This document shows, piece after piece, positions 1-64,000 of a DNA stretch of 64,000 nucleotides. Location of the stretch: contig NZ_CP135996.1 in NCBI RefSeq assembly GCF_029211325.2, positions 62,001 through 126,000 on the forward strand. Reading direction: 5' to 3'. The notes under the pieces were generated by a model, which was not told the origin of the DNA, did no database searches, and was given only the letters and a program-made list of their open reading frames with translations. Positions within the stretch are counted from its first letter, which is position 1. Each line of letters begins with the position of its first letter. The DNA comes from Caproicibacterium argilliputei. GTDB taxonomy: Bacteria > Bacillota > Clostridia > Oscillospirales > Acutalibacteraceae. A program made the translations under genes and the position numbers.

Positions 1-359
1 GCATCAGCATCGGCTTCGCCGAGGCGCGCCCGCAGGGAGGCGACTTCCTGTTTGAGCCGCGCCACTTCTTTTTGGGCGGTTTCTGCTTCCAGACGTGCCT
101 GGGAGCTGTCCTCCAGGTAGCCTTTAATCTGTTCCCGCAGCGTTTCGGCGGTTTGGTTGGCTTTATGATAATCATCGCAGAAAGAAAGTGCTGCTACGAT
201 GGCAATCACCGCACCGGAAGCGGTTTCGTTCTGGCGGGAGAGGTTCTGCATACAGTCTTGCACTTCGCTTGCGATGCTGCGCACATAGGCTTCGTTGTCA
301 TCCGTACCGACCGCACACTCGGTTCCGCAGATAGTCAGCCGGATACTGTTTTTGCTCAT
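1..359 (-). CDS. zapA: Cell division protein ZapA, C-terminus beyond the window
   Basis: ZapA-type protein that bundles FtsZ filaments at the division ring. The translated N-terminus (MSKNSIRLTICGTEC, then YVRSIASEVQDCM) matches the compact ZapA head domain, and the visible C-terminal half (residues ~65-119) is an Ala/Glu/Arg-rich helix expected to form the ZapA coiled coil. The ATG at 357-359 is preceded by AGGAGCTTTTGG. The reading frame is still open at base 1, so the 3' end is missing. It is transcribed away from glgP. Family assignment is by sequence resemblance; FtsZ bundling is known for the family, not shown here. Confidence 0.8.
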   Translation of the reverse strand, partial: MSKNSIRLTICGTECAVGTDDNEAYVRSIASEVQDCMQNLSRQNETASGAVIAIVAALSFCDDYHKANQTAETLREQIKGYLEDSSQARLEAETAQKEVARLKQEVASLRARLGEADAD

Positions 360-632
360 TGCCAAAAGCTCCTTTCTTAAAAAGGGTTCCTTTTTTATTA
401 TACCCTATTTCAGAGCCGGAAGGAAGCGTTTTCGGCAAATTTCACATTCGCGTCTTTTCCCTGGAGCGCGACAAACCGTCCGAAAATAGGTTTTGTGCAA
501 AATGTACAAATAAAGTGCAAAAATTATGCTTAACAGCAGGAAGAAGAAAAGCACGCGAAAATCGCGGTAAACCGCATGAATCAGGGCGATTCCGCGAATT
601 TATGTGCATTTGGTCAAATTTGCACACGGTCA

Positions 633-661
633 TTGAAAAGCGGTGTATTTTGGCATATAAT
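633..661 (+). promoter_or_regulatory. Sigma-A promoter of glgP
   Basis: TTGAAA at 633-638 and TATAAT at 656-661, 17-bp spacer, 70 bp upstream of the glgP start. The rest of the 372-bp gap between zapA and glgP shows no gene; a TATAAT on the minus strand (397-402) may serve zapA. Confidence 0.7.
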
Positions 662-731
662 ATAAAAGGCTGTTTTGGGAAAACCCGGACAGAGCAAATT
701 GCAGACCGTCCAGAAACGGAGGAAAAGTATC

Positions 732-3152
732 ATGGAGTATCGGCATTCGGCACAGCAGATCAAGAAAAAAATTCTTGCGAAGCTGGAGCATAACTTTGGC
801 GTTGGCTTAGAAAACGCCACGAACGACCAGCTGTACAAATCCGTTGCGCTGCTCGCCCGCGAGATGATGGAGCAGGGCCGCAGTGAATTTATGGCAGAGG
901 CGGAAAAGAAACAGGCAAAGCAGGTGTACTACCTGTGCATGGAGTTTCTGCTGGGGCGCAGCCTGAAAAATACGCTGTTTAATCTGGGTATCGAAGAAGC
1001 TTTTCGTGAAGCGCTGCAGCAGATGGACGTGAAGCTGGAGACACTGTATGACTGCGAGCCGGATGCCGGCCTGGGAAACGGCGGCCTGGGCAGGCTTGCC
1101 GCGTGCTTCATGGATGCTCTTGCAACCGGGCAGTACCCCTCCACCGGCTACAGTCTTTGCTATGAGTACGGCATTTTTCGGCAGAAACTGGTGGACGGCT
1201 GGCAGACAGAACTGCCGGATTTCTGGCTGCCGGGCGGGCGCATCTGGCTGCATGAGATTCCCGAAAAGGCGGTCGAGGTGCACTTCCGCGGTCATGTGGA
1301 GGAGCACTGGGACAGCAGCTATCATGAAACCATCCACAAGGATTACACAACCATTCTGGCAATTCCCTGCGACCTGTTCATCGCCGGCATGGGCGGCAAA
1401 GGCATTTCCCGCCTGCGGCTTTGGAAAAGCAAGGGACAGGCTTTCGATATGGGGCTGTTTAATTCCGGTAATTATATGCGCGCCATGGAGGAAAACGCCA
1501 TGGCAGAAACCATTACCAAGGTACTTTATCCGGACGATAACCACTCCGAGGGCAAAAGCCTGCGCTTGACGCAACAGTATTTTCTGGTGTCTGCGTCCAT
1601 TCAGGATATTATCCGCACGCATTTGTTCCAGTATTCCACGCTGGACAATCTGCCCGAAAAGGTTGCCATCCATATGAACGACACGCATCCGGTGCTTGCT
1701 ATTCCGGAGTTGATGCGTATTATGCTGGATGAGTGCGGTTACGACTGGGACCGCGCGTGGGACCTGACCACCCGCACCCTTGCGTACACCAACCACACGG
1801 TGATGAAAGAAGCGCTGGAATGCTGGGATCAGGATTTGTTCCGGATGCAGCTGCCGCGCATCTATCAGATCGTAGAGGAAATTAACCGCCGCTTCTGTCA
1901 GCAAATGCACGACCTCGGTGTGGACGGCTACAAAGTCGGCCGCATGGCGCCGCTCAATGACGGCTATGTCAAAATGGCGAACCTGGCGGTGGTGGGCAGT
2001 CACTGTGTCAACGGTGTGTCTACCCTGCACAGCGAAATCCTCAAGGAAACCGTGTTCCACGATTTTTACACCGAAATGCCGGACAAATTTACAAATGTCA
2101 CCAACGGTATTGCGCACCGGCGCTGGCTCAACCAGTCCAATCCGGAACTGGCGGCGCTGCTGACGGAAAAAATCGGCAAGGAATATATTTATGACGCTTC
2201 CCAGCTCAAAAAATTGGAAGCTTACAAAGAGGATAAGACCGTTCTGCAGGAGCTGGCAAAAATCAAGCGCCGCAACAAAGAACGGCTGGCGGCATATATT
2301 GCCCGTGAGAACCACCTGACGCTGGATCCGAATTCGATTTTTGACGTGCAGGTCAAGCGGATGCACGAGTACAAACGGCAGCACCTGAATGCGCTGAACA
2401 TTCTTGCTACTTATCTTTGGCTTAAAAGTCATCCGAACGCGGACTTTACGCCGCACACCTATATTTTCGGCGCCAAGGCGGCGCCGGGCTACTACTTTGC
2501 GAAGCAGATGATCCGGTTTATTTACGAATTAGGCGAAGTCATCAATCATGACCCCGCGGTCAGCAGCCGCATGAAAGTGGTGTATGTCGAAGATTACCGT
2601 GTCACACTTGCGGAACTGATGATTCCCGCCGCAGACATCAGCGAGCAGATTTCCCTTGCGGGAACAGAGGCTTCAGGTACCAGCAACATGAAGTTTATGA
2701 TTAATGGCGCGGTGACACTGGGCACGCTCGACGGCGCGAATGTGGAAATTCACGACTCCGTCGGGGACGACAATATGCTGCTGTTCGGCATGACTACGCC
2801 GGAGGTGGAGGCGCTGCGTGCCGCCGGCTACCATCCCGACCAGATTTACTACAACAATCCGGCGGTGCACGGCGCAATTGACTTTCTGCGCGGCGGAATT
2901 AACGGTGTCGATTTCAGCGACATTGCCAATTCCCTGACCGGAAACGACCCGTATATGGTGCTGGCGGATTTTGAAAGCTATCAGCGTGCACAGGCGAAGG
3001 CCATGCAGCTTTACGCAAATCCGGAAACATGGCAGCGGATGTGTTTATGCAATATCGCCAATGCCGGACGCTTCGCGGCGGACCGCGCCATTCGCGAGTA
3101 TGCCGAGCGTATCTGGCACTGCGCGCCGCTGACGGAAAAAACGGAAAACTGA
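732..3152 (+). CDS. glgP: Glycogen/starch phosphorylase
   Basis: Cytoplasmic alpha-glucan phosphorylase (GT35) that releases glucose-1-phosphate from glycogen or maltodextrin ends using phosphate and PLP. The 806-residue length fits the family. The PLP-lysine signature EASGTSNMKF is present, with the Schiff-base lysine at about residue 654, and GNGGLGRLAACFMD lies near the N-terminus. The start at 732 is chosen over an upstream in-frame ATG at 675 because GGAGG lies about 10 bp before it. The GH13 gene follows 91 bp downstream on the same strand, so the two probably act together in storage-glucan degradation. No defects seen. Confidence 0.95.
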   Translation: MEYRHSAQQIKKKILAKLEHNFGVGLENATNDQLYKSVALLAREMMEQGRSEFMAEAEKKQAKQVYYLCMEFLLGRSLKNTLFNLGIEEAFREALQQMDVKLETLYDCEPDAGLGNGGLGRLAACFMDALATGQYPSTGYSLCYEYGIFRQKLVDGWQTELPDFWLPGGRIWLHEIPEKAVEVHFRGHVEEHWDSSYHETIHKDYTTILAIPCDLFIAGMGGKGISRLRLWKSKGQAFDMGLFNSGNYMRAMEENAMAETITKVLYPDDNHSEGKSLRLTQQYFLVSASIQDIIRTHLFQYSTLDNLPEKVAIHMNDTHPVLAIPELMRIMLDECGYDWDRAWDLTTRTLAYTNHTVMKEALECWDQDLFRMQLPRIYQIVEEINRRFCQQMHDLGVDGYKVGRMAPLNDGYVKMANLAVVGSHCVNGVSTLHSEILKETVFHDFYTEMPDKFTNVTNGIAHRRWLNQSNPELAALLTEKIGKEYIYDASQLKKLEAYKEDKTVLQELAKIKRRNKERLAAYIARENHLTLDPNSIFDVQVKRMHEYKRQHLNALNILATYLWLKSHPNADFTPHTYIFGAKAAPGYYFAKQMIRFIYELGEVINHDPAVSSRMKVVYVEDYRVTLAELMIPAADISEQISLAGTEASGTSNMKFMINGAVTLGTLDGANVEIHDSVGDDNMLLFGMTTPEVEALRAAGYHPDQIYYNNPAVHGAIDFLRGGINGVDFSDIANSLTGNDPYMVLADFESYQRAQAKAMQLYANPETWQRMCLCNIANAGRFAADRAIREYAERIWHCAPLTEKTEN

Positions 3153-3243
3153 AAGTGCGCTTCGCGCTGCGCGCCTGCCCGCAGAGGTGGCAAACGGGCG
3201 CGGTGCGGAACGCTGGTTTTTCGGTAAAGGAGAAAAAATCGGT

Positions 3244-5247
3244 ATGTTTAATTCGAGAAATCCGGCGTGCCGCTATCCCACGGGTGCGGTGGCCGACTGC
3301 CTGCCGGTTCACTTTAAAATCGATATGCCGCGAGATCTGCACTGCAGCGCGGCGCGGCTTTTGGTGCGCAGCGACAGTACCGGCGAGGTGCAGACACTGG
3401 AGATGTTCTGGTGCGGTATGAACGGCGATAACCATGAGTGGTGGGAGTGCCACTTTGCCGCGCAGACGCCCGACCTGTACTTCTACCACTTTGAGGTGAC
3501 TACCTGGCGAGGTGTGCTGAACCTGCACAAGGGCTTTGGCGGCGAGGGCACTGTCATGGGCAGCGACACACAGGAGTGGCAGCTGACCGTGTATGACCGT
3601 TCCTTTCACACACCGGAGTGGCCGGTCGGCGGCGTGATGTATCAGATTTTTCCAGACCGCTTTTTTGCTTCCGGCAGCCCCAAAAAGGAGGTGCTGGAGG
3701 ACCGCCGCCTGCACGCGGATTGGACGGAACAGCCGGAATGGAAGCCGAATAAAAAAGGTGAGGTTACCAATTCCGATTACTTTGGCGGTGACCTGCCGGG
3801 CATTGCGGAAAAGCTGGACTACCTGCAGAGTCTGGGCGTTACCTGCCTGTATCTGAATCCGATTTTTGAGGCACACGCCAATCACCGGTACAACACGGCG
3901 AATTATGAAAAAATCGACCCACTGCTCGGTACGGAAGAAGACTTTCGCACGTTGTGCAGCGAAGCGGAAAAGCGCGGGATTCGCTTGCTGCTGGACGGGG
4001 TGTTCAGCCATACCGGCAGCGACAGCATTTACTTTAATCGGGAAGGTCGTTATGACACTGCCGGTGCATACAACAGTCAGGAATCACCGTATTATCCGTG
4101 GTATGCGTTCCGCAGATGGCCGGACGACTATGCCTGCTGGTGGAATTTTCAGACTTTGCCGGAGGTGACCGAAACCAATCCGGCGTACAATGCATACATC
4201 AACGGCAAGGGCGGCATTGTGCGCCGGTGGCTGGAGGCCGGTGCGTCCGGTTGGCGGCTGGATGTTGCGGATGAACTGCCGGATGCCTTTCTGGATGCGC
4301 TGCGCACAGCGGTAAAAACCGAAAAGCCGGATGCCTTGGTATTGGGGGAAGTCTGGGAGGACGCTAGCACAAAAAGCGCTTACGGAAAGCGGCGCCGATA
4401 CTTGCTGGGCGGTCAGCTGGACAGCGTGATGAATTATCCGTTCCGCGAGGCGGTGCTCGGTTTTGTGCGCGGCGAAGACCCGGCGCAGATGATGGAGATG
4501 ATCCTGAACCTTTTGGAAAACTATCCGCCGCAGGTGATTCGCCTGTTGATGAACCACATCGGGACACATGACACCGAGCGGGCGCTGACGGTGCTGGCAG
4601 GTGAGCCGGCAGAAGAGCACGACCGCCCGTGGCAGGCGGAAGCAACGCTGACCGAGGAGCAGCGCCGGCTTGGTGTGCAGCGCTTGAAGCTGGCGTCGCT
4701 GATGCAATTTACCCTGCCGGGGATTCCCTGTATTTACTATGGGGATGAGGCGGGCATGGAGGGCTATAAAGATCCCTTTAACCGTGGTACGTACCCGTGG
4801 GGCCGCGAAAATGCTGAGCTGCTCGCCTGGTATCGCCAGCTGGGAAAGCTGCGGGCTGTGCTTTCCTGTCTGAAAGAGGGCAGGTTTACACCGCTGAACG
4901 CAGACGACCACACCATCGCGTATGTGCGGGAGGATTCGGTGGATGCTGTTCTGGTTGCGCTCAATGCTGGAGAAAACCCGCGCACGTTGTATCTGCCGGA
5001 CGAATGGCGCACGGCGCAGCCGGTTTTTGGGGAGGCACCGGACCGCAACTGCGGGCTGACCCTGCCGCCCTGCAGCGGCGCGGCGCTGGTGCTGCAGAAG
5101 CATCCCTCTCCGTCTGGCCCCTTTCCACTGGGAAAACCAGAAACACCGGAAGAAGCAGTGGAGTCCATTAAGGATAAAATCATCGAAAATATAGAACGGA
5201 ATCCGAAAATTAAGAACGAACTTTTAGATTTTTTGAAAAATATCTAA
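3244..5247 (+). CDS. GH13 alpha-amylase family enzyme, neopullulanase/cyclomaltodextrinase-like
   Basis: Intracellular alpha-glucan hydrolase of 667 residues with no signal peptide. An N-terminal beta domain (~1-115) resembling a CBM34-type domain precedes the (beta/alpha)8 barrel beginning at GGVMYQIFPDRFF. Catalytic residues are visible: nucleophile D340 in GWRLDVADE, acid/base E369 in LGEVWEDA, and D443 in NHIGTHDTE; region I is DGVFSHTG. The start at 3244 follows AAAGGAG at 3226-3232; a longer frame from 3187 has no comparable ribosome site. The extreme C-terminus (after ~residue 620) is a Pro/Glu/Lys-rich helical tail. Together with GlgP it would debranch or shorten glycogen/maltodextrins. 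The exact substrate (pullulan, cyclodextrin, maltodextrin) cannot be read from the sequence. Confidence 0.88.
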   Translation: MFNSRNPACRYPTGAVADCLPVHFKIDMPRDLHCSAARLLVRSDSTGEVQTLEMFWCGMNGDNHEWWECHFAAQTPDLYFYHFEVTTWRGVLNLHKGFGGEGTVMGSDTQEWQLTVYDRSFHTPEWPVGGVMYQIFPDRFFASGSPKKEVLEDRRLHADWTEQPEWKPNKKGEVTNSDYFGGDLPGIAEKLDYLQSLGVTCLYLNPIFEAHANHRYNTANYEKIDPLLGTEEDFRTLCSEAEKRGIRLLLDGVFSHTGSDSIYFNREGRYDTAGAYNSQESPYYPWYAFRRWPDDYACWWNFQTLPEVTETNPAYNAYINGKGGIVRRWLEAGASGWRLDVADELPDAFLDALRTAVKTEKPDALVLGEVWEDASTKSAYGKRRRYLLGGQLDSVMNYPFREAVLGFVRGEDPAQMMEMILNLLENYPPQVIRLLMNHIGTHDTERALTVLAGEPAEEHDRPWQAEATLTEEQRRLGVQRLKLASLMQFTLPGIPCIYYGDEAGMEGYKDPFNRGTYPWGRENAELLAWYRQLGKLRAVLSCLKEGRFTPLNADDHTIAYVREDSVDAVLVALNAGENPRTLYLPDEWRTAQPVFGEAPDRNCGLTLPPCSGAALVLQKHPSPSGPFPLGKPETPEEAVESIKDKIIENIERNPKIKNELLDFLKNI

Positions 5248-5255
5248 AAAAGGGC

Positions 5256-5284
5256 TTGACTTTTTTCGGGGAAATCCCTATAAT
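5256..5284 (+). promoter_or_regulatory. Sigma-A promoter of tRNA-Arg
   Basis: TTGACT (5256-5261) and consensus TATAAT (5279-5284) with a 17-bp spacer, directly upstream of the tRNA and overlapping nothing else. Confidence 0.85.
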
Positions 5285-5290
5285 AAAGAA

Positions 5291-5310
5291 GCTGTCCTGA
5301 TTAGGACAGC
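5291..5310 (+). other. Leader hairpin before tRNA-Arg
   Basis: GCTGTCCT-GATT-AGGACAGC, a perfect 8-bp stem between promoter and tRNA 5' end. It probably lies in the 5' leader of the primary transcript, removed by RNase P. No T-run follows, so it is not a terminator. Confidence 0.5.
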
Positions 5311-5316
5311 AGATAT

Positions 5317-5393
5317 GCGCTCGTAGCTCAGTTGGATAGAGTGTTTGACTACGAATCAAAAGGTCCTGGGTTCGAATCCCCGCGGGCGCACCA
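5317..5393 (+). tRNA. tRNA-Arg (anticodon ACG)
   Basis: Full cloverleaf: acceptor GCGCTCG pairs with CGGGCGC, D arm AGCTC..GAG, anticodon stem TTTGA/TCAAA closing loop CTACGAA (anticodon ACG), T arm with GGTTCGAATCC, and an encoded CCA. It is the integration target of the downstream element: its 3' part is duplicated at the far end. The tRNA is left intact by the insertion. Confidence 0.97.
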
Positions 5394-5395
5394 AA
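5345..5395 (+). repeat. attL: left attachment repeat inside tRNA-Arg
   Basis: This 51-bp stretch recurs in the same orientation at 53131-53181 with one mismatch (G at 5353, A at 53139). The uninterrupted identity is 42 bp (5354-5395). It spans the anticodon loop to just past CCA, a classic tyrosine-integrase attachment region. Confidence 0.93.
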
Positions 5396-5403
5396 TTGTT
5401 GTG

Positions 5404-5441
5404 ATGATAGGGCGAGACAAGTTGTTGTCTTGCCCTGTTAT
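5404..5441. repeat. Inverted repeat just inside the left element end
   Basis: AGGGCGAGACAA (5409-5420) and TTGTCTTGCCCT (5425-5436) form a 12-bp stem with one G.T wobble, extendable outward to TGATA/TATCA. No T-run follows, so it may be an integrase/excisionase arm site or an RNA-processing hairpin of the tRNA transcript. Confidence 0.55.
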
Positions 5442-5492
5442 CATAAACGAATGTGTTTAGTGCAAAAATTAAGCATATTCGTTTATGATAAC
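5437..5492. repeat. 16-bp perfect inverted repeat near the left element end
   Basis: GTTATCATAAACGAAT (5437-5452) is the exact reverse complement of 5477-5492; the arms extend to 19 bp with one mismatch. The 24-bp spacer has no gene. Its position ~45 bp from attL suggests a recombinase arm-binding site. Part of the right arm is retained in the decayed copy at 53184-53204. Confidence 0.6.
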
Positions 5493-5797
5493 AACTCCAT
5501 GGCGATTGAGGCACCACGGAGAGATTATCACAAACTTGATAAAACTGTTTACTTCCAAGGCTCTTTCCTGTGGGACGGCCACTGTTTGGGCGTACCGCTT
5601 GTCCACACGTTGTTCTGCAAGCAGAGGATTGCAAATGCACATCTGATTTGCCTGCAGGTATCGTTCCCTGGGCATTCTTCCGTAAACAGCAAATTTTCAA
5701 GGTTCAGTTCAGTTCAGTGTGCAAAAAGTTCAGTCGATATTGTGAGTAAGTAAAAAATGAAGCGACCTGCACCTCACACCTAGAGTTTGCAGACCGC
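5493..5797. other. Gene-free stretch at the left element end
   Basis: No open frame here has a convincing ribosome site or recognisable product. One reverse-strand frame reads into the tRNA. A short direct repeat GTTCAGTTCAGTTCAGT lies near 5701-5717. The equivalent segment is deleted in the decayed copy beyond the right attachment site. Confidence 0.5.
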
Positions 5798-5827
5798 TTG
5801 ACAAATGTATAAGTTAAACGCTATAAT
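5798..5827 (+). promoter_or_regulatory. Strong sigma-A promoter with no ORF behind it
   Basis: TTGACA at 5798-5803 and TATAAT at 5822-5827, 18-bp spacer: both hexamers are consensus. The next gene (6110) has its own promoter and is separated by a terminator, so this promoter likely drives a non-coding RNA. Confidence 0.7.
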
Positions 5828-5833
5828 GAAGCG

Positions 5834-6028
5834 TATAACTACATTACAAGTCATAATGGTTGGTTGAAACCCTTATGGCGCAAGGCTGTTGAATGTCTGG
5901 TTAACATTTAACGCCTGTAATGCGCATTCAATTTTCTATTGCTTACTTTGCCATTGTACCACATTATGGCAGGATATGCAAGTGGAAATTTTGAGGTCAC
6001 CTTGAAAAAAGGTGGCCTTTTTCTTTTT
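5834..6028 (+). ncRNA. Candidate structured small RNA
   Basis: The interval between a consensus promoter (5798-5827) and a terminator (5994-6028) contains no plausible ORF. It folds by eye into two hairpins, CATAATGGTT/AAACCCTTATG (5852-5877) and GTTGAATGT/ACATTTAAC (5888-5912), the second enclosed by GGCG (5877-5880) and CGCC (5912-5915). No known riboswitch or RNA family was recognised. Only its 3' end survives in the decayed element to the right. Confidence 0.45.
5994..6028 (+). terminator. Rho-independent terminator
   Basis: AGGTCACCTT-gaaa-AAGGTGGCCT followed by TTTCTTTTTT. It ends the candidate small RNA. A diverged copy (TCCGCCTT-gaaa-AGGTGGA with an 8-T run) sits at about 53243-53270. 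Confidence 0.75.
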
Positions 6029-6040
6029 TGTCTTCCCCTC

Positions 6041-6069
6041 TTTTCAAAAACGGAAAAATGTGCTATGCT
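6041..6069 (+). promoter_or_regulatory. Promoter of lipoprotein copy 1
   Basis: TTTTCA (6041-6046) and TATGCT (6064-6069), 17-bp spacer. The same promoter block precedes all four lipoprotein genes. Confidence 0.5.
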
Positions 6070-6109
6070 TTAAATGGATGATTAAGGGAATTAAAAGAGG
6101 GATAGGATT

Positions 6110-6559
6110 ATGAAAAATAAGAGATTTGCCGCTTTGGTGATGTCGGTAGCAATCATTTTTGCCGGAATCAGTTTCAGCGGATGCGGAAATAGTGCCAGCG
6201 CCGCAAAGGATGACGGCAGCGCAAAAATTACAGAATCGACAATTGACGGGCAACTGTGGAATGATTCATCAGAACATTATACCTACACTTTTTATGCAAA
6301 TGGGAAATTTACTGTAACGGCTGGAGTTGTAAATGGTACTAATGCGTCAGCGTATACTGCAAACGGTACATACACGCTGAATGATAAAAAGCTTACATTA
6401 TTGCTTGATCCAATGAAAGAAGTTTTTACGCAATCGGAAAAGGGCGGGAGAACAATGTTTACTGGTGGAGATGGCCCTTATTCGCTATACACAAGTCAAA
6501 GCGCGGCCGAAGATTCCATTGCCAAGGGAACCGGAAAGGTTTCTTCAAGTTCAAAGTAG
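6110..6559 (+). CDS. Putative lipoprotein, array copy 1
   Basis: 149-residue secreted lipoprotein of unknown function. Residues 1-24 form a signal peptide (KNKR charge, hydrophobic core) ending in lipobox FSGC, so C25 should be lipidated and the protein anchored outside the membrane. The body is a small beta-rich domain (LWNDS..YTFYANGKFTVTA, then GTYTLNDKKLTLLLDP), and it ends in a Ser-rich tail. Ribosome site GAGGGAT precedes the ATG. It is the first of four tandem copies, each with its own promoter, terminator and palindrome. Its segment at ~105-125 (FTQSEKGGRTMFTGG) resembles copy 4 rather than 2 and 3. Function not recognised. Confidence 0.8.
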   Translation: MKNKRFAALVMSVAIIFAGISFSGCGNSASAAKDDGSAKITESTIDGQLWNDSSEHYTYTFYANGKFTVTAGVVNGTNASAYTANGTYTLNDKKLTLLLDPMKEVFTQSEKGGRTMFTGGDGPYSLYTSQSAAEDSIAKGTGKVSSSSK

Positions 6560-6580
6560 TAAATTGCATATCCATACAAA

Positions 6581-6612
6581 AGGCGAAGGGAGTTTTCTCC
6601 CCTCGCCTTTTT
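6581..6612 (+). terminator. Terminator of lipoprotein copy 1
   Basis: AGGCGAAGGGAG-tttt-CTCCCCTCGCCT followed by TTTTT. The near-identical hairpin ends all four lipoprotein units. Confidence 0.85.
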
Positions 6613-6620
6613 AATTTTTT

Positions 6621-6643
6621 AAGTGCGACATAATGTCGCACTT
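6621..6643. repeat. ICE palindrome copy 1 (exact)
   Basis: Half-site AAGTGCGACAT, centre A, then its exact reverse complement. It lies just after the terminator of lipoprotein copy 1. Confidence 0.95.
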
Positions 6644-6682
6644 GTTAAAGATGTTTTTGCGGGCTTTATCTCTCCCCCCCTC

Positions 6683-6711
6683 TTTTCAAAAACGGAAAAA
6701 TGTGCTATGCT
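6683..6711 (+). promoter_or_regulatory. Promoter of lipoprotein copy 2
   Basis: TTTTCA (6683-6688) and TATGCT (6706-6711), 17-bp spacer, identical to copy 1. Confidence 0.5.
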
Positions 6712-6751
6712 TTAAATGGATGATTAAGGGAATTAAAAGAGGGATAGGATT

Positions 6752-7201
6752 ATGAAAAACAAGAGATTTGCAGCTTTGGTGATGTCAGTAGCAATCATTT
6801 TTGCCGGAATCAGTTTCAGCGGATGCGGGAACAGCACCAGCGCCGCAAAGAATGACGGCAGCGTAAAAATTACGGATACGACGATTGAGGGTACGCTATG
6901 GATGGACTATTGTCAAAAATATTCATATTTGTTTAATGCGAATGGGCAGTTTACTGTAACAGCTGGAGTGGTAAACGGCACTAATGCATCAGCATATACT
7001 GCAAGCGGTACATACACGCTCAAGGATAAAACACTTACATTATTGCTTAATCCAACGAAACAAGTGTTTCATCAAACAAGTGGAGATGACCAAAAGGTTT
7101 TTACTATGGACGACTCCCCTTATTCTCTGTACTCAAATCAAAGTGCGGCCGAAGATTCCATTGCCAAGGGAACCGGAAAGGTTTCTTCAAGTTCAAAATA
7201 G
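6752..7201 (+). CDS. Putative lipoprotein, array copy 2
   Basis: 149 residues with the same signal peptide and FSGC lipobox (C25) as copy 1. It differs in two windows: residues ~50-62 (LWMDYCQKYSYLFNANGQF) and ~105-125 (FHQTSGDDQKVFTMDD). The second window is shared with copy 3 but not with 1 or 4. The last ~25 residues (YSLYSNQSAAEDS, then a Lys/Ser tail) are nearly constant in all copies. The unit is promoter-gene-terminator-palindrome. Likely surface-exposed; role unknown. Confidence 0.8.
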   Translation: MKNKRFAALVMSVAIIFAGISFSGCGNSTSAAKNDGSVKITDTTIEGTLWMDYCQKYSYLFNANGQFTVTAGVVNGTNASAYTASGTYTLKDKTLTLLLNPTKQVFHQTSGDDQKVFTMDDSPYSLYSNQSAAEDSIAKGTGKVSSSSK

Positions 7202-7216
7202 AAATATCTATACAAA

Positions 7217-7248
7217 AGGCGAAGGGAGTTTTCTCCCCTCGCCTTTTT
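7217..7248 (+). terminator. Terminator of lipoprotein copy 2
   Basis: Same GGCGAAGGGAG/CTCCCCTCGCC hairpin plus T-run as copy 1; the palindrome begins immediately after it. Confidence 0.85.
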
Positions 7249-7271
7249 AAGTGCGACATTATGTCGCACTT
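7249..7271. repeat. ICE palindrome copy 2 (exact)
   Basis: Exact 23-bp palindrome, centre T, abutting the terminator of lipoprotein copy 2. Confidence 0.95.
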
Positions 7272-7308
7272 GCTAAAGATGCTTTTGCGGGCTTTATCTC
7301 TCCCCCTC

Positions 7309-7337
7309 TTTTCAAAAACGGAAAAATGTGCTATGCT
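7309..7337 (+). promoter_or_regulatory. Promoter of lipoprotein copy 3
   Basis: TTTTCA (7309-7314) and TATGCT (7332-7337), 17-bp spacer. Confidence 0.5.
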
Positions 7338-7377
7338 TTAAATGGATGATTAAGGGAATTAAAAGAGGGATAGGATT

Positions 7378-7827
7378 ATGAAAAACAAGAGATTTGCCGC
7401 TTTGGTGATGTCGGTAGCAATCATTTTTGCCGGAATCAGTTTCAGCGGATGCGGGAACAGCACCAGCGCCGCAAAGAATGACGGCAGCGTAAAAATTACG
7501 GATACAACAATTGAAGGTACGCTGTGGGCGGATGATAGCCAAAAGTACGCGTATTTGTTTAATGCGAATGGGCAGTTTACTGTAACAGCTGGCGTTGTAA
7601 ATGGCACTAATGCGTCAGCATATACTGCAAGCGGTACATACACGCTCAAGGATAAAACACTTACATTATTGCTTAATCCAACGAAACAAGTTTTTCATCA
7701 AACAAGTGGAGATGACAAAAAGGTTTTTACTATGGACGACTCCCCTTATTCTCTGTACTCAAATCAAAGTGCGGCCGAAGATTCCATTGCCAAGGGAACC
7801 GGAAAGGTTTCTTCAAGTTCAAAATAG
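7378..7827 (+). CDS. Putative lipoprotein, array copy 3
   Basis: 149 residues, closest to copy 2: it carries the same FHQTSGDD.KVFTMDD segment and differs mainly at ~50-60 (LWADDSQKYAYLF). Signal peptide with FSGC lipobox at C25. The near-identity of flanking DNA between copies suggests recent duplication or ongoing gene conversion. Expected to be attached to the outer face of the membrane; function not recognised. Confidence 0.8.
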   Translation: MKNKRFAALVMSVAIIFAGISFSGCGNSTSAAKNDGSVKITDTTIEGTLWADDSQKYAYLFNANGQFTVTAGVVNGTNASAYTASGTYTLKDKTLTLLLNPTKQVFHQTSGDDKKVFTMDDSPYSLYSNQSAAEDSIAKGTGKVSSSSK

Positions 7828-7842
7828 AAATATCTATACAAA

Positions 7843-7874
7843 AGGCGAAGGGAGTTTTCTCCCCTCGCCTTTTT
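7843..7874 (+). terminator. Terminator of lipoprotein copy 3
   Basis: Same hairpin and T-run as the other copies. Confidence 0.85.
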
Positions 7875-7882
7875 AACTTTTC

Positions 7883-7905
7883 AAGTGCGACATAATGTCG
7901 CACTT
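7883..7905. repeat. ICE palindrome copy 3 (exact)
   Basis: Exact 23-bp palindrome, centre A, between lipoprotein copies 3 and 4. Confidence 0.95.
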
Positions 7906-7943
7906 GTTAAAGATGTTTTTGCGGGCTTTATCTCTCCCCCCTC

Positions 7944-7972
7944 TTTTCAAAAACGGAAAAATGTGCTATGCT
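7944..7972 (+). promoter_or_regulatory. Promoter of lipoprotein copy 4
   Basis: TTTTCA (7944-7949) and TATGCT (7967-7972), 17-bp spacer. Confidence 0.5.
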
Positions 7973-8012
7973 TTAAATGGATGATTAAGGGAATTAAAAG
8001 AGGGATAGGATT

Positions 8013-8462
8013 ATGAAAAACAAGAGATTTGCAGCTTTGGTGATGTCGGTAGCAATCATTTTTGCCGGAATCAGTTTCAGCGGATGCGGGAACAGCACCA
8101 GCGCCGCAAAGAATGACGGCAGCGTAAAAATTACGGATACAACAATTGAAGGTACACTGTGGGATGATGATAGTCAAAAGCATGTGTACACGTTTAATAC
8201 AAATAAGCAATTTACTGTAACAGCTAGAGTTGTAAACGGCACTAATGCATCAGCATATACTGCAAGCGGTACATACACGCTCAAGGATAAAACACTTACA
8301 TTATTGCTTAATCCAACAAAACAAGTTTTTATGCAATCTGAGAAGGATGGAAGAACAGTATTTGCTGGTGAAGAGGGCACTTATTCTCTATACACAAGTC
8401 AAAGTGCAGCCGAAGATTCCATTGCCAAGGGAACCGGAAAGGTTTCTTCAAGTTCAAAATAG
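8013..8462 (+). CDS. Putative lipoprotein, array copy 4
   Basis: 149 residues with the common signal peptide and lipobox. The first variable window (LWDDDSQKHVYTFNTNKQF) is unique. The second (FMQSEKDGRTVFAGEEGTYSL) is of the copy-1 type, while the N-terminal half is closer to copies 2 and 3. The gene is therefore a mosaic of the two types. It is the last of the array and converges on the DUF2726 gene across a shared palindrome. Confidence 0.8.
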   Translation: MKNKRFAALVMSVAIIFAGISFSGCGNSTSAAKNDGSVKITDTTIEGTLWDDDSQKHVYTFNTNKQFTVTARVVNGTNASAYTASGTYTLKDKTLTLLLNPTKQVFMQSEKDGRTVFAGEEGTYSLYTSQSAAEDSIAKGTGKVSSSSK

Positions 8463-8477
8463 AAATATCTATACAAA

Positions 8478-8509
8478 AGGCGAAGGGAGTTTTCTCCCCT
8501 CGCCTTTTT
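8478..8509 (+). terminator. Terminator of lipoprotein copy 4
   Basis: Same hairpin plus T-run; the palindrome starts at the next base. Confidence 0.85.
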
Positions 8510-8532
8510 AAGTGCGACATTATGTCGCACTT
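8510..8532. repeat. ICE palindrome copy 4 (exact), overlapping a stop codon
   Basis: Exact palindrome, centre T. Read on the minus strand its centre gives AGT GCG ACA TAA, the last three codons (S-A-T) and stop of the DUF2726 gene. Confidence 0.95.
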
Positions 8533-9215
8533 CCTAATAGCGTATTTTCAATCAATTGCTGTAGCTTATCACTGTCAGTTTTGCATACAGTGTCAGTTGC
8601 AGGGAGTTGGTAGCGCAGCAATGGCAGCCCGATTGCTGCAAAAAGTTTATTCTTAAAGCGGTCATTTGCCAGCTGACGCTGAAAGGCTTTGTCGGCCTGT
8701 TCCTTTGTTGTATCACCTGAGTAATATGCTTGTAAATGTGAGGAACCGTCAATCTCAATTGCCAGCACTGGTCGATAACGGTGAAATGTCACAATGCGGC
8801 CATCCTTGCGCTGATGGGTATGGTTAGGGTCATCCTTGCAGATAAGGAAGTCAACGCTCTTTGACAGTATCTTTGTTTTTGCAAGATCCGCTGTTACGCC
8901 TTTTTCAAGTTTCACAAAAGAGTGCAAGCTAACTTGTGCGAAAAGATAGAGCTTCATGTTCTTAAGCTTTTCACCCTTCAATGCTTCACCAATGTGATAA
9001 TAAAAAAAGCTTTCATTTGGCGTCATTATGGAATCACTGAGCCAGAAATTTTTATCTGGGTTGTCTTCAACTGCCTGACTGCGAAGCTGTCTGTTTTCAG
9101 TTTGCAATTGATTGAGGCTATTTTTCAGATCTTCAATCAGTTTGTTTTGTTTATCAAAGATAGCTTGCACATTGACAGGAGTAATATTTTGCTGCTTTTT
9201 GCGTCCGAACATCAT
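8520..9215 (-). CDS. DUF2726 family, nuclease-like protein
   Basis: 231-residue protein. Residues ~10-45 form a predicted coiled coil (QNKLIEDLKNSLNQLQTEN). The rest resembles DUF2726: SVDFLIC, then PVLAIEIDGSSH, then NDRFKNKLFAAIGLPLLRY, i.e. the D...ExD...K layout of PD-(D/E)xK-like nucleases. It may cut or bind DNA; activity is inferred from motif layout only. The start at 9215 is preferred because AGAGGGAAC sits right before the ATGATG; a frame from 9245 lacks a site. Its final codons and stop are formed by the 23-bp palindrome. It stands alone between two palindromes, in the cargo part of the element, and has lower GC than the chromosome. Confidence 0.7.
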   Translation of the reverse strand: MMFGRKKQQNITPVNVQAIFDKQNKLIEDLKNSLNQLQTENRQLRSQAVEDNPDKNFWLSDSIMTPNESFFYYHIGEALKGEKLKNMKLYLFAQVSLHSFVKLEKGVTADLAKTKILSKSVDFLICKDDPNHTHQRKDGRIVTFHRYRPVLAIEIDGSSHLQAYYSGDTTKEQADKAFQRQLANDRFKNKLFAAIGLPLLRYQLPATDTVCKTDSDKLQQLIENTLLGSAT

Positions 9216-9284
9216 GTTCCCTCTCTTTTCGGCAGATTTTGCCATATCCTAATATTATCACATTTTAAGAAAGGGAGCAATAAC

Positions 9285-9307
9285 AAGTGCGACATTATGT
9301 CGCACTT
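9285..9307. repeat. ICE palindrome copy 5 (exact)
   Basis: Exact palindrome, centre T, between the DUF2726 gene and the 3' end of the integrase gene. Confidence 0.95.
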
Positions 9308-9315
9308 GCTTGCCT

Positions 9316-10281
9316 TTATGCGTGTTGAAGTTGTTCAATCATCTTCTGTAAATCGGAAATCGTTTTTGCTTGCTGGGTTACCAAAATAGAAATCGAAGTG
9401 TTTGCCTGTGTGGTTTCCTGACGCATATCTATCATGTCTGTCTGTTCCCGCAAAAAATCCAAATCCGGAGAACAGTACTGCTTGATAGTAAAGGCAACGT
9501 CTGTATGCCCAAGTATCTGAGACAGTGCCTTAATATTCATACCGTCCTCCAGAGCACGCGTAGCAAATGTGTGCCGATATACATGGGTGGTAATGAAAGG
9601 AATACCGGTTTCCCTGCGAAGGCGCAGATAGAGCTTCTGCAGGGATGATATTGTCACTGGATTGCCATTTGACGAGTGGAAAATAGCGTTGTCAAAACGG
9701 CATTTAGGTTGGGATAATAGAATTTGTTGAGCTTCCCTGTTAAGAGGCACAGGGCGTACACCGGCTTTTGTTTTGCTCTTGCGTATGTAGATAACTTGCT
9801 GCTTTTTGTCATAGTCGCTCCATTTGAGATTGCACAATTCTTCGGCTCGCAGACCTGTACGCAAAAAGAAAATAGTCACATAGCCGAGCAGCGTCTCCTG
9901 CGCCACTGCTTCAACTTTTGCCTGCTCTTCGCGTGTGAGCGCACGCACAATTTTCTGTGCAGCTCTTTTGGGAATGTAAAGCTTGCCTATCTGTGAAACA
10001 CCGAATGCCGGAATCTCACTAGCAGCTTCGTATGCTTTGTGAAAGACAACGCGAATAGAGTTGAGGGTTGATTTTGCGTATTTGCCAGCGAGATCATTCA
10101 AAATTCTCTGTATATACAAAGAGGTAAGCTCATCCAGCGGCATATCCTGCAGCTCTGGATGATAGCGATTAAGAATGCCTATTGCGCATTTGTAGCAAGC
10201 GTATGTTTTTTCAGCGAGGTTTGGCTTAGAATAAGTTTCGTTCCATTTTTTTAACCAGTCCATAACAGTTGTTTTTTCCAT
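9316..10281 (-). CDS. int: Tyrosine recombinase (ICE integrase)
   Basis: Site-specific recombinase of 321 residues that should integrate and excise the element at tRNA-Arg. An N-terminal SAM-like core-binding domain (~8-90) precedes the catalytic domain. Catalytic residues are visible: R145 in RTGLRAEELC, H233 and R236 in HVYRHTF, H259 in LGHTD, and nucleophile Y269 in IKQYC. The start at 10281 follows GGAGG at a 7-bp distance; longer readings lack such a site. A short C-terminal helix (~300-320, AKTISDLQKMIEQLQ) is added. The gene lies 4 kb inside attL, separated from it by the lipoprotein array. No classical Xis was recognised beside it; the small AbrB-like gene upstream could regulate it. 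Confidence 0.92.
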   Translation of the reverse strand: MEKTTVMDWLKKWNETYSKPNLAEKTYACYKCAIGILNRYHPELQDMPLDELTSLYIQRILNDLAGKYAKSTLNSIRVVFHKAYEAASEIPAFGVSQIGKLYIPKRAAQKIVRALTREEQAKVEAVAQETLLGYVTIFFLRTGLRAEELCNLKWSDYDKKQQVIYIRKSKTKAGVRPVPLNREAQQILLSQPKCRFDNAIFHSSNGNPVTISSLQKLYLRLRRETGIPFITTHVYRHTFATRALEDGMNIKALSQILGHTDVAFTIKQYCSPDLDFLREQTDMIDMRQETTQANTSISILVTQQAKTISDLQKMIEQLQHA

Positions 10282-10422
10282 TTCGTAAGCCTCCAGAATA
10301 TATTTGTTCTTCACAAGAGTAAAAATATAGAAATATCCTGTCAATTTTTTTGAAAAACGATATAATAATGAAGGCGTATGAAGGTGGAGTATAATTTCTC
10401 AAAAGGATTCCGTTATGCGCAC

Positions 10423-10458
10423 AAAAAAGAAGGCGGAGGTGGTAGCCCCCGTCTTCTT
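10423..10458 (-). terminator. Terminator downstream of the AbrB-like gene
   Basis: On the minus strand AAGAAGACGGGGG-ctaccac-CTCCGCCTTCTT is followed by TTTTTTG. The palindrome at 10475-10497 lies between it and the gene. Confidence 0.7.
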
Positions 10459-10474
10459 GCTGTTTATAAAAAAT

Positions 10475-10497
10475 AAGTGCGACATAATGTCGCACTT
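10475..10497. repeat. ICE palindrome copy 6 (exact)
   Basis: Exact palindrome, centre A, between the AbrB-like gene's stop and its terminator. Confidence 0.95.
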
Positions 10498-10526
10498 ACG
10501 GAGGGCGGATAGGATAATGCATAGGC

Positions 10527-10721
10527 TTACTCCTTTTGCGTGGCTGGACGCATCAGGATGCCCTGATTGGTGCAGATCAGCTCTGCACAGTCAGTCAGAT
10601 GATAAATTTCCCGGAGCTGAACCGGGATAGACATCCGGCCGAAGCCGTCGATTTGACGGACGACACCGGTTACTTCTGCTGTGATCTGGATTTTAGGCAT
10701 ACCGAATTCATTTTCGTTCAT
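10527..10721 (-). CDS. AbrB/SpoVT-type DNA-binding regulator
   Basis: 64-residue protein with a swapped-hairpin AbrB domain: GVVRQIDGFGRMSIPVQLR (~20-38), followed by a strand-rich segment ending MRP. Such proteins dimerise and bind DNA as transition-state regulators or antitoxins. Ribosome site AGAGGGAATTAAC precedes the ATG. It is transcribed towards the integrase but separated from it by a terminator and a palindrome, so regulation of the integrase is only a possibility. No toxin partner is adjacent. Confidence 0.8.
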   Translation of the reverse strand: MNENEFGMPKIQITAEVTGVVRQIDGFGRMSIPVQLREIYHLTDCAELICTNQGILMRPATQKE

Positions 10722-10765
10722 GTTAATTCCCTCTTTTATTATTTGTTTTTGGTTGAATTAAGGCA

Positions 10766-10793
10766 TAAAAAAGAGGAGGGCAACCCTCCTCTA
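10766..10793 (-). terminator. Terminator of the 199-residue unknown gene
   Basis: Minus strand AGAGGAGGG-ttg-CCCTCCTCT followed by TTTTTT. Confidence 0.85.
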
Positions 10794-10800
10794 AAAGTGT

Positions 10801-10823
10801 AAGTACGACATTCTGTCGCACTT
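10801..10823. repeat. ICE palindrome copy 7 (two mismatches)
   Basis: Same element with A for G at half-site position 5 and C for A just right of the centre, so symmetry is partly lost. Confidence 0.85.
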
Positions 10824-10852
10824 AGCAATTGACTTCGTGATAGACAACTCAC

Positions 10853-11452
10853 TTACAATAGAATGTCTTGCAATAACGACGAACACGGTTTTATAATATC
10901 GTCGTAGATAAGCGTATTGCTACTGTTATCAATCTTGCAGGGATTGTTCAACAATATCTCATTATCATTATTAACTTCTTTTTCCAGCTCATAATTCTTC
11001 CAAATATGTTGATAGTAACCGCCGCCTTCTGCCTTTTCGTGTGACTTAAAATAAAACTCGTTTTTATCAAACATATAGCGCAACGACAAGGCACAAATTG
11101 GCTTGCTTGCTGTCATGCTTGTTTGAACTGGAAAAACCAAGGCCACATATTTATCGTTAATGCCTACTTTTATGCATAGCAGCATGGGCAATTGTTCGTT
11201 TAGTTTCATAATATATGGATAACCCATTTTACTAACTTTACGCCCATACTTCCTTGAAATGGTTTGATAGCTTTTATTAGGATAACGATGATTTATCTTA
11301 TAGTCGTCAAACTCTTCCATTCCCAACGTAAAATTAAAAGTCAATACATCAGAGTTTCTGTACGGGAAATAGCAGCCCAAGTCGAAAACTATACAGCATT
11401 CATCTTTAGCCAACTGAATTTCGTTCTTGAAAATTTCGCTATAATGCGTCAT
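10853..11452 (-). CDS. Unknown protein, ICE cargo
   Basis: 199-residue soluble protein with no signal peptide or membrane segment. No family recognised. It is rich in aromatic and charged residues (for example CCIVFDLGCYFPYRN near the N-terminus and GGGYYQHIWKNYELEKEV near residue 145). The GC content is clearly lower than in the transfer region, suggesting separate acquisition. Ribosome site AAAGGGAT precedes the ATG, and it has its own terminator. It is bounded by palindromes on both sides as a single-gene module. Confidence 0.6.
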   Translation of the reverse strand: MTHYSEIFKNEIQLAKDECCIVFDLGCYFPYRNSDVLTFNFTLGMEEFDDYKINHRYPNKSYQTISRKYGRKVSKMGYPYIMKLNEQLPMLLCIKVGINDKYVALVFPVQTSMTASKPICALSLRYMFDKNEFYFKSHEKAEGGGYYQHIWKNYELEKEVNNDNEILLNNPCKIDNSSNTLIYDDIIKPCSSLLQDILL

Positions 11453-11491
11453 TTTTTTATCCCTTTCTTGGATGTTATAAAATTCGGGTAC

Positions 11492-11516
11492 AAAAAAGAG
11501 GAGGGCAACCCTCCTC
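11492..11516 (-). terminator. Terminator of the GNAT/ASCH pair
   Basis: Minus strand GAGGAGGG-ttg-CCCTCCTC followed by TTTTTTG, nearly the same hairpin as at 10766-10793. Confidence 0.8.
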
Positions 11517-11526
11517 GTAAAAATAT

Positions 11527-11549
11527 AAGTGCGACATTATGTCGCACTT
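11527..11549. repeat. ICE palindrome copy 8 (exact)
   Basis: Exact palindrome, centre T, between the ASCH gene's stop and its terminator. Confidence 0.95.
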
Positions 11550-11571
11550 ACAAAAGATTTTTAATGGAATA

Positions 11572-11940
11572 TTAAACGTAAGCAAATGATTGCGGTGCTT
11601 GGTGAAGCCCATAATCGGATAAACTCCGCGGCCGTTTAAATTTTTTTATTTTTCCTAGCTTATATGCCACTGCTATATCATGTCCTTGATAATAATGATC
11701 GAAAAAGGATTTATTTACACCGGAAAATGATGAAGTCTCACTCCACACTTTCTCTGGTGAATCCTCAATAATTTCTAGAATGTCGACCTCTCCTATTACT
11801 AGCATAGTGGGTGCAGTTTCATACATAACGATTTTGCGAACTGGTTGTTTACATTTCCTTTTTCGAAATTCATACTTTTTGCTGCCGTTAAGAATATTCA
11901 CGACATGTTCAGGGTTAATTGATAATAACATTTTCTGCAT
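11572..11940 (-). CDS. ASCH/PUA-like domain protein
   Basis: 122 residues with the ASCH-type opening MQKMLLSINPEHVVNILNGS, then KKYEFRKRKCK and GEVDILEI. ASCH domains have a PUA-like fold and are thought to bind RNA or modified nucleotides. The start at 11940 is chosen because GGGTG lies 7 bp before it and family members begin a few residues before LLSI; in-frame GTG/ATG codons at 11949/11946 are alternatives. It overlaps the 3' end of the GNAT gene by 26 bp, so the two are translated from one message. Function is inferred from family only. Confidence 0.7.
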   Translation of the reverse strand: MQKMLLSINPEHVVNILNGSKKYEFRKRKCKQPVRKIVMYETAPTMLVIGEVDILEIIEDSPEKVWSETSSFSGVNKSFFDHYYQGHDIAVAYKLGKIKKFKRPRSLSDYGLHQAPQSFAYV

Positions 11941-12976
11941 GTACATCACCCATTCTTAAAATTTGATTAAATTGTTGAGGAGAATAGGATATTTGATAAG
12001 GATGGCAATTGAACAGACCTTGTTCATGCAAGTTCTTTTGAATTACATTGTGCCCATTTCCGAAGAATCCATTATAGACCATTTGTATGGCGAGAAGCGT
12101 CTGTTTTTTGTAGTACAGCGCGGTAAGTTCCTCATGTGAGAAGACAGTCTTATTTCCGGCCAAATCTAAAAAATCAAATAGAGAAACCGTTTTACTGGAC
12201 GATTTGATAATATCAATTTTCGTAATTGTACAAAAGGAAGTTACAACGGATTTGTATTGCTTATGTTCACCAGAAAACTTTCTGTAGATAAAAATTGGTT
12301 CATCAATCGTATAAACCGTAGGTTCAAAGGGAGCAGCGATAAAAATTTTGGTTACTCCATTCCCAGCAGTTTCTTCTTCGATTTGTCCGTTATTCCCTTT
12401 TAGTTCCGAGTAAGGAAATAGTTTATCATGATAAATATCATTGATAGGAATAATCCCTGCTTTTTGAAATGGTTTTATAAAGGGGAAACAAGCGTATGGG
12501 TTAGAGCAGTCAAGACTGTATCTACACTTTATATAGATATTTTCTCCAATAGGACTTTTTCCCGCCATAGAAAATCCAAACTTTTGAAATAAGTCAATTA
12601 ACAGTCTGTGTTTTTCAAAAACTGTTACATAAATTTCCGGAAGCTGTGATTCCTGCCATTTCCATAGGCAAACGCCTAACGCCCCTTCTCCTAATCGCTG
12701 ACCTCTGAATCGTTCAGCAATACGAATCGTAGAAATTTTCAATCGCGGTTTGGAAGGTATTTTCCCTTGAGTGGTAAGAATTTCTTGCGTCTCTGGTTTC
12801 AAACTTATAAAAGCACCAATACCATTTTCATCGTAAAACACCAATGCCGGCCGATGTTCATTTGCTTTTCGATTAAACCAGCTACTAAAATCAGAATAAT
12901 CTGACTTTAGTGACGAAAAAAATGGATCATTTAAATTAATTTGAGAAAAATCACTCCAAATAAATTTTCCCGCCAT
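11915..12976 (-). CDS. GNAT N-acetyltransferase with C-terminal extension
   Basis: 353 residues. The N-terminal ~150 residues form a GNAT fold with the acetyl-CoA loop RFRGQRLGEGALG and the later FEKHRLLIDLFQKFGF. The C-terminal ~200 residues (from about KCRYSLDCSNPYACFPF) are not recognised; they contain a beta-rich part (EPTVYTIDEPIFIYRKFSG..SVVTSFCTITKI) that could be another PUA/EVE-like module. The start has GGGAGAG 8 bp before it and a TATAAT-type -10 further upstream. Co-encoded with the ASCH protein. Substrate unknown: tRNA, protein or small molecule are all possible. Low GC relative to the transfer genes. Confidence 0.7.
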   Translation of the reverse strand: MAGKFIWSDFSQINLNDPFFSSLKSDYSDFSSWFNRKANEHRPALVFYDENGIGAFISLKPETQEILTTQGKIPSKPRLKISTIRIAERFRGQRLGEGALGVCLWKWQESQLPEIYVTVFEKHRLLIDLFQKFGFSMAGKSPIGENIYIKCRYSLDCSNPYACFPFIKPFQKAGIIPINDIYHDKLFPYSELKGNNGQIEEETAGNGVTKIFIAAPFEPTVYTIDEPIFIYRKFSGEHKQYKSVVTSFCTITKIDIIKSSSKTVSLFDFLDLAGNKTVFSHEELTALYYKKQTLLAIQMVYNGFFGNGHNVIQKNLHEQGLFNCHPYQISYSPQQFNQILRMGDVHAENVIIN

Positions 12977-12999
12977 AATACCACTCTCCCAATATTTTA

Positions 13000-13005
13000 A
13001 TTATA
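13000..13005 (-). promoter_or_regulatory. -10 element of the GNAT/ASCH operon
   Basis: TATAAT on the minus strand, 24 bp upstream of the GNAT start. No clear -35 hexamer is seen at the usual distance. Confidence 0.45.
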
Positions 13006-13041
13006 CCATATATGGGAGGTAAATTAAACCTTTTTCTTGCT

Positions 13042-13064
13042 AAGTGCGACATAATGTCGCACTT
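13042..13064. repeat. ICE palindrome copy 9 (exact)
   Basis: Exact palindrome, centre A, between the GNAT/ASCH operon and the 3' end of topB. Confidence 0.95.
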
Positions 13065-13082
13065 AGCAATTGGATAGGGAGA

Positions 13083-15227
13083 TTATTTTCTTCGTGCAGT
13101 TGTCTTTTTAGGTGCTTTCTTGTCTGGAAATTCCAAAGAGAACTGCGGCCTGCCGTCCTGCATCGCCATTTTAAAGTAAGCGTCATACTTCTTTCCGGTT
13201 TTCGCGCTGGTCAGATTCTTCGTCAGGCAGCGGTGGTGCGGACCTAGCAGCGATTTCGCAGCGGCTTTGGTAAGCGACTTACCAAAGTGTTTGAAGTAGT
13301 TGTTCTCCTTCCAGAGCGCGAACGTACAGCCGTCCCTGTAGCCGGAGCAGCGGAAAGACAGTTTTCCTTCGTATACGGGCTTGCCGCAGAGCGGGCACTT
13401 GCCGATTTCTTCCCGGTTGGTTTCCCGGCTGACGTGGACTCCGGAATAATCGTCCTGCAGGTGACTGCGAATAGAAGCAAGTACGGAATCCGTCATATCG
13501 GAAATATTTGCATTACCGGATTTGATATCCTCCTGGATTGTCCACCAGAGAGCCGTCAAGTCCGGCTTTTTAATGTCATCCGGCAGCAAGTCGTAAAACT
13601 GACGTCCATATGGGGTTGATATCAGATGTTTGCCGTCATCCTGGAGATAACCGCGCTTGATCAGTGTTTCAATGATTTTGTCACGCGTGGCCGGGGTGCC
13701 GATGCTGCCGTTTTCACCTTTTTTGTCTTTGTCCTTTGCTTTCAAGGCAGCTTTCGCCTGCGGATCGGTGACGTACTTTGCAATCTGCGTCATGTCAGTA
13801 ATCAGGGATGCCTGTGTGTATCGTTTCGGCGGTGCAGTGAATTTCTCGGAAATTTCGCAGTCGGTGATTTCTGCCGAATACTGTCCGGCAGGAACATCAC
13901 TCAGCGCCGTTGTGTTGACCGCTTTTGCCGGGTAGTAATCGGCGAATCCTGCACTCAAAACACGGCTGGTACTTGCCTTAAAGCTGCCTTTCCCGTCAAT
14001 GCCTGCCTCGGCCGTGGTAACTTCCGTCGTGCGTCCGGGCAGAAACTGCACCAGATAGCGCAGTGCGATTTCCGTGTACACGTTTTTCTGTTCATCCGTC
14101 AGAGCATTCAAGTCAAAATGAGAGCCGGTTGGAATGATCGCGTGGTGCGCAGTTACGTTCTCGCCGTTAAAGCATTTGGACGTGATGCTGTAATTAAGCG
14201 GCATTTCCACGCCCAGTCGCTGCATGACTGCAGGGAGGATCTGCGGAGCGGATTCGTGCTGCTCCGCGTTCAGATATTGGCAGTCGGAACGGTTGTATGT
14301 AATCGCCTTGTACTTGTCGCGCAGCTCCTGCGTAATTTCAAGCGTCCGGGACACCGGAATGTTGTATTTTTCATTCATGTGCGCCTGCAGTTTCACCAGA
14401 TTAAATGGCAGCGGCGGTTCCTCTGTTTTCTGCACTTTCGTGATTTCAAACTGTGCCGGGTGCGGCAGGTTGGCACCCACATCTTCCAATAAGGCGCAGT
14501 CAAGGCAGTGTCCATCTTCCAGCGATTCTTTCAGCGGCTTGAAATCAAGGCCAATTGAGATATTATGTAGGATGGTAGCCGCAGATAGCTCAAAATATTT
14601 CTGCTTCACATGGCCTTCAATAGCTTTGTCGCGATTGACTACCAATCCAAGAGTGGGCGTTTGTACCCGCCCGACTGACATTCCTTTGACATTGAGTTTT
14701 AATGCAAAAAAGCGGCTATAATTGTAGCCGAAAGTTTTGTCACACAGTGCGCGGGCATGGGCAGCTTCGCCAATCGACCGGAACTTGTCGTTCGGCTGCA
14801 GCTGTTGGAAGGCTTTCTGGATTTCAGAGGGGGTATTATCGTTAATCAAAACACGTTCTACCGGTTTCGTATTGTGAAAGTGGTCAAGTATTTCGTCAAT
14901 GAGGTACTGCCCTTCATCGTCCGGGTCACCAGCGTTAACAATGCTGTCAGCTTGCTGCATGAGTTTGCCAATCTGCGCAAGCCGTTCCGCTTTACCGTCA
15001 ATGGCGACTGACGGCCAAGGGTTAAAAAACATCGGCAGATCTGCGAGGTTCCACTTTGCATATTTCGAGTCCAGCTTTTCCGGTTCCTCCAGCTCCATCA
15101 GATGACCAAAGGCCCAGACCACGGTATATCCGCTGCCGGTCATGGTTCCACTTGCTGCTGGGGTAAGATTAAGGGCTGTGCCGATGGCACGGCCGAGTTC
15201 TGGCTTTTCTGCGATAATCAGTTTCAT
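13083..15227 (-). CDS. topB: DNA topoisomerase III, ICE-type TopB
   Basis: Type IA topoisomerase of 714 residues. It contains an N-terminal Toprim domain (KLIIAEKPELGRAIG, then NAGDPDDEGQYLIDEI with the acidic triad), the core motif MSVGRVQTPTLG, the active-site segment ITYNRSDCQYL (first Tyr catalytic), and a C-terminal zinc ribbon (KCPLCGKPVYE..RCSGYRDGC) with basic tail. Topo III copies are common on Gram-positive ICEs, where they help resolve replication or transfer intermediates. The start follows GGAGG at ~15 bp. It is flanked by palindromes together with the small gene upstream. Confidence 0.93.
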   Translation of the reverse strand: MKLIIAEKPELGRAIGTALNLTPAASGTMTGSGYTVVWAFGHLMELEEPEKLDSKYAKWNLADLPMFFNPWPSVAIDGKAERLAQIGKLMQQADSIVNAGDPDDEGQYLIDEILDHFHNTKPVERVLINDNTPSEIQKAFQQLQPNDKFRSIGEAAHARALCDKTFGYNYSRFFALKLNVKGMSVGRVQTPTLGLVVNRDKAIEGHVKQKYFELSAATILHNISIGLDFKPLKESLEDGHCLDCALLEDVGANLPHPAQFEITKVQKTEEPPLPFNLVKLQAHMNEKYNIPVSRTLEITQELRDKYKAITYNRSDCQYLNAEQHESAPQILPAVMQRLGVEMPLNYSITSKCFNGENVTAHHAIIPTGSHFDLNALTDEQKNVYTEIALRYLVQFLPGRTTEVTTAEAGIDGKGSFKASTSRVLSAGFADYYPAKAVNTTALSDVPAGQYSAEITDCEISEKFTAPPKRYTQASLITDMTQIAKYVTDPQAKAALKAKDKDKKGENGSIGTPATRDKIIETLIKRGYLQDDGKHLISTPYGRQFYDLLPDDIKKPDLTALWWTIQEDIKSGNANISDMTDSVLASIRSHLQDDYSGVHVSRETNREEIGKCPLCGKPVYEGKLSFRCSGYRDGCTFALWKENNYFKHFGKSLTKAAAKSLLGPHHRCLTKNLTSAKTGKKYDAYFKMAMQDGRPQFSLEFPDKKAPKKTTARRK

Positions 15228-15332
15228 AATTTAGTTTTCCTCCAAACAAATAGGTTCCTTTATTTTGTAATGATCAGTTTAACACAGTATAGATGGTCCT
15301 GCTCTATGTTGGGGCAGATCTGAATACCGAGC

Positions 15333-15539
15333 CTAAGCAAATTGGATAACCCATTTTTCAATCACTTTTTTAATATACGGTTGCGTTGCGTCTGCAAATT
15401 CACAGAAATCTTCCCGCATTTCTTCCAACGTGTCATAGGCAGCGAAAAACAGTCTATCCGGCTCGATTGTTTGACGGAATGCTTTTGCAATATCTTCTTG
15501 ATGGTCTAAAACCCATTTTTGACTTTCGGATAATGTCAT
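15333..15539 (-). CDS. Small unknown protein upstream of topB
   Basis: 68 residues, acidic and helical (EDIAKAFRQTIEPDRLFFAAYDTLEEMREDFCEF). No family recognised. A GGGAG site lies 11 bp upstream. It ends 105 bp before topB on the same strand, so the two may be co-transcribed. Confidence 0.5.
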   Translation of the reverse strand: MTLSESQKWVLDHQEDIAKAFRQTIEPDRLFFAAYDTLEEMREDFCEFADATQPYIKKVIEKWVIQFA

Positions 15540-15570
15540 CTTTTATGTACTCCCGTTCAAGTGGATTTCT

Positions 15571-15593
15571 AAGTGCGACATAATGTCGCACTT
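15571..15593. repeat. ICE palindrome copy 10 (exact)
   Basis: Exact palindrome, centre A, between two divergent units (topB side and hicAB). It marks the right edge of the palindrome-rich cargo region. Confidence 0.95.
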
Positions 15594-15637
15594 ACTAGAT
15601 GTGTATTCAAACCTTTTCATTTGCAACTAAATATTAG

Positions 15638-15666
15638 TTGCATTTTCGAGTGCGTTGTAGTATACT
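15638..15666 (+). promoter_or_regulatory. Promoter of hicAB
   Basis: TTGCAT (15638-15643) and TATACT (15661-15666), 17-bp spacer, ending 18 bp before hicA. AACTAATATTAGTT-like symmetry at 15624-15639 (gcaactaaatattagttgc) overlaps the -35 and is a likely HicB operator. Confidence 0.65.
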
Positions 15667-15683
15667 ATTACTGGTGATAAAAA

Positions 15684-15935
15684 ATGAGTCAAAAGGAAAA
15701 ACTACTGCAAAGACTTTTGCAGCGTCCAAATGATTTTGAATACGTGGAAATGGTCAAATTGCTTCGATACTTCGGCTATAAGGAAGACACATCACCAAAT
15801 GGTTCCCGTATACGATTTGTTTCCAAAAATCAGTCGGTCATTACGTTTCACAAGCCACATCCTCAACCCACATTAAAACGGTATGTGCTGGATGTTGTAA
15901 TTGACATTTTGAGAAAGGACGGTCAGATCCAATGA
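15684..15935 (+). CDS. hicA: HicA-type toxin (mRNA interferase)
   Basis: 83-residue double-stranded-RNA-binding-fold toxin. It shows the HicA pattern: EMVKLLRYFGY, then GSRIRF, then the catalytic-histidine segment SVITFHKPHPQP. HicA proteins cleave mRNA when free of HicB. Its stop overlaps the hicB start (ATGA). The promoter and an inverted repeat lie immediately upstream. As a maintenance module it would stabilise the element; this is inference from the family. Confidence 0.85.
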   Translation: MSQKEKLLQRLLQRPNDFEYVEMVKLLRYFGYKEDTSPNGSRIRFVSKNQSVITFHKPHPQPTLKRYVLDVVIDILRKDGQIQ

Positions 15936-16285
15936 AAAACTATTTAGTCTACAAAGACTACCATGGTACTGTCGAATATTCCGCTGAGGATGACTGCCTG
16001 TTCGGTCAAATTGTCGGGATTGCGGATTTGATCAGCTATGAGGGACAGGATGTGGCAAGTTTGAAGCAGGATTTTGAAAATGCAGTCGATGATTATCTCG
16101 CTTTGTGCAAACAGCTGAACAAGGAACCGCAAAAAGCGTATAAAGGGTCCTTCAATGTTCGCGTCTCTCCGGACTTACACCGCAAGTTGGATCTGATTGC
16201 ACAAACCAGTCACCAGACGCTGAATTCCGTTGTAACAGAGGCACTTACAAGTTATGCCAAACAGCAAAATTCTGCAACACGGTAA
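15932..16285 (+). CDS. hicB: HicB-type antitoxin
   Basis: 117 residues. An N-terminal partially degraded RNase-H-like HicB domain (YKDYHGTVEYSAEDDCLFGQIVGI, DLISYEGQDV) is followed by a C-terminal ribbon-helix-helix DNA-binding segment (GSFNVRVSPDLHRKLDLIA). It should bind and neutralise HicA and repress the operon via the RHH part. Translationally coupled to hicA by a 4-bp overlap. Confidence 0.87.
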   Translation: MKNYLVYKDYHGTVEYSAEDDCLFGQIVGIADLISYEGQDVASLKQDFENAVDDYLALCKQLNKEPQKAYKGSFNVRVSPDLHRKLDLIAQTSHQTLNSVVTEALTSYAKQQNSATR

Positions 16286-16318
16286 AATGTGAAAGATTCA
16301 ACTCAAATCCCCAATCAT

Positions 16319-16356
16319 AAAAAAGAAGCGCGTGGCTTTTTAGCTACGCGCTTCTT
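16319..16356. terminator. Bidirectional terminator between hicB and the Phd gene
   Basis: AAAAAAGAAGCGCGTGG-ctttttag-CTACGCGCTTCTT. It is preceded by an A-run and serves the converging hicAB and transfer operons. Confidence 0.7.
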
Positions 16357-16364
16357 CCAATATA

Positions 16365-16610
16365 TTAACATTTTGCAAGTTCCTCATACGCTTTGCGGTT
16401 TTTTTGAATCAAGCGGTTGGAAATTGCCGCAATATCTTCATCACTGGCGTATTGTTCCCCTTCTGCCTGCTGAAATTCAATCAGCAGGTAACGTGGTCTA
16501 TTATTTTTCAGAATGACAGCTGCGCCGTTCTGGTCAACCATTCTGGCAATCCTTGAGAAGTTCTGATTTGCATCGGTAATGGAAACGAGATTGTTCGTGT
16601 CAATTTTCAT
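16365..16610 (-). CDS. Phd/YefM-type antitoxin, no partner seen
   Basis: 81 residues opening MKIDTNNLVSITDANQNFSR, then IARMVDQNGAAVILKNNRPRYLLIE, the Phd/YefM antitoxin fold that binds operator DNA and a RelE- or Doc-type toxin. The start at 16610 is supported by AGGGAGATG 8 bp upstream. No toxin gene is adjacent: it ends the transfer operon, and the next gene beyond the terminator is hicB. It may be an orphan or a transcriptional regulator of the element. Confidence 0.75.
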   Translation of the reverse strand: MKIDTNNLVSITDANQNFSRIARMVDQNGAAVILKNNRPRYLLIEFQQAEGEQYASDEDIAAISNRLIQKNRKAYEELAKC

Positions 16611-16686
16611 AGGTATCATCTCCCTGTGATTATTATACCACACATCATAGGATAAATTCAACCTATTTTATGATTCTTGGTTTTAT

Positions 16687-17403
16687 TTAGTTCAGCTTTA
16701 AATCCGCAGCTTTGACGTTCTGCAGCAGTGTGGTTTTGGTATCATCCACCAGCCATTTCCCATTCTGCAGCACAACCTTTGCGGATACTAGCATGGTACT
16801 GGCTGTGTCGGTGCTGCCACTGCCGGTACTGTGGTTCAACGTCTGCTGCGCAACGACGTACACATATTCCGTCTGCGTATCTACATAGTGGGAGGACGTA
16901 TACACCGCCTGGCACTGGGACTGATAGGTCATAGTGGGGTTTTTTGTAGTCGCGGAAGACACGCTTTTCGACGGTGCACCGTCAGTGTCCACGGTCAGTG
17001 CTTTCTTCTCTTTGTCGGTAATCAGATCCTGTACCGCCTGCATCTGATTCTGCGCCGAGGTGTTTGTGGAGTATGTATTATACTTTTCCACCATGGTAGC
17101 CGCTACTTGCTCCGCGTCCTGGCCGGTGACCTGTACCGGCTCCGAAGCAGCAGAGGAAGTGTTGGAATCCACACCAGATTCCGAGCTGCCTGTTTCAGAA
17201 GTCTGTGCCGCGTCCTGCTGTGCAGCGCGCTGCAGCCGGGTACGCAGTGCGGCGTTGTCCGATTGCAGGCTGCTGTTCGTATCCGCTGCCGCCCGGTTTT
17301 GCTGGGCAAGCGTTTGATTATTTTGCTTTGTGATGGCCAGTGTTCCGGCCAAGATGGCGGAAACTGTGGCCAGTGCAACAATGATGATACGTGTTTTATT
17401 CAT
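16687..17403 (-). CDS. Membrane-anchored transfer protein, possibly VirB8/TcpC-like
   Basis: 238 residues. It has one N-terminal membrane segment (~5-23, IIIVALATVSAILAGTLAI), then a coiled-coil (~28-62), a Ser/Thr-rich linker, and a C-terminal alpha/beta domain (~90-238) ending KVVLQNGKWLVDDTKTTLL, reminiscent of NTF2-like folds. Position after the NlpC hydrolase at the end of the transfer operon suggests a VirB8-like scaffold of the mating channel. That role is inference from position and topology, not sequence match. GGAGGATG precedes the ATG. Confidence 0.55.
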   Translation of the reverse strand: MNKTRIIIVALATVSAILAGTLAITKQNNQTLAQQNRAAADTNSSLQSDNAALRTRLQRAAQQDAAQTSETGSSESGVDSNTSSAASEPVQVTGQDAEQVAATMVEKYNTYSTNTSAQNQMQAVQDLITDKEKKALTVDTDGAPSKSVSSATTKNPTMTYQSQCQAVYTSSHYVDTQTEYVYVVAQQTLNHSTGSGSTDTASTMLVSAKVVLQNGKWLVDDTKTTLLQNVKAADLKLN

Positions 17404-17420
17404 ATTTACATCCTCCAAAA

Positions 17421-18476
17421 TTATTTGACACGTCCGTAAGCGTAGAAATGAGATTTCCAATAAGACGAGGTGCAATCCCCAACAACGATGGCATCCGCAG
17501 AGCTGGAGCAGTGCATCATCTGTCCGTTACCAAGATAAATGCCGACGTGTGTAATGGTTTCGCCACAGAAATAGGTCCCCTGAAAAAAGATAATGTCCCC
17601 GGCTTTTGCCTGCGTGGGTGAAATCGGTGTGCAGTAATCGTCGTAAATGCCCTGTGCCGTCACGCGCGGCATATTTTTAATCCCGGCCTGTGTGAATGCC
17701 CAGCAGACGTAACTGCTGCAATCCAAAGCTTGTCCCGGCGTATTGCCGCCAAGGACGTAGTGAGTCGTTGCTTTGATACCATCCGTTACGCTGATGAGGG
17801 ACTGCACGTTTGCATCTGTTGCACCGCCGCTGGCCGTTCCGTCTGCGGAATAATATTGTAAAACGTGATCGACATAATGAATATCACCGTAACTGGCCCA
17901 TCCTGATTTCTGCGCCATCATGTTTGAAAATTCCACCGCGTTTTCCGCAGAATATCCGCCGCGCTGTTTCACCCAATCTATGTAGCCATTTCCGAAGTTG
18001 TACCCTTGCAGTGCCAATTTAATGCCCTGCATATCTGCTGGGCCGGTTGCCCCCGCAGCTTTTAGGCAGTCCCGCAGCTCCTGAACGCCACACTCTATAC
18101 TGTAATGCGGGTCGGTAATTCCATTTGGTCCATGCGGATAATTTTTATTGTAGGGTCCTTCACTGGCCTGCATGGGGTCACCACCCTGACCGCTGCTTTC
18201 CTGCTGCATCTGTGCAAGCAGCAGCGGAACATACTGTGACATTCCGTATTGTGCCGCTACTTCGGTAACCTCTGACTCGTAGGCCAAAACGGCAGGGCAC
18301 AGATTTTTGTATTTTCCGGTGCCGCCCGCGGAGCCTTCCCCGGAATTTGTGTTGCCAAGAATACCTCCAAGTACGCTCACAAGCGCACCCGCCAAAAGGA
18401 TAAAAAGAAGAGCGACAACCAAAAAGCTGCCGCTGACTGCAAGACCAAGTTTCTTTTTTATAACAAGTGCTGGCAA
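17421..18476 (-). CDS. Cell-wall hydrolase: lysozyme-like plus NlpC/P60
   Basis: 351-residue bifunctional peptidoglycan hydrolase that would open the wall for the mating channel. It has a membrane anchor (~10-35), a lysozyme-like domain (~60-200: LLLAQMQQESSGQGGDPMQ, ALQGYNFGNGYIDWV), and a C-terminal NlpC/P60 domain with catalytic Cys in ALDCSSYVCWAF and His in THVGIYLGNGQ. The start is taken as the TTG at 18476, because AGGAGGGG lies 7 bp before it and the relaxase stops 19 bp earlier; an ATG-initiated longer frame would overlap the relaxase gene. Similar two-domain hydrolases occur in Tn916-type elements. Confidence 0.87.
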   Translation of the reverse strand: MPALVIKKKLGLAVSGSFLVVALLFILLAGALVSVLGGILGNTNSGEGSAGGTGKYKNLCPAVLAYESEVTEVAAQYGMSQYVPLLLAQMQQESSGQGGDPMQASEGPYNKNYPHGPNGITDPHYSIECGVQELRDCLKAAGATGPADMQGIKLALQGYNFGNGYIDWVKQRGGYSAENAVEFSNMMAQKSGWASYGDIHYVDHVLQYYSADGTASGGATDANVQSLISVTDGIKATTHYVLGGNTPGQALDCSSYVCWAFTQAGIKNMPRVTAQGIYDDYCTPISPTQAKAGDIIFFQGTYFCGETITHVGIYLGNGQMMHCSSSADAIVVGDCTSSYWKSHFYAYGRVK

Positions 18477-18495
18477 TTCATCATCCCCTCCTATA

Positions 18496-19749
18496 TTAAA
18501 ATCCGCCGCGGGATTCCGTTTCTGTTTCTGACTCCGATGCGCGCAGCATGGTCTCATAATCTCGCTGGTTCCGATAACTGTTGTCACTGCGCAGTGCTTT
18601 TTTCAATGCGCCGAGAGCACGGTCAAGATCGTGGTTGACAGCTGCACGGCGTACCAAAGGACGCGTATCCTGCCGGGGGCCTCCGGTTATTCGCTGCCGC
18701 GCCAGGCGGTCATACTCCCGCATCTCTGTGAGGATGGAGTTACCCATCCGGGTATACAGATCCCGCAGCTTCGTTGTTCCATACTGCGTGTGCAAATCGC
18801 GCTTGCTGGTTCCGTAAACAGATTGCTGGAAGCGTTCTTCTTTTTTTAGTGCCTGCGTCAACTGCGCAAAATCCGCCGGGTGATACCGGTCAATGTACGC
18901 TTTTGTCAGCCGGTCAATCTGTGGTCGCAGGGACTGCATGGCACCCATATTGTATTTCCAAGTGCGCCGGTCGTGAGGCAGTGCATGGTAAATTGCAAGG
19001 AACTGCTGGCGTAACTGGTGGTCCTCTTGAAACAGATTTTTTGATTTGGCGGCAATGATGTTGTTTCGGATTAAGCTGTTAATATGCTGCAGATCTTCCG
19101 TGCGATCAACCAATCGGTTTGCAACCTGGGACTTTACTTTGTCCAAAGAAGACTGTTTCCACTTGCCACGAAACTGTTCTTCGCCGTTCACCAAAACCGT
19201 TTTTCGGGAGGGCTGTGGTTCTACAACTGCAATGTGGATATGAATGTTGTCCGTGTTGTAATGCATAGCGGCTGTCCACACAGCGCTATCCTGCATTCCC
19301 TCATTTTTGAGCAGTGCGGTCATAGCTGAGCGCGTTGCCGTGCGCAGGTGTGCCTCATCCAGCAGACCGGTGCGAGCGTCGTACAGACCATGTTCCTGCA
19401 GCCAGTCGTTGCGAAAAGAAACGACGGTCTGCCACATGGGACTGCCGTTTCGCTGTGCCTTTGTGAATTGACTTTTGTAAAACCTCTTTTGCTGATCAGA
19501 AAGCGCATCGGCTGTAGAGGTGAACAAGGCACTGGTGCGTTCGGAATCCGGGTTGAAGTCAGATTGTTTTGCGGGGTTGTCCATGTAGTCCGTCATGTAG
19601 GCAGAAAACTGTTGATATTTGTCATTCCGAATTGCATTGTCTCGGTCCATATAATCCACATAAGTCCGAAAGCGCTTGTCTCCGGACATGACGAATTTTG
19701 TGTGCATAACAACGCCGGGGACAGGCCCCGGACTATGATTATGTGTCAT
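18496..19749 (-). CDS. Relaxase, MobP-type
   Basis: 417 residues. DNA-nicking transesterase that starts conjugation at oriT. The metal-binding motif HYNTDNIHIHIAVVEP (HxDxxHxH-like) is clear near residue 164. The N-terminal motif region includes YVDYMDRDNA with candidate catalytic tyrosines, typical of MobP2-like relaxases of Gram-positive elements. The C-terminal half is helical and charged. AGGAGGG precedes the ATG. It follows the TIR-protein gene across a terminator-like hairpin. Confidence 0.87.
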   Translation of the reverse strand: MTHNHSPGPVPGVVMHTKFVMSGDKRFRTYVDYMDRDNAIRNDKYQQFSAYMTDYMDNPAKQSDFNPDSERTSALFTSTADALSDQQKRFYKSQFTKAQRNGSPMWQTVVSFRNDWLQEHGLYDARTGLLDEAHLRTATRSAMTALLKNEGMQDSAVWTAAMHYNTDNIHIHIAVVEPQPSRKTVLVNGEEQFRGKWKQSSLDKVKSQVANRLVDRTEDLQHINSLIRNNIIAAKSKNLFQEDHQLRQQFLAIYHALPHDRRTWKYNMGAMQSLRPQIDRLTKAYIDRYHPADFAQLTQALKKEERFQQSVYGTSKRDLHTQYGTTKLRDLYTRMGNSILTEMREYDRLARQRITGGPRQDTRPLVRRAAVNHDLDRALGALKKALRSDNSYRNQRDYETMLRASESETETESRGGF

Positions 19750-19777
19750 TTTTAATCCCTCCTGTTTAGCGTAACAG

Positions 19778-19811
19778 AAAAGGAGTGCCTCCCTTTGGAA
19801 GCACTCCTTTT
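19778..19811 (-). terminator. Terminator after the TIR gene
   Basis: Minus strand AAAAGGAGTGCTTCC-aaa-GGGAGGCACTCCTTTT, with a T-rich 3' side. It lies between the TIR and relaxase genes, so the relaxase may depend on read-through or an unseen promoter. Confidence 0.65.
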
Positions 19812-19826
19812 ACAATTGGATAATTA

Positions 19827-20936
19827 TTATAACTCTACGGAATAGCCAAGTTTCGCTTCATGTGCTCGTTTGTGTTTTGTGAGAACGTCCTTAACGACAG
19901 CATCAAGATCATGCTCTGCCGCATAATCAATATAGGTATAAGTAGAAAGACAAGGCATGACGGAATTGACATCCACATCATCCACTCGCACAAAGCACCA
20001 CATCTTTTCTTTCTTTATTAAAGCATCTAAGATATGTTCCAATTCTGCCTGTGCAAAGTTAGAATGAACCATAGCCTTTGATACAAAGCTGATTGCAATA
20101 TCACACTCCGAAATTCCTTGTAAAATAGAACGTAGCAAAGGCTTCCCGCTTTCAAGATCCTTCTTGTCAATCCAAAAGTCAATTCCGCAGCTTTCCATTC
20201 TCTCTGTAAAATCATACACAAGCGCTTTGTCAGTATGGCAATAGGAAATAAAAAGACGTGGCCTGTCTGCCTGAAAATAAAGATCATATCCCTTTTGTTT
20301 GAGTTCATCCACTTCCGGAAAACTAAAAAAGCCCGCCACTTGAAATTCAATGTCTGCTTGTCCCGGCCAAGGCTGCCGAATGTTCCATTTCCGAGCAGCT
20401 GTTTCCCTAAACAATTCATCCATACCTTTACTGTGAATTTGGAAAAGTTTTAAAGAGGAAATTTGTTGACAAACGAAATCTCTCACAGACTCATCTGTAG
20501 TTTCAATCGAAACTAAAAAATGCAAATCATATGGAACGTTATTTACAAACAATGTCATGCAATCCTGTATGGGAAGTCGTGCGTTAATTTTATTTAACAT
20601 CTCAAAATATTTACTTCGGTGTCCATAAGGTATTTCAAAAATAATAGCGTGTTTCATAAATTCCTCCGTGTCAAAAGCGAAAACTTTTTTCCTATTATAA
20701 CATGGAATCGTAACAAATTCATGACCGAAGGAGTCTGCGCAATACAGTTCAATGAAAGACAAAGTAAAGTCCATCAGGCGTGCATCGTTTACAGGGACAT
20801 GAAACCATGTGGGATGTTCTGCACAGAAATTTTCGTCCACAAGTTTCTTCGCGCGAAGATAAGAACTACAAGAGCGAGGAAATTTTTCATCAAACCCACA
20901 AGGCCAAGGGGAATTGTTTTCGGAATAATAGCGCAC
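19827..20936 (-). CDS. TIR-domain protein (candidate defence effector)
   Basis: One open frame of 369 residues. The C-terminal ~130 residues are a TIR domain: RPRLFISYCHTDKALV, FWIDKKDLESGKPL, CDIAISFVSKAMV and AQAELEHIL, with a glutamate at the usual NADase position. The middle part (~95-230) is unrecognised. Two starts are supported. A GTG at 20936 has AAAGGAGG 7 bp upstream, 4 bp after the previous stop, and gives the full length. An internal ATG at 20657 has its own CGGAGGAATTT and gives 276 residues. Bacterial TIR proteins commonly cleave NAD+ or make cyclic ADP-ribose signals in phage defence. Here it sits inside the mobilisation operon; low GC suggests insertion into it. Confidence 0.8.
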   Translation of the reverse strand: MRYYSENNSPWPCGFDEKFPRSCSSYLRAKKLVDENFCAEHPTWFHVPVNDARLMDFTLSFIELYCADSFGHEFVTIPCYNRKKVFAFDTEEFMKHAIIFEIPYGHRSKYFEMLNKINARLPIQDCMTLFVNNVPYDLHFLVSIETTDESVRDFVCQQISSLKLFQIHSKGMDELFRETAARKWNIRQPWPGQADIEFQVAGFFSFPEVDELKQKGYDLYFQADRPRLFISYCHTDKALVYDFTERMESCGIDFWIDKKDLESGKPLLRSILQGISECDIAISFVSKAMVHSNFAQAELEHILDALIKKEKMWCFVRVDDVDVNSVMPCLSTYTYIDYAAEHDLDAVVKDVLTKHKRAHEAKLGYSVEL

Positions 20937-20939
20937 TCT

Positions 20940-21317
20940 TTATTCCTCCTTTCGCTTGTCGTAATACCGAACTTGCTTTTCTTTCAGCACTGTCATCAAC
21001 TGCTGACGAGCAGCACGGAGCTGTAGAGAATCATTTTTGTAATGCGTCGGATCAGTTGCAGTCGCCATCTGATCATTCAGCAACGCCAGACACAACCAAG
21101 CACTATCCGCTGCGCTTTTGGCCGCGGCTCTGGTTATGGATTGGATATTCAGAATTTCTTTCAGTTGCAGAGAGATTAACGATTCCTGTACACGACGCTC
21201 CAACAGTATGTGCGCAACTGCCTCGGAGAAAGAGGATAACTGGTGCTCTGTTTTATATGCGTCCAGGTAAGCATGGTCTTCTTCACTCAGCCGGATTTGT
21301 TGGGAGTACTTTTTCAT
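20940..21317 (-). CDS. Relaxosome accessory protein, RHH-like
   Basis: 125 residues. The N-terminal KKYSQQIRLSEEDHAYLDAYKTEH, then FSEAVAHILLERRV, looks like a ribbon-helix-helix/MobC-like DNA-binding segment, followed by a helical C-terminus. It overlaps the preceding gene by 35 bp and lies just downstream of the candidate oriT, suggesting that it helps load the relaxase. Assignment is by pattern and position only. Confidence 0.55.
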   Translation of the reverse strand: MKKYSQQIRLSEEDHAYLDAYKTEHQLSSFSEAVAHILLERRVQESLISLQLKEILNIQSITRAAAKSAADSAWLCLALLNDQMATATDPTHYKNDSLQLRAARQQLMTVLKEKQVRYYDKRKEE

Positions 21318-21588
21318 TTTCCGCCTCCAATTCGTACAGCAGCTTTTCCAATGCGGTATCCTGCCGGGTCAACGCTGCCGTATTGTTTTCGATTATCTGA
21401 CAAACTTTTGTGAGCAGTTCTGTGTACCGGGATTCGTCTGACGACGTTCCGGAAGTGAACTGCAATTTGTCAACTTGTTGGTCAATGAGGTTTACAAGGA
21501 ACTGACTGCGTGAAAGGCTTTTCGCCTTTCTCATTTGGTCAATGGTCATTACCGTGTGCGGTGATAATCCGTGAATTGAAATGTCCAT
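21283..21588 (-). CDS. Small RHH-type DNA-binding protein at oriT
   Basis: 101 residues, MDISIHGLSPHTVMTIDQM followed by KSLSRSQFLVNLI, a ribbon-helix-helix signature, then a coiled C-terminus (ENNTAALTRQDTALEKLLYELEAE). The start at 21588 has AAGGAGG at 7 bp. It is the first gene after the inverted-repeat cluster thought to be oriT, so it probably binds that region as part of the relaxosome and may autoregulate the mob genes. Confidence 0.6.
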   Translation of the reverse strand: MDISIHGLSPHTVMTIDQMRKAKSLSRSQFLVNLIDQQVDKLQFTSGTSSDESRYTELLTKVCQIIENNTAALTRQDTALEKLLYELEAENEKVLPTNPAE

Positions 21589-21630
21589 AAGGAACCTCCT
21601 TTTGCGTTTTGAACTCGGAAAATGGAACAT

Positions 21631-21760
21631 GGAATGGGAAGAAAAAATTCTAGGGAATGGGAAGAAAGAGCATAAGGGAAATCTGATTCAGATTCTCTGA
21701 ATGCTAGGCAAAGCCTAGCGATTTCGTGATTCGCGAAAAGTGCCGTTTCATGCAGGTTTG
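21631..21760. other. Candidate origin of transfer (oriT)
   Basis: Gene-free gap between the last VirB-type gene and the mobilisation genes with clustered symmetry: AATCTGATTCAGATT (21680-21694), GCTAGGC-aaa-GCCTAGC (21703-21719), and TTTCGTGATTCGCGAAA (21722-21738, partial). A direct repeat GGAATGGGAAGAAA occurs at about 21631-21667. Location directly before relaxase-accessory genes fits oriT. The nick site cannot be assigned from sequence alone. Confidence 0.5.
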
Positions 21761-21778
21761 CATGATGTTTTTGAGCCT

Positions 21779-22921
21779 TTAAGTACCGCTTTTCGGTACA
21801 TCAAAGTAAATGATAGGACCGGAAGAAGTGCCGGAAGTGGAGCTGGTTGGAACTGATGATGTTCCGGAAGAAGGCGCAGACGAGTCTGTTTGTGAAGAGG
21901 ATGGAACGTTTTGAGAGGACGAACTGCTGTCAGAAGATGTTGGTTTTGTGTCCTCATAAGTACGCGTTACACCGTTGTAAGCGTCGCCAAGTTTTACATT
22001 CAGCTTCGAAAGCTTTGCCTGATAAGCGTCGATCTGCTTCGTTATAGAGGTGTTGTTATCTTGCATGGATTTGATTTGGGAAGTCTTTGCATCCATCTGG
22101 GACTGCACATCCTCCAGGTCGGAATCCGTCAGGTAAGGTTGCTTTTTTTTCAGCGTATCTATGGCGCGCTGCAAGGAGGTGACCGCTTCGTTGTTTCGTT
22201 TAATCTGCGTATTGCAGACAGTGATTTTATCCTGTATGGCAGTAATTTCAGATTCAATTGCGTCTACTGCGTAATCCTTTGAGGTACCGGCTTTGAGCGT
22301 GGTGTTGAGGTTAACCGTGCGGGAATCACAATAGAAAACAGCGTGTGTATCAGAGGAATCCAGAATACCAAACAAGGATTTTGATTTTTGTTCCGCAGGG
22401 TCTTCGGCGTTTTGAATTGAGAGCAGTGCAGCCGAATTGTCCGAAATGGACAAGCCGAGAACGTTCCAATCGTCCGGGACACTCGGCATTTGGATAACCA
22501 GCGTAGAGTCGTCTGCGTAAGCGGTTTTGCACGTCAGTTGGTTCATGACGGCGCCTTTTGCATCGAACTGATAGAGCTTTGGCGTAAACCGTAAGTCCTG
22601 GTCATAGACAAAGTTTTCGTCTTCCGGTTTGATGCCAAACACCGCCTCCAGGTAATGGGTATTGGGATTGTATTCCCACTTATTGAGCGTTAAAACAATG
22701 TTATCGGAGCATTCCTGCTGCATACCGTAAGCACTGCTGTATGTTTTTGAGGTGTCAGGCATCCACAATTTACTGGAGCAGAAGAACAGCATCAGGGAAA
22801 CAAAAATGATACAGAAACGCTTATAGGACTTTGCTTTGTTGCGAAGCTTTTTCTTCTCTTTAATTTTTTTCTTGGTCTGAATGTCATGGGCAGGCGCTGC
22901 GACCGCTGCTTGTTCCGCCAT
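21779..22921 (-). CDS. Membrane-anchored coiled-coil transfer protein
   Basis: 380 residues. A Lys-rich cytoplasmic N-terminus (KKKIKEKKKLRNKAKSYKR) is followed by one membrane segment (~37-52), an extracytoplasmic alpha/beta region (~60-200), a coiled coil (~220-315, IQDKITVCNTQIKRNNEAV and SQMDAKTSQIKSMQDN), and a Ser/Pro-rich tail. It starts 3 bp after the virB4 stop with AAGGAGG inside the end of virB4. It is part of the transfer operon, probably a structural component of the mating channel; no family recognised. Confidence 0.6.
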   Translation of the reverse strand: MAEQAAVAAPAHDIQTKKKIKEKKKLRNKAKSYKRFCIIFVSLMLFFCSSKLWMPDTSKTYSSAYGMQQECSDNIVLTLNKWEYNPNTHYLEAVFGIKPEDENFVYDQDLRFTPKLYQFDAKGAVMNQLTCKTAYADDSTLVIQMPSVPDDWNVLGLSISDNSAALLSIQNAEDPAEQKSKSLFGILDSSDTHAVFYCDSRTVNLNTTLKAGTSKDYAVDAIESEITAIQDKITVCNTQIKRNNEAVTSLQRAIDTLKKKQPYLTDSDLEDVQSQMDAKTSQIKSMQDNNTSITKQIDAYQAKLSKLNVKLGDAYNGVTRTYEDTKPTSSDSSSSSQNVPSSSQTDSSAPSSGTSSVPTSSTSGTSSGPIIYFDVPKSGT

Positions 22922-22923
22922 GT

Positions 22924-24900
22924 TCAAGCACCTCCTTCAAAGAGCTTCAAGTCCTCATTAGACGGATCGGTAATCATATTCAGGGAATCTTCACCGTAGA
23001 GCAGGATGGCTTCTCCTCGAATAAATTGGGGGATGCGCTCAACCTGTGACGGCGTGATTTCGTTGGCAAACACCTTTGCTATCAGTGGCAATGCATTCGA
23101 GTCATGCTGCATAATGAATTTATACTGTGCCAATTCAAACAGTGTTTTCAGCTTATCAATGCCAGCTTCTTCCGGTGCAAAGTCACGGATGGACTGGCTG
23201 GCAAACCACAGGCCGGTGAAATATTTACGGTCCTGCCGGAGGATTTCAATCATATAATCCAGAACCAACGGGTTCTTGGTATTGATGTACTCATGCGATT
23301 CGTCAAGTATCAGCATCAGCTTGGTAAGATCTTTAATGCACGATTTGTCGGAACCTTGCGCTTCAAATTCAGCTTTGCTGTTGCCGCCGATCGTCACCAT
23401 ATCGTCCAGCATCAGTGACAGAATGTTAAACAACTGTGCGTAAAAAATGCCCTCTTTCATGTTGGCCAGGTTCTGCACATTGAAGACAACGATCTGTTCA
23501 TTAGTCAAATTCGGAATGGAGGTGTGTCTGTTAAACATCTGCGGGTAAGCGTTAACCAGGCTTTGCACGGTCAATTCGATGGACTCTAAGCGCTGCCTTT
23601 TAGACTCGGAAAGCTTTGTATTTTCCTGCTTGGATGCGAAATCCTCATACAAATCAGATCTAATTAGCTGCAGTAAATCCCCGAAGGTGGGGTACGCTTC
23701 CGGCGGCAGGCCAGTCATTTGGCTGCCCTCTGCGTGGCTTTCCGGACTCCAGATGCCGGTGCTTTCGTACAGCAGGCGGCAGTATTCTTCGAACTCATTG
23801 CGAATATCATTCGTCGAATCCGGCGCTAAAAAGCTGTACAACATATTCAGTTTGGAGAGGTGACGCGAAAAGTTTACGGAGTCGTCTTCCGCAGACTTGA
23901 AAATCTCCAAAGGATTCAAACAATATTGCGAGCCATCCATATAGACCACGGTTCCGCCGAGTGTTACGCCAAGTTTTGTAAATTCACCGGTTAAGTCCAG
24001 CACGCGGATGTAGTTGCCGATGATTGCATTCATCTTCATCAGCATTTTGAGTAAAGTGGATTTTCCGGAACCTTTCTTCCCGGCCACCACGCCGTCATAC
24101 GACAATCGCTGCGAGGTTTTGCGAAACGTATCCAGAAACACATTGCCGTCCGTGCGAGTAAATCCGAGGTACATGCCCCAAGGATCATCCAGCCGCTCCA
24201 CGTTAAAAGGATACCCGAGCGCGACCGCGCTGGCCGGGCAGCCGAGGCCCTTGCGGTGGTTGATTTCCTTTATCTGCGTGGTATACGGTTGGAACAGTGC
24301 CCTATATTCCGGTTCTGTTTCGTCGAGAAAAATCGCGGCCTGATATTCCTCCGATTCCAGCTTTTCAATAATCGTGCGGCAGGTTTTGTCCAGCTCATTT
24401 TTATTTCGATTGGACGCATAGATACGCAGATGCACCATTTTTACAACTTCCGATTCAGTAATGATGCCCTCCAACATATTGCGCAGCAGTTCATAGCGAT
24501 TCTGTGATTCAATCTGTTCTTCGTCATTTTTGTTGTCGCGCGATTCAACTTCGGTAATGCTGCGCGTAAGACGTTTTTTAATTTCTTTTAAATCAGCGGG
24601 TGCAACGTCAAGCGTTGTAAAAACGCCTTCCATACCCATAATTTGCTGCAGCCAGAAAGTGCGAACGGTTTTTGGCAGGCCGTACAGATGTATGCAGCAG
24701 ACATATCCGTCGCCGGTTTCGATGTATCTGTCGCTCTTAAAGCTAAGGTTTCCGCCAGGCTGCGTCCTAGAAATCAAGAACGGATTATACCCATGTTTTT
24801 TTGCGAAAACTGGATCGTTATCAACAAACTGCGGCATCAGCTGCAGCCTTGTCGGCTCCGCCTTTTTTGCGGCTTTTTTCTTTTTTATCTTCTCGGCCAT
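22924..24900 (-). CDS. virB4: VirB4-family conjugation ATPase
   Basis: 658-residue cytoplasmic AAA+ motor that energises the type IV secretion channel. Walker A is GKKGSGKSTLLKML (near residue 280) and Walker B is LMLILDESHEY; the C-terminal RecA-like core ends with FEGGA. The N-terminal region (FKSDRYIETGDGYVCCIHLYG) matches the VirB4 N-domain. GGAGGAATC precedes the ATG. It is preceded by a 222-residue gene and PrgI, the usual order in Gram-positive ICEs. Confidence 0.93.
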   Translation of the reverse strand: MAEKIKKKKAAKKAEPTRLQLMPQFVDNDPVFAKKHGYNPFLISRTQPGGNLSFKSDRYIETGDGYVCCIHLYGLPKTVRTFWLQQIMGMEGVFTTLDVAPADLKEIKKRLTRSITEVESRDNKNDEEQIESQNRYELLRNMLEGIITESEVVKMVHLRIYASNRNKNELDKTCRTIIEKLESEEYQAAIFLDETEPEYRALFQPYTTQIKEINHRKGLGCPASAVALGYPFNVERLDDPWGMYLGFTRTDGNVFLDTFRKTSQRLSYDGVVAGKKGSGKSTLLKMLMKMNAIIGNYIRVLDLTGEFTKLGVTLGGTVVYMDGSQYCLNPLEIFKSAEDDSVNFSRHLSKLNMLYSFLAPDSTNDIRNEFEEYCRLLYESTGIWSPESHAEGSQMTGLPPEAYPTFGDLLQLIRSDLYEDFASKQENTKLSESKRQRLESIELTVQSLVNAYPQMFNRHTSIPNLTNEQIVVFNVQNLANMKEGIFYAQLFNILSLMLDDMVTIGGNSKAEFEAQGSDKSCIKDLTKLMLILDESHEYINTKNPLVLDYMIEILRQDRKYFTGLWFASQSIRDFAPEEAGIDKLKTLFELAQYKFIMQHDSNALPLIAKVFANEITPSQVERIPQFIRGEAILLYGEDSLNMITDPSNEDLKLFEGGA

Positions 24901-24912
24901 TTTTGATTCCTC

Positions 24913-25581
24913 CTATTTGATAGACTTGCTCATGTTGTTTAGCCGCCACAAAATATCTGCTTTTATCTCATAGCTGATTTCTTCAATAAAAATTGGCGAT
25001 TCATACAGCAGTCCTTTTAAAGTCCTTAACTGATCCTCACTGGCTGCAAAAACGAAGAAAAACGACTGACGCTCCGTGGTGGTTTCGTCAAGCCGTTGGT
25101 ACTGCCAAACAAGTTCCTGCAGCATTTGCCGGTGCTTTTTTGAGGTTTGGCGCTCGCTCATGTAGGTAAGATAGTCCCGGTGCTGCTTTGTGTTGGTGGG
25201 CATATTAAGCGATAATATTTTGTAAGGTTCTTTATACTTCCTTTCAAACTGGGTACCGCTTGCAACTAGGCCGCGGACTTCATCCTCCGAACGGTTAAAA
25301 TAGGACTTACCACGAATCCAAAGAATGTCCATGCAGGTATTATCCTGCAGCAGGAAGTACCCGCCGGTTTTAGTCCGCAGATAATCCCGCACAGGATAAA
25401 TGTCCAGTACAGTCCGCGTAATTTGTTTACCGCGCCGGACGGCTTCCTTGTGCCGTTCCTTGTCCGGTGATTTTGCTTTTGCCTTTTCTTTTTGCGGGGC
25501 AGCCTTCTGGTTTTTCCTCGCTTTTGGTACCTTTTTTGTTGGAATAAAAATCTTTGTAGCGATCTGCTGAAATTTACTCAT
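24913..25581 (-). CDS. Transfer protein between PrgI and VirB4
   Basis: 222 residues with a basic Lys/Pro-rich N-terminus (VPKARKNQKAAPQKEKAKAK). A folded part follows (from ~75: GYFLLQDNTCMDILWIRGKSYFNR), resembling the N-terminal head of VirB4/TraC proteins, and the next gene is VirB4. It may be a split-off head domain or an assembly partner. The start at 25581 has GGAGGATGG upstream; the longer open frame reaches back into prgI and is unlikely. It overlaps prgI by 8 bp. Confidence 0.6.
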   Translation of the reverse strand: MSKFQQIATKIFIPTKKVPKARKNQKAAPQKEKAKAKSPDKERHKEAVRRGKQITRTVLDIYPVRDYLRTKTGGYFLLQDNTCMDILWIRGKSYFNRSEDEVRGLVASGTQFERKYKEPYKILSLNMPTNTKQHRDYLTYMSERQTSKKHRQMLQELVWQYQRLDETTTERQSFFFVFAASEDQLRTLKGLLYESPIFIEEISYEIKADILWRLNNMSKSIK

Positions 25582-25900
25582 TATAGCCATCCTCCTGCTT
25601 CCCATTGAGGGAGTACACCGTTTCGCGGTTGCGGAACAAATAATACTGCAGACCCTGCCAGTTCCGCCTGCCTGGGTTTGATGCATCAATATTCCCGATT
25701 AAATAAAGGAAGGTCAGAACACCAAACAAAATATATGGAATCAGAAGCCAGCCGTTAACAGCAGCGGAAAAGCAAATAAAAAGCCCGGTTACAACAGCAG
25801 CTGCAGCCAGGTCCTTGAGGTAAAACACAAAGTCGCCAAATTGAAAAAGCTTGATTTCCTCATATAAAGACTTCGGAATTGTCTGATACAGATCGTCCAT
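25574..25900 (-). CDS. PrgI family membrane protein
   Basis: 108 residues with two adjacent membrane segments (~33-52 and ~55-72) followed by a soluble tail (NWQGLQYYLFRNRETVYS). The opening DDLYQTIPKSLYEEI and the size match PrgI-type proteins that sit before VirB4 in Gram-positive transfer systems and form part of the inner-membrane channel. It starts 3 bp after the VirB6-like gene. Confidence 0.8.
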   Translation of the reverse strand: MDDLYQTIPKSLYEEIKLFQFGDFVFYLKDLAAAAVVTGLFICFSAAVNGWLLIPYILFGVLTFLYLIGNIDASNPGRRNWQGLQYYLFRNRETVYSLNGKQEDGYNE

Positions 25901-25903
25901 GAA

Positions 25904-28579
25904 TTATTTTCCTTTCTTTTGTGCGCGTGTGATTGCACCATTATAGGCGTAATCATACGCTGATTTTGCGGCACGATAGGGGCGCGTGGCGGCGTTCTTT
26001 TTGAGGTTGCCTTGGTTATCCTTTACTAAGCTTGCCGTACGCTGGCGAATAAAGCCGCCTGCTTGTTGTACTTGTCCACCCAGATGCTGAGACAGAGTTT
26101 GTCCGTTTCCACGAAGCGGAGGGAGACTGCCGCTGCCGGAATTGTTTCCACCTGCAGCTGCAGTTGTACTGGCATAGGGTGCAGACATCCGCGGCTGTAC
26201 CGGCCTTGCGTTTCGGTTAACAGGCATGGCCGGAGTCGCAGGACGGCCTGCCGATGTGGTCTGCAGTGGACCGGTGTTTCGGGTCACTGTAGATGGTGAC
26301 GACGATCTTCTGGTGGCCGCAGCGGGTTTCGATTGGTTTGCACCGGCCGGTTTGGTCGTTGGCAGCGGTGCATTAACGATTGGATTCATTACTGGAGTTG
26401 CTGCCACATTTGCAAAACGAGATGCAGCGGAAGAAAAATTGCCACCGGAAGGCGAGCCGGAAAGGATAGATGCGACGGATGAAGCGGTTTGTCCGGTTGC
26501 CGCTGTCCGTGCGCCGTGTCCGCCGAAAGCACGCTGCGGGCTGACGGCTGCATTCTGCAGACTGGACCGCTGTTGGGTTTGACTCTGACCGGCGCTTTGC
26601 CGTCCGTCTGCGTTTTTCGGGGATACGCCCTGTGCATTGCCGGTGCCGGTTACATTTAACTGCCCTGCAGTCAAATGATTGGCTTGCAGGTTTGGCGAGG
26701 CGGCGGCTTGTCCGCCTGCCGCTTTGTTCCCGCTCGTTTGTCTGAGAGCCTGCCTGGCTGCTCTTTTTCCAGCACCCCAGCCGCCGAGTGCGGAAGCAGC
26801 AGACGCAGCACCGGACACAACATTTCCACCAAAAGATACAGCACCTCGACCGGCTTGCGCAAGATGACTGGCAGCTCCATGCTGCCCAAACAACCCCCCA
26901 ACACGAACCATGCCGCCTTGTCCGTTCGGCACACGGGAGCCGAAAATGCCATTATGGACACCGCGCGTAGCACGACCGACAGACTGCAGACCGTACAGGG
27001 TGCGCATGGAATCTTTCACGCCAACGTCAATACCGAATATCTTTTCAAAGATATCCGGGCCGTCGATCGTAATCCACGCAAGCCCAATTTCCAGTATGAT
27101 TTTTGCCAGGATACCGAAAATGCTGCTTAGTATGCCGGGCAACCCATTGGGCAGCGGAATTGTGATATTGGAAATCCAGGTGTTTGCCGCCATGTAAAAG
27201 GTTAACATGAACGTTGTACCAAAGAGTGCAGCCAGACTGCCGAGAATGCTCTGCAACGCCTGCTTCGTGCGCTGCATGGTACGCAGATCTGTCACGGCAA
27301 GCAGTTGGGTAAGCCCCTGTTTGATGCCGAGTTCAAACATGATGCGCACCCACTTGATTCCGGCCATCAGGAGCACAAAGCCGGTTACCAGGAGGGCAAC
27401 ATACATATTGAGCCAATCCACTTTGTAACGATAATATTCTTCGGATAAAATGGATATTTTGTTGCCCGCAACTGCACCGTCCCAGCGGTTGTCCAGATAT
27501 TGTACAACCGCATTTCCCTTGCGCTGGGATGATAGTTTTGTTTCCCAAAATACAACGTGCTGTGTCAGGGTTTTGGGATCGGTGTCTTCACAGACGGTTT
27601 TGGAGTCTACAAACTCTGTCGGATGGATGCCATAAATCTGCATGAGATTCGGATTGTTTTGATTATCCGGAGATTTTGTATTGTTGGAATCAAGGTAATC
27701 ATTGCGATTCTTTGTCTGAGAACCGTTTTTAGTTGTGATAAGCGCACCGCTGCTTTTATCGGTTGCCATGCCCGCGCGTTCATAGTAAAACACATCGGTT
27801 ATGTTTTGCGCGACAATGGCGCTGCCCATTGTCGTATTTTGGTCAATACCTGCAACGCTGACCAAGGACACGGTAACAGCAAGTCCGGCCGCAACAAGCG
27901 CCGGAATGGACACGCTGATTAAAACGCCCTCAAAAATATGGCGGGCGGCATCCTTAATATGCTGCGGTTTGGCGACTACCTGAATGCCCAGGAGAACGAG
28001 GGCAGCAGCCATTAAGGCCATACCGATTCCAGAAAATCGTTGAAGCAGGTCGCCGCCCTTCTGTCCCTGAGCATAAAAGCCGCTGCCTTGGAACAGTCCG
28101 TCAGAAAGCTGTTTGTCCAGTTGACTGCTTCCCGTCAATTTTCCGCTTAGAAACTTAAATACACTCAGGACGACAAAGGACAGCGCATCGTCAATCATCC
28201 CCATGCCGCAGGCAAGCAACCAGCCCAGCAGGCGAAAGGGATAGGAAAGGATATTGTTCTGCGGCAGGCTGCTATCTAACTGCTGGTGTAGGGCAATAAC
28301 AGAATTAGCCATGTCACCTTTTGTCCAAGAGCCTCCAGGACCGTTCATAACCTCATTCGCCTTATCTGTTACTGCCGAAATCCCTTTATACTGATTTGTG
28401 TCAATATTGGGCGCATTCCCTGCGTGGACACCCACCGCCAACATACCGGACAAAAGGCAGACCAGGAGCAGTGCAAGGCAGAATTTGCCAGCTTGATGGC
28501 AAAAAAAGCGGCGTTTCTGCGTTGCCTGGCGTGCTTTCAAGCTGTATTGTGGTGGCTTTATACGTTTAAACTGCTTCAT
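25904..28579 (-). CDS. VirB6/TrbL-like polytopic membrane protein
   Basis: 891 residues. It has an N-terminal signal/anchor (~35-58) and several hydrophobic segments through ~560 (for example MALMAAALVLLGIQVVA, WLNMYVALLVTGFVLLMAGI, LAALFGTTFMLTFYMAA). A long low-complexity Ala/Gly/Ser/Pro/Gln-rich cytoplasmic tail (~600-870) ends in a basic helix. The topology fits the VirB6-like pore proteins of Gram-positive ICEs. Its ATG overlaps the virD4 stop (ATGA), so translation is coupled; the longer reading from 28603 is less likely. Confidence 0.78.
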   Translation of the reverse strand: MKQFKRIKPPQYSLKARQATQKRRFFCHQAGKFCLALLLVCLLSGMLAVGVHAGNAPNIDTNQYKGISAVTDKANEVMNGPGGSWTKGDMANSVIALHQQLDSSLPQNNILSYPFRLLGWLLACGMGMIDDALSFVVLSVFKFLSGKLTGSSQLDKQLSDGLFQGSGFYAQGQKGGDLLQRFSGIGMALMAAALVLLGIQVVAKPQHIKDAARHIFEGVLISVSIPALVAAGLAVTVSLVSVAGIDQNTTMGSAIVAQNITDVFYYERAGMATDKSSGALITTKNGSQTKNRNDYLDSNNTKSPDNQNNPNLMQIYGIHPTEFVDSKTVCEDTDPKTLTQHVVFWETKLSSQRKGNAVVQYLDNRWDGAVAGNKISILSEEYYRYKVDWLNMYVALLVTGFVLLMAGIKWVRIMFELGIKQGLTQLLAVTDLRTMQRTKQALQSILGSLAALFGTTFMLTFYMAANTWISNITIPLPNGLPGILSSIFGILAKIILEIGLAWITIDGPDIFEKIFGIDVGVKDSMRTLYGLQSVGRATRGVHNGIFGSRVPNGQGGMVRVGGLFGQHGAASHLAQAGRGAVSFGGNVVSGAASAASALGGWGAGKRAARQALRQTSGNKAAGGQAAASPNLQANHLTAGQLNVTGTGNAQGVSPKNADGRQSAGQSQTQQRSSLQNAAVSPQRAFGGHGARTAATGQTASSVASILSGSPSGGNFSSAASRFANVAATPVMNPIVNAPLPTTKPAGANQSKPAAATRRSSSPSTVTRNTGPLQTTSAGRPATPAMPVNRNARPVQPRMSAPYASTTAAAGGNNSGSGSLPPLRGNGQTLSQHLGGQVQQAGGFIRQRTASLVKDNQGNLKKNAATRPYRAAKSAYDYAYNGAITRAQKKGK

Positions 28580-30918
28580 GCGGCATTTTCGCCCTCCTTC
28601 CAAATTTGTTCGACCTGTGCAATTAGGTCATTGTACAGCGCATCCGGGATGCTGTCGGCCAACAGCATTTGCGCAAATTCCTGCCAGGTGAAATCTCCGA
28701 GCGGTTTACTCCCCTGCAGGGTATCGTCAACCATGTGTATACGGTTACTGATTGTCTGCAGCTTTTCTTCCGTAACAAAAGCAGAAAGCAATGTTTCACC
28801 GGACGGCCCGGTGCTTTCCGCCAACTCGTCTTCTTCCTCCGTATTCTGTTCTGTGTCCTGTTTTGGCGGTTCCCAACCCTGCTGACTGATGGGGTCAAAA
28901 ACAATGTCGTCCAAATTCACAGACAAATGCGTACAGGTCTTTGATAGTTTGAGTTCCGTAAACGTCTGATCAGAAAATGAATGCAGATATTCATAGCAGG
29001 GCTTCATCTGCAGTTCGTCGGTGTTCAAAATTGGGTATTTTTTACGGATATCCCGATGCTTTTCGTCCTGTCGATGTAAAGCACGAACAACAATGGTTTC
29101 GCCCATTGCCAAGTCCGGCAGCTGGTTAGCATCCAGCAGAGGGTGACGATCTGTCTGCTCGGTCAGGCTTTTATCCAGCTGAAACGTATTGCCATATCTG
29201 GAATTCACGGTGATTGTTTCGTACCCGATTTCCTCTGAAAACGCTTTGTTGGTTTCGGTATCGTTGGAAAGGACATAGATATGGTTGCCGCAGTTTCCCT
29301 TAATGGTAGAGGCCGCCTTGCCGTACAGTTCATCCAACTGTGCATATGCTTGAATAAACAGATTAAAGCGGATATTGCGCCCCAGGCACACGGTAATAAA
29401 ATGTGCCATGTTCGGGATAGGGGGAATATTGCCGAATTCGTCTAAAAGATAAATAACTTGCCGTTTGCACTTTTTGCCCTCCAGATCGGCGCGGTAAGCC
29501 AGTGCCTGATAGATCTGCGTGAGAAATATGGTCAGCAAAAAATCATTGGACTGGTCGTAATCCGGCGTCACGATGAATAACGCAACCGGTTTATCTCCGA
29601 AGCCGATGGATTCCAAGTCCAAATCGTTTCTTGCGGTCATTTTGGCAATCGGTGTCAGCATGAGCTGGGAAAGCTTCGCCATAGCGTCAGATGTGATATT
29701 GCCTTTGGTGCGGCCATCTGCAGCGTTTACGGGTGCGTACTGGTATCGTGCTGCCCAGTTTTTCGACATGACATAGGAATCCAGTGGCGGAATATCACCA
29801 TTTTCCGGGTCCGGCTGGCAGTAGTCAACGATGAAGCGGGCAACGGAATACATCGTAATCCGGTCATACCAAACTTCCGCTTCTTTTTGGCTGCCTGCGT
29901 CCAAGCACTCCTGTGCCTTTTCGCAGCAGTCACAGACGACAGCCAGGATTGCAGAGGTCGTAATCGCGGTGCCCCATTCCTGCCAGACTTTTTCCTTGGC
30001 GTTCGGATCGAAGTTAATGACATATGCCAAAGATTTTGCATAGCTCTCCGCCTTTGCGGATTCTGCTTCTGCGCTGCCGATTAGCTCATTCTTTGTCTCT
30101 GGATTCTTTTCCGCTTTCGCTTCTTTTTGCAAATGCAAAAAAGAGATATACGCATATTTAACGACTTCGAGCGGATTGTAAGACAAGCCGTCATACGGCG
30201 GCTTCAGATTAAAAATATGGACATCATAGCCACGGCGAATTAAGGTATCCCGCGTTGCTGCCGCAAGCTCGCCTTTTGGGTCTGCCACAATCATGCTGGC
30301 TTTGTCCCTAAGCGCCTTTGCGCGGCTGTAGAGGTCGATCAGCGGCTTTACATACAGCTCGCCCTTGCCGGATCGTGTGGTTCCAATGCACAAATTATTG
30401 ACTGGGTCACGGTCAATCAAAAAATAGTCTTTCCCGTGTTCTGTAATTCTGGAAATAGGAAAGCCGCCCACGCCGTCGATATCACCGGTACTTTGTGCAT
30501 TCGGCTCCACAGCCGGGACACGCGGGTACTGCTTTTTGAGTTCTGCAGGCAGCGCCCAGCGGCGGTCGCCTTTGGTTGCTTCATCTGCAAGGGGTTCGTA
30601 GGATGTAATAATCCGGAATCCCAGGCGGACGGCCGAAATGAGGTAAAAGATGCCGATTACCAGGTAATAAAGTGGCCAGTAGCCGCCCGTCATAAGATGA
30701 AATGGAGATTGCAGAGATAACGCAGAAATTCCCGTTTGGCCTTTCAGAAGTTTCAGAACTCCTTGAAACGCAAATTGCGCCCCAAAGTTTGACACGAAAA
30801 ACCAGGAAGCCCACCAGAGAACGCAAATAGGAATAACCACGCGTTTGTCGGAAAGGAATCGCTGGATTTTATACCGCGCTTTTTCTTTCCTAACTAACGG
30901 ATTATCAGGCTTAAACAC
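28576..30918 (-). CDS. virD4: VirD4/TraG-family coupling protein
   Basis: 780-residue type IV coupling ATPase that feeds the relaxase-DNA complex to the channel. Two N-terminal membrane segments (~28-50, ~75-100) precede the motor: Walker A TTRSGKGELYVK and Walker B VIYLLDEFGNIPP, then a C-terminal acidic tail. It uses a GTG start at 30918, supported by AAGGAGG 7 bp upstream. The gene is followed by the VirB6-like gene in a 4-bp overlap. A palindrome and nested hairpins lie between it and the pilin gene. Confidence 0.93.
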   Translation of the reverse strand: MFKPDNPLVRKEKARYKIQRFLSDKRVVIPICVLWWASWFFVSNFGAQFAFQGVLKLLKGQTGISALSLQSPFHLMTGGYWPLYYLVIGIFYLISAVRLGFRIITSYEPLADEATKGDRRWALPAELKKQYPRVPAVEPNAQSTGDIDGVGGFPISRITEHGKDYFLIDRDPVNNLCIGTTRSGKGELYVKPLIDLYSRAKALRDKASMIVADPKGELAAATRDTLIRRGYDVHIFNLKPPYDGLSYNPLEVVKYAYISFLHLQKEAKAEKNPETKNELIGSAEAESAKAESYAKSLAYVINFDPNAKEKVWQEWGTAITTSAILAVVCDCCEKAQECLDAGSQKEAEVWYDRITMYSVARFIVDYCQPDPENGDIPPLDSYVMSKNWAARYQYAPVNAADGRTKGNITSDAMAKLSQLMLTPIAKMTARNDLDLESIGFGDKPVALFIVTPDYDQSNDFLLTIFLTQIYQALAYRADLEGKKCKRQVIYLLDEFGNIPPIPNMAHFITVCLGRNIRFNLFIQAYAQLDELYGKAASTIKGNCGNHIYVLSNDTETNKAFSEEIGYETITVNSRYGNTFQLDKSLTEQTDRHPLLDANQLPDLAMGETIVVRALHRQDEKHRDIRKKYPILNTDELQMKPCYEYLHSFSDQTFTELKLSKTCTHLSVNLDDIVFDPISQQGWEPPKQDTEQNTEEEDELAESTGPSGETLLSAFVTEEKLQTISNRIHMVDDTLQGSKPLGDFTWQEFAQMLLADSIPDALYNDLIAQVEQIWKEGENAA

Positions 30919-30950
30919 AATTTTGACCTCCTTGTTGATAAGTAAACCCT

Positions 30951-31036
30951 GCTCTGGACTTAATGAGAGGCACAGCCTCTGTTAAGTGCGACATAATGTC
31001 GCACTTCGAACTGTGCCCCCGGACTAAATCCAGAGC
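30951..31036. repeat. Nested inverted repeats around a palindrome
   Basis: Outer arms GCTCTGGACTTAA (30951-30963) and CTAAATCCAGAGC (31024-31036) are near-exact reverse complements. Inside lie GAGGC-aca-GCCTC (30969-30981) and the 23-bp palindrome (30984-31006). The structure lies between the pilin and virD4 genes and could attenuate or process the transfer mRNA. Confidence 0.55.
30984..31006. repeat. ICE palindrome copy 11 (exact)
   Basis: Exact palindrome, centre A, the only copy within the 24-kb transfer operon. Confidence 0.95.
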
Positions 31037-31044
31037 GGAAACGG

Positions 31045-31431
31045 TTAGATGCCGCCAAAGGCGTTTTGCTGCTTAATCAGATCCACGATTGCCGATGATC
31101 CAAAGATCATAATGATGCCCACCACCAGACCGACTATTTTAAGTTTTCCTTCCATCAGCGCATCACGGCCGCCGTGAGCAAATTTAATTCCGCAAAGGAT
31201 GCCTTCAATGACAGCTATGATCCCGCCAATAACTTGCATAATCAGTACCAAATTTGAGCCGGTTTTTGTTACCTGAGAAGTTGCGTCCGCTGCGAAGCAG
31301 GGAAATGCGGCAACGGACACTGTCAATGCAGCCAGCAGCAGCATTAACAGAATCTGTGCCGACCGTTTGCGGCGGTGCTCCTGCCGCGAGTCAAGACGTA
31401 CTTCTGGTTTCCTGCAGTTCTCTTTTTTCAT
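31045..31431 (-). CDS. VirB2-like pilin/Maff2-type membrane protein
   Basis: 128 residues. A signal-like segment (~22-47, ILLMLLLAALTVSVAAFPCFA) ends AFPCFAADA; two further membrane helices (~60-82, ~95-118) are separated by FAHGGRDALMEGKLK. Size, double helix and position next to virD4 fit VirB2/Maff2-type pilin-like subunits. AAGGAGATATC precedes the ATG. Confidence 0.75.
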   Translation of the reverse strand: MKKENCRKPEVRLDSRQEHRRKRSAQILLMLLLAALTVSVAAFPCFAADATSQVTKTGSNLVLIMQVIGGIIAVIEGILCGIKFAHGGRDALMEGKLKIVGLVVGIIMIFGSSAIVDLIKQQNAFGGI

Positions 31432-31483
31432 GTTACGATATCTCCTTATACATAAAATTCAGGCCTGCATTTTGCATGGCCGG

Positions 31484-31750
31484 TTAAAGCAGCTCCTCTT
31501 CCGTGGAAGTTGTGGAAGAGGAACTGTTATAGACATTGTTCGGCTTCTTGTACTGTTGCATCAGGAAGGAAGCGTTTGCCGTGACAATCGCCGCAAAGAA
31601 TGCGTTGAATGCGGCACTACGCTGGTCTTCCTGTTCCTGACACCATTCTGCCAGGGAGGACCCCTGACTTTTCAAGTAGGCATCTACCAAGTCCCGCTGC
31701 TCTTGCGGCGGGTCGAATGCAGGAATGAGTGCCGTGCTTCGTTTACCCAT
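31484..31750 (-). CDS. Small unknown transfer-operon protein
   Basis: 88 residues, GKRSTALIPAFDPPQEQRD, then DAYLKSQGSSLAEWCQEQED, then a hydrophobic helix (~48-63, AAFNAFFAAIVTANASFL) and a Ser/Thr/Glu tail. No family recognised. It lies between the polyvalent protein and the pilin, likely co-transcribed. The ribosome site is weak (AGAAAGAAG). Confidence 0.5.
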   Translation of the reverse strand: MGKRSTALIPAFDPPQEQRDLVDAYLKSQGSSLAEWCQEQEDQRSAAFNAFFAAIVTANASFLMQQYKKPNNVYNSSSSTTSTEEELL

Positions 31751-31771
31751 AAATCATTTCTTCTTTCTTTT

Positions 31772-34405
31772 TTAGATAGCAGGGGCGCAGGATTCCGCCT
31801 GGGCCGGTGCTGCGATATTTGTAGACGGAGTTTTCGACTGCAATCGTCGGATGCGGATGTTCGGGCAGGTGGCTTCCAAATCCTGTCCGATAACATCCGA
31901 ATTCAGCATCACCTCCTTAATGTCAGGGCGCTGCTGAATTACTTCTAAAAGTGCAGCCGTCCCTGCGTTTCCGGTTGCGAGGTAATTGCTGTCCGTTATT
32001 TCCTGGTCAGCTCGGTCCATTTGCGTCATAACGGACAGGATTTCAAGAGGTGTTTGTGCCACATAAAGCCGCTCGGCGTGATTATCTATGTACCAGCCGT
32101 GCGGTTTCTGATCAGGCGAGAGATCTCGCATACCGGTGACACCGGAAACGGTGGACTGCTGAATCGCACTGTTGCCATCACTGCTTGAAAAAACCGCTGC
32201 TTGCTTTCCATCTTGGTAAAGCAGGCCGCGGCCGATGCAGGCACTGATGACTGCGGAACTCACAGATTGTGTTCGCAGAAATTTTTTTACGGCATCTGGA
32301 CTGCCATCAAACGGCGGCGGTAAAAAAGTTTTTGCATCTGCCGAATCTGGCGCATTTTCATTGACATTTTCACCGCTTTTGGATATAATAGATGTAACGA
32401 TTGAGTCGTCATCAGTAAAGCTACTGGGCAATTCGAGCCCAGCCTCCCCTGCTGATGATTGACTCGAAAAGTCAACACTTGTAAAGGTCCTGGGCAATTT
32501 TAGCCCAGCCTCCCCTGCGAGTTGTTGGCTTTTTTCTTTGTCTAAAAACAGAATCCCATTTGCATGGGCTACCCTGCCCAAAAGACAAGTGGGAGTAAGG
32601 TTTCCGTGACTGTCTGTTTCAATGAATTTCTCTTTCCCATACATGGACGTAATGAAATTGCTATCCACTCGGTTGATTTCATAATGTCCTTTTCCATCCG
32701 GATGAACTGGAACGATGATTGGAAGACGGTTGGAATCATGTTCTGTTGTTACAACCACAATGTCATTTGCCTTTGTCAGTGATTTCAGTACCATGGCCGG
32801 TTCGGAAAGCAAGTGCGGGAGTGCTTTTGCCTGCTCCGCACGGATACCGTGCCAATGGCGGTTCTGACCATCTTTTTGATGGACAACATCTTTTAAGTGC
32901 TTTTGCGTCATAAACATAGGAAGCTGTTTTAACCCAAGCATGGTTAACAATTTTGGGGTATCGCACACATACAGGTCTGTGTTGGGTTTGGTTTCCCCCT
33001 GCAATACAGCGTCCACCTGTTCCGCAAAGCTTTTCTGTGGGATCTGCGCAAGAAATTCCGGAGTTTCCGAAAAGCCGAAGCGGTCAATATAGTGAGCTGT
33101 CTGCTGCCCGTTTTGCTCCAAAACCACTACATCCGACATGGAAAGCGAATGACCGTGAAAGTCCGCAGGCGGATTCAGGTTGAATTTGGCGTAAAGGCCG
33201 TCTAAGGTTTCGTCCAGTCCAGCTGGTGCGGAATAAACAGCATCATAGTTTTTTTGACGAACGCCCAGCCCGGCCTTACGCAGCTCGTCCAGGGATCGCC
33301 ATCGGTAGTCCCGGTATTCGGGTCCGGCCTTTAGCTGATAAATCGTGTAGGACGCGGAAAGAGCCTGATCAGAAACAATAGAAGCAGCCGCAGCGGTTTT
33401 TTCGGGAACCGGCTGCGGCTGTTCTTTTGCTTCTGAAATTTCCTGTTCCGGAGGAATTTTTTGCAAAAACGGCTCCAGCGCAGTTCTTGCTTCCAAATAA
33501 GCGCTGTTTACCTCTTTTAGAAGATCCTCGAAAGAAAAGTGTGCAATCTTTGCACAAGCTTCATATTCGGTTTTCAAATGGTCAATGCGCGCCTGCGTCA
33601 GCTGCAGTCCAAATTGCGATTGCAGCATGACGCTGAAAGCATCCGCTTCCAGTTCCCGGACTTCCGATGGCAATTTTTCTTCCTTTGCATTTCTTTTGTA
33701 CATCAGGGCGTGACCTAATTCATGCGTCAGCGTTGACAGCTTTTCTGTATCGGGCAACTTGTCGCTGATGGTAATGGAATTTGTGACAGGGTCGAAATAG
33801 CCACGCAGAGAAATGGAATGCACATCTCCCTCTGAAACAGGAATCTTCTGACTTTCCGAAAATTCTTTGATGGCGTCATAAAGTGCGGCGTGAAACTGAG
33901 AAGTATAGCCCTGCCGGTAGAACTTCGGGTAATCCTCTGGCGGGCAGGTCGTCTGCGCAATGTCAAAAACATTGCCAATGCGGTAGCCGCGCCGCTTGTG
34001 TGTCTCTATCTTACCGGCCTTGATGGCAGCCTTTTCTTCCGGAGAAGCGTCGCGCAGCTGGCGAATCTGCTTCTGCCCGTTTTTGTCAATTACTTGGAAT
34101 GTCGTAATTTCGACCGGAACCAGCACTTTGAGTCCGTGCTGACCGCGCTTGACAGAATAGCCGAGATCCTTCCACTTCTGAAAGCTGCCAACAAACGTGG
34201 CATAGGGATTTTGCGCAGCAATCAGCAGTGAATTGTTCATGGAATACCGGTAGAATCGGCTTTTAAAAGCAAGCAGCTCTGCAATTTGTTCCGGATGTTC
34301 TTTGTACTGTGCCAGAGCGTTGTCAATCTGTTCTTTCGCCTGCTGGAACTGCTGCCGTTCATATGCGGCGCGTTCTTTCGGAGAATATTCTTTCTTTTTC
34401 GCCAT
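31772..34405 (-). CDS. Polyvalent protein A: ArdC/metallopeptidase-YodL-MuF-C-DUF3991
   Basis: 877 residues. The N-terminal ArdC-like ssDNA-binding module (~1-110, SFQKWKDLGYSVKRGQHGLKV) is followed by a zincin with intact HELGH at 228-232 and ELEADAF nearby. A YodL-like region (YTIYQLKAGPEYRDYRW, DFHGHSLSMSDVVVLEQNG) and a MuF-C-like region (YVCDTPKLLTMLGLKQLPMF, HWHGIRAEQAKALPHLLS) follow. The C-terminus is a DUF3991/Toprim-like module (GLLYQDGKQAAVF, HGWYIDNHAERLYVAQTP) whose Toprim Glu is Gln and whose DxD is broken. A short peptide, AGEAGL.LP..FT, occurs twice in tandem (~625-665). Such proteins are thought to be co-injected and to protect incoming DNA. Confidence 0.8.
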   Translation of the reverse strand: MAKKKEYSPKERAAYERQQFQQAKEQIDNALAQYKEHPEQIAELLAFKSRFYRYSMNNSLLIAAQNPYATFVGSFQKWKDLGYSVKRGQHGLKVLVPVEITTFQVIDKNGQKQIRQLRDASPEEKAAIKAGKIETHKRRGYRIGNVFDIAQTTCPPEDYPKFYRQGYTSQFHAALYDAIKEFSESQKIPVSEGDVHSISLRGYFDPVTNSITISDKLPDTEKLSTLTHELGHALMYKRNAKEEKLPSEVRELEADAFSVMLQSQFGLQLTQARIDHLKTEYEACAKIAHFSFEDLLKEVNSAYLEARTALEPFLQKIPPEQEISEAKEQPQPVPEKTAAAASIVSDQALSASYTIYQLKAGPEYRDYRWRSLDELRKAGLGVRQKNYDAVYSAPAGLDETLDGLYAKFNLNPPADFHGHSLSMSDVVVLEQNGQQTAHYIDRFGFSETPEFLAQIPQKSFAEQVDAVLQGETKPNTDLYVCDTPKLLTMLGLKQLPMFMTQKHLKDVVHQKDGQNRHWHGIRAEQAKALPHLLSEPAMVLKSLTKANDIVVVTTEHDSNRLPIIVPVHPDGKGHYEINRVDSNFITSMYGKEKFIETDSHGNLTPTCLLGRVAHANGILFLDKEKSQQLAGEAGLKLPRTFTSVDFSSQSSAGEAGLELPSSFTDDDSIVTSIISKSGENVNENAPDSADAKTFLPPPFDGSPDAVKKFLRTQSVSSAVISACIGRGLLYQDGKQAAVFSSSDGNSAIQQSTVSGVTGMRDLSPDQKPHGWYIDNHAERLYVAQTPLEILSVMTQMDRADQEITDSNYLATGNAGTAALLEVIQQRPDIKEVMLNSDVIGQDLEATCPNIRIRRLQSKTPSTNIAAPAQAESCAPAI

Positions 34406-34408
34406 CCG

Positions 34409-34642
34409 CTACACTCCTTTCATCAGGCGAGCGAGTTCCTTTTGCAGACCAACAATCGGAAGAAGCGTGTCGGCGTCCAGGATAGTTCCGACTTCAAGCA
34501 ATTCCGGGTCCTCTGTCGGAAGAAGGAAAAATGTATCCGAATCGTCCTGGGCGACAACGCCGGTGGAAACGGCACCGACGACCGTTGCCGGGTGCTTAAC
34601 GACCTGACCATCAATGAACGGTCGAAGATCCTCCGTAATCAC
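34409..34642 (-). CDS. Small unknown protein, GTG start
   Basis: 77 residues, acidic (TEDLRPFIDGQVVKHP, TFFLLPTEDPELLEVG). The GTG start overlaps the ssb stop and is preceded by GAGGAGG at 8 bp. It ends 3 bp before polyvalent protein A. No family recognised; tight packing argues that it is real. Confidence 0.6.
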   Translation of the reverse strand: MITEDLRPFIDGQVVKHPATVVGAVSTGVVAQDDSDTFFLLPTEDPELLEVGTILDADTLLPIVGLQKELARLMKGV

Positions 34643-35034
34643 ATTGGTTCCTCCTCTCCGTAATAGGGAGTGGATTCTTCCGGATAATCGTCTGATGCCG
34701 CAGTGCGCTTCTGCAGAACCAGGACGCGCAGATGCCCTTTCGCACTTATCTGCAGTTCCGGCTCATACTGCTTTTCCACGGATTTATCATATTCCGGGAT
34801 TGTCAGTTCGCCGTCAAACTCCACATAACTGCCTTTGTGACCGGCCTTGTACAGATATCGAGCTTTCGCGCCCCAGGCGTTCAGGCGAATGAATGAGGAT
34901 TTTTCAGATGGATAATCATTATCACTGGCAATCCGGACGGAACACAATTCCCGCGCTTCTCCTGTTTTTTTCGACGGGATCTGTTTCATCTCCGGAGCCG
35001 CCACCAAGCGACCGGTCCCGTAAATATGTAACAT
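34639..35034 (-). CDS. ssb: Single-stranded DNA-binding protein, ICE-type
   Basis: 131-residue OB-fold protein. It opens LHIYGTGRLVAAPEMK and continues VRIASDN, FIRLNAWGAKARYLYKAGHKGSYVEFDGEL, the usual SSB core. It ends in acidic YYGEEEPM instead of the classical DDIPF tip, so host SSB-partner binding may be altered. The start at 35034 has AAAGGAGAG upstream. It would coat transferred single strands in the recipient. Confidence 0.85.
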   Translation of the reverse strand: MLHIYGTGRLVAAPEMKQIPSKKTGEARELCSVRIASDNDYPSEKSSFIRLNAWGAKARYLYKAGHKGSYVEFDGELTIPEYDKSVEKQYEPELQISAKGHLRVLVLQKRTAASDDYPEESTPYYGEEEPM

Positions 35035-35050
35035 CTTGCATCTCTCCTTT

Positions 35051-36455
35051 TTATAGGCTGGGCGCAACCGGTTCTTGCTGGTGCGCTTTTGAAACGGTCT
35101 TCTGCTGCGTTTGCGGTGATGCGGAACGGTTCTGTGCCTGCGCAACCTTGCGCTTTAAGACGCCGACCGCGCCACCGGTCTGTTCCTGCGCCTGGACGGA
35201 TAGATCCTGACCGGCAGTTTTGATTTCTGCAGTAAGGTCCTGAATTTCCGTTTTACCGGAAGCCAGCACCACATCTTCAATTTGCGGATTTTCTTTCAGA
35301 CAGTGGGTAATGGAGGCCGCTGCTTCCTTGCCAACGGCCAGGTAATTCGCGTCTGTGAGATTTTCACCGCGTGCCTTGCGCAGTGTCATGAGCGCCATAG
35401 CGTCTACTGGCGTTTCTGTGACGAAAAGTTTATTTGCATGGTTATTTACAAGCCATCCTGCAGTAGGATTACTCCCGGACACCTCAGCTGTAAACTGGCT
35501 CTTCGGCAGGGTAGTATGCTGTACAGCAGCAACCGGTTTCCCGTCCTTACTCTGGCTGACAAAAACAGCGTTGCGGTCATTGTCCTGATACAGCAGCCCA
35601 CGTTTTTCCACATCTTTAATAATCTCTTTGTCGATGTGATTTTCGATATTCAGAAATGCGAAAACGTGTTTCTGCAGTTCAGCAGTTTTTTGCGGCAGTT
35701 CTAGCTTGGCGGGCATGGATTCCATTTTGTCATTTGAGGGCGTAGGGGAATCAATCGCTTTCTCTGTGACTGTCTGTACCGGTTGTTCTTTTGGCTGTTC
35801 TTCTGGCTGGTCGATTGCAGCGAATGGCGTTGCGGCAGCTTTTTCCTGCTCGACCTGTTGTGCTTCCGAAACGGCGTTGTTCTCTTTGCCTTGCATCTCT
35901 TCTTGATAGAGAGTCTTGGAGTCTTTCAGAAGGTTGTCCGCCAATGTATCGGCAATGGCGTAGGTTTCTATATAAAGCTTTGCAGAATCCTCGACAATCT
36001 GACGGCTTGCTTCATAGGAAATTCCGGCATCCCGAAAAGCGGCGGCTTCCGCCTGAATCAACTGCCGGAGTTTTTCTTGATGACCTTCCGAATTTTTTTC
36101 CGCAACCGTTTCAGCAGACCGTTCTGTTTGCTGTACCGTTTCAGCCTGCTGCCGTTCCTCTAAAGTTTCCGGTTCAGCAGTAGAAACAGCTTCTTGTACG
36201 GCCTGCAGCGGCGGTTGGTAAACCTGCTCCTGTGCTGTCTGACGATTGCCGGTAAAGAAATTTCGGACACGGGTACGCACCGATTGCCAAAGATTTCCCA
36301 GACGTTCGCGGATGGAGGGTTTCGGCACCTCTTGTTCCGGTTCTGGCTGCTCCGGCTGCGGGTTTATGGTCTGCTTCTTCCGACTGGATTCCGGCTGCTT
36401 TATGGGCCGCTGCCAACCGCTGCATCAATTGTTCCAGCTTGTCCTGTTCATCCAT
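35051..36455 (-). CDS. Polyvalent protein B: DUF3991/Toprim-like, apparent frameshift
   Basis: The gene seems to start at 36455 (ATG after AAAGGAGTGATC; MDEQDKLEQLMQRLAAAHKAAG), but that frame stops at 36174. The main frame (VPKPSIRERLGNLW onward to 35051) has no ATG/GTG/TTG before a poorly supported GTG at 36328. A one-base shift near 36370-36400 joins them. The remainder is a helical Gln/Glu-rich region (~40-230) and a DUF3991/Toprim-like C-terminus (RGLLYQDNDRNAVF, NNHANKLFVTETPVDAM) with the DxD replaced (VVLASGKTE). It is co-transcribed with the other two polyvalent genes. The shift may be a mutation, an assembly error or programmed. Confidence 0.65.
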
Positions 36456-36470
36456 AACGGATCACTCCTT

Positions 36471-39400
36471 TTACATATTTGCCGCCATCTGCGGGGCCGC
36501 CGGTTGGGGCATTGTTCTGGTCGGCTGATCCTGCTGGGCAGACCGGGCTTTCTCTTTCTTACAAAGCAAATATTCGTTTACATCTTTGCCTTCCGGCACT
36601 TTCCAAGCAGAAACAGATACATTGGGCAGATTCTTATGCATATAATCCTGTATTTTCTGGTCTGCATCTAGCCCGGCCTTGTCATTGTCCAATGCAAGAA
36701 CCACTGACTTAATGGATGGATCAGCCTTTAGGCGTTCGTAAAGGATGTACGCTTTGCTGGTGCCGTTAAGTGCCAGATAATTACTGTTCATTGCATCATG
36801 CCCGCCCTGCTCCCGCAAGGTCATCAGGGACATGGCATCAATCGGCGCTTCGGTCACGTACAGCTTGTCGGCATGATTATCCACATACCAGCCCACGTGC
36901 TGATCACTGCCAGCAACGTCGCACTTATACGACCGCTTGCCAGGCTGCGGTTTTTCTGTACCCTGCCGAGCTGCATATACAGCCTTTCCCTGCGCGTTCA
37001 TGCCGACAAAAATAGCCATGCCTTTGTTCTGATAGAGCAAGCCTCGCTGGGTGCATTGTTCGATTACGCTGCTGCTGATGCCGCGGTCGTGGTGCAGGTA
37101 CTGCACAGCCTTGCGCATATCTGCGCTTTTTTCTGGCAGACGGAACGGCTTTTTCTCTGGTTGCCGGGGCTTCTGCTGTCGTGGATGATAAGTTTGTTCT
37201 GCAGAAATTCCCATGTACCGTTCTTTTAAATACTTAATTGCATCGCCTGCATTGTGAATGCCAAGACCCAGCCCATCCTCCTGATCGAAATGCATCACGA
37301 AATCGACTGTACTGCCGCCCATTACCTGGCCGTCCGGACCGGTGCGAGAGAAACGAGAAAAAGTGTTGGATGGATAAAACACAACGGAATCGTGCTCCTG
37401 CAGGGAATCGTGCAATCCCTGACGGGTCACGGTATAACCGAGATCCTCCGCAACGTCCAGAATATTCACGCGGTGCTTAATAAAATCGGTTTCTTCGGCC
37501 TTCTGGCGGTCCCATTCAGCCCGGCGCTCTTGATAAGTCTTTTTCTGCGGTTGTGGAGTTTCATGCGGGGCTTGCTGCTGCACCAGCTTTTCCGGTTCTT
37601 TTTCCACCGCCATTGATGCTGCCGGAGACACGACTTTTTCTGGCTCTGCATGGGCAACCACCGTGGACGCGGATTCTGCCGGGGTGAGAACGCTGCCGCC
37701 GTGCATCTTTGTGACAACGTCGTCACCGTGCGTGCGTACGGTCGCGGCGTTGTTCGCGCTGACTTGTGCAAACTCATAGGCATCTACCGTTGCATGATCA
37801 CGGGCATCAACCGTGCTGCTGCCGTGTGCCTCGACGGTAGATTCTTCATATGCGGCAAGGGATGCGGTATCATGCACAATCGCTGTTGCAGTGCCGTACA
37901 GGTTGCCGACTGCCTGTTCGTACAGCTCCGCCACGCTGTTTTCGTTGAGTTCCAGATAGCTACTGCCATACCCAACAATACGGGAATTTTCAAACGCATA
38001 CACGCTGGCGTTATCTGCGGCATGTACATGACTGTCATTTCTTGCCGCGGCAACGTATTTATCCGGCACCAGTACCGGCTGTGCGTAGTTCTGTGCAATT
38101 TGCGCCGGTGCGTCCTCCGTACCGAAGTTTACAACAATACGACCATTGTAATCCTCCGGTACGGCATTCAGCTCTTCCTGCGTGGTGACTTTTCGGACTT
38201 CATTGCCAGTTTCCGCGTGCCCATGCTGATTCAGCACAATGCTGCTGTCGGCCTGCTCTGCGGTACTGGCATCATGCAGGAAAACGCTGCTGCCGTCTTT
38301 TGCAAATACATGACTGTTGTCCAGGGCGTTGACCTGGCTTAGATCCATAGCGTAAATGGTGCTGGCATCCCGCGCGGTAATTTGTGCGGTATCCCGTGCA
38401 ACAATTTTCGCTTCGTGGAACGCTTCCGCGACATGGCTGCCGATTACAGAAACCGGCATAATGTAAGACTGCGAAATCTGCGCAGGGGTTTCCGGTGTCC
38501 CGAAGTTCACAAGGACGGCACCGGGATACTCCGGCGGCACCTGATCAAGCTCCGCTTGACTGCGCACAATCCACTGCGTCCCGGACACCGCCTGCTGATT
38601 GGATACTATCCGTTCCACGGTCGCTGTATCCTGAATCGCAACCCGGCTGTTTCCCGCACGGACTGCGTGACTGTGTTCCAGTGCGCGGAGCGAACTGCGG
38701 TCATAGGCCGCGCCGTGGGATTCTCCACGCAGCTCTGCCGTGCTGGTGTCATGTAAAATCGCGTTTGCGTGATCAAAAGCTTGTACCGATGCACGGTCAA
38801 GGGCATGAACGGTACTTTCCTGCCCGGCACGGACATTGGATGTTTGGCGCGCTATAACGGTACTTTGTTCGTTCGCTTCGACGGATGTAGAATCGAACGC
38901 ATGAACAACGCTGTTGCCGAACGCGTGAATCCGCGCCGCACCGTGTGCCTCCACCTGCGCATTCTCATAGACATTCGCGCTGTAACTGCCCGGAACCAGG
39001 ACTGGGTTCAAAAACGCCTGCCGGATTTCGGCAGGCGTGGCAGCGTTCCCAAAACCGAGGACCAGTTGATTAGGCGTATCAGGTTGAACGGCGTTCAATT
39101 CTTCCTGAGAGTGCACAATTTGTTTTTCCGGCGGCTGCGGCGCTTCGGAATCGTAAATCAGAGCGTCAAAACGGCTGCGTTCCGTCGGCGTTAGTAAGGT
39201 TTCGTACTGTTCCTGGTTTGCAAATGGGAAATAGGAAAGTGTACCATCAGTAAGATTGCAGGGGAACTGGTTACGGCCGCGAAGCAGAGTATCCATGGCT
39301 TTCCGCGCAGCCGGACTGCTGTTTGAATTGACAGAAACTGTTTCTTTGACGGATTCCCTCACCGTGTGTAAGTAAGTTTGTCGCTCTGCCAAAGTCATAT

Positions 39401-40928
39401 CCGGAAGGTGTTCCCGCTGCTGAATCAAGGAATCAATGTCTTGAACAAGACCATCTGCGGGGCGGTCATAGCGGACGGCTGCGCCCTCTGATTCCTTTGC
39501 GGAGGATGTCCAACTGCCATGCTGCTGATTGATGTCGCTGATTAGTTTAATCGCCTGGCCAGGCCACTGCTGGAGGTTGCGCGTATAATCGTCCAACAGA
39601 ACATCCGAGTTTTGCACACCACCGGGAACAGCGGTGGAAAGTTCGGTGCCGTGGGTGGGGAAAAGACGGTGGGTATTATCAATCTGCGGCAGATAGGTAT
39701 TGAGCCACTGATTCTTTTCCAGAATGGATGCCGGATGCAGCGCGGAGGAAAGAATGAAAACTTCCTTTGATGGATCTGCCGCAAGTTTGTGGACGGCGTC
39801 TACTACATTCGGATAAGGGGATAATCCACGAAAAAATCCGGGTTGCTGCAGTTGGTGTGGGGTGGCATTCGGCCGGAACTGACACAGCGTACCGGTCAGG
39901 TTTACAAAGATGCGCTGGCAGACGACGGTTTCGCTTGCTGCAGCCTCTGCAGTGGCTGTAATTGCCGCAGCACGTTCCTGCTTGATTTCTGCTTTTTCTG
40001 CTTTCTGCTGTTGTTCGCTGATCTGCTCCGGGATGCGGCGGCGTTCTTCCTCCAGTTTTGCCGCCTGAATTGCTTCGGGTGATTGCCGCACTTGTTCGAG
40101 AAGAAGGGCAAGTTCTGCCATGGAAGAGGCATACAAATCGCTGACAGCACGCAAAGTATGATTGAGATTAAAGCGTGAGGACTGGCAATCGTTGTAATAC
40201 TGCGTAAACTGCTGCATCCGCGTATCTGTCAACGGTAGTCCTGCCCGTGTTCGGAACATAAGAGAAAGAGCATCCGCAGAAAAGTCGCGGACAGAAACGG
40301 ACTGAAACTGTGCATTCCCGGCAATTTCGTTTCCCAACCTATCTGCGAGAGTGGCAAGCTTTTCTGTCTGCGAAAGTTCAGCAATGTCCGTTATAGAGCA
40401 GCCGAGTTGTTCTGCATATTCGGAAAAGGCAGAAAGCAATTGTGCCGGGCTGTAACGCACTTCGGAAGGCAGGGACTTAGCAGCTGCGGTCCGGACCGTC
40501 TGTGACACATCGAACACAGTAGCGGCAGCGTAGCTGGTTCTGACTTTTGTCTGCAGGGTGCCAGCCTGCATTGCTGCTTTTTCCTCTGGAGAGGCATCGG
40601 CGGCGGAATGAATCACATCCATGCCGTTCTCTTGGACGACAAATACTCGTTCCGTATGAGGACGGATAACGTGCAGACCCTTTTGTCCGCGTTTTACGGC
40701 ATAGCCGAGTTGTTTCCACTGCGCAAAGCTGGCAACGTACTGTGCGGTGGGCATTTGGCTGTGAAGCAGCACCGCATTGTTAAAAGACTGCGTCGGAAAC
40801 CGCGAGGCAAACGCCAATGTCTGCGCAATTTCAGCCGGTTTCTCCTGCAGTACAGCAGCGGCGTCTGACAGCAGATTTTTTGTCTGTCCGGTCAGCGCTG
40901 CAATTTTCGCTCTTTTCTCATTATCCAT
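36471..40928 (-). CDS. Polyvalent protein C: ArdC-HAD-octapeptide solenoid-DUF3991-Toprim
   Basis: 1485 residues. The ArdC-like module (~20-110, FAQWKQLGYAVKRGQKGLHV) is followed by a dead zincin (DRLGN where protein A has HELGH). A HAD/5'-nucleotidase-like part (IFVNLTGTLCQF, VFILSSALHPAS, DVLLDDYTRN) has its first Asp pair replaced. Three blocks follow, each opening SQEELNAV..FG...PA.I.Q, then octapeptide repeats [V/A]-x-A-x-[D/E]-x-[S/T/A]-x (~600-1085). A CHC2-like primase segment (TDFIKHRVNILDVAEDLGY) and a DUF3991-Toprim with intact Glu (YVTEAPIDAM) and DxD (LALDNDKAG) end the protein. The start at 40928 overlaps the small upstream gene. A role with entering DNA (priming or protection) is inferred. 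Confidence 0.8.
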   Translation of the reverse strand: MDNEKRAKIAALTGQTKNLLSDAAAVLQEKPAEIAQTLAFASRFPTQSFNNAVLLHSQMPTAQYVASFAQWKQLGYAVKRGQKGLHVIRPHTERVFVVQENGMDVIHSAADASPEEKAAMQAGTLQTKVRTSYAAATVFDVSQTVRTAAAKSLPSEVRYSPAQLLSAFSEYAEQLGCSITDIAELSQTEKLATLADRLGNEIAGNAQFQSVSVRDFSADALSLMFRTRAGLPLTDTRMQQFTQYYNDCQSSRFNLNHTLRAVSDLYASSMAELALLLEQVRQSPEAIQAAKLEEERRRIPEQISEQQQKAEKAEIKQERAAAITATAEAAASETVVCQRIFVNLTGTLCQFRPNATPHQLQQPGFFRGLSPYPNVVDAVHKLAADPSKEVFILSSALHPASILEKNQWLNTYLPQIDNTHRLFPTHGTELSTAVPGGVQNSDVLLDDYTRNLQQWPGQAIKLISDINQQHGSWTSSAKESEGAAVRYDRPADGLVQDIDSLIQQREHLPDMTLAERQTYLHTVRESVKETVSVNSNSSPAARKAMDTLLRGRNQFPCNLTDGTLSYFPFANQEQYETLLTPTERSRFDALIYDSEAPQPPEKQIVHSQEELNAVQPDTPNQLVLGFGNAATPAEIRQAFLNPVLVPGSYSANVYENAQVEAHGAARIHAFGNSVVHAFDSTSVEANEQSTVIARQTSNVRAGQESTVHALDRASVQAFDHANAILHDTSTAELRGESHGAAYDRSSLRALEHSHAVRAGNSRVAIQDTATVERIVSNQQAVSGTQWIVRSQAELDQVPPEYPGAVLVNFGTPETPAQISQSYIMPVSVIGSHVAEAFHEAKIVARDTAQITARDASTIYAMDLSQVNALDNSHVFAKDGSSVFLHDASTAEQADSSIVLNQHGHAETGNEVRKVTTQEELNAVPEDYNGRIVVNFGTEDAPAQIAQNYAQPVLVPDKYVAAARNDSHVHAADNASVYAFENSRIVGYGSSYLELNENSVAELYEQAVGNLYGTATAIVHDTASLAAYEESTVEAHGSSTVDARDHATVDAYEFAQVSANNAATVRTHGDDVVTKMHGGSVLTPAESASTVVAHAEPEKVVSPAASMAVEKEPEKLVQQQAPHETPQPQKKTYQERRAEWDRQKAEETDFIKHRVNILDVAEDLGYTVTRQGLHDSLQEHDSVVFYPSNTFSRFSRTGPDGQVMGGSTVDFVMHFDQEDGLGLGIHNAGDAIKYLKERYMGISAEQTYHPRQQKPRQPEKKPFRLPEKSADMRKAVQYLHHDRGISSSVIEQCTQRGLLYQNKGMAIFVGMNAQGKAVYAARQGTEKPQPGKRSYKCDVAGSDQHVGWYVDNHADKLYVTEAPIDAMSLMTLREQGGHDAMNSNYLALNGTSKAYILYERLKADPSIKSVVLALDNDKAGLDADQKIQDYMHKNLPNVSVSAWKVPEGKDVNEYLLCKKEKARSAQQDQPTRTMPQPAAPQMAANM
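37690..39130 (-). repeat. Protein-level octapeptide repeat array in polyvalent protein C
   Basis: Three blocks of 8-residue repeats (examples VHALDRAS, VQAFDHAN, VNALDNSH, VEAHGSST, VDARDHAT), about 9-14 per block. Each block is preceded by a conserved ~45-residue segment. The regular alternation of small hydrophobic and D/S/T positions predicts a beta-solenoid. Confidence 0.75.
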
Positions 40929-41136
40929 CCTTTTCACTCCCTAACTGTTCAAGATTTTCAATCAATTCCGCGCTGCCAATGGGGTAGCAATCCTGTTCCG
41001 CTTCTAAAAAATACGCATTGCCGGTATCATCTTCAAACTGTACGCCGTTTTCCGTGTAGGCGACTGCAAAAGCAAGGCTCGGCGTTGATTCTGCTACCTT
41101 TGTTGGCGGACCAAACGGTAAATCATCGTGCTCCAT
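40921..41136 (-). CDS. Small unknown protein heading the polyvalent operon
   Basis: 71 residues, acidic (EHDDLPFGPPTKVAE, VQFEDDTGNAYFLEAEQD). Starting at 41136 uses GAAAGGAGAATTC; the frame also reads upstream through a palindrome, but that extension has no ribosome site. It overlaps the 1485-residue gene by 8 bp. No family recognised. Confidence 0.6.
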   Translation of the reverse strand: MEHDDLPFGPPTKVAESTPSLAFAVAYTENGVQFEDDTGNAYFLEAEQDCYPIGSAELIENLEQLGSEKDG

Positions 41137-41169
41137 TAGAATTCTCCTTTCAAACTTGTCTGTATTCCT

Positions 41170-41192
41170 GAGTGCGACATAATGTCGCACTC
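41170..41192. repeat. ICE palindrome copy 12 (outer pair changed, still symmetric)
   Basis: The 21-bp core is identical but the outermost A/T pair is G/C, so the palindrome is kept by a compensatory change. A T-run (TTTTTTT) follows on the plus strand. Confidence 0.93.
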
Positions 41193-41206
41193 GTTTTTTT
41201 GAGTTC

Positions 41207-41221
41207 GGACTGAATCAGTCC
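41207..41221. repeat. Second short palindrome, different sequence
   Basis: GGACTGA-A-TCAGTCC, perfect 7-bp arms, midway between two copies of the 23-bp palindrome in the gap before the sortase gene's end. Confidence 0.6.
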
Positions 41222-41256
41222 ATGGGAACCATCCTCTTTCTGACTGAATTTTGGAG

Positions 41257-41279
41257 AAGTGCGACATTATGTCGCACTT
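41257..41279. repeat. ICE palindrome copy 13 (exact), overlapping a stop codon
   Basis: Exact palindrome, centre T. On the minus strand it supplies AGT GCG ACA TAA, the final S-A-T and stop of the sortase gene, as in copy 4. Confidence 0.95.
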
Positions 41280-42004
41280 AGAAGCTTTCCGGCAACCACC
41301 GTGCGGTTGTTTTTGGTCTCATAGCTGCAGGTACACAGTAGCATGATGTGATCCCAGCCATCCGCGGACACGCCGGTGTCGTAAATGGATTTTTTCTGCA
41401 ATTCCTGCACGAACATAGCGAAATCAATATCACTTTGAAAGTCTGTGCGGGTGAAGCCATTCTGCTCCTTAATAACCGCAAAAATCTGGTACGTTTTTTT
41501 ACCGGAACTGTCCTCATAAGAAAAGCGCGGATTCTGTTTGCAGAAAGTCGCGCTGTCATATTTAAGCAAGTCCCGAAACATGGTACCGTCCAGCATATTG
41601 TGGCCATACAACACGGTGTTGCGGCTGCTGGCCGGTTGACAGCCTGCCTGCATAAACACTGAACCGTGGTCGTCCTTTCGATTCTTGAAATCGTATTTCA
41701 AGTAATGCTCCGGGTCAGATTTTGCGGACTGCAGCACGGGATAGTTGATTTTTGTGCCGGGGACGGTAAGCCACCCTCGGATATCCGGGTTGATCTTTTT
41801 CAGTGTTGCAAACTTATCCGGTGCTGATGAACTTTTCTTTGCAGCTTTTTCAGCAGGGGCAGAGGCATAAAGCTCCTGCACCTGCTGAATATCGGCATCA
41901 ATCTGCGCAGGCTGCACCACAAATTTGTTGACAAAAAATAAAGACGTTGCAACTACAACGCCTGCACACAGAACTATGAAAATGGTTTGTACTTTACTGG
42001 TCAT
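41267..42004 (-). CDS. Class B-like sortase
   Basis: 245-residue transpeptidase anchored by an N-terminal membrane helix (~7-25). The sortase core has catalytic His in TVLYGHNMLDG, Cys in LLCTCSYET and Arg in NNRTVVAGK. It should cleave the sorting signal of the surface protein encoded just upstream and attach it to peptidoglycan. Its ATG (42004) overlaps the 3' end of that gene by 11 bp, arguing for a dedicated pair. The last residues S-A-T and the stop come from the palindrome. Confidence 0.88.
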   Translation of the reverse strand: MTSKVQTIFIVLCAGVVVATSLFFVNKFVVQPAQIDADIQQVQELYASAPAEKAAKKSSSAPDKFATLKKINPDIRGWLTVPGTKINYPVLQSAKSDPEHYLKYDFKNRKDDHGSVFMQAGCQPASSRNTVLYGHNMLDGTMFRDLLKYDSATFCKQNPRFSYEDSSGKKTYQIFAVIKEQNGFTRTDFQSDIDFAMFVQELQKKSIYDTGVSADGWDHIMLLCTCSYETKNNRTVVAGKLLSAT

Positions 42005-45000
42005 CGTCTTTGTTTTGCTCGTCGTCCTCAAAATCCTGCAATCCAGCGGTGCGCATACGGCGATAACACAAGAAAATAACTGCAGACGCTGCGCCAGCGC
42101 CAACAACGGCTAAAATAATCGGCAAAACCGGATTGTCACCGGTGCGCGGTACGCTGCCGGTTACATCATCCCCGCTGCCACCGGAAAGATTCTGCGTCAC
42201 GGTGCCTGTACCAGTGCCGGAACCGCTGCTTGTGTCAGGAATCGTGATGTCATTTCCTTCTGTATTACCATTGAGCTGTAAGTAATACTTTCCGGGTTGC
42301 AGGCTGGCAACGGACAAACGGCCCTGATTGTCCGTCTTGCCAAGCAGGACGATCTGGCCTGTCGGTCCATCTTTGCGTACAGTCACACTCATATTGGCAA
42401 TCGGATTGCCGGAACCGTCCTTGAAAAGCAGATAATTGCCAGAAATCGTGACGGTACCTTTCAATTTATTCTCTCCAGGCTTAGAACTACTGCCCGGCGT
42501 GGAGCTGCTGCCCGGCGTGGAGCTGCTGCCCGGCGTGGAGCTATTGCCCGGCTTAGAACTACTGCCCGGCGTGGAGCTGCTGCCCGGCGTGGAGCTATTG
42601 CCCGGCTTAGAACTACTGCCCGGCGTGGAGCTATTGTCCGGCGTGGAGCTGCTGCCCGGCGTGGAGCTATTGTCCGGCGTGGAGCTGCTGCCTGGTTTAG
42701 AACTATTGCCCGGCGTGGAGCTATTGCCCGGCTTAGAACTACTGCCCGGCGTGGAGCTGCTGCTGGACGAGGGAGGAGCTGCTTTTTTCAAAGCAGTAAA
42801 CCGCGTTGTGGTGCCTTCTTTCGTCAACTCGACAGTTGTCGAACCGTCATATCCGTCTGCAGAGATTACATACTTGCCGGTATACAGATTTTGAAAGGTA
42901 TGTTGGCCATTTTTATCTGTATCAGCAAGTGCGTAGTGTGCCTCATGCATACCGGTAACTTTCCCTTGACTTCCTTTTGATGAAGCAGAAGAAGATGCGG
43001 AGGAAGATCCAGTTGGAGCAGCTGCAGTTCGCAACACCAATTTTCCTGTTACTGTTTCAGGAATACTAGACGAACTTGCTGGAACACTGCTCTCTGAACT
43101 GACCGCACTGCTTGCTGAGCTGCTGCCGGTATCTGTGGAGGTAGAGGAATTGCTGTCAGTCGGGATTACGTTGAGTACGGTACCGGTCGGCAGCGGTTTG
43201 CCATCATACTGCGCGGTAATCGTCAGATTTCCGAGTACCGCATCATGCGAAAATTCCACTTTAAGGGCGCTGGTTTCAAGCTTACTGTCGGAAAGTACCG
43301 CTTGATACGGCTTTGCTTTCGCATAACCGGTCGGCGGAATCAATTCGTCGACATAGTACGGGCCATCATCCGGCCGCACATTTGCAAAAGTGACGGTTTT
43401 CTTGTCTGCAGAAATTGTGGCAGACGCAGCACCGACAATGTCGCCTGCTTTGTCGCTGCCTGCGGCATATTTCAGCGCATAGTTTTTGGTGGCGATTGGC
43501 AGGGGCTGATTTACGTCGGTGCCGATTGCTTGTACATTCACCTTTTTCGTGTCTGGTTTCAATTCGATATCAAGTGTGGGATTTGTGTCCGATTTGGCTG
43601 TAATGCTGATGGGACTGGATGCTTTGATATATCCATCTGCGGATACAGATACCGTGTAGCTATCACTGTCATTTTCCGGTACATACATCAGTGTTGCTTT
43701 CCCGGCAGCGTCTGTCGTATATTCGGCATATTTGGCATCGTGATAAATCTCACCGCCGGAAGTTTTAGAAATGACAATGCTGGCATTTCCTACGGATTTT
43801 TTTGTGTCGGCATTTGTGACTGTCAGCGCAACATTGCGTGACGGCGGAGCTGCTAACAGTTCCACTGTGGGGGTCGTGCTTTCTCCGCGGTCAATGTGCT
43901 GATACACAAGTTTTGCTGGAGTGCGACCGCTCTCAATAGAGTCACCTACTTCGGTGATCGTAAAGGTGCAGTTGTCCGCATCCAAGGCGCGCAGACTTTT
44001 AATAATCAATTTGCCCGGGATGGAGGGATCAGTTGTAATCCGGCTTGAGTCAAGCGTTTTCGTAGCGCCGCCAGAAGTGTAAGTGACTTTGACGTTTTCC
44101 GGCTTTAATGTTAAATTCGCGCCGGTGACGACGTCTTTTTTAACGATATACAAATCCTTGCTGTACTCCGTCATGCTGACGTTCGGCAGGGTTAGCTTTT
44201 GATTTGCTGTTGTGATGTTGATAGGTGTGGACGCAGCGTACTTGTAGTACCCGTCTAAATAGGCAGCCAAGTTGTAAGTGCCGCCGTAAACTGGCGAGAA
44301 AGAATAGTTGCCGCCGGTGCGGGTTTCCGCATCCTGGCTGAATTTTGTGTTCGAAACAGAAGTCAGGGAAATGGCCAGTCCTTTCAATCCAGTTGTAGTA
44401 TCTGACCCAGCGAAGGCTCTGCCGCTTACCGTTGCGTTCATACCATAGTTAAAAATTGTGGTAGATACTTCCGTACCCTTTTTCAAAGATACGAAGTCGC
44501 CGCTGGTCCCTTTTTGGTAGCCATCCGGCGCAATCAAATCCTCTGCGCGAATAGTCCCCATATGGGTACGCAGATTGCGGATAATTATACTGCCGTCTGC
44601 TTCTTCCGTGAAATCTGGAAAAGAAGAAATAGCACGCGTTTCACCAGTGGCAGTGTTCAGCCTCAATTGAATATCGGAGGCTTTGATAATCAGCGGCTTG
44701 TTGTCCGGGTAGCTAACGCGCTTAATCCGCAAGTTGCCAAGGTCGGCCTGCAGCGTGACAGTGCAGTCAGTGGGTACCTTGTCTTTGACCGTGAGGTCGG
44801 GTGATACATTGTTTTTGGTAATATCAATTCCCGCTTCGGCAGCAACAACGGAAACCGTATATTTGGCGGTTGTGTCACTGCAAAGCAGCATATACTGGCC
44901 ATTTGCATCCGTCTGCCGTGCCTTCGCTTTGCCGTTTTCCTGAATGGTCTTGCCATTCTGCGCGAAATTTAGCGTAGCACCGGCAACCGGCTGACGCGCC

Positions 45001-47198
45001 TGGTCCTGAACGGTGACAACAATGCCGGTTGCTGGTGCCCAATCCGCGTAAATCTCGACCGGATTCCAAGTTGCAACCGTCGCTTTCTCGTCCAATGCGG
45101 TCGTGCTGCCATCCGGCTGCATGACATAAAAAGCAGTCGGCATTTTGCGCATCCGGATGGGTGTCAGATCGTTAATGGTTTTAATGTTGGTTGTCATTGT
45201 GCCGTAAGTATCTTTGTTCGCCGTAAAATGCCAGCCACGGTCGAGTACATAGCTGGAATCGTCCATATCATGCAGGGTATAATCTGAAATTACAGTGCCG
45301 TTGTTTGTACCGGTCTTGTAATCAATCTGCCCATGGTTTTGAATGGTACCGTTATTGGTAATGACCAACTTGGCACCGTTCAGGCCCTTAATGGATTTGT
45401 TGACGGTTAGCGTAGAATCTTTCGGCACAGTCAGCGACAAATCCTTGCTATAAGCCAGATCACGATTTACCGTGGGAGAACCGTATACTTGCCCGCTGCT
45501 GCCAATGAAAATAATGCCTTTTGCCTTGACAACGTTACTTGGCAAGTTGCCAGCCTCCACAATGCCATCTGTGTTGATTTTTGAGGATGTGCAGGTGCTG
45601 GATAGAGAAGTTGCCCGCAGATTTGCAAAGTCGCTTACGTTGATGCTACTCTGGCTGGATGTACCCGAAAGGCTTCCGGTCACGACATTTGCTGTACCGG
45701 AGCAGGTCACGGACATTGATCCGGCGCTGGTGTAGTTTTTCATGTTGACCGTAGAATTTGCAGCAATCAGCGATCCGTTGCAAGAACCTGCAATATCGCT
45801 TTGCACGGTTGCGGTGCTGTCGTCGGTAAATGAAAGACTAACAGAACCGGAGGTGCTTCCACCGCTGGTTCCGCTGCTGCCCGAATCTCCGGTCGAACCA
45901 TGGACACTTGAACCACCATTGTAACCGCCAGCTCCGCCAGAACCACCGGAACCAGAACTTCCTGAAACTCCTGTCATACTGATTGTGTTCATTGTCAATT
46001 GCGCTTTTGATGCATTTATGACAATTGAGCCCACAAACGTGCCACCTATACCACCAACTCCTCCTTTTCCGCCAGTCCCAGGATTATCGACACTGATATT
46101 TGAGTTTCCACCACCGGTACCTCCGCGGCCACCTTGACCGCCTTTCCCACTATTTCCGATTCCTACATTTTGTACTTTCAAGGCTGAATTTGTAATATCA
46201 ATCTCTATACGTCCGCTGGAACCGCCTGTGCCACCCTGACCGCCTATGCCACCGACACTGCCAGAACAATATCCTCCGATATTACCTGAATTCAAATATC
46301 CGCTGTTTCCGCCTTTTCCGCCTTGGCCGCCTGTGCCACCTGTTCCTCCAGAACCACTGGAAATGTTAGTAAAGGATAAATCGGAGTTATTTGAAGTCAA
46401 TACTATCAGACCTCCGAATCCGCCAGATCCACCGTTTCCGCCTTGGCCGCCTTCACCACTTGGAATGGTATCATTAGAAAGCGCATTGCGTCCATCACCG
46501 CCTGTACCGCCTGTACCACCACTCCCTCCAGTACCGCCGGTGATATTCAGTGCGGTGAATTTTGCGTTGGATACATCCAAAAAAACGGATTGACCACTGC
46601 TTCCACTTTCTCCGTTGCCGCCGCGCCCACCTGTGGATGAACCGTTCACACCATCAGTGCCACGTGTACCAGTTGAACCGGATGCACCGTTGCCAGCAGT
46701 GATATTCCCAGTCAGTTCAACAGTGCCGCCAACTACTTTAATTTGACCGCCGGTCCGAATGGCGCATGCGGTCAAATTTCCTCCGGCACCGTGCAATTCC
46801 AGCGTTGCATTATCGCTGACGACGATATTTCCAATAGTCACTTTCGCAGTGTAATATAACTTTGCGGCAATGCTGCTGGAAATCGTAATGGTTTTGCTGT
46901 ATGTTGATGTGCCTAAATTGGAAATCAAGTAATTCCCTGATTTGATAATTGTGATATTTTTTGAGCTGTCCACCGAGCAGTAACTGCTTACCGCAGTGCC
47001 GGTAACTTCTGCGTCGGATGTGACAATCGTCTTTGCGTCGCTTGGTACCGTTTCGATACCCGGCGTGAAGCTGGCGGCCGAAGTGCTGACGTTCGTCGTA
47101 CCGCCGGAAGCTGCCGAAGCGGGAAGCGGAAAAGCGCTTATGAGAAACGCTGCCGCCAACGCGCCCGACAGCGCACGCCTGAATAAACCTGTCTTCAT
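41994..47198 (-). CDS. Giant cell-wall-anchored surface protein with Cna-B-like domains
   Basis: 1734 residues. Residues 1-29 form a signal peptide (LSGALAAAFLISAFPLPASA). A Gly/Ser-rich region (~150-480, repeated GGTGG/GGQGG/GGSGG) follows. Repeated Cna-B-like beta-sandwich domains span ~730-1400 (for example TVQDQARQPVAGATL, TNADTKKSVGNASIVI), then an SSSTPG/SSSKPG repeat stalk (~1475-1570). The sorting signal is VPRTG, a hydrophobic helix and a YRRMRTAG charged segment, followed by an unusually long acidic tail (EDDEQNKDDDQ). It probably mediates cell contact during mating or host adhesion. Coupled to the sortase. Very low complexity may cause recombination within the gene. Confidence 0.82.
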   Translation of the reverse strand: MKTGLFRRALSGALAAAFLISAFPLPASAASGGTTNVSTSAASFTPGIETVPSDAKTIVTSDAEVTGTAVSSYCSVDSSKNITIIKSGNYLISNLGTSTYSKTITISSSIAAKLYYTAKVTIGNIVVSDNATLELHGAGGNLTACAIRTGGQIKVVGGTVELTGNITAGNGASGSTGTRGTDGVNGSSTGGRGGNGESGSSGQSVFLDVSNAKFTALNITGGTGGSGGTGGTGGDGRNALSNDTIPSGEGGQGGNGGSGGFGGLIVLTSNNSDLSFTNISSGSGGTGGTGGQGGKGGNSGYLNSGNIGGYCSGSVGGIGGQGGTGGSSGRIEIDITNSALKVQNVGIGNSGKGGQGGRGGTGGGNSNISVDNPGTGGKGGVGGIGGTFVGSIVINASKAQLTMNTISMTGVSGSSGSGGSGGAGGYNGGSSVHGSTGDSGSSGTSGGSTSGSVSLSFTDDSTATVQSDIAGSCNGSLIAANSTVNMKNYTSAGSMSVTCSGTANVVTGSLSGTSSQSSINVSDFANLRATSLSSTCTSSKINTDGIVEAGNLPSNVVKAKGIIFIGSSGQVYGSPTVNRDLAYSKDLSLTVPKDSTLTVNKSIKGLNGAKLVITNNGTIQNHGQIDYKTGTNNGTVISDYTLHDMDDSSYVLDRGWHFTANKDTYGTMTTNIKTINDLTPIRMRKMPTAFYVMQPDGSTTALDEKATVATWNPVEIYADWAPATGIVVTVQDQARQPVAGATLNFAQNGKTIQENGKAKARQTDANGQYMLLCSDTTAKYTVSVVAAEAGIDITKNNVSPDLTVKDKVPTDCTVTLQADLGNLRIKRVSYPDNKPLIIKASDIQLRLNTATGETRAISSFPDFTEEADGSIIIRNLRTHMGTIRAEDLIAPDGYQKGTSGDFVSLKKGTEVSTTIFNYGMNATVSGRAFAGSDTTTGLKGLAISLTSVSNTKFSQDAETRTGGNYSFSPVYGGTYNLAAYLDGYYKYAASTPINITTANQKLTLPNVSMTEYSKDLYIVKKDVVTGANLTLKPENVKVTYTSGGATKTLDSSRITTDPSIPGKLIIKSLRALDADNCTFTITEVGDSIESGRTPAKLVYQHIDRGESTTPTVELLAAPPSRNVALTVTNADTKKSVGNASIVISKTSGGEIYHDAKYAEYTTDAAGKATLMYVPENDSDSYTVSVSADGYIKASSPISITAKSDTNPTLDIELKPDTKKVNVQAIGTDVNQPLPIATKNYALKYAAGSDKAGDIVGAASATISADKKTVTFANVRPDDGPYYVDELIPPTGYAKAKPYQAVLSDSKLETSALKVEFSHDAVLGNLTITAQYDGKPLPTGTVLNVIPTDSNSSTSTDTGSSSASSAVSSESSVPASSSSIPETVTGKLVLRTAAAPTGSSSASSSASSKGSQGKVTGMHEAHYALADTDKNGQHTFQNLYTGKYVISADGYDGSTTVELTKEGTTTRFTALKKAAPPSSSSSSTPGSSSKPGNSSTPGNSSKPGSSSTPDNSSTPGSSSTPDNSSTPGSSSKPGNSSTPGSSSTPGSSSKPGNSSTPGSSSTPGSSSTPGSSSKPGENKLKGTVTISGNYLLFKDGSGNPIANMSVTVRKDGPTGQIVLLGKTDNQGRLSVASLQPGKYYLQLNGNTEGNDITIPDTSSGSGTGTGTVTQNLSGGSGDDVTGSVPRTGDNPVLPIILAVVGAGAASAVIFLCYRRMRTAGLQDFEDDEQNKDDDQ
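42478..42770 (-). repeat. Tandem 15-bp repeats coding the Ser-Pro stalk
   Basis: About 19 direct repeats of a 15-bp unit, read on the plus strand as variants of GCCCGGCGTGGAGCT plus GCTG or ATTG, coding S-S-(T/K)-P-G/D-(N/S). Copy number is likely variable between strains. Confidence 0.85.
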
Positions 47199-47294
47199 GT
47201 GTTTTTTTCATCCTTTCATTTTGTTTCAAATCCTTTTTTGATAATAAAAAACTGCGCTCCGCAGAGTGCAGTGCTTGTGTGAATAGGAAACTGC

Positions 47295-47570
47295 CTAGCT
47301 GGTATCGATCCATTTGGCAGGGGAAAGCAAGAGTGCGTCCAGTTGGTCTTTTCTCCGGTACGCGGCAGACAAGTCGTCTGTTTGCCAAAGCCAAACACGG
47401 TGATCCTCCAGTGTGATGGCTTTTAGGATATATTCCATCTTTCCAGCGGTTCTACGGGCTTCGATTTCCGTATCGCAGGCAGCAACACACTCCTGTGTTT
47501 TTCGGTTTTGTAATTGCAGTAAGGTATGTCCTGCACCGTCCATGTGAATATTTTTCACAAGATAGCTCAT
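47295..47570 (-). CDS. Unknown small protein after RepA-like gene
   Basis: 91 residues, mixed alpha/beta (YLVKNIHMDGAGHTLLQLQN, VWLWQTDDLSAAYRRKDQLDA). No family recognised. Its ATG overlaps the RepA-like stop (ATGA), so it is translated from the rep message. Confidence 0.6.
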   Translation of the reverse strand: MSYLVKNIHMDGAGHTLLQLQNRKTQECVAACDTEIEARRTAGKMEYILKAITLEDHRVWLWQTDDLSAAYRRKDQLDALLLSPAKWIDTS

Positions 47571-48676
47571 GCCGGAACACTCCTTTCGTAATCGACAAAT
47601 ATATCATACAGGCTGTCACGCTCATAAGCTTCCAAATCAAAGGACGGACAGTCAGCAGGCGTAACATCTGGCTTCTGGTAATTCGCATAACTGCCCTCTG
47701 CAACACGTTCCCAATGCTGGAGCAGCCAGTCAAAGGACGCGCGGAACAGGGTACCGTCCCGGCCGGGCTTGCGGCCGGTCAAAAAGTCGCTGGCTTCCAC
47801 ATCCCGGCAAACCGACTGAAAAGTTTCTGCGGACAGGTGTTTGTCCAAGATTAGCTGCTTGCGGTTGACACCCCACTGCCAAACAGGCACTGGTGCATTC
47901 AGGGAAGGACAGCCTGCTACAAAGGCATTGCGGATGGCTTCAAAAAATTCAGTTTCTGCAGTTTGTGTGGGGGGTGTTTCGCACAGTCTCACTCCCTCAG
48001 TCTCGGTATATTCAGTCTCGGTAATAGTATAAGAAGAGATGGCACCCATACTTTGGGACTCTAGAGCCTCCTGTTTTGGGAGTCTAGACTCCCTCACTTT
48101 GGGATTCAAGACTCCCAAATTTTGCGCTTCTGGATTCTCTGCATTCGGAGGTTCCGGAACGCCGGTTTCAGTCGTTTTATTGGCACATTCTGCCGGGGAA
48201 GCGGCTTGTGCATTGGTTTGGAAGTCTGTTTTCTGTGCTTCTTGGTTCTTCTTTTTTGGGAGAGCAGACGGTTTTTTCTTTTTCTCTTTTGGTCTGCTGT
48301 TACCAGAGTCCGATACAGCCGGTGATAACCCACTGGCAAAATTCATCACATAGTAAACGACCGGCTTGCCCTGTCCACGCCGCTGACGCTGAATTAAGCC
48401 AAATTCAACTAGTTCATTCAGCACCTTTGTGACAGTGTTTTTGCTGCTATTGAGTGCCAGCATGATTGTGTCCACGCGGTATTCTATGTATACACGGTTT
48501 TGATCGTCAATCCAGCCGCTTTTGCGGGAAAGGCTCATGCGGTCGAGCATCAGGCTATAGAGAACTTTGCCCTCCGTGGTAAGTTGCTGGAAGACACTAT
48601 CTTCAAAAAGCGCTTTTGGCAGGCGAAGGAATCGAAACTGTTCTCCATCGTTTCCATAATAAAACTCAAAGTTCAT
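47567..48676 (-). CDS. RepA_N-type replication initiator-like protein
   Basis: 369 residues. The N-terminal ~120 residues match the RepA_N/winged-helix start (YYGNDGEQFRFLRLPKALFED, LLYSLMLDRMSLS-like, SSKNTVTKVLNELVEFGLIQ). A Lys/Pro/Gln-rich linker and a C-terminal domain (~260-369, VWQWGVNRKQLILDKHLS) follow. It probably initiates replication of the excised circle. The start at 48676 is preferred, 11 bp inside the upstream paralogue's end. The longer frame from 48721 is a read-through. Confidence 0.78.
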   Translation of the reverse strand: MNFEFYYGNDGEQFRFLRLPKALFEDSVFQQLTTEGKVLYSLMLDRMSLSRKSGWIDDQNRVYIEYRVDTIMLALNSSKNTVTKVLNELVEFGLIQRQRRGQGKPVVYYVMNFASGLSPAVSDSGNSRPKEKKKKPSALPKKKNQEAQKTDFQTNAQAASPAECANKTTETGVPEPPNAENPEAQNLGVLNPKVRESRLPKQEALESQSMGAISSYTITETEYTETEGVRLCETPPTQTAETEFFEAIRNAFVAGCPSLNAPVPVWQWGVNRKQLILDKHLSAETFQSVCRDVEASDFLTGRKPGRDGTLFRASFDWLLQHWERVAEGSYANYQKPDVTPADCPSFDLEAYERDSLYDIFVDYERSVPA

Positions 48677-49040
48677 TCTCGTTTTCCCCCATAAGTTCGG
48701 ATTTTGTAAGGCCACTGGCAAAGTTCATCACATAATAGCCGTTCTGTCTGCGCTGGATTAAGCCGAAATCGACTAATTCGTTTAAAATCTTTGTGACGGT
48801 ATTTTTGCTGCTGTTGAGTGCTTTCCGGATTTCGCTTGAACGGTATTCAACGTACACGCGGTTTTGGTCGTCAACCCAACCATTTTCACGGGATAAGCGC
48901 ATGCGGTCGAGCATCAGGCTATAGAGGATCTTGCTTTCACTGGAAAGTTGTTTGAATGTGTCGTATTCAAACAGTGCTTTGGGGATATAGAGGAAGTTGT
49001 GCTGTTCTCCATCGTTGCCATAATAAAAATTAAAACTCAT
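48666..49040 (-). CDS. Short RepA_N-domain paralogue
   Basis: 124 residues, about 75% like the N-terminal domain of the next gene (YYGNDGEQHNFLYIPKALFE, SSKNTVTKILNELVDFGLIQ) but lacking its linker and C-terminal domain. It probably arose by tandem duplication. It may act as a DNA-binding regulator or competitor of the full-length initiator. Overlaps both neighbours by 11 bp. Confidence 0.72.
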   Translation of the reverse strand: MSFNFYYGNDGEQHNFLYIPKALFEYDTFKQLSSESKILYSLMLDRMRLSRENGWVDDQNRVYVEYRSSEIRKALNSSKNTVTKILNELVDFGLIQRRQNGYYVMNFASGLTKSELMGENENEL

Positions 49041-49329
49041 TTTGATAACCTCCAAAAGTATTCATATAATCATTCAAATACAGCTGGGCAGGTGTGCCGC
49101 AGCCCTTTACCTGTTTCACAAACCCGGCCTTTTTCAGCTGCTGCATGGCGTTTACAACGGTATTCCTGGAAAGGGACAGTGCTTGTCCCAACTCCAATTC
49201 CGGATAGATAATGAATGCACCGGCAGCACCTTGCTTGGCCTCCCGCCGAGTACGTTCGCACAGCGCAAGATAGACCAGTTTTGCGCTGCTGTTGAGCTGC
49301 CTGTTCGTGAGAATTCGCATACAGTCCAT
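49030..49329 (-). CDS. Winged-helix DNA-binding protein
   Basis: 99 residues with a winged HTH: LTNRQLNSSAKLVYLALCER, then LGQALSLSRNTVVNAMQQLKKAGFV. It belongs to the same broad fold as the two rep genes that follow and opens that operon (AAGGAGG 7 bp before the ATG). A role as rep regulator is inferred from position. Confidence 0.7.
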   Translation of the reverse strand: MDCMRILTNRQLNSSAKLVYLALCERTRREAKQGAAGAFIIYPELELGQALSLSRNTVVNAMQQLKKAGFVKQVKGCGTPAQLYLNDYMNTFGGYQNEF

Positions 49330-49354
49330 GTCCGTACCTCCTTAAAAATTGGCA

Positions 49355-49380
49355 TAAAAATAGCTCCCAGTAGGGGAGCT
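49355..49380 (-). terminator. Terminator of the four-helix membrane protein gene
   Basis: Minus strand AGCTCCC-ctact-GGGAGCT followed by ATTTTTA. Confidence 0.7.
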
Positions 49381-49400
49381 TACACGATATAATCTGAGTG

Positions 49401-49748
49401 TTACTTTTGACATATCACTGTAGTAATCATCGTGACAATGAATATGATTACTGTAAAAATTGGTGCGTTTATCATTTGAAATAGTAATACGAGATACAGC
49501 ATCATGCAATCAACACGTACTGAGTTTACTCGTTGAACCCCATACTTTACCGATAAAACTTTGAATATGCTTAAAATTAGGAACAGAGTAAGCGCTATCC
49601 CTCCTCCAACCAGAAATGTTAAACAGTCTATTTTGGTTTTGCAATTCTTACTCAAGACAAACAAATAAAATAGCAGACATGCTAAAGTCAAAACACTCAA
49701 ACCTACAATTCGTTTAATTTTAACTTTTGTTATGACGTTCAGTGTCAT
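49401..49748 (-). CDS. Unknown membrane protein
   Basis: 115 residues with about four membrane segments (~15-32, ~45-65, ~80-95, ~97-112). It has low GC, its own terminator, and no recognised family. It could be an accessory such as an exclusion or toxin-related protein, but nothing in the sequence shows this. Confidence 0.5.
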   Translation of the reverse strand: MTLNVITKVKIKRIVGLSVLTLACLLFYLFVLSKNCKTKIDCLTFLVGGGIALTLFLILSIFKVLSVKYGVQRVNSVRVDCMMLYLVLLFQMINAPIFTVIIFIVTMITTVICQK

Positions 49749-49977
49749 AAAATCACTCCAAATCTAATTAGCCTAAATTAGTATTTTGTATAATCAGGCA
49801 CCGCTCTACAGCACTCAAAATGTCAACTTCTATTTTCGGCGGTTATCGCAGATTACGCAGTTTTTTATCTGCAGACACAAAAACAGCCAGACCACAATAT
49901 CTTGTGTTCTGGCTCCTTTTCTGTCTTCTTCGATTTTCGAGCATTTTCACCGTTTTTCAAATTTCTGTTTGTGTGCA

Positions 49978-50247
49978 TTATTTATCGTGGTAATGACCGC
50001 CGCACTGGATGATCACCAGAGTATTGTCCGCAACAGTAAATACAATCCGATTCTTCCTATCAATGCGGACACTGGCGTATCCTGAAAAGTCATGCTTAAG
50101 AAATTCAAACGTGCTGATTTCACAGTGATAACCATTTCTTAATAGTTCATTTATAAGCTTATTGGTCTTCTTCAAAAGCTTGCGGTCAGTATCCTGCAGA
50201 AGCACATATTCAGACCACGCTTCGGGAACCCATTTTAGTAGCAGCAT
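49978..50247 (-). CDS. YoeB/Txe-type toxin (RelE superfamily)
   Basis: 89 residues ending in the YoeB-type tail CGGHYHDK, with LLLKWVPEAWSEYVLLQ at the start and VRIDRKNRIVF in the core: a ribosome-dependent mRNA interferase. The start at 50247 is 1 bp after the antitoxin stop, with GAGG in the antitoxin end. Paired with the RelB/DinJ-like gene upstream; a likely maintenance module of the ICE. Confidence 0.85.
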   Translation of the reverse strand: MLLLKWVPEAWSEYVLLQDTDRKLLKKTNKLINELLRNGYHCEISTFEFLKHDFSGYASVRIDRKNRIVFTVADNTLVIIQCGGHYHDK

Positions 50248-50248
50248 T

Positions 50249-50509
50249 TTAATCCTCAATCAAACTGTGAATTTCGGCTTTTCCTCGGTGCAGTTCCGCA
50301 ATCCTGCGTTTCAATTCTGCAGATTCCTCTGGCGTAAAACCGTTTGCATCCTTTACAGAAAACTTGACTTCCCGCTGCCGGATTGTCTGCTTAATGAAAG
50401 CATTTAATACCGATGCCATGGAAATGCCCAACTCGTCACATAAAGAACTGAAACTGTCTCGTTCGGACTTGTCGATTTTAATCGTCAGATTCGTTTTCTC
50501 GCTCATCAT
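50249..50509 (-). CDS. RelB/DinJ-type antitoxin
   Basis: 86 residues with an N-terminal RHH segment (TNLTIKIDKSERDSFSSLCDELG, ASVLNAFIKQTIR) typical of RelB/DinJ and an acidic C-terminal arm. It should neutralise the downstream YoeB-like toxin and repress the operon. GGAGGTGC precedes ATGATG. Confidence 0.83.
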   Translation of the reverse strand: MMSEKTNLTIKIDKSERDSFSSLCDELGISMASVLNAFIKQTIRQREVKFSVKDANGFTPEESAELKRRIAELHRGKAEIHSLIED

Positions 50510-50662
50510 AAAGCACCTCCGTTTTTTATATCATACGTTATTTTATGCAGAAAGTCAAGAAAATATGTGTGCTTTTAATGTGCTTTTGCAATAATTACTC
50601 TGATCATAACTAAATAGCTAATTCAATAGATATGGTTTGTACTTCTTTTTTCATCATTACAA

Positions 50663-51808
50663 TTATACTCCTTTTGGCCCATCTGGATAGGCATTCTCAA
50701 ACTCCGCCAGACGCTGAACTAGATCCTCTTTGTTGGCATCGCTCCAATAGCCTGTCTTAATGCCATTGACGCGCTCATGCGTCAGACGCTGGTAGCTTAC
50801 CGAAGCCGCAGGTTCAGTGTCAGCAATATCTTCTTCCGTAAAGACCGTTTCCTGATTCGGCAGGGGCAGATTTCCGCTGCTGTCACGGATGTGCTTTTCA
50901 ACCGGCTTGCATTCATGCACCGGAGGTTGCGGTTTGGCAGCAGGACGCTTGTCCTGCTCCGTTCCGGCATAGGGCTGAATTTCACTATTACCGATAGGCT
51001 GCTGCAGTTCCGCAGCAGGTGCTTCTTCTGGAGTTTCCAATTCATCCGGTGTTTCGTCAGATTCTGACAAATCAATTTTTCCAGCAAAAAAATCGTTCAA
51101 AATATCGCTGTACCAGTTATGCACCTTTTCCAGCGCCATTAAATCTTCTGCCTGCTTATAAGAAATTTTCGTGTTGGCATAGTTATTCAAGTAATCAGCT
51201 AACTGCTGCTGATTATTTGCGAATTGTACATCAGCAAACAGAACAGCAGCAGTGACCGGAACACGTCCTTCATCAACAAGTGCCAGCAAATCATCACACA
51301 ACGTTGATATTTTAATGTATCGCTGAATGGTTTTTACGGTGTCGCCGGTTTGCTCCGCGATAGCTGCGGTGCTTTTGCGTTCACCTTTCGCTTCATAAGC
51401 AGCCTTTTGCATCGCATAACCGCGCGCCAGCTCTGACGGAAGCAGCTCATGTCGCTGGCACAGATTAGTTTCCGTCAGAATTAAGTCTGCTTCTGCGTCT
51501 GTGCATTCCCGAACAATGCATTTCACCTTGCACCCGGCCAATTCGCACGCACGTTTACGGTTACGACCTGCCAAGATAATGTACTTATTGTCTATCTCGC
51601 GAACAATGCAGGGCTGCTGCTGTCCGTTTTCCCGGATACTGTCAGCCAGCTGCTGCAACTGCTCCTGTGAGTATGCCCGAAACGGTTGGTCGGTGATTTC
51701 TTGCAGTTCCGCAGGTTCAATTTCGGTAATCTGGTCGCCGTTTACAGCGACGCCGTAGAGTGTCCCGGTGAAAGCTTCTTCCAGTGTCGGCAAGGACTGC
51801 TTTTTCAT
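50663..51808 (-). CDS. parB: ParB-family partition protein
   Basis: 381 residues. ParB/Spo0J N-domain with the CTP-box-like segment ILAGRNRKRACELAG and TETNLCQRHELLPSELARGYAM, then an HTH (STAAIAEQTGDTVKTIQRYIKI). The C-terminal part is acidic and Pro-rich, ending in YWSDANKEDLVQRLAEFENAYPDG. The ATG overlaps the parA stop by 4 bp. It should bind a centromere-like site; the element's 23-bp palindrome is an untested candidate. A decayed second copy of the 3' half lies at ~54.4-54.75 kb. Confidence 0.88.
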   Translation of the reverse strand: MKKQSLPTLEEAFTGTLYGVAVNGDQITEIEPAELQEITDQPFRAYSQEQLQQLADSIRENGQQQPCIVREIDNKYIILAGRNRKRACELAGCKVKCIVRECTDAEADLILTETNLCQRHELLPSELARGYAMQKAAYEAKGERKSTAAIAEQTGDTVKTIQRYIKISTLCDDLLALVDEGRVPVTAAVLFADVQFANNQQQLADYLNNYANTKISYKQAEDLMALEKVHNWYSDILNDFFAGKIDLSESDETPDELETPEEAPAAELQQPIGNSEIQPYAGTEQDKRPAAKPQPPVHECKPVEKHIRDSSGNLPLPNQETVFTEEDIADTEPAASVSYQRLTHERVNGIKTGYWSDANKEDLVQRLAEFENAYPDGPKGV

Positions 51809-52599
51809 TCCGCATCACCTGCAATTCTCTTTGCAGCGGCAAGGTAAGCCTGCCCAACGCGGCTACTTTTACGGTGTACCAGACTGCCGCACAAAGTGTT
51901 GTCATCATCCGTGCTGTTGCGCGCTTCTTGTAGCATTGGAACCGGAGCTGCAAAAACGAGGCTCCCATAGCTTTCTTTTAAAGCTGTGAAAACCTCGTTG
52001 CTCATTTTTGTTTGGCGGCTGTACATGGTAACAAGCATCCCGGCGAGGAACGGTTTAACATCTTTCGTCTGCTTGATTGCCATGTATCGTTGCAGCATTT
52101 GCGGAATGCAGTCATAAGCGAATTTTTCAGCTTGAACCGGCAACAACAATTTGTCACTGCATTTCAGTGCATTGGAAACCAACAGATTATCAACGGCAGT
52201 CGGGCAGTCAAATAAGATGTAGTCATACTGGGCGAAAAAATCACGATGGAAAACCCGGTCAAGCACGGTGTTGCTCTGACCATCATTGCCCAAAACAGCG
52301 TAAATACCGCCGAGCATCTTATTTGCGGGGATATAGTCCAGTTGCTCCCGGTCGCTGTGTCGGATAAACTGCATATCATCATTGGAGCAGATCCCGGATA
52401 CCTCCTGGTAGATCAGCTCCGACACAGTGGGTTTGCCGTCCGGCTGATAGCCGAGCCAACGTGACAGGTGTCCCTGCTGATCGAGGTCAACTAGGAGGAC
52501 ATTCTTGCCGAGTAGACGCAAACCTGCACCAACATTCAACGCTGTTGTTGTCTTGCCGACACCGCCTTTTTCGATTGCTACTGCGATAATTTTACTCAT
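51805..52599 (-). CDS. parA: ParA-family partition ATPase
   Basis: 264-residue Walker-type ATPase: deviant Walker A AIEKGGVGKTTTALN, then VLLVDLDQQGHLSRWL, and YDYILFDCPTAVDN. Works with ParB to segregate the circular or replicating form of the ICE. GGAGAAAAATC precedes the ATG. Confidence 0.93.
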   Translation of the reverse strand: MSKIIAVAIEKGGVGKTTTALNVGAGLRLLGKNVLLVDLDQQGHLSRWLGYQPDGKPTVSELIYQEVSGICSNDDMQFIRHSDREQLDYIPANKMLGGIYAVLGNDGQSNTVLDRVFHRDFFAQYDYILFDCPTAVDNLLVSNALKCSDKLLLPVQAEKFAYDCIPQMLQRYMAIKQTKDVKPFLAGMLVTMYSRQTKMSNEVFTALKESYGSLVFAAPVPMLQEARNSTDDDNTLCGSLVHRKSSRVGQAYLAAAKRIAGDAE

Positions 52600-52621
52600 G
52601 ATTTTTCTCCTTTACAATGGG

Positions 52622-52639
52622 GGCTGCGTTTAGCGCAGC
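52622..52639. repeat. Inverted repeat upstream of parA
   Basis: GGCTGCG-ttta-CGCAGCC-type hairpin between the DUF3970 gene and parA, without a T-run. It could be an operator for ParA/ParB or a partial attenuator. Confidence 0.4.
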
Positions 52640-52684
52640 CGCAGACGATTTTGTTTGTCTTATTTACATTGCACGGCCAGTCGA

Positions 52685-52888
52685 TTAAGATCGGCCGTTT
52701 TCGGTCTTTTCCACGTCTGCATACATACGGACGTACTTACTGCCACGATTTCGGGTCGGGGTGGAACAATTACTGACTTGGTAATTGGCGTCATTTTCTG
52801 TTTTACTGATAGTTACGGAGCCGGTGCGCAGCTTGTCACGCATGGCCCTAATTTCCGATGGCAAGCCCGTTAGGCGAATCTTGATCAT
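52685..52888 (-). CDS. DUF3970-like small protein
   Basis: 67 residues, IKIRLTGLPSEIRAMRDKL, VTISKTENDANYQVSN, KYVRMYADVE. Matches the short DUF3970 proteins frequent on Gram-positive mobile elements, function unknown. Its ATG overlaps the stop of a 26-codon ORF (TAATG). Confidence 0.7.
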   Translation of the reverse strand: MIKIRLTGLPSEIRAMRDKLRTGSVTISKTENDANYQVSNCSTPTRNRGSKYVRMYADVEKTENGRS

Positions 52889-52968
52889 TACAGATTTCCC
52901 TCCGCATACAATTTTTTATCCATCGTTTCTTGCGTCAACCGAGCGCCAAAATCTTCATCTAGTGTCAT
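52888..52968 (-). CDS. 26-residue small ORF
   Basis: ATG at 52968 preceded by AAGGAGATGAACC; product MTLDEDFGARLTQETMDKK plus seven residues. It is translationally coupled (TAATG) to the DUF3970 gene. The good ribosome site and coupling suggest that it is expressed. It may be a leader peptide. Confidence 0.5.
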   Translation of the reverse strand: MTLDEDFGARLTQETMDKKLYAEGNL

Positions 52969-52984
52969 TGGTTCATCTCCTTCA

Positions 52985-53007
52985 TGAGTGCAACATTATG
53001 TCGCAGA
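52985..53007. repeat. ICE palindrome copy 14 (decayed)
   Basis: GAGTGCAACAT-T-ATGTCGCAGAT: 4 positions differ from the exact form. It is the rightmost copy, about 175 bp inside the right attachment site. Confidence 0.7.
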
Positions 53008-53032
53008 TAAAAATATAAATTGGTAAAATAAA

Positions 53033-53056
53033 ACACTTGACAGTTACGTCAAGTGT
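53033..53056. repeat. Inverted repeat near the right element end
   Basis: ACACTTGAC-agttac-GTCAAGTGT, perfect 9-bp arms, ~75 bp from attR. Candidate integrase/excisionase arm site or operator of the par operon. Apart from palindrome 14 and this repeat, 52969-53130 shows no gene. Confidence 0.5.
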
Positions 53057-53130
53057 GGGTAAACTTTTGTTATAAAAGCATCTTATAAATTGTTGAAAAT
53101 TTCTCACAAATGCTAATTTTATGTGGAAAA

Positions 53131-53181
53131 TTGACTACAAATCAAAAGGTCCTGGGTTCGAATCCCCGCGGGCGCACCAAA
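53131..53181 (+). repeat. attR: right attachment repeat
   Basis: Copy of the tRNA-Arg 3' part with one change (anticodon position ACG to ACA). Only this fragment is present, not a tRNA gene. Confidence 0.93.
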
Positions 53182-53345
53182 ATGTTATGACAACAACTCC
53201 ATGGCACCACATTATGAGAGGATATGCAAGTAGGAATTTTGAGTCCGCCTTGAAAAGGTGGACTTTTTTTTATCTCTATTTTTCTAAAATGGATTATTAA
53301 GGGAACCGAAAGAGGGACAGGACTACGAAAAATAAGAGATTTGCC
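53182..53345 (+). other. Decayed left end of a second, related element
   Basis: Matches the left end of the ICE in order: TTATGACAACAACTCCATGG (cf. 5484-5502), CCACATTATG..AGGATATGCAAG (cf. 5960-5980), a terminator (cf. 5994-6028), and the lipoprotein leader GGATTATTAAGGGAA..GAAAAATAAGAGATTTGCCG (cf. 6076-6130), with the start ATG mutated to ACG (53325-53327). An internal ~450-bp deletion is visible. Confidence 0.8.
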
Positions 53346-53366
53346 GTTTTTTATGATGTGGAACCA

Positions 53367-53585
53367 TTACATGAATATGCTCCACAAACACAGCCCGGAA
53401 ACAATCAGTAGGATAGCACCGCCCAGTCGCATGGAAAAAACATATAGGTTAGACGGTCCTTCGGCGTTTTCCGATTTCCACTTTTCCAAGATGGGCCAAA
53501 GGGAAATAGGCTTAATTTCCATAATCAGGCCCAGAACGGCAAAGATAATTCCCCATGCAATCATCGGGTAGCACGCTTTCTGCAT
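53367..53585 (-). CDS. Small two-helix membrane protein
   Basis: 72 residues with two membrane segments (~7-22, ~50-70) around ISLWPILEKWKSENAEG. Resembles short DUF6199-type membrane proteins. No good ribosome site before the ATG, so it may be a relic. Low GC, within the decayed-element region. Confidence 0.45.
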   Translation of the reverse strand: MQKACYPMIAWGIIFAVLGLIMEIKPISLWPILEKWKSENAEGPSNLYVFSMRLGGAILLIVSGLCLWSIFM

Positions 53586-53771
53586 TTTTGAAGAATGATT
53601 ATTTATAAATCAGTTTCAATACAATAACCGAGTATTTCCACTACAGTTGGAATCTGATTTTTCTGTTGCAAAAGCCGGTGTACAAATAGAGAAAGATAAT
53701 ACAAATGCTAGCAAGGAACTTATCTTAATGTTTATGCAAGTATACGATTCACCATGTTTAAAAAAGATATG

Positions 53772-54296
53772 TTATTTCCAAGTATATTCATATTTATTGA
53801 GTGTACGCTTAAAAACGTTGGTATTACAGTTGAAAGCGATTCCATCTATCATAGCCAGCAACTGAATACCGTTATAATCAAACATTGCACTTTTATAAGT
53901 TGGTAAAAAGATATTTTTATTTTCGATCTTATAGAAATGAATATACAATATTTCTTCGATATTTGAATTACGATTTACAAGGAGCGTACAATAAGGTTCC
54001 GTTAGAGCGTTTTTTTGTTGCCTATTAAATGCGGGCAATGCTGTTTTCAAAATGGGTTCCTCCGACTTATTATGCCTAAATCCATCCCAACATTGATAAA
54101 ATTTTCCGTTCAAGGTTTTCGGAGTCTGATATCCATTATAAACGGCGCAGGTGTTATAAAAATCAATATTTCGAAATTGCGTGGTATGAATAATGCGTAG
54201 TTGACGATACACAGGTACTGCTAAAATTATAGTTACAATAATTACAGTGCCGACCATAATGAAAAATTTCATTTTTTTCGCTTTTTGCAGTGTCAT
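53772..54296 (-). CDS. Unknown protein with N-terminal membrane anchor
   Basis: 174 residues. An N-terminal membrane segment (~10-28, FFIMVGTVIIVTIILAVPVY) precedes an extracytoplasmic domain (NGYQTPKTLNGKFYQCWDG, YIHFYKIENKNIFLP). No family recognised. Low GC; probably cargo of the older element. Ribosome site unclear. Confidence 0.5.
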   Translation of the reverse strand: MTLQKAKKMKFFIMVGTVIIVTIILAVPVYRQLRIIHTTQFRNIDFYNTCAVYNGYQTPKTLNGKFYQCWDGFRHNKSEEPILKTALPAFNRQQKNALTEPYCTLLVNRNSNIEEILYIHFYKIENKNIFLPTYKSAMFDYNGIQLLAMIDGIAFNCNTNVFKRTLNKYEYTWK

Positions 54297-54422
54297 AATT
54301 AAGCTCCCGATGCAGAACCATATTGAAAAAGCAATAATGTATCATATATTATATAACTTAATTGGCATTTGTCAACCACATAAATGGAATAAATGGAACA
54401 ATCTTTTCTTGCATTGTCATTA

Positions 54423-54755
54423 CTCTTTCCCCTTTGGCCTATCCGGATAGGCATCCTCAAACTCGTCCAGACGTTGCACCGGTTCCTCTTTTGTAGCTTC
54501 GCTCCAACAGCCAGTCTTATCCCGTTGCAGCCTCCGCCTTCTTGTCCGCAATATCTTCTTCCGTAAACACAGTTTTCTGATTCGGCAGGGCGGGTTGCCG
54601 CTGCTTTCGCGGATGTGCTTTTTAACCGGCTTGCATTCATGCACCGGAGGGCTTTGGCAAATCAATTTTTCCTGCGAAAAAAACATCCAGAGTATCACTG
54701 TGCCCAGTTGTGAATGGCCTCCAGCTTCGTAAGACATTCGGCCTGTTTTTATGCC
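54423..54755 (-). pseudogene. parB remnant of a second element
   Basis: DNA and broken frames match the 3' half of the ICE parB: QSPPVHECKPVKKHIRESSGN, then after frameshifts YWS/CWSEATKEEPVQRLDEF, EDAYPDRPKG. At least one frameshift and a ~40-bp deletion disrupt it. The similarity continues upstream to about 54755 (cf. 51073-51160). Same order and strand as in the ICE, supporting an older tandem insertion reduced by deletion. Confidence 0.82.
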
Positions 54756-54768
54756 GTAAAATGGATTG

Positions 54769-54806
54769 AAAAAGCGCCTGCCACAGACCGCAGCAGGCGC
54801 TTTTTG
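54769..54806. terminator. Bidirectional terminator
   Basis: AAAAAGCGCCTGC-cacagacc-GCAGGCGCTTTTT. Ends the GlsB/YeaQ-like gene and marks the return to chromosomal sequence. Confidence 0.85.
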
Positions 54807-54812
54807 GCGTAT

Positions 54813-55079
54813 TCAGCTGTTTTTACGGAACGCATTGACAATCCAAAGGAGCACGACCGCACCGATGATTGCCACGATCAGGCTCCAGAGGTTAAACCCG
54901 GTGAATCCGGTACCGCCCAGAAGACTCATGATGATTCCGCCGATAAATGCACCGATGATGCCGACAACAATATTGGCCACTGGCCCCATCCGGCTGTCAT
55001 TTCCGGTGATTTTGCTGGCAATCCAGCCTGCCAGTGCTCCGATGATGAGCCAGCCGATTATCCACAATAACCATGACAC
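54813..55079 (-). CDS. GlsB/YeaQ/YmgE-type membrane protein
   Basis: 88 residues, almost entirely membrane helices: WLLWIIGWLIIGALAGWIA, GPVANIVVGIIGAFIGGII, LWSLIVAIIGAVVLLWIV, with the Gly-rich family signature. The GTG start at 55079 has AAAGGAAGG upstream; the longer ATG frame is a read-through. Family members are stress-associated membrane proteins of unknown mechanism. Confidence 0.85.
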   Translation of the reverse strand: MSWLLWIIGWLIIGALAGWIASKITGNDSRMGPVANIVVGIIGAFIGGIIMSLLGGTGFTGFNLWSLIVAIIGAVVLLWIVNAFRKNS

Positions 55080-55177
55080 TGCGCAATCCCTTCCTTTCTG
55101 CTTTGCCTTTAGTATCTGATAGATTGCAGAGAATATACGTGCACGATGCCGTGAGCGATTTTCACAGAAATTTGTGT

Positions 55178-55183
55178 TATAAT
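55178..55183 (+). promoter_or_regulatory. -10 element of the RpiR-type gene
   Basis: TATAAT 29 bp before the start; no clear -35 hexamer at 17 bp, as expected for a regulated promoter. Confidence 0.45.
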
Positions 55184-55211
55184 AGTAGAAAACACACAGT
55201 GAGGAAACCAG

Positions 55212-56081
55212 ATGAGCTGTATTTATCAAATTCGGGAATGTATGGAGAACTGCACGGCAACCGAAAAAAAGCTGGCGGTGTACATTTTGAAAAATCCGGA
55301 GGAAGTAACGCAGAGTTCCGCACAAACACTGGCGCAGAATGCGGGTGTTTCACCGGCGGCGGTTGTGCGGTTTTCACATAAGCTGGGATACAAAGGCTTT
55401 ACCGCGCTAAAGGTTGATTTGGCACGGGACAGTGCAGAAAGAATTTCCAATTTTGAAAACGGAATTTTTCAGCAGGATTCCATGCAGATGATCAGCCGAA
55501 AAGTAAAAGACCTGAACGGTTCCCTGCAGAGCCAAACATATCGGCAGCTGAATCCGGAGCAGGTGGAGCGGGCCGTACACGTCCTGCTGCATTGCCGGAA
55601 TCTTTGCCTGTTTGGTGCGGGGGGTGCCGGTGTGGTCTGCCTGGACTTCATGGAAAAGCTTGCGCGGATTGCACGCGTGGGCATTTACCGGCGAGATTTT
55701 CGAGACCAGCTGGCCACAGCGGCGCACCTGGCGCCAGAAGACGCAGTGCTGGCGGTCAGCTACAGCGGCAAGGCAAAGGATACGAATGCCGCGGTGCGCC
55801 TTGCCAAAAAAGCGGGGGCAAAGGTCATCGCCATTACGCCGCGCGCGGATACCCCATTGGCAAAATTGGCGGATATTCTGCTTCCGATTCCGGTCGCGGA
55901 AGAAGACTTGCAACTGGGTGCCATTGCGGTTCGCAACGCGTCCCTGTTTCTAACCGACTTACTGTATTTGGGAATCGCCCGGCAGGAAACCGACCGGACG
56001 AAGGTTTGCCTGCGGAAAACGGAAGCGGCGCTGCAGGGGCTGCGGGAAGCAGAAAGCAGTCCCCACCGGACAAGACCATAA
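55212..56081 (+). CDS. MurR/RpiR-family transcriptional regulator
   Basis: 289 residues. An N-terminal HTH_6 domain (~1-75: CTATEKKLAVYILKNPEEV, GVSPAAVVRFSHKLGYKGF) and a C-terminal SIS sugar-phosphate-binding domain (~110-250: NLCLFGAGGAGVVCLDF, AVSYSGKAKDTNAAV) form the standard RpiR layout. It likely senses a phosphosugar; the target operon is not evident here. GAGGAAACC precedes the ATG. Confidence 0.88.
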   Translation: MSCIYQIRECMENCTATEKKLAVYILKNPEEVTQSSAQTLAQNAGVSPAAVVRFSHKLGYKGFTALKVDLARDSAERISNFENGIFQQDSMQMISRKVKDLNGSLQSQTYRQLNPEQVERAVHVLLHCRNLCLFGAGGAGVVCLDFMEKLARIARVGIYRRDFRDQLATAAHLAPEDAVLAVSYSGKAKDTNAAVRLAKKAGAKVIAITPRADTPLAKLADILLPIPVAEEDLQLGAIAVRNASLFLTDLLYLGIARQETDRTKVCLRKTEAALQGLREAESSPHRTRP

Positions 56082-56119
56082 AAGAGGATGCAAGCGTTTT
56101 ACGCTGCACCCTCTTTTTT
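56079..56119. terminator. Bidirectional terminator between rpiR-type and EF-G-like genes
   Basis: AAAAGAGGATGCAAGCG-tttta-CGCTGCACCCTCTTTTTT, with T-runs on both strands. Confidence 0.85.
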
Positions 56120-56133
56120 AGGCGATTATGAGG

Positions 56134-58194
56134 TTAGTTTCTGCCGACGGCGATGATTTTTTCCGCAACCTGTGGCGGGCACGGCTCATACCGCGCGAAA
56201 GCAAAGGTATAACTCCCGCGTCCCTGTGTGACCTGACGCAGGAAAATGGAAAAATCGCTCATTTCCGCCATAGGAACTTCCGCGGTGACAATCTGGTACC
56301 CGTTCTGTGCCGGTTCCATGCCCAGCACGCGGCCGCGGCGTTTGTTGACCTCGCCCATCACATCGCCCATGTTGTTGTCCGGCACTTGTGCCTGCAGCGT
56401 GCCGATTGGTTCCAGCAGCACAGGGTCTGCTTGCGGCATACCAGATTTGTATGCCAGAGCTGCGGCGGTTTTAAACGCCATTTCCGAGCTGTCTACCGGA
56501 TGGTAGGAACCGTCGTAAAGCGTTGCGTGCAGCCCAACCACCGGGTAGCCCGCCAGCGGGCCTTTTTCCACGCTTTCGCGCAGCCCTTTCTCTACAGCGG
56601 GGAAGTAGCCTTTTGGTACGCTGCCGCCAACTACCTTTTCGTCAAAAACCAGATCCTCGCTGTCGCAGGGGCTGAATGCAATCCAAACGTCGCCAAACTG
56701 GCCGTGACCGCCGGTCTGTTTCTTGTGCCGACCCTGCACCTTTACGGCTTTGCGAATGGTTTCGCGGTACGGAACGCGCGGCGTTTGCAGAGCGGCCTCC
56801 ACACCGTAGCGGCTTTGCAGACGGGAAAGCACAACATCCAAGTGCTGCTCACCCAAGCCGGAGAGGACCATTTCATGCGTTTCCGTGTTGTTTTCATAGC
56901 CGATGGTCGGATCCTCTTCCATCAGGCGGAAAATGGCCTGCGCCAGTTTATCCTCTTCCCCTTTCTTTTTGGGGATGACAGCCATGCGCAAAGACGGCGC
57001 GGGGTAGTCGATTCCGTCCAGTGTAACCCGGCGGGCAGGGGCGCACAGAGTGTCGCCGGTAAGTACATCGGAAAGCTTCAGTAGCGCGCCGATATCCCCT
57101 GCCGGCAGAAACGGCATTTCCTCCTGCTTCTTCCCGCGCATGAGCACCACTTTGCCGATGTGCTCGGCGGCGCCGGTGCGCATATCCAACAGTGTGCTGT
57201 CCGGTTCCACCTTGCCGGAAACGCACTTGAGAAAGCTGATTTTGCCGACAAACGGGTCGGCGATGGTTTTAAAGCAGATGGCAGCGGCAGCGGCATTTTC
57301 ATTGACCGCGAGTTCCACCGGCTCGCCATTGACATCCGTGCCGATTTCCGCGGCTTTTTCGGCGGCGGAGGGCAGCAGCCAGGTAATGCCGTTTAAAAAC
57401 TGCTCCATGCCGCGCATCAGCAGGGCATCCCCGCAGAAAACCGGCATAATGGTTCCAGCCTTCACACCCTTGGAAATACCAACGATGACTTCTTCTGGCG
57501 TGAAGGATTCACCGGAAAAATATTTATCAAAAAGTGCATCGCTGGTTTCCGCCACAGCCTCGCAGATGGCTGTGCGCAATCCCTGCAGGCGGTGGTCGCC
57601 CATGTCCGGCATTTCCACTTCAACCGGGGCGCCGTTTGCGTAGTCATAGGCTTTGTACTCCAAAAGATTTATGTAAACATTCGCGTTTCCATTCTCAAAG
57701 TAGGGCACCACCACCGGGCAGACTGCCGGGCCGAAGCACGCCTTTAAATCCTCAAATACCCGGTAGAACCGCGCGCTTTCATCGCACAGACCGTTGACGA
57801 AGAATGCTTTTGCTAAGCCGCGTGCGTCTGCCGCGGCAACGGCTTTTTCGGTGCCGACTGCCACACCGTCGCGTCCACTGACGGCAATCAGCACGCTGTC
57901 TGCAGCGCGTACCGCTTCCGCAGCGCCGCCCGCAAAGTCAAACAGACCCGGAGCGTCGAGCAGGTTGATTTTATGACCTTTCCATTCCAGCGGCGCAACC
58001 GCAGAAGAAACGCTCGCTTTTCGGCGGATTTCCTCCGGATCACAGTCGCAGACGGTGTTGCCGTCGCTGACTTTTCCCAAACGGTCCGTTGCGCCGGCAA
58101 GCTTTAGCATGGCTTCGGCAATGCTGGTCTTTCCGGCGCCGGCGTGGCCTGCCAGCGCAAGATTCAGAATAGCTTTCGCAGAATACGGTTTCAA
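56134..58194 (-). CDS. EF-G-like translational GTPase (paralogue)
   Basis: 686 residues. G1 is GHAGAGKTSIAEAM and the G3-like motif is LLDAPGLFDF; the expected NKxD is replaced by NGLCDE. C-terminal EF-G domains follow (VDSSEMAFKTAAALAYKSGM, MGDVMGEVNKRRGRVLGM). Such second EF-G-type proteins in Firmicutes differ from canonical FusA; their role (ribosome recycling, stress translation) is unsettled. It stands alone between terminators. The start at 58194 follows GGGGGCACC. Confidence 0.85.
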   Translation of the reverse strand: MKPYSAKAILNLALAGHAGAGKTSIAEAMLKLAGATDRLGKVSDGNTVCDCDPEEIRRKASVSSAVAPLEWKGHKINLLDAPGLFDFAGGAAEAVRAADSVLIAVSGRDGVAVGTEKAVAAADARGLAKAFFVNGLCDESARFYRVFEDLKACFGPAVCPVVVPYFENGNANVYINLLEYKAYDYANGAPVEVEMPDMGDHRLQGLRTAICEAVAETSDALFDKYFSGESFTPEEVIVGISKGVKAGTIMPVFCGDALLMRGMEQFLNGITWLLPSAAEKAAEIGTDVNGEPVELAVNENAAAAAICFKTIADPFVGKISFLKCVSGKVEPDSTLLDMRTGAAEHIGKVVLMRGKKQEEMPFLPAGDIGALLKLSDVLTGDTLCAPARRVTLDGIDYPAPSLRMAVIPKKKGEEDKLAQAIFRLMEEDPTIGYENNTETHEMVLSGLGEQHLDVVLSRLQSRYGVEAALQTPRVPYRETIRKAVKVQGRHKKQTGGHGQFGDVWIAFSPCDSEDLVFDEKVVGGSVPKGYFPAVEKGLRESVEKGPLAGYPVVGLHATLYDGSYHPVDSSEMAFKTAAALAYKSGMPQADPVLLEPIGTLQAQVPDNNMGDVMGEVNKRRGRVLGMEPAQNGYQIVTAEVPMAEMSDFSIFLRQVTQGRGSYTFAFARYEPCPPQVAEKIIAVGRN

Positions 58195-58417
58195 TTTTGG
58201 TGCCCCCTTCGTGGGTTGTCATTTTGAATAGTTATTTTATGAAAATATATTGCTATTATAGCGTAAATTACGACTACACGCAAGGGAATTTAGGAAATTG
58301 ATATCATTTAAATAGATACGATAATGAAAATTTAGTCATAATTCTAAAGGCAGCGGCTCGCCGCGCAAAAGCGCAGGCCAGCCGCTGAAAAAGTGTGTTG
58401 TATTTGGTATTGGTATG
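58195..58417. other. Intergenic gap with a hairpin
   Basis: AT-rich, no gene. CAGCGGCT (58351-58358) pairs with AGCCGCTG (58380-58387), a probable terminator of the anti-sigma operon on the minus strand, although the T-run is weak. Confidence 0.5.
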
Positions 58418-60211
58418 TCAGGTGATGTCGGCACAGAGAACTTTGACAAGCGGAGCCTGCGTATTCTTGGTATCCTTTGGCAATATCATATTGACCTGAT
58501 TTTTTTGGTCATAGCCGATTCTTCTGCTTTCTGTTTTCAGGTGCAGTGTTTTCGTTTCACGAGAGCCGTCTTTGTAAGTTGCAGTAATTTTTAAAACCGC
58601 GCCGTTGAACAGGTCATTTACCTTCTCCAGATTTTGTCCATAAAGAAGTCCCTGCTTTTTCTGTGCTGCGGAAGGAGGGTCGATTTTTGCTAATTCCTCT
58701 GCAGGCGCAAAAAGACCGTAGCTGTATTGTGCATTGTAGGAAACAGAGGTTTTCTTTCCAAGCATGGTTCCTTCAATATAAAAAGCTTCAGACGGTTTCA
58801 ACTTTTTACCGTTGTCAAGATATTGCTGCCATGAAAAGAAAGAAAGAGTTTTGTCCGGTTTATGTGCTTTATCTTCTGCTCGCATAAACGCTTCTGCCTC
58901 AGCTTGCTCATCTTTAGATGTGAGTTCCTTGGTTACCCGTTTAATTTGATAAATTTTTCCGTGGTCAATTTGCATTTCCACATTTGCAAGGTTGGTTCCG
59001 CTTATGTGGAAACTGGCTCCGCTCTTAACCCCGTCATCACTTCCACTGCGCTCTGTTTCCAAAGCAAAGGCAATTTCGTTGCTGTTTGCGTTACTGTAGG
59101 TGTCACTTTTTTCAGAGTAAGCAGCCAGGGTAAAGCTGTTTTTGGTTTCAGGGGCGGAAGCTTCAATTTGCGTAATGTTGTACAGCGGATGCTGCTTTTC
59201 AAACGCCAGTCCGCGCTGTATCAGTTCCTTTTCAAACGCTGTTCGTTTTGGGTCGTTTTGCTGTTTTTGAAGCGTATTGCAATTATCGCGGTCAAGGGGA
59301 AACTTTTGATATAATTCAATGCAGAGCTGATTTTCATATGTGAGAGTCGCCGCTAAATTCTTTTTATAGTCATCCCGCGGCGTGATCTGGTATGTTTGTG
59401 TACGGACACTGCCGTCTAAAAAGGTTGCTTTTAAGACCATGCGTGTTTTAGAAAGGATTTGTACCATCTGTGTGGTGTCCTGTACCTGGAAATCATCCTC
59501 ATTGATTTTTGCGGTTTCGGGGTTTTTTATAAAGTCGTCGAAATTTTTTGCTGATTTTAACGCTTTGTCCCGTGCTTCCCATGCTGTGTCGGTCAGATGC
59601 TTTGCAATACAAATTTCATAAGCATTCAGCTGTGCGGTGATATCATTCTTTTGATAATCAATGGTAAACGGATGGGCATACTGGTCAGTGTCTGACCAGG
59701 TATCCGGGGCATCGTTTTCGCCGGTTTTTTGAAAGAAAAACGCCTGTTCCTCTTTGTCCAGTGCAGAGGTGTCCAGAGAATACTGAACGGATTTTAGATT
59801 TGTTCCTTTGCACTGCAGGTTTGGCCGATAGGTGATGGTGACATAATTGCCCTGAGCACTTCCGGTAGACAGGCTCTCATAGAGTTCGTCCTGCTGCATT
59901 TGCAGCACGACGGTGTTGCCGCTTTGTTTGGTTTCCGCTGCGTAAGCCGCAAGACCGAAGGTGTTTTGTGCGGCTGCGGTGCTGGACGGGTTTCCGGCGG
60001 CTTGCGGCGTCACGTGTGTTCCTGCCGACTGCAGGTACGGAAACGCAATGGCAAAGGCTAAAATGCCGGCAGCGATGGCCGCAGGTTTTGCCACACGGCG
60101 GTGTTTGTGCGTACGCACAGTTCCTTTTCCGGTGAACTGCGACAGCGTTTTTTGGGTTAATGTTTCATCCGGCTTGATTTGGATGCACATTTCTTGATAC
60201 TTGTTCTTCAT
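58418..60211 (-). CDS. Membrane anti-sigma-type protein (DUF4179-like)
   Basis: 597 residues. A short cytoplasmic N-terminus (~1-42, NKYQEMCIQIKPDETLTQKTL) that would bind the sigma factor is followed by one membrane segment (~45-62, AAIAAGILAFAIAFPYL). A long extracytoplasmic region with repeated beta-rich segments follows. Overlaps the ECF sigma gene by 47 bp, the usual sign of a cognate pair. AGGAGGG precedes the ATG. The signal sensed is unknown. Confidence 0.75.
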   Translation of the reverse strand: MKNKYQEMCIQIKPDETLTQKTLSQFTGKGTVRTHKHRRVAKPAAIAAGILAFAIAFPYLQSAGTHVTPQAAGNPSSTAAAQNTFGLAAYAAETKQSGNTVVLQMQQDELYESLSTGSAQGNYVTITYRPNLQCKGTNLKSVQYSLDTSALDKEEQAFFFQKTGENDAPDTWSDTDQYAHPFTIDYQKNDITAQLNAYEICIAKHLTDTAWEARDKALKSAKNFDDFIKNPETAKINEDDFQVQDTTQMVQILSKTRMVLKATFLDGSVRTQTYQITPRDDYKKNLAATLTYENQLCIELYQKFPLDRDNCNTLQKQQNDPKRTAFEKELIQRGLAFEKQHPLYNITQIEASAPETKNSFTLAAYSEKSDTYSNANSNEIAFALETERSGSDDGVKSGASFHISGTNLANVEMQIDHGKIYQIKRVTKELTSKDEQAEAEAFMRAEDKAHKPDKTLSFFSWQQYLDNGKKLKPSEAFYIEGTMLGKKTSVSYNAQYSYGLFAPAEELAKIDPPSAAQKKQGLLYGQNLEKVNDLFNGAVLKITATYKDGSRETKTLHLKTESRRIGYDQKNQVNMILPKDTKNTQAPLVKVLCADIT

Positions 60212-60692
60212 CAGAAATCCCTCCTAAGTTTTTTTTCAGCAGTTCCCGTGCGCGGCACATCTGTGTGCGTACGGTTGCCGTTTTTCGCCCCAGAATATGG
60301 CCAATCTCCTCTGCGGAGTAGCCCTCCTGGTAGTACAGATGAATCACGTCCCGATACTTCTGCGGCAGCTTCGCGACGACTGCCCAAAGGTCGGAATCTT
60401 CCTCTGTTTCAAAGGGGATATTTTCCGTAAGGGCTGCTCGACGGCGGCTCCACGCGCTGCGGTGCAGGTCGCGACAAACGTTCACGGTGACCTGCAGCAG
60501 CCATGCCTTCAGGTGCTCGTCATCCGCAAATTGGGTGCCGTCCAAGTACAGCCGCAGAAATGCCTCTTGAAAAACATCCTCTGCATCTGCGCGGTTTTGG
60601 GTATGTACCAATGCCAGCTGAAACACCGGCGTACCGAACCGCTTGATTGCGCACTCCATAAACATTTGCGTGCGCATTGGCTCTTTTTTCAT
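60165..60692 (-). CDS. ECF-type sigma-70 factor
   Basis: 175 residues. Region 2 (ALVHTQNRADAEDVFQEAFLRLY) and region 4 (LPQKYRDVIHLYYQEGYSAEEIGHILGRKTATVRTQ) are both clear. No region 3, as in ECF factors. It is co-encoded with the overlapping membrane protein, its probable anti-sigma. The start at 60692 is chosen because the upstream in-frame codons have no ribosome site. Confidence 0.9.
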   Translation of the reverse strand: MKKEPMRTQMFMECAIKRFGTPVFQLALVHTQNRADAEDVFQEAFLRLYLDGTQFADDEHLKAWLLQVTVNVCRDLHRSAWSRRRAALTENIPFETEEDSDLWAVVAKLPQKYRDVIHLYYQEGYSAEEIGHILGRKTATVRTQMCRARELLKKNLGGISDEEQVSRNVHPNQAG

Positions 60693-60750
60693 TTTTTCAT
60701 CCCCTTTACCAAAGTACACGAAATAAACTGCCGAAACGCTACAGAAAAAA

Positions 60751-60790
60751 GAAAAAGCACCGGAAAATCCAAACGGAATTTTCCGGTGCT
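60751..60790 (-). terminator. Terminator downstream of the P-type-ATPase-like gene
   Basis: Minus strand AGCACCGGAAAATT-ccgtttgg-ATTTTCCGGTGCT followed by TTTTCTTTTTT. Between it and the gene, CGTCGCTTTC-tga-GAAAGCGACG (60900-60922) is a second hairpin without a T-run. The 60793-60960 gap has no gene. Confidence 0.75.
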
Positions 60791-60960
60791 CTGGAGAGTC
60801 TTTCTATTGGTGCAGATGCCTGTTGCCTTCTCACTCGGACGTGCAGCCCGAACCTGCCGCACTTTTAAAGGTCGTGGCGGGCTTCGCTACCACACCCCCC
60901 GTCGCTTTCTGAGAAAGCGACGGAAAGCGCGCCCTCCGTGAGCTTCAGCACACTGCGTGC

Positions 60961-63900
60961 TTAGGGTTTGCGGAGTTTGGGAACCAGCCAGACGGCCAGC
61001 GTCCAGAATGCCTCGTAAATAACCAGACTCAGCGTGCTGACCTGCTGCATTCCCTGCTGACAGCACAGAAACGCTACCAGAACAAAGCCGAGCACCGCGC
61101 CGACATTCTGCAGCGCCACAGCCATCGAGATATTAGCCCGCTGACGAACGCAGGCGGTAATCAGCCGCATCATCGTGCTGGGCTTTCCACGGGTGGCCAG
61201 CAGGGCATGAGATTCCTCTGTCGGTTCTTTCACTAGGGATTCATATACTTGTCCGAGGCGTTCCGGCAGAACCCGTACCGTATGTACATCCAAACCAAAA
61301 AGTGTTGCGGTAAACGGCGCCGTTACGTTCGGGTCGTTGCTGCGGACAATCAGCGAAATGCCGTTGTCCTCCATGCGCTGCAGCTCCATGGTGCGGTGCC
61401 GGTCTGCACGGTAGGTGACAATGAACATCGCAACCAGCTCGCCGCCGACGGAAAGGTACGCCAGCTGCTTGCCGCCGCGGATGTACTTTGCCTCCAGCGC
61501 TTCGCTGGGCGGGGTGATGCTGTGGTGCTCCATCAGGCGGCGGTTGCCAATAAATACGCGCCGCCCGCCGACCCAGCCGGAAACGCCCATACCGTCTTCA
61601 TACTGAATATTTTCTACCTTTGGCAAGCTGTCCATCCGACTTTGGATGATTTGCTCGAACAGGCTGCTTAATGGGCCGCCGGCTTTATGCATCAGCGCCG
61701 CCGCGTCCACAATGACATCGTCCATCTGCGCGCTGCCGAACGTCTTAATGCCATTTAAAATGACGCTGCCGCGCGGAAACAGATCCTTGGCGTCTACCAT
61801 GACCGCATTGGTGTCTGCGTAATACTGTACGGCGGGAAAGCCAATGACCATGCCGCCGCATTGCGCCGCCACGCGGCTGATGCGGGAAAGCGGCAGGTTG
61901 ACCGACAGCATATTCATAATTGGCACGCTGACGCACGTGGCCGCCGCAAAGGCAGTCAGGGCGCTGTTCACGTTGTGCGGCTGCACAAACAGCAGCATGA
62001 CTAAGAACAGAACCAAGCTTGCACAGAACAGAACCGGCGCGAGGAACTGGCTGCTGCGGTCGCTGGGATCGTCACTGTACGACAGGCGCAGGAAATTTTT
62101 AAGGAAGTCCGTTTCACGCTGATAGGCAATCTCCGGCGCATCCAGTGTGACTCCCTCTGCCATCTGCAGGGCGGTATTGTGGTCGTCAAACTTTTCAACG
62201 GAATACGTTTTATCCGGAGATGTAATGTAATGGAAATTCTTGTTGACCCGGCGCACCAGTGTCAGCTTGCCCAGCGTGTTAAAGAACAGAGCGCCGCAGA
62301 CAATCACCGAATACAGGTGCAGCTGCCCGTGCAGAATCTGGCTCTGCATAAACAAAGCGGCAACCGCCTGCATAACGCCTGCAATGCTTGCCACGGCAAC
62401 GCCGGTGTCGGCATTTGCGCGCAGCTTAAACAGGGCTTTCAGTCCGTTCAAAATCGTGACGCCGCAGAAACCGACGGAACAGGATAGGAAAATGAGATTG
62501 CAGATGAGATAAGCGGTGATGTTCAGCGGCGGCATACCGAACAGACCAAATTCACCAAAGATTCCGAAAATCAGTTCCAAAACAGCGCAGATGCCGGTGA
62601 CGGTCAGCCGGAGCATCAGCTCCCGCATATCGCCGCCAAGCTGATGGAAAATAGAGGCCGCGTCCTCGCGGGAATTGTAATCCTCCACTTCGTCGGTTGA
62701 CGCGGGCTTAGCTTCCTGTATCGGAAGCGGAATGTTCAGCGCTTCCAAATCATCGAGGTCTGACGGATCTGGCTGGCTGGCGCGCGCCTGCTGTTCCATC
62801 TGTTCCGTCTGCTCCCGTGCGGCGCGGCGCAGAATTTTCCGCTTCGGCTGCTGTGGGGTTTCGGCGGGGGCGTTCGGATCGATTTCCTGCACCATCGCCC
62901 GCGCGGCTGCCTCATATTTGCGGTAAGTGGGCTGCTCTTGTGCCGGCGGAACCGGCGCGGAGCCGGGCAGCGGCACTTCCGCCGCAGGGCGCGGCGCCGG
63001 CTGGGTTTCGTCTTCGTTTGCAAAGCGGTCAGGCACCTGTACCGGTTGCTCCGGTTCTTTTGCAGCCGGATGCGCCTGTGTAAACGGCACGACCGGTGCT
63101 TTTTCCCGTTTTGGCTCCGCTTCCTGCGGCGGCACTGACGAGTCCGCTTTTGGCTTGACCGGCTGCACCGCCTCTGCCGCAGGAAGGCGCGTGATATTTT
63201 CTGCCTCGTCCGGCGGTGCCACAGGGACTGCGGAACCACTCGGCATGGGCGCTTCCCGGCGGCCGAGGCGCGGATATTCACGCGATTCGTTAAAAAGCGG
63301 GGTGGTCAAATCCTGCAGAGCCAGAATATGAACCGGTGTGCCGACCGGCCGATAGGTGACCGGCGCGCCGGTCTGTACGGAATGTTCGGGGGTCAGCGGT
63401 TCCTGAACCGCGCGCAGAGGCGCCGGGCGCTCTGCGGGTTCCTGCATGGGGTGGGGCACCGCTTCTTTCTGCGGAACTGACCGCGGCGGCTGCGGCTCCC
63501 GCACCGGAGCCTGCGGGGTGTCTGCCGCTTTTGGCGCGGCGCCGGTGCGGATGCGTTCGGAATTCACGCCTTTCGCGGCGGCTGCCTTTTTAATTTCGTC
63601 TAAGCTAATGGCTGTCGTAATGGAAAAGATATCTTCCTTTCCCACATCGGAAACGCCGCTTTCCTTGACCACCTGGCTGACGCGGCGGCGGCGCTCCTCA
63701 TGCAGCTGCTTCAGCTTCTGCTGCAGCGCTGAGTCGTCCGCTGTTTCCTCGGTGCTGCCGTCAAACAGGTAGGTAAAGGTGCCTGTCATTTCACTGGGCT
63801 GTTCGGTCGGCTGCACAGGCTTAAAGGAAAGGGTTTCCTCGTACTGTTTCTGGTACTCCTCCAGCGGTTTCAGTTCCAGACCGTAATAGGGGTCGTTTTC

Positions 63901-64000
63901 CTCTGAAAATTCCTGTTTTCTGCGGCGGCGTTTTATTTTATCCTGTTTTTTCAGGCTGCTTTTCCGGTTCTTTTTTTCTGCGCGGCTTTCCGGCTGCTTC
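60961..64000 (-). CDS. P-type ATPase-like membrane protein lacking the DKTGT motif, 5' end outside
   Basis: More than 1010 residues; the frame is open to the window edge. A long Pro/Ala/Glu-rich, basic and probably disordered N-terminal region (to about residue 440 of the visible part) precedes several membrane pairs (for example AYLICNLIFLSCSVGFCGV, FLAPVLFCASLVLFLVMLLFV, CVSVPIMNMLSVNLPLSRI). A P/N-domain-like region follows (GSVILNGIKTFGSAQMDDVIVDAAAL, GVSGWVGGRRVFIGNRRLM). Where an active pump has DKTGT this protein has NGIKTF, so transport by phosphorylation is unlikely. Function unknown; two terminal helices (~910-950) end the protein. Confidence 0.65.
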   Translation of the reverse strand, partial: KQPESRAEKKNRKSSLKKQDKIKRRRRKQEFSEENDPYYGLELKPLEEYQKQYEETLSFKPVQPTEQPSEMTGTFTYLFDGSTEETADDSALQQKLKQLHEERRRRVSQVVKESGVSDVGKEDIFSITTAISLDEIKKAAAAKGVNSERIRTGAAPKAADTPQAPVREPQPPRSVPQKEAVPHPMQEPAERPAPLRAVQEPLTPEHSVQTGAPVTYRPVGTPVHILALQDLTTPLFNESREYPRLGRREAPMPSGSAVPVAPPDEAENITRLPAAEAVQPVKPKADSSVPPQEAEPKREKAPVVPFTQAHPAAKEPEQPVQVPDRFANEDETQPAPRPAAEVPLPGSAPVPPAQEQPTYRKYEAAARAMVQEIDPNAPAETPQQPKRKILRRAAREQTEQMEQQARASQPDPSDLDDLEALNIPLPIQEAKPASTDEVEDYNSREDAASIFHQLGGDMRELMLRLTVTGICAVLELIFGIFGEFGLFGMPPLNITAYLICNLIFLSCSVGFCGVTILNGLKALFKLRANADTGVAVASIAGVMQAVAALFMQSQILHGQLHLYSVIVCGALFFNTLGKLTLVRRVNKNFHYITSPDKTYSVEKFDDHNTALQMAEGVTLDAPEIAYQRETDFLKNFLRLSYSDDPSDRSSQFLAPVLFCASLVLFLVMLLFVQPHNVNSALTAFAAATCVSVPIMNMLSVNLPLSRISRVAAQCGGMVIGFPAVQYYADTNAVMVDAKDLFPRGSVILNGIKTFGSAQMDDVIVDAAALMHKAGGPLSSLFEQIIQSRMDSLPKVENIQYEDGMGVSGWVGGRRVFIGNRRLMEHHSITPPSEALEAKYIRGGKQLAYLSVGGELVAMFIVTYRADRHRTMELQRMEDNGISLIVRSNDPNVTAPFTATLFGLDVHTVRVLPERLGQVYESLVKEPTEESHALLATRGKPSTMMRLITACVRQRANISMAVALQNVGAVLGFVLVAFLCCQQGMQQVSTLSLVIYEAFWTLAVWLVPKLRKP

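Follow-up and report, generated by a model that had tools for sequence, protein, structure and literature searches.

Dispersed palindromes of a clostridial ICE as probable parS-like sites of the element's own ParB

Introduction

The parABS system of the conjugative IncC plasmids has 14 inverted-repeat motifs scattered on the plasmid backbone, three of which were assayed and all three bound ParB, and the integrated element SGI1 bears parS mimics and has no ParB of its own (PMC10954446). KorB of the conjugative plasmid RK2 is a ParB-family CTPase with multiple OB operators, which lie near or far upstream of promoters and from which the protein slides as a clamp, resulting in long-range silencing (PMC11790492). 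Chromosomal ParB-parS and Noc-NBS pairs likewise involve a ParB_N domain and a helix-turn-helix (HTH) (PMC7383237), one B. subtilis site, parS-359, is located inside its own parB gene (PMC4442127), and on ICEclc a ParB-domain protein, BisD, controls ICE promoters (PMC7423338).

ICE1, the element of the window (64,000 nucleotides of Caproicibacterium argilliputei, NZ_CP135996.1, positions 62,001 to 126,000), shares features with each of these. Like IncC and RK2 it is a conjugative element with multiple sites, its ParB has the ParB_N domain, the HTH and the residue-201 equivalent, with the same base, of the chromosomal proteins, it encodes a ParB-domain protein on an ICE as ICEclc does, and one of its relatives (G516) recalls SGI1 in carrying sites without a ParB of its own. 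In contrast to ICE1 with its 17-bp odd core, IncC is a Gram-negative plasmid whose site is a 22-bp inverted repeat with a 14-bp symmetrical core, and ParB-coupled diversification is not described in the available part of that report (PMC10954446). The OB operator comprises 16 bp, and silencing is known for KorB whereas it is putative for ICE1 (PMC11790492). BisD is an activator, together with BisC, in Pseudomonas, and the available part of the report describes no dispersed palindrome (PMC7423338).

The initial annotation had placed the ICE1 palindromes outside known kinds of site, which does not wholly hold, as they appear to be parS-like. Canonical chromosomal parS is TGTTTCACGTGAAACA, 16 bp with an even centre. 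The ICE1 core, TGCGACATWATGTCGCA, comprises 17 bp with an odd centre and is not identical to it, and bases 2-5 vary between elements, but the parS half-site TG...CA agrees with T1 G2 .. C6 A7 of ICE1. A Xer/dif or pdif module, in which two 11-bp arms surround a 6-bp centre, was also considered and rejected, the centre being 1 bp in the copies compared in ICE1 and its relatives.

Results and Discussion

The palindrome copies of ICE1

ICE1 is flanked by a 60-bp direct repeat, the left copy of which (attL, 5345-5404, plus strand) takes in the 3' end of tRNA-Arg (5317-5393), with the right copy (attR) at 53131-53190, plus strand. The 14 dispersed copies of the 23-bp palindrome reported earlier were recovered, 11 of them exact, two near and one decayed. 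A search with AAGTGCGACATNATGTCGCACTT allowing up to 3 mismatches gave 13 matches (11 exact; those at 10801 and 41170 with 2 mismatches), compared with 0.00 expected from 100 dinucleotide-preserving shuffles. The core is laid out as T1 G2 C3 G4 A5 C6 A7 T8, a single W and the mirror half.

Exact copies with A at the centre are found at 6621-6643 (61 bp past the stop codon of the first array gene), 7883-7905, 10475-10497, 13042-13064 (where symmetry reaches 33 bp, 13037-13069), 15571-15593 (with divergent genes either side) and 30984-31006 (65 bp upstream of the coupling-protein ORF); those with T at the centre are found at 7249-7271, 8510-8532, 9285-9307 (with the integrase stop on one side and the start of a DUF2726 gene on the other), 11527-11549 and 41257-41279 (overlapping the 3' end of ORF 41278-41607 by 2 bases). 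The copy at 8510 covers the last 13 bases of 8520-9245 and has convergent genes on either side, a position in which an operator role makes little sense. At 41170-41192 the compensated change of the outer pair (G..C on both sides) was found as described, and 21 bases of this copy overlap the 5' end of ORF 40921-41190, the true start of which may be further in than called. The two copies described as decayed have 2 mismatches (10801-10823) and 4 mismatches (52986-53008, upstream of the par genes), the latter starting one base later than had been given.

Ten of the 13 sites are fully intergenic, the other three overlapping ORF ends by the 2, 13 and 21 bases mentioned above, in an element with an intergenic share of only 9.4% by our gene list. 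Promoter-like matches in 5300-16700 number 33, versus 23.0 (sd 4.1) expected. A four-copy tandem gene array has one site after each gene copy, and these four sites were therefore probably duplicated together with their gene. The units between 6.6 and 15.6 kb had been taken for cargo modules, a description that does not suit all of them since they include the tyrosine integrase (9316-10344, minus strand) and a topoisomerase gene (13083-15227).

Within the 2.9 Mb genome, 14 places match with up to 3 mismatches, 13 of them in ICE1, so that the reported confinement to this element is broken by a single place with 3 mismatches (648340), which itself lies in another ICE, ICE2. The 21-bp inner part matched three stretches, in a single copy each, among 84,980 species genomes, a collection from which the genome of the window itself, or one very close to it, may be missing, and had no match in IMG/VR. 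The exact 23-mer, being nearly absent elsewhere, was dropped as a family marker in favour of other palindromes at the same places. It does not itself track with related ICEs, as had been envisaged: ICE2 has its own palindrome variant, as have five relatives.

The par genes and the related elements

Besides the MobL relaxase (18496-19749) and a RepA_N replication initiator (47567-48721), both on the minus strand, ICE1 carries three adjoining minus-strand genes, encoding a 67-aa small protein (52685-52888), ParA (51805-52599, 264 aa) and ParB (50663-51808, 381 aa). ParA matches AAA_31 (2e-34) and ParB matches ParB_N (6e-16); the latter also aligns with Spo0J (1vz0, E 2e-15) and, weakly, with KorB (E 1.7e-5). 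The ParB stretches AGRNRKRA and TNLCQRHE align with what we take to be the CTP motifs of a Spo0J-like protein, and the HTH includes V158, K159, Q162 (in the recognition helix) and T186. ICE1 possesses the ParABS components, namely a ParB with a predicted ParB_N/CTP fold and HTH encoded alongside ParA. No match above 60% identity to this ParB was found in the plasmid collection.

Compared with ICE2 and the ICE of genome G665, the relaxase and most transfer proteins of ICE1 are absent or only 22-30% identical, with the exception of one NlpC/P60 protein at 49%, whereas ParA is 92-94% and ParB 66-68% identical (94% and 68% for ICE2), and dispersed palindrome variants are present in both kinds of element. 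At least three matches to a degenerate pattern occur in 6 of 398 family genomes, and all six are among the nine that have a parB at E<=1e-30. In G668, a Ruminococcus, ICE1-type palindromes are found on both sides of the start of a 41%-identical parB, beginning 9 bp ahead of it and 1.6 kb beyond it; a further candidate there (C7:947478), considered for the ParB at 941442, was rejected because the code described below predicts a different palindrome, which is present at 943450. In G199 a pair, GGGGCCGGATTTAATCCGGCCCC, was abandoned once a larger set of the CTCGGACA type had emerged.

The linkage of palindromes to parAB in ICE1 and the parAB-bearing relatives has an exception in G516, where the ICE has 13 palindromes but no ParB_N domain, and a truncated relic of parAB, accompanied by a single palindrome, is found 1.3 Mb away. 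Distant relatives (21-30% identical to ICE2) of ArdC-like proteins, of the coupling protein and of a transfer ATPase occur in G516 and in the other larger elements, and by presence alone they would fit better than ParB because they are found in G516 too. G667, a MAG, carries palindromes on two contigs and has no close ParB.

An intragenic palindrome in the wider parB family

Among 121 parB genes, 95 could be aligned at one linker position, and 92 of these have a 17-bp odd palindrome inside the gene at one codon position with at least 6 of 8 pairs, the palindrome being perfect in 44 of the 95. Pairs over the 95 genes total 684, whereas 1000 shuffles gave 385 (sd 11, max 418). Of 23 genes whose intragenic palindrome is perfect, 18 had no further copy within the fetched stretch, so a single site may suffice. 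At seven loci that encode long ParB-domain proteins (446-568 aa, judged by open frame; L023, L028, L030, L031, L033, L036 and L040) the gene contains no perfect palindrome; these loci, similar ones and some entries from the end of the homolog listing lie outside the larger parB set. Since the linker stretch that holds the relatives' site is absent from ICE1-type ParBs, sites of the ICE1 type were assigned by element and code rather than by position.

Coevolution of ParB with the site

In the wider family ParB and such sites coevolve. With residues numbered as in the window ParB and counts referring to genes whose base pair is complementary, residue 159 goes with base 5 as N-C (21/21), D-G (19/19), T-C (10/10), K-A (5/5) and E-A (7/8), R or K at this position goes with G at base 4 (22/22), and residue 186 goes with base 7 as R-C (33/34) or N/T/S-A (55/55). 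Among pairs of closest relatives these links gave Fisher p values of 3e-6 (159/base 5), 4e-4 (159/base 4) and 2e-6 (186/base 7). When the 278 columns are ranked for base 5, residue 159 comes second, behind a codon overlapping the site; base 7 correlates with many further protein columns, which points to shared descent. A link between recognition-helix residue 162 and base 3 was suggestive and not significant (p=0.25), as was the Q-to-Y change at residue 162 in G199. Residue 186 aligns with Caulobacter residue 201, the equivalent of which, an R, touches a C in the Noc-NBS complex (PMC7383237), and we take this C to correspond to base 7.

These pairings suggest a code linking ParB proteins to their sites across relatives. 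For the window ParB (K159, T186) the bases expected at 4-7 are GACA, in agreement with the sites. When the code was applied to 20 loci that were not in the training set, a perfect palindrome fitting the predicted bases 4-7 was present in 11, compared with a mean of 6.3 for permuted codes (fraction reaching 11: 0.0005), and the prediction failed in nine; alternatives at bases 4 and 5 were allowed for some residues. Among the 13 such loci beyond the ICE lineage, five fit versus 2.1 for permuted codes (0.0125).

Alternative explanations

The initial annotation had offered, with no preference among them, a binding site for an element protein (ParB, AbrB-like or RHH), a possible boundary or insulator, and a point of recombination. 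For the first of these, ParB is strongly supported by the parAB linkage, the intragenic palindromes and the HTH coevolution; judged from these sequence comparisons, the protein that binds the 23-mers is very probably ICE1's own ParB. It is very unlikely to be a different element protein. The AbrB-like protein (10527-10721, labelled by eye and without a Pfam match) has matches in ICE2, G665, G519 and G668 (33-39%), integrases 59-72% identical to that of ICE1 are located near palindromes of G519, G665 and G667, and the small protein upstream of parA is matched in ICE2, G665, G624, G199 and G519 (31-39%), yet none of the three is present in every site-bearing element. The AbrB-like protein has no match in G624, G199 or the G516 ICE, the small protein has none in G668 or G516, and the ICE2 integrase, located at the opposite end, is 26% identical to that of ICE1. 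The AbrB-like protein and the integrase, both proposed earlier, are disfavoured for this reason, and the coevolution of site bases with ParB HTH residues also argues against a non-ParB binder. A function of the site at the RNA level (terminator, processing hairpin or 3'-end structure) is extremely improbable: although a stop codon is found no more than about 60 bp from most copies and three of ten in the scanned stretch are terminator-like on one strand (9284-9308, 10473-10499, 11524-11552), separate terminator-like hairpins adjoin some copies (10772-10792, 11498-11516), an unpaired mid-stem base recurs in the sites of ICE2 and G665 (GTGCGACAAWTTGTCGGAC), and an RNA role leaves the ParB coevolution and the intragenic copies unexplained.

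Recombination, also raised earlier, finds limited support in the comparison of ICE2 with G665, in which homology runs up to the right-hand edge of one palindrome and picks up again from the left-hand edge of the following one, the cargo between them having been swapped exactly at the sites, and a third junction falls within a palindrome; the repeated unit of the ICE1 array also includes its site. This support comes from one ICE pair, however, in which several other breakpoints lie away from sites and five right-hand sites are in matching places, and a centre of 1 bp does not agree with a crossover region of 6-8 bp, as in Xer/tyrosine recombinases, making it highly improbable that the sites are chiefly joints for exchanging cargo. 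A more serious alternative, which we regard as possible if not favoured, is that ParB binds and that the dispersal serves partition or compaction of the ICE only, without gene control. The presence of RepA_N, ParA and ParB in ICE1 and the copy between convergent genes are in its favour, and the 14 putative parS motifs across the backbone of the IncC plasmid R55 have been discussed as partition sites (PMC10954446). Against it stand the single intragenic sites of the wider family and the location of 11 of the 13 ICE1 sites 31-130 bp upstream of called start codons.

Proposed function and implications

The reading that we prefer, and consider likely, is that the 23-mers are parS-like clamp-loading sites of ICE1 ParB with a double use, in KorB-like damping of transcription and in ParA-driven partition. 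ParB would recognise the 17-bp odd core, which is laid out like parS except for an additional base pair at the centre, with K159 reading G4/A5 and T186 pairing with A7, as the coevolution and published ParB/Noc structures suggest. By analogy with the ParB family, ParB-CTP clamps would load at the sites, slide and coat ICE1, and they may damp the transcription units adjoining the sites, which is our proposed reason why most left-end units have one. ParA would drive partition of the excised circle, which RepA_N would replicate.

More tentatively, an intragenic centromere may be common to a sizeable group of parB genes on mobile elements, with site and HTH co-diversifying by a simple residue-base code into many mutually distinct partition specificities, and in the ICE1 lineage the site may have left the gene and become dispersed over the whole element as a ParB control network, the copies of which double as cargo-exchange joints. 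If so, the gene of a mobile-element ParB would reveal the target of the protein, which two HTH residues would in part predict, incompatibility between elements in the same cell and the range of ParB control could be tested from sequence, there would be a reason for cargo genes arriving with their own site, and ICE1 would be a Gram-positive-type ICE counterpart to the KorB/RK2 and IncC parS networks. The cores of the ICE1 and ICE2 sites differ chiefly at base 8, and one idea is that the two could be mutually orthogonal. Three of the ParB-bearing loci of the window's genome have three different palindromes, which would make this genome a natural test of orthogonality.

Palindromes in ICE1 and related elements

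The integrative element of the window, ICE1, is bounded by a 60-bp direct repeat (5345-5404 / 53131-53190), with a tRNA-Arg gene (5317-5393) at one boundary, and shows Pfam matches to a tyrosine integrase, MobL relaxase, T4SS coupling protein, SSB, ArdC-like proteins, RepA_N, ParB and ParA. A pattern scan recovered 11 exact copies of AAGTGCGACATWATGTCGCACTT and two with 2 mismatches (chance expectation nil), and a decayed further copy lies at 52986, which bears out the dispersed palindrome described in the initial annotation. The confinement to ICE1 proposed there holds for every place in the 2.9 Mb genome with up to 2 mismatches, but one 3-mismatch place lies elsewhere, at genome position 648340. 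Ten of the 13 good copies are fully intergenic and three overlap the end of an ORF by 2, 13 and 21 bases, in an element with an intergenic share of only 9.4% by our own gene list. Eleven of the 13 precede a called start by 31-130 bp (true starts may differ), the site at 8510 is flanked by convergent genes, and promoter-like matches in the palindrome region show a modest excess over chance (33 versus 23.0 expected, sd 4.1). Four tandem 149-residue paralogs at 6110-8462, lipoprotein-like by eye, are each followed by a palindrome and have the same leader and the same terminator-like hairpin; a Pfam search with the first of them gave no match.

The 3-mismatch place led to the finding of a second element in the same genome, ICE2, whose ParB (694912-696021) is 71% identical (phmmer) to that of the window (50663-51808, minus strand). 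ICE2 carries eight palindromes of the form AGGTGCGACAAWTTGTCGSACCT by a strict scan, or nine with the weakest (6 mismatches), which lies inside its parB gene. De novo searches revealed that palindromes sharing this layout are also dispersed in five relatives' genomes (G665, G624, G199, G597 and G516), with sequences that differ between elements (GTGCGACAAWTTGTCGSAC, GTGCGACAAAWTGTCGCAC, GTACGACATAATGTCGYAC, ACTCGGACAWWWTGTCCGAGT). In random controls (five order-1 sequences per region) the best cluster had one member, or in one case 2; real regions without the motif (G296, G474, G594) contain clusters of 2-3 other palindromes, and such small clusters therefore mean little. An intragenic palindrome of its own, CTGTCCAAGTTGGACAG, is present at a further ParB-bearing locus of the C. 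argilliputei genome (C1:575300-595200). The 21-bp inner part of the ICE1 palindrome occurs once, probably by chance, at position 4070 of a stretch from a Colwellia MAG, an unrelated gammaproteobacterium in which no close ParB relative was found.

Judged by their proteins, ICE1 and the ICE2 and G665 elements are different conjugative elements: the ICE1 relaxase has no match in the latter two, the transfer proteins are mostly 22-30% identical or unmatched (one NlpC/P60 protein reaches 49%), and the integrases of ICE1 and ICE2 are 26% identical, with that of ICE2 at the opposite end. In contrast, blastp identities are 92-94% for ParA and 66-68% for ParB, a similarity to both ICE2 and G665 that no other protein of the ICE1 gene list attains. 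The coupling protein, transfer ATPase and ArdC-like proteins have distant relatives (ca. 21-30% identical to ICE2) in the six larger elements compared, including that of G516, with the ATPase match to ICE2 unreported for G624 when searched from the ICE2 side. At least three matches to GTNSGACANNNTGTCSNAC occur in 6 of 398 family genomes, all of them among the nine whose parB match reaches E<=1e-30; taken by itself, this overlap ties the sites to the ICE family rather than to ParB. In Ruminococcus sp. Marseille-P6503, ICE1-type palindromes begin 9 bp upstream of a parB start and 1.6 kb past it, and the product of this gene is 41% identical to the window's ParB.

A palindrome at a fixed codon position of parB

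More distant parB genes contain 17-bp odd-centred palindromes within their coding sequence. In a set of 59 genes, perfect palindromes numbered 23 for a 1-bp centre, versus 1, 3, 6, 5 and 2 for centres of 0, 2, 3, 4 and 5 bp. In the protein alignment, 19 of the 23 coincide at a single codon position of the linker that joins the ParB_N domain to the HTH. This position is present in 41 of the 59 genes, with at least 6 of 8 pairs in 40 and perfect symmetry in 19, amounting to 297 pairs compared with 167 in shuffles (sd 8, maximum 192). A larger set of 121 genes, based on 100 stretches picked roughly by score from one homolog listing and 14 regions fetched earlier, and omitting long ParB-domain proteins and part of the listing's tail, has the position in 95, with at least 6 pairs in 92 and 44 perfect palindromes of 36 different sequences (684 pairs versus 385 in shuffles; sd 11, maximum 418). 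The linker column averages 7.2 pairs per gene, the next-best alignment column 3.7; none of seven long ParB-domain proteins has an intragenic palindrome of this kind. Extra copies with at most 3 mismatches are present in the fetched stretch for five of the 23 genes with perfect palindromes (14 copies versus 2.1 expected), and none was found there for the other 18.

Covariation of ParB residues and half-site bases

Half-site bases, numbered from 1 (outer) to 8 (centre) and restricted to complementary pairs, were compared in 92 genes with those protein columns that had an occupancy of at least 80%. Residue 159 of the recognition helix (window ParB numbering) is matched to base 5 as N-C (21/21), D-G (19/19), T-C (10/10), S-C (4/4), K-A (5/5), E-A (7/8) and A-T (3/3), while R occurs with several bases (C 9, A 4, T 1); base 4 is G in all 22 genes with R or K at this residue. 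At residue 186, R accompanies C at base 7 (33/34) and N, T or S accompanies A (55/55). Because base 7 is correlated with numerous further columns as well, which points to common ancestry, genes were tested as pairs of closest free relatives, assigned by sequence outside the HTH and linker, with pairs more than 97% identical dropped. Joint change remained evident for 159/base 5 (12, 0, 6, 22; p=3e-6), 159/base 4 (p=4e-4) and 186/base 7 (33, 1, 0, 6; p=2e-6), and was not significant for 162/base 3 (p=0.25). By alignment to rows judged Spo0J- and Noc-like by eye, residues 186 and 158 correspond to positions 201 and 173 of Caulobacter ParB, each with a published role in specificity (PMC7383237); R at 201 favours C (PMC7383237), at a base whose equivalence to base 7 is our own assignment. 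By the code, K159 and T186 of the window's ParB call for GACA at bases 4-7, in agreement with the ICE1 site, TGC-GACA-T.

The code was also applied to 20 parB genes without a linker palindrome, namely three that have the position with no more than 2 pairs and 17 of the 26 lacking it, after removal of eight chromosomal-looking (Spo0J- or Noc-like) genes and one on a contig without a site (G519). For some residues the prediction admitted two or three bases at position 4 or 5, and the search covered the whole stretch for ICE1, ICE2, G665, G624 and G199 and 8 kb each side for other loci. A perfect palindrome agreeing with predicted bases 4-7 was found at 11 of the 20 loci, compared with an average of 6.3 for codes permuted among loci (11 was reached in 0.05% of 2000 trials), and at five versus 2.1 of the 13 loci outside the ICE lineage (1.25%). 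The prediction failed at nine loci, including G181 (3 of 4 bases) and several with no good palindrome found.

Possible roles of the palindromes

Binding of the ICE1 palindromes by ParB is predicted from sequence. Two cases count against ParB as the binder: the G516 ICE (C1:1616347-1671741) has 13 palindromes of the CTCGGACA type and lacks ParA and ParB, no ParB_N domain being found in it, and G667 has sites and no close ParB that could be found, although this genome is a MAG. The G516 ICE may have lost parAB, or may depend on the ParB of another element, much as SGI1 relies on that of IncC plasmids (PMC10954446); one palindrome accompanies a truncated parAB relic at 2986820-2987797 of the G516 genome, and the ICE has frames resembling transposases by eye.

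ParB acts as a CTP-dependent clamp, which is loaded at parS and then slides, and KorB silences promoters up to 1.5 kb away by such sliding (PMC11790492). The window's ParB would load at each ICE1 palindrome and could exert KorB-like control over the adjoining genes, which fits the placement of most sites shortly before called starts, although the convergent setting of 8510 hardly suits an operator; partition of an excised ICE1 circle would fit the presence of RepA_N and ParA. The sites are proposed to serve both functions, with silencing the likelier reason for their dispersal. The cargo exchange suggested in the initial annotation has some support from the ICE2/G665 pair only, which aligns in blocks 83-96% identical. 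At the left ends, homology breaks off at the right edge of one palindrome (648342/952976) and restarts at the left edge of another (649224/957307). The interval comprises 0.9 kb and a single gene, J-domain-like by eye, in ICE2 and 4.3 kb with two more palindromes in G665; a third junction falls within the palindrome at G665 959292, half of which is kept in ICE2. Other breakpoints of this pair are not at sites.

Scattered parS on an IncC conjugative plasmid (PMC10954446), the ParB-type global regulator KorB (PMC11790492), the ParB-domain ICE regulator BisD (PMC7423338) and a parS inside B. subtilis parB (PMC4442127) are already known. Full-text literature, with most subscription journals outside its scope, yielded no report of the ICE1 palindromes or of a fixed-codon parS coevolving with the HTH across mobile-element ParBs, and the available text of a 2025 ParB-fold survey with many mobile-element members mentions no fixed intragenic site (PMC12704722).

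Other features in and beside ICE1

Just beyond attR, the stretch 53287-54737 contains a fragment resembling the beginning of the tandem paralogs, at 88% over 64 bp, and another that is ParB-like (54420-54737); it is apparently what is left of a similar ICE inserted at this tRNA-Arg gene. Within the conjugation region of ICE1, a TIR-domain protein (19827-20936), possibly a defence gene, is adjoined by two small uncharacterised genes. A 1734-residue ORF (41994-47198) contains an 18-nt tandem repeat at 42421-42798 and a second repetitive stretch at 46109-46540.
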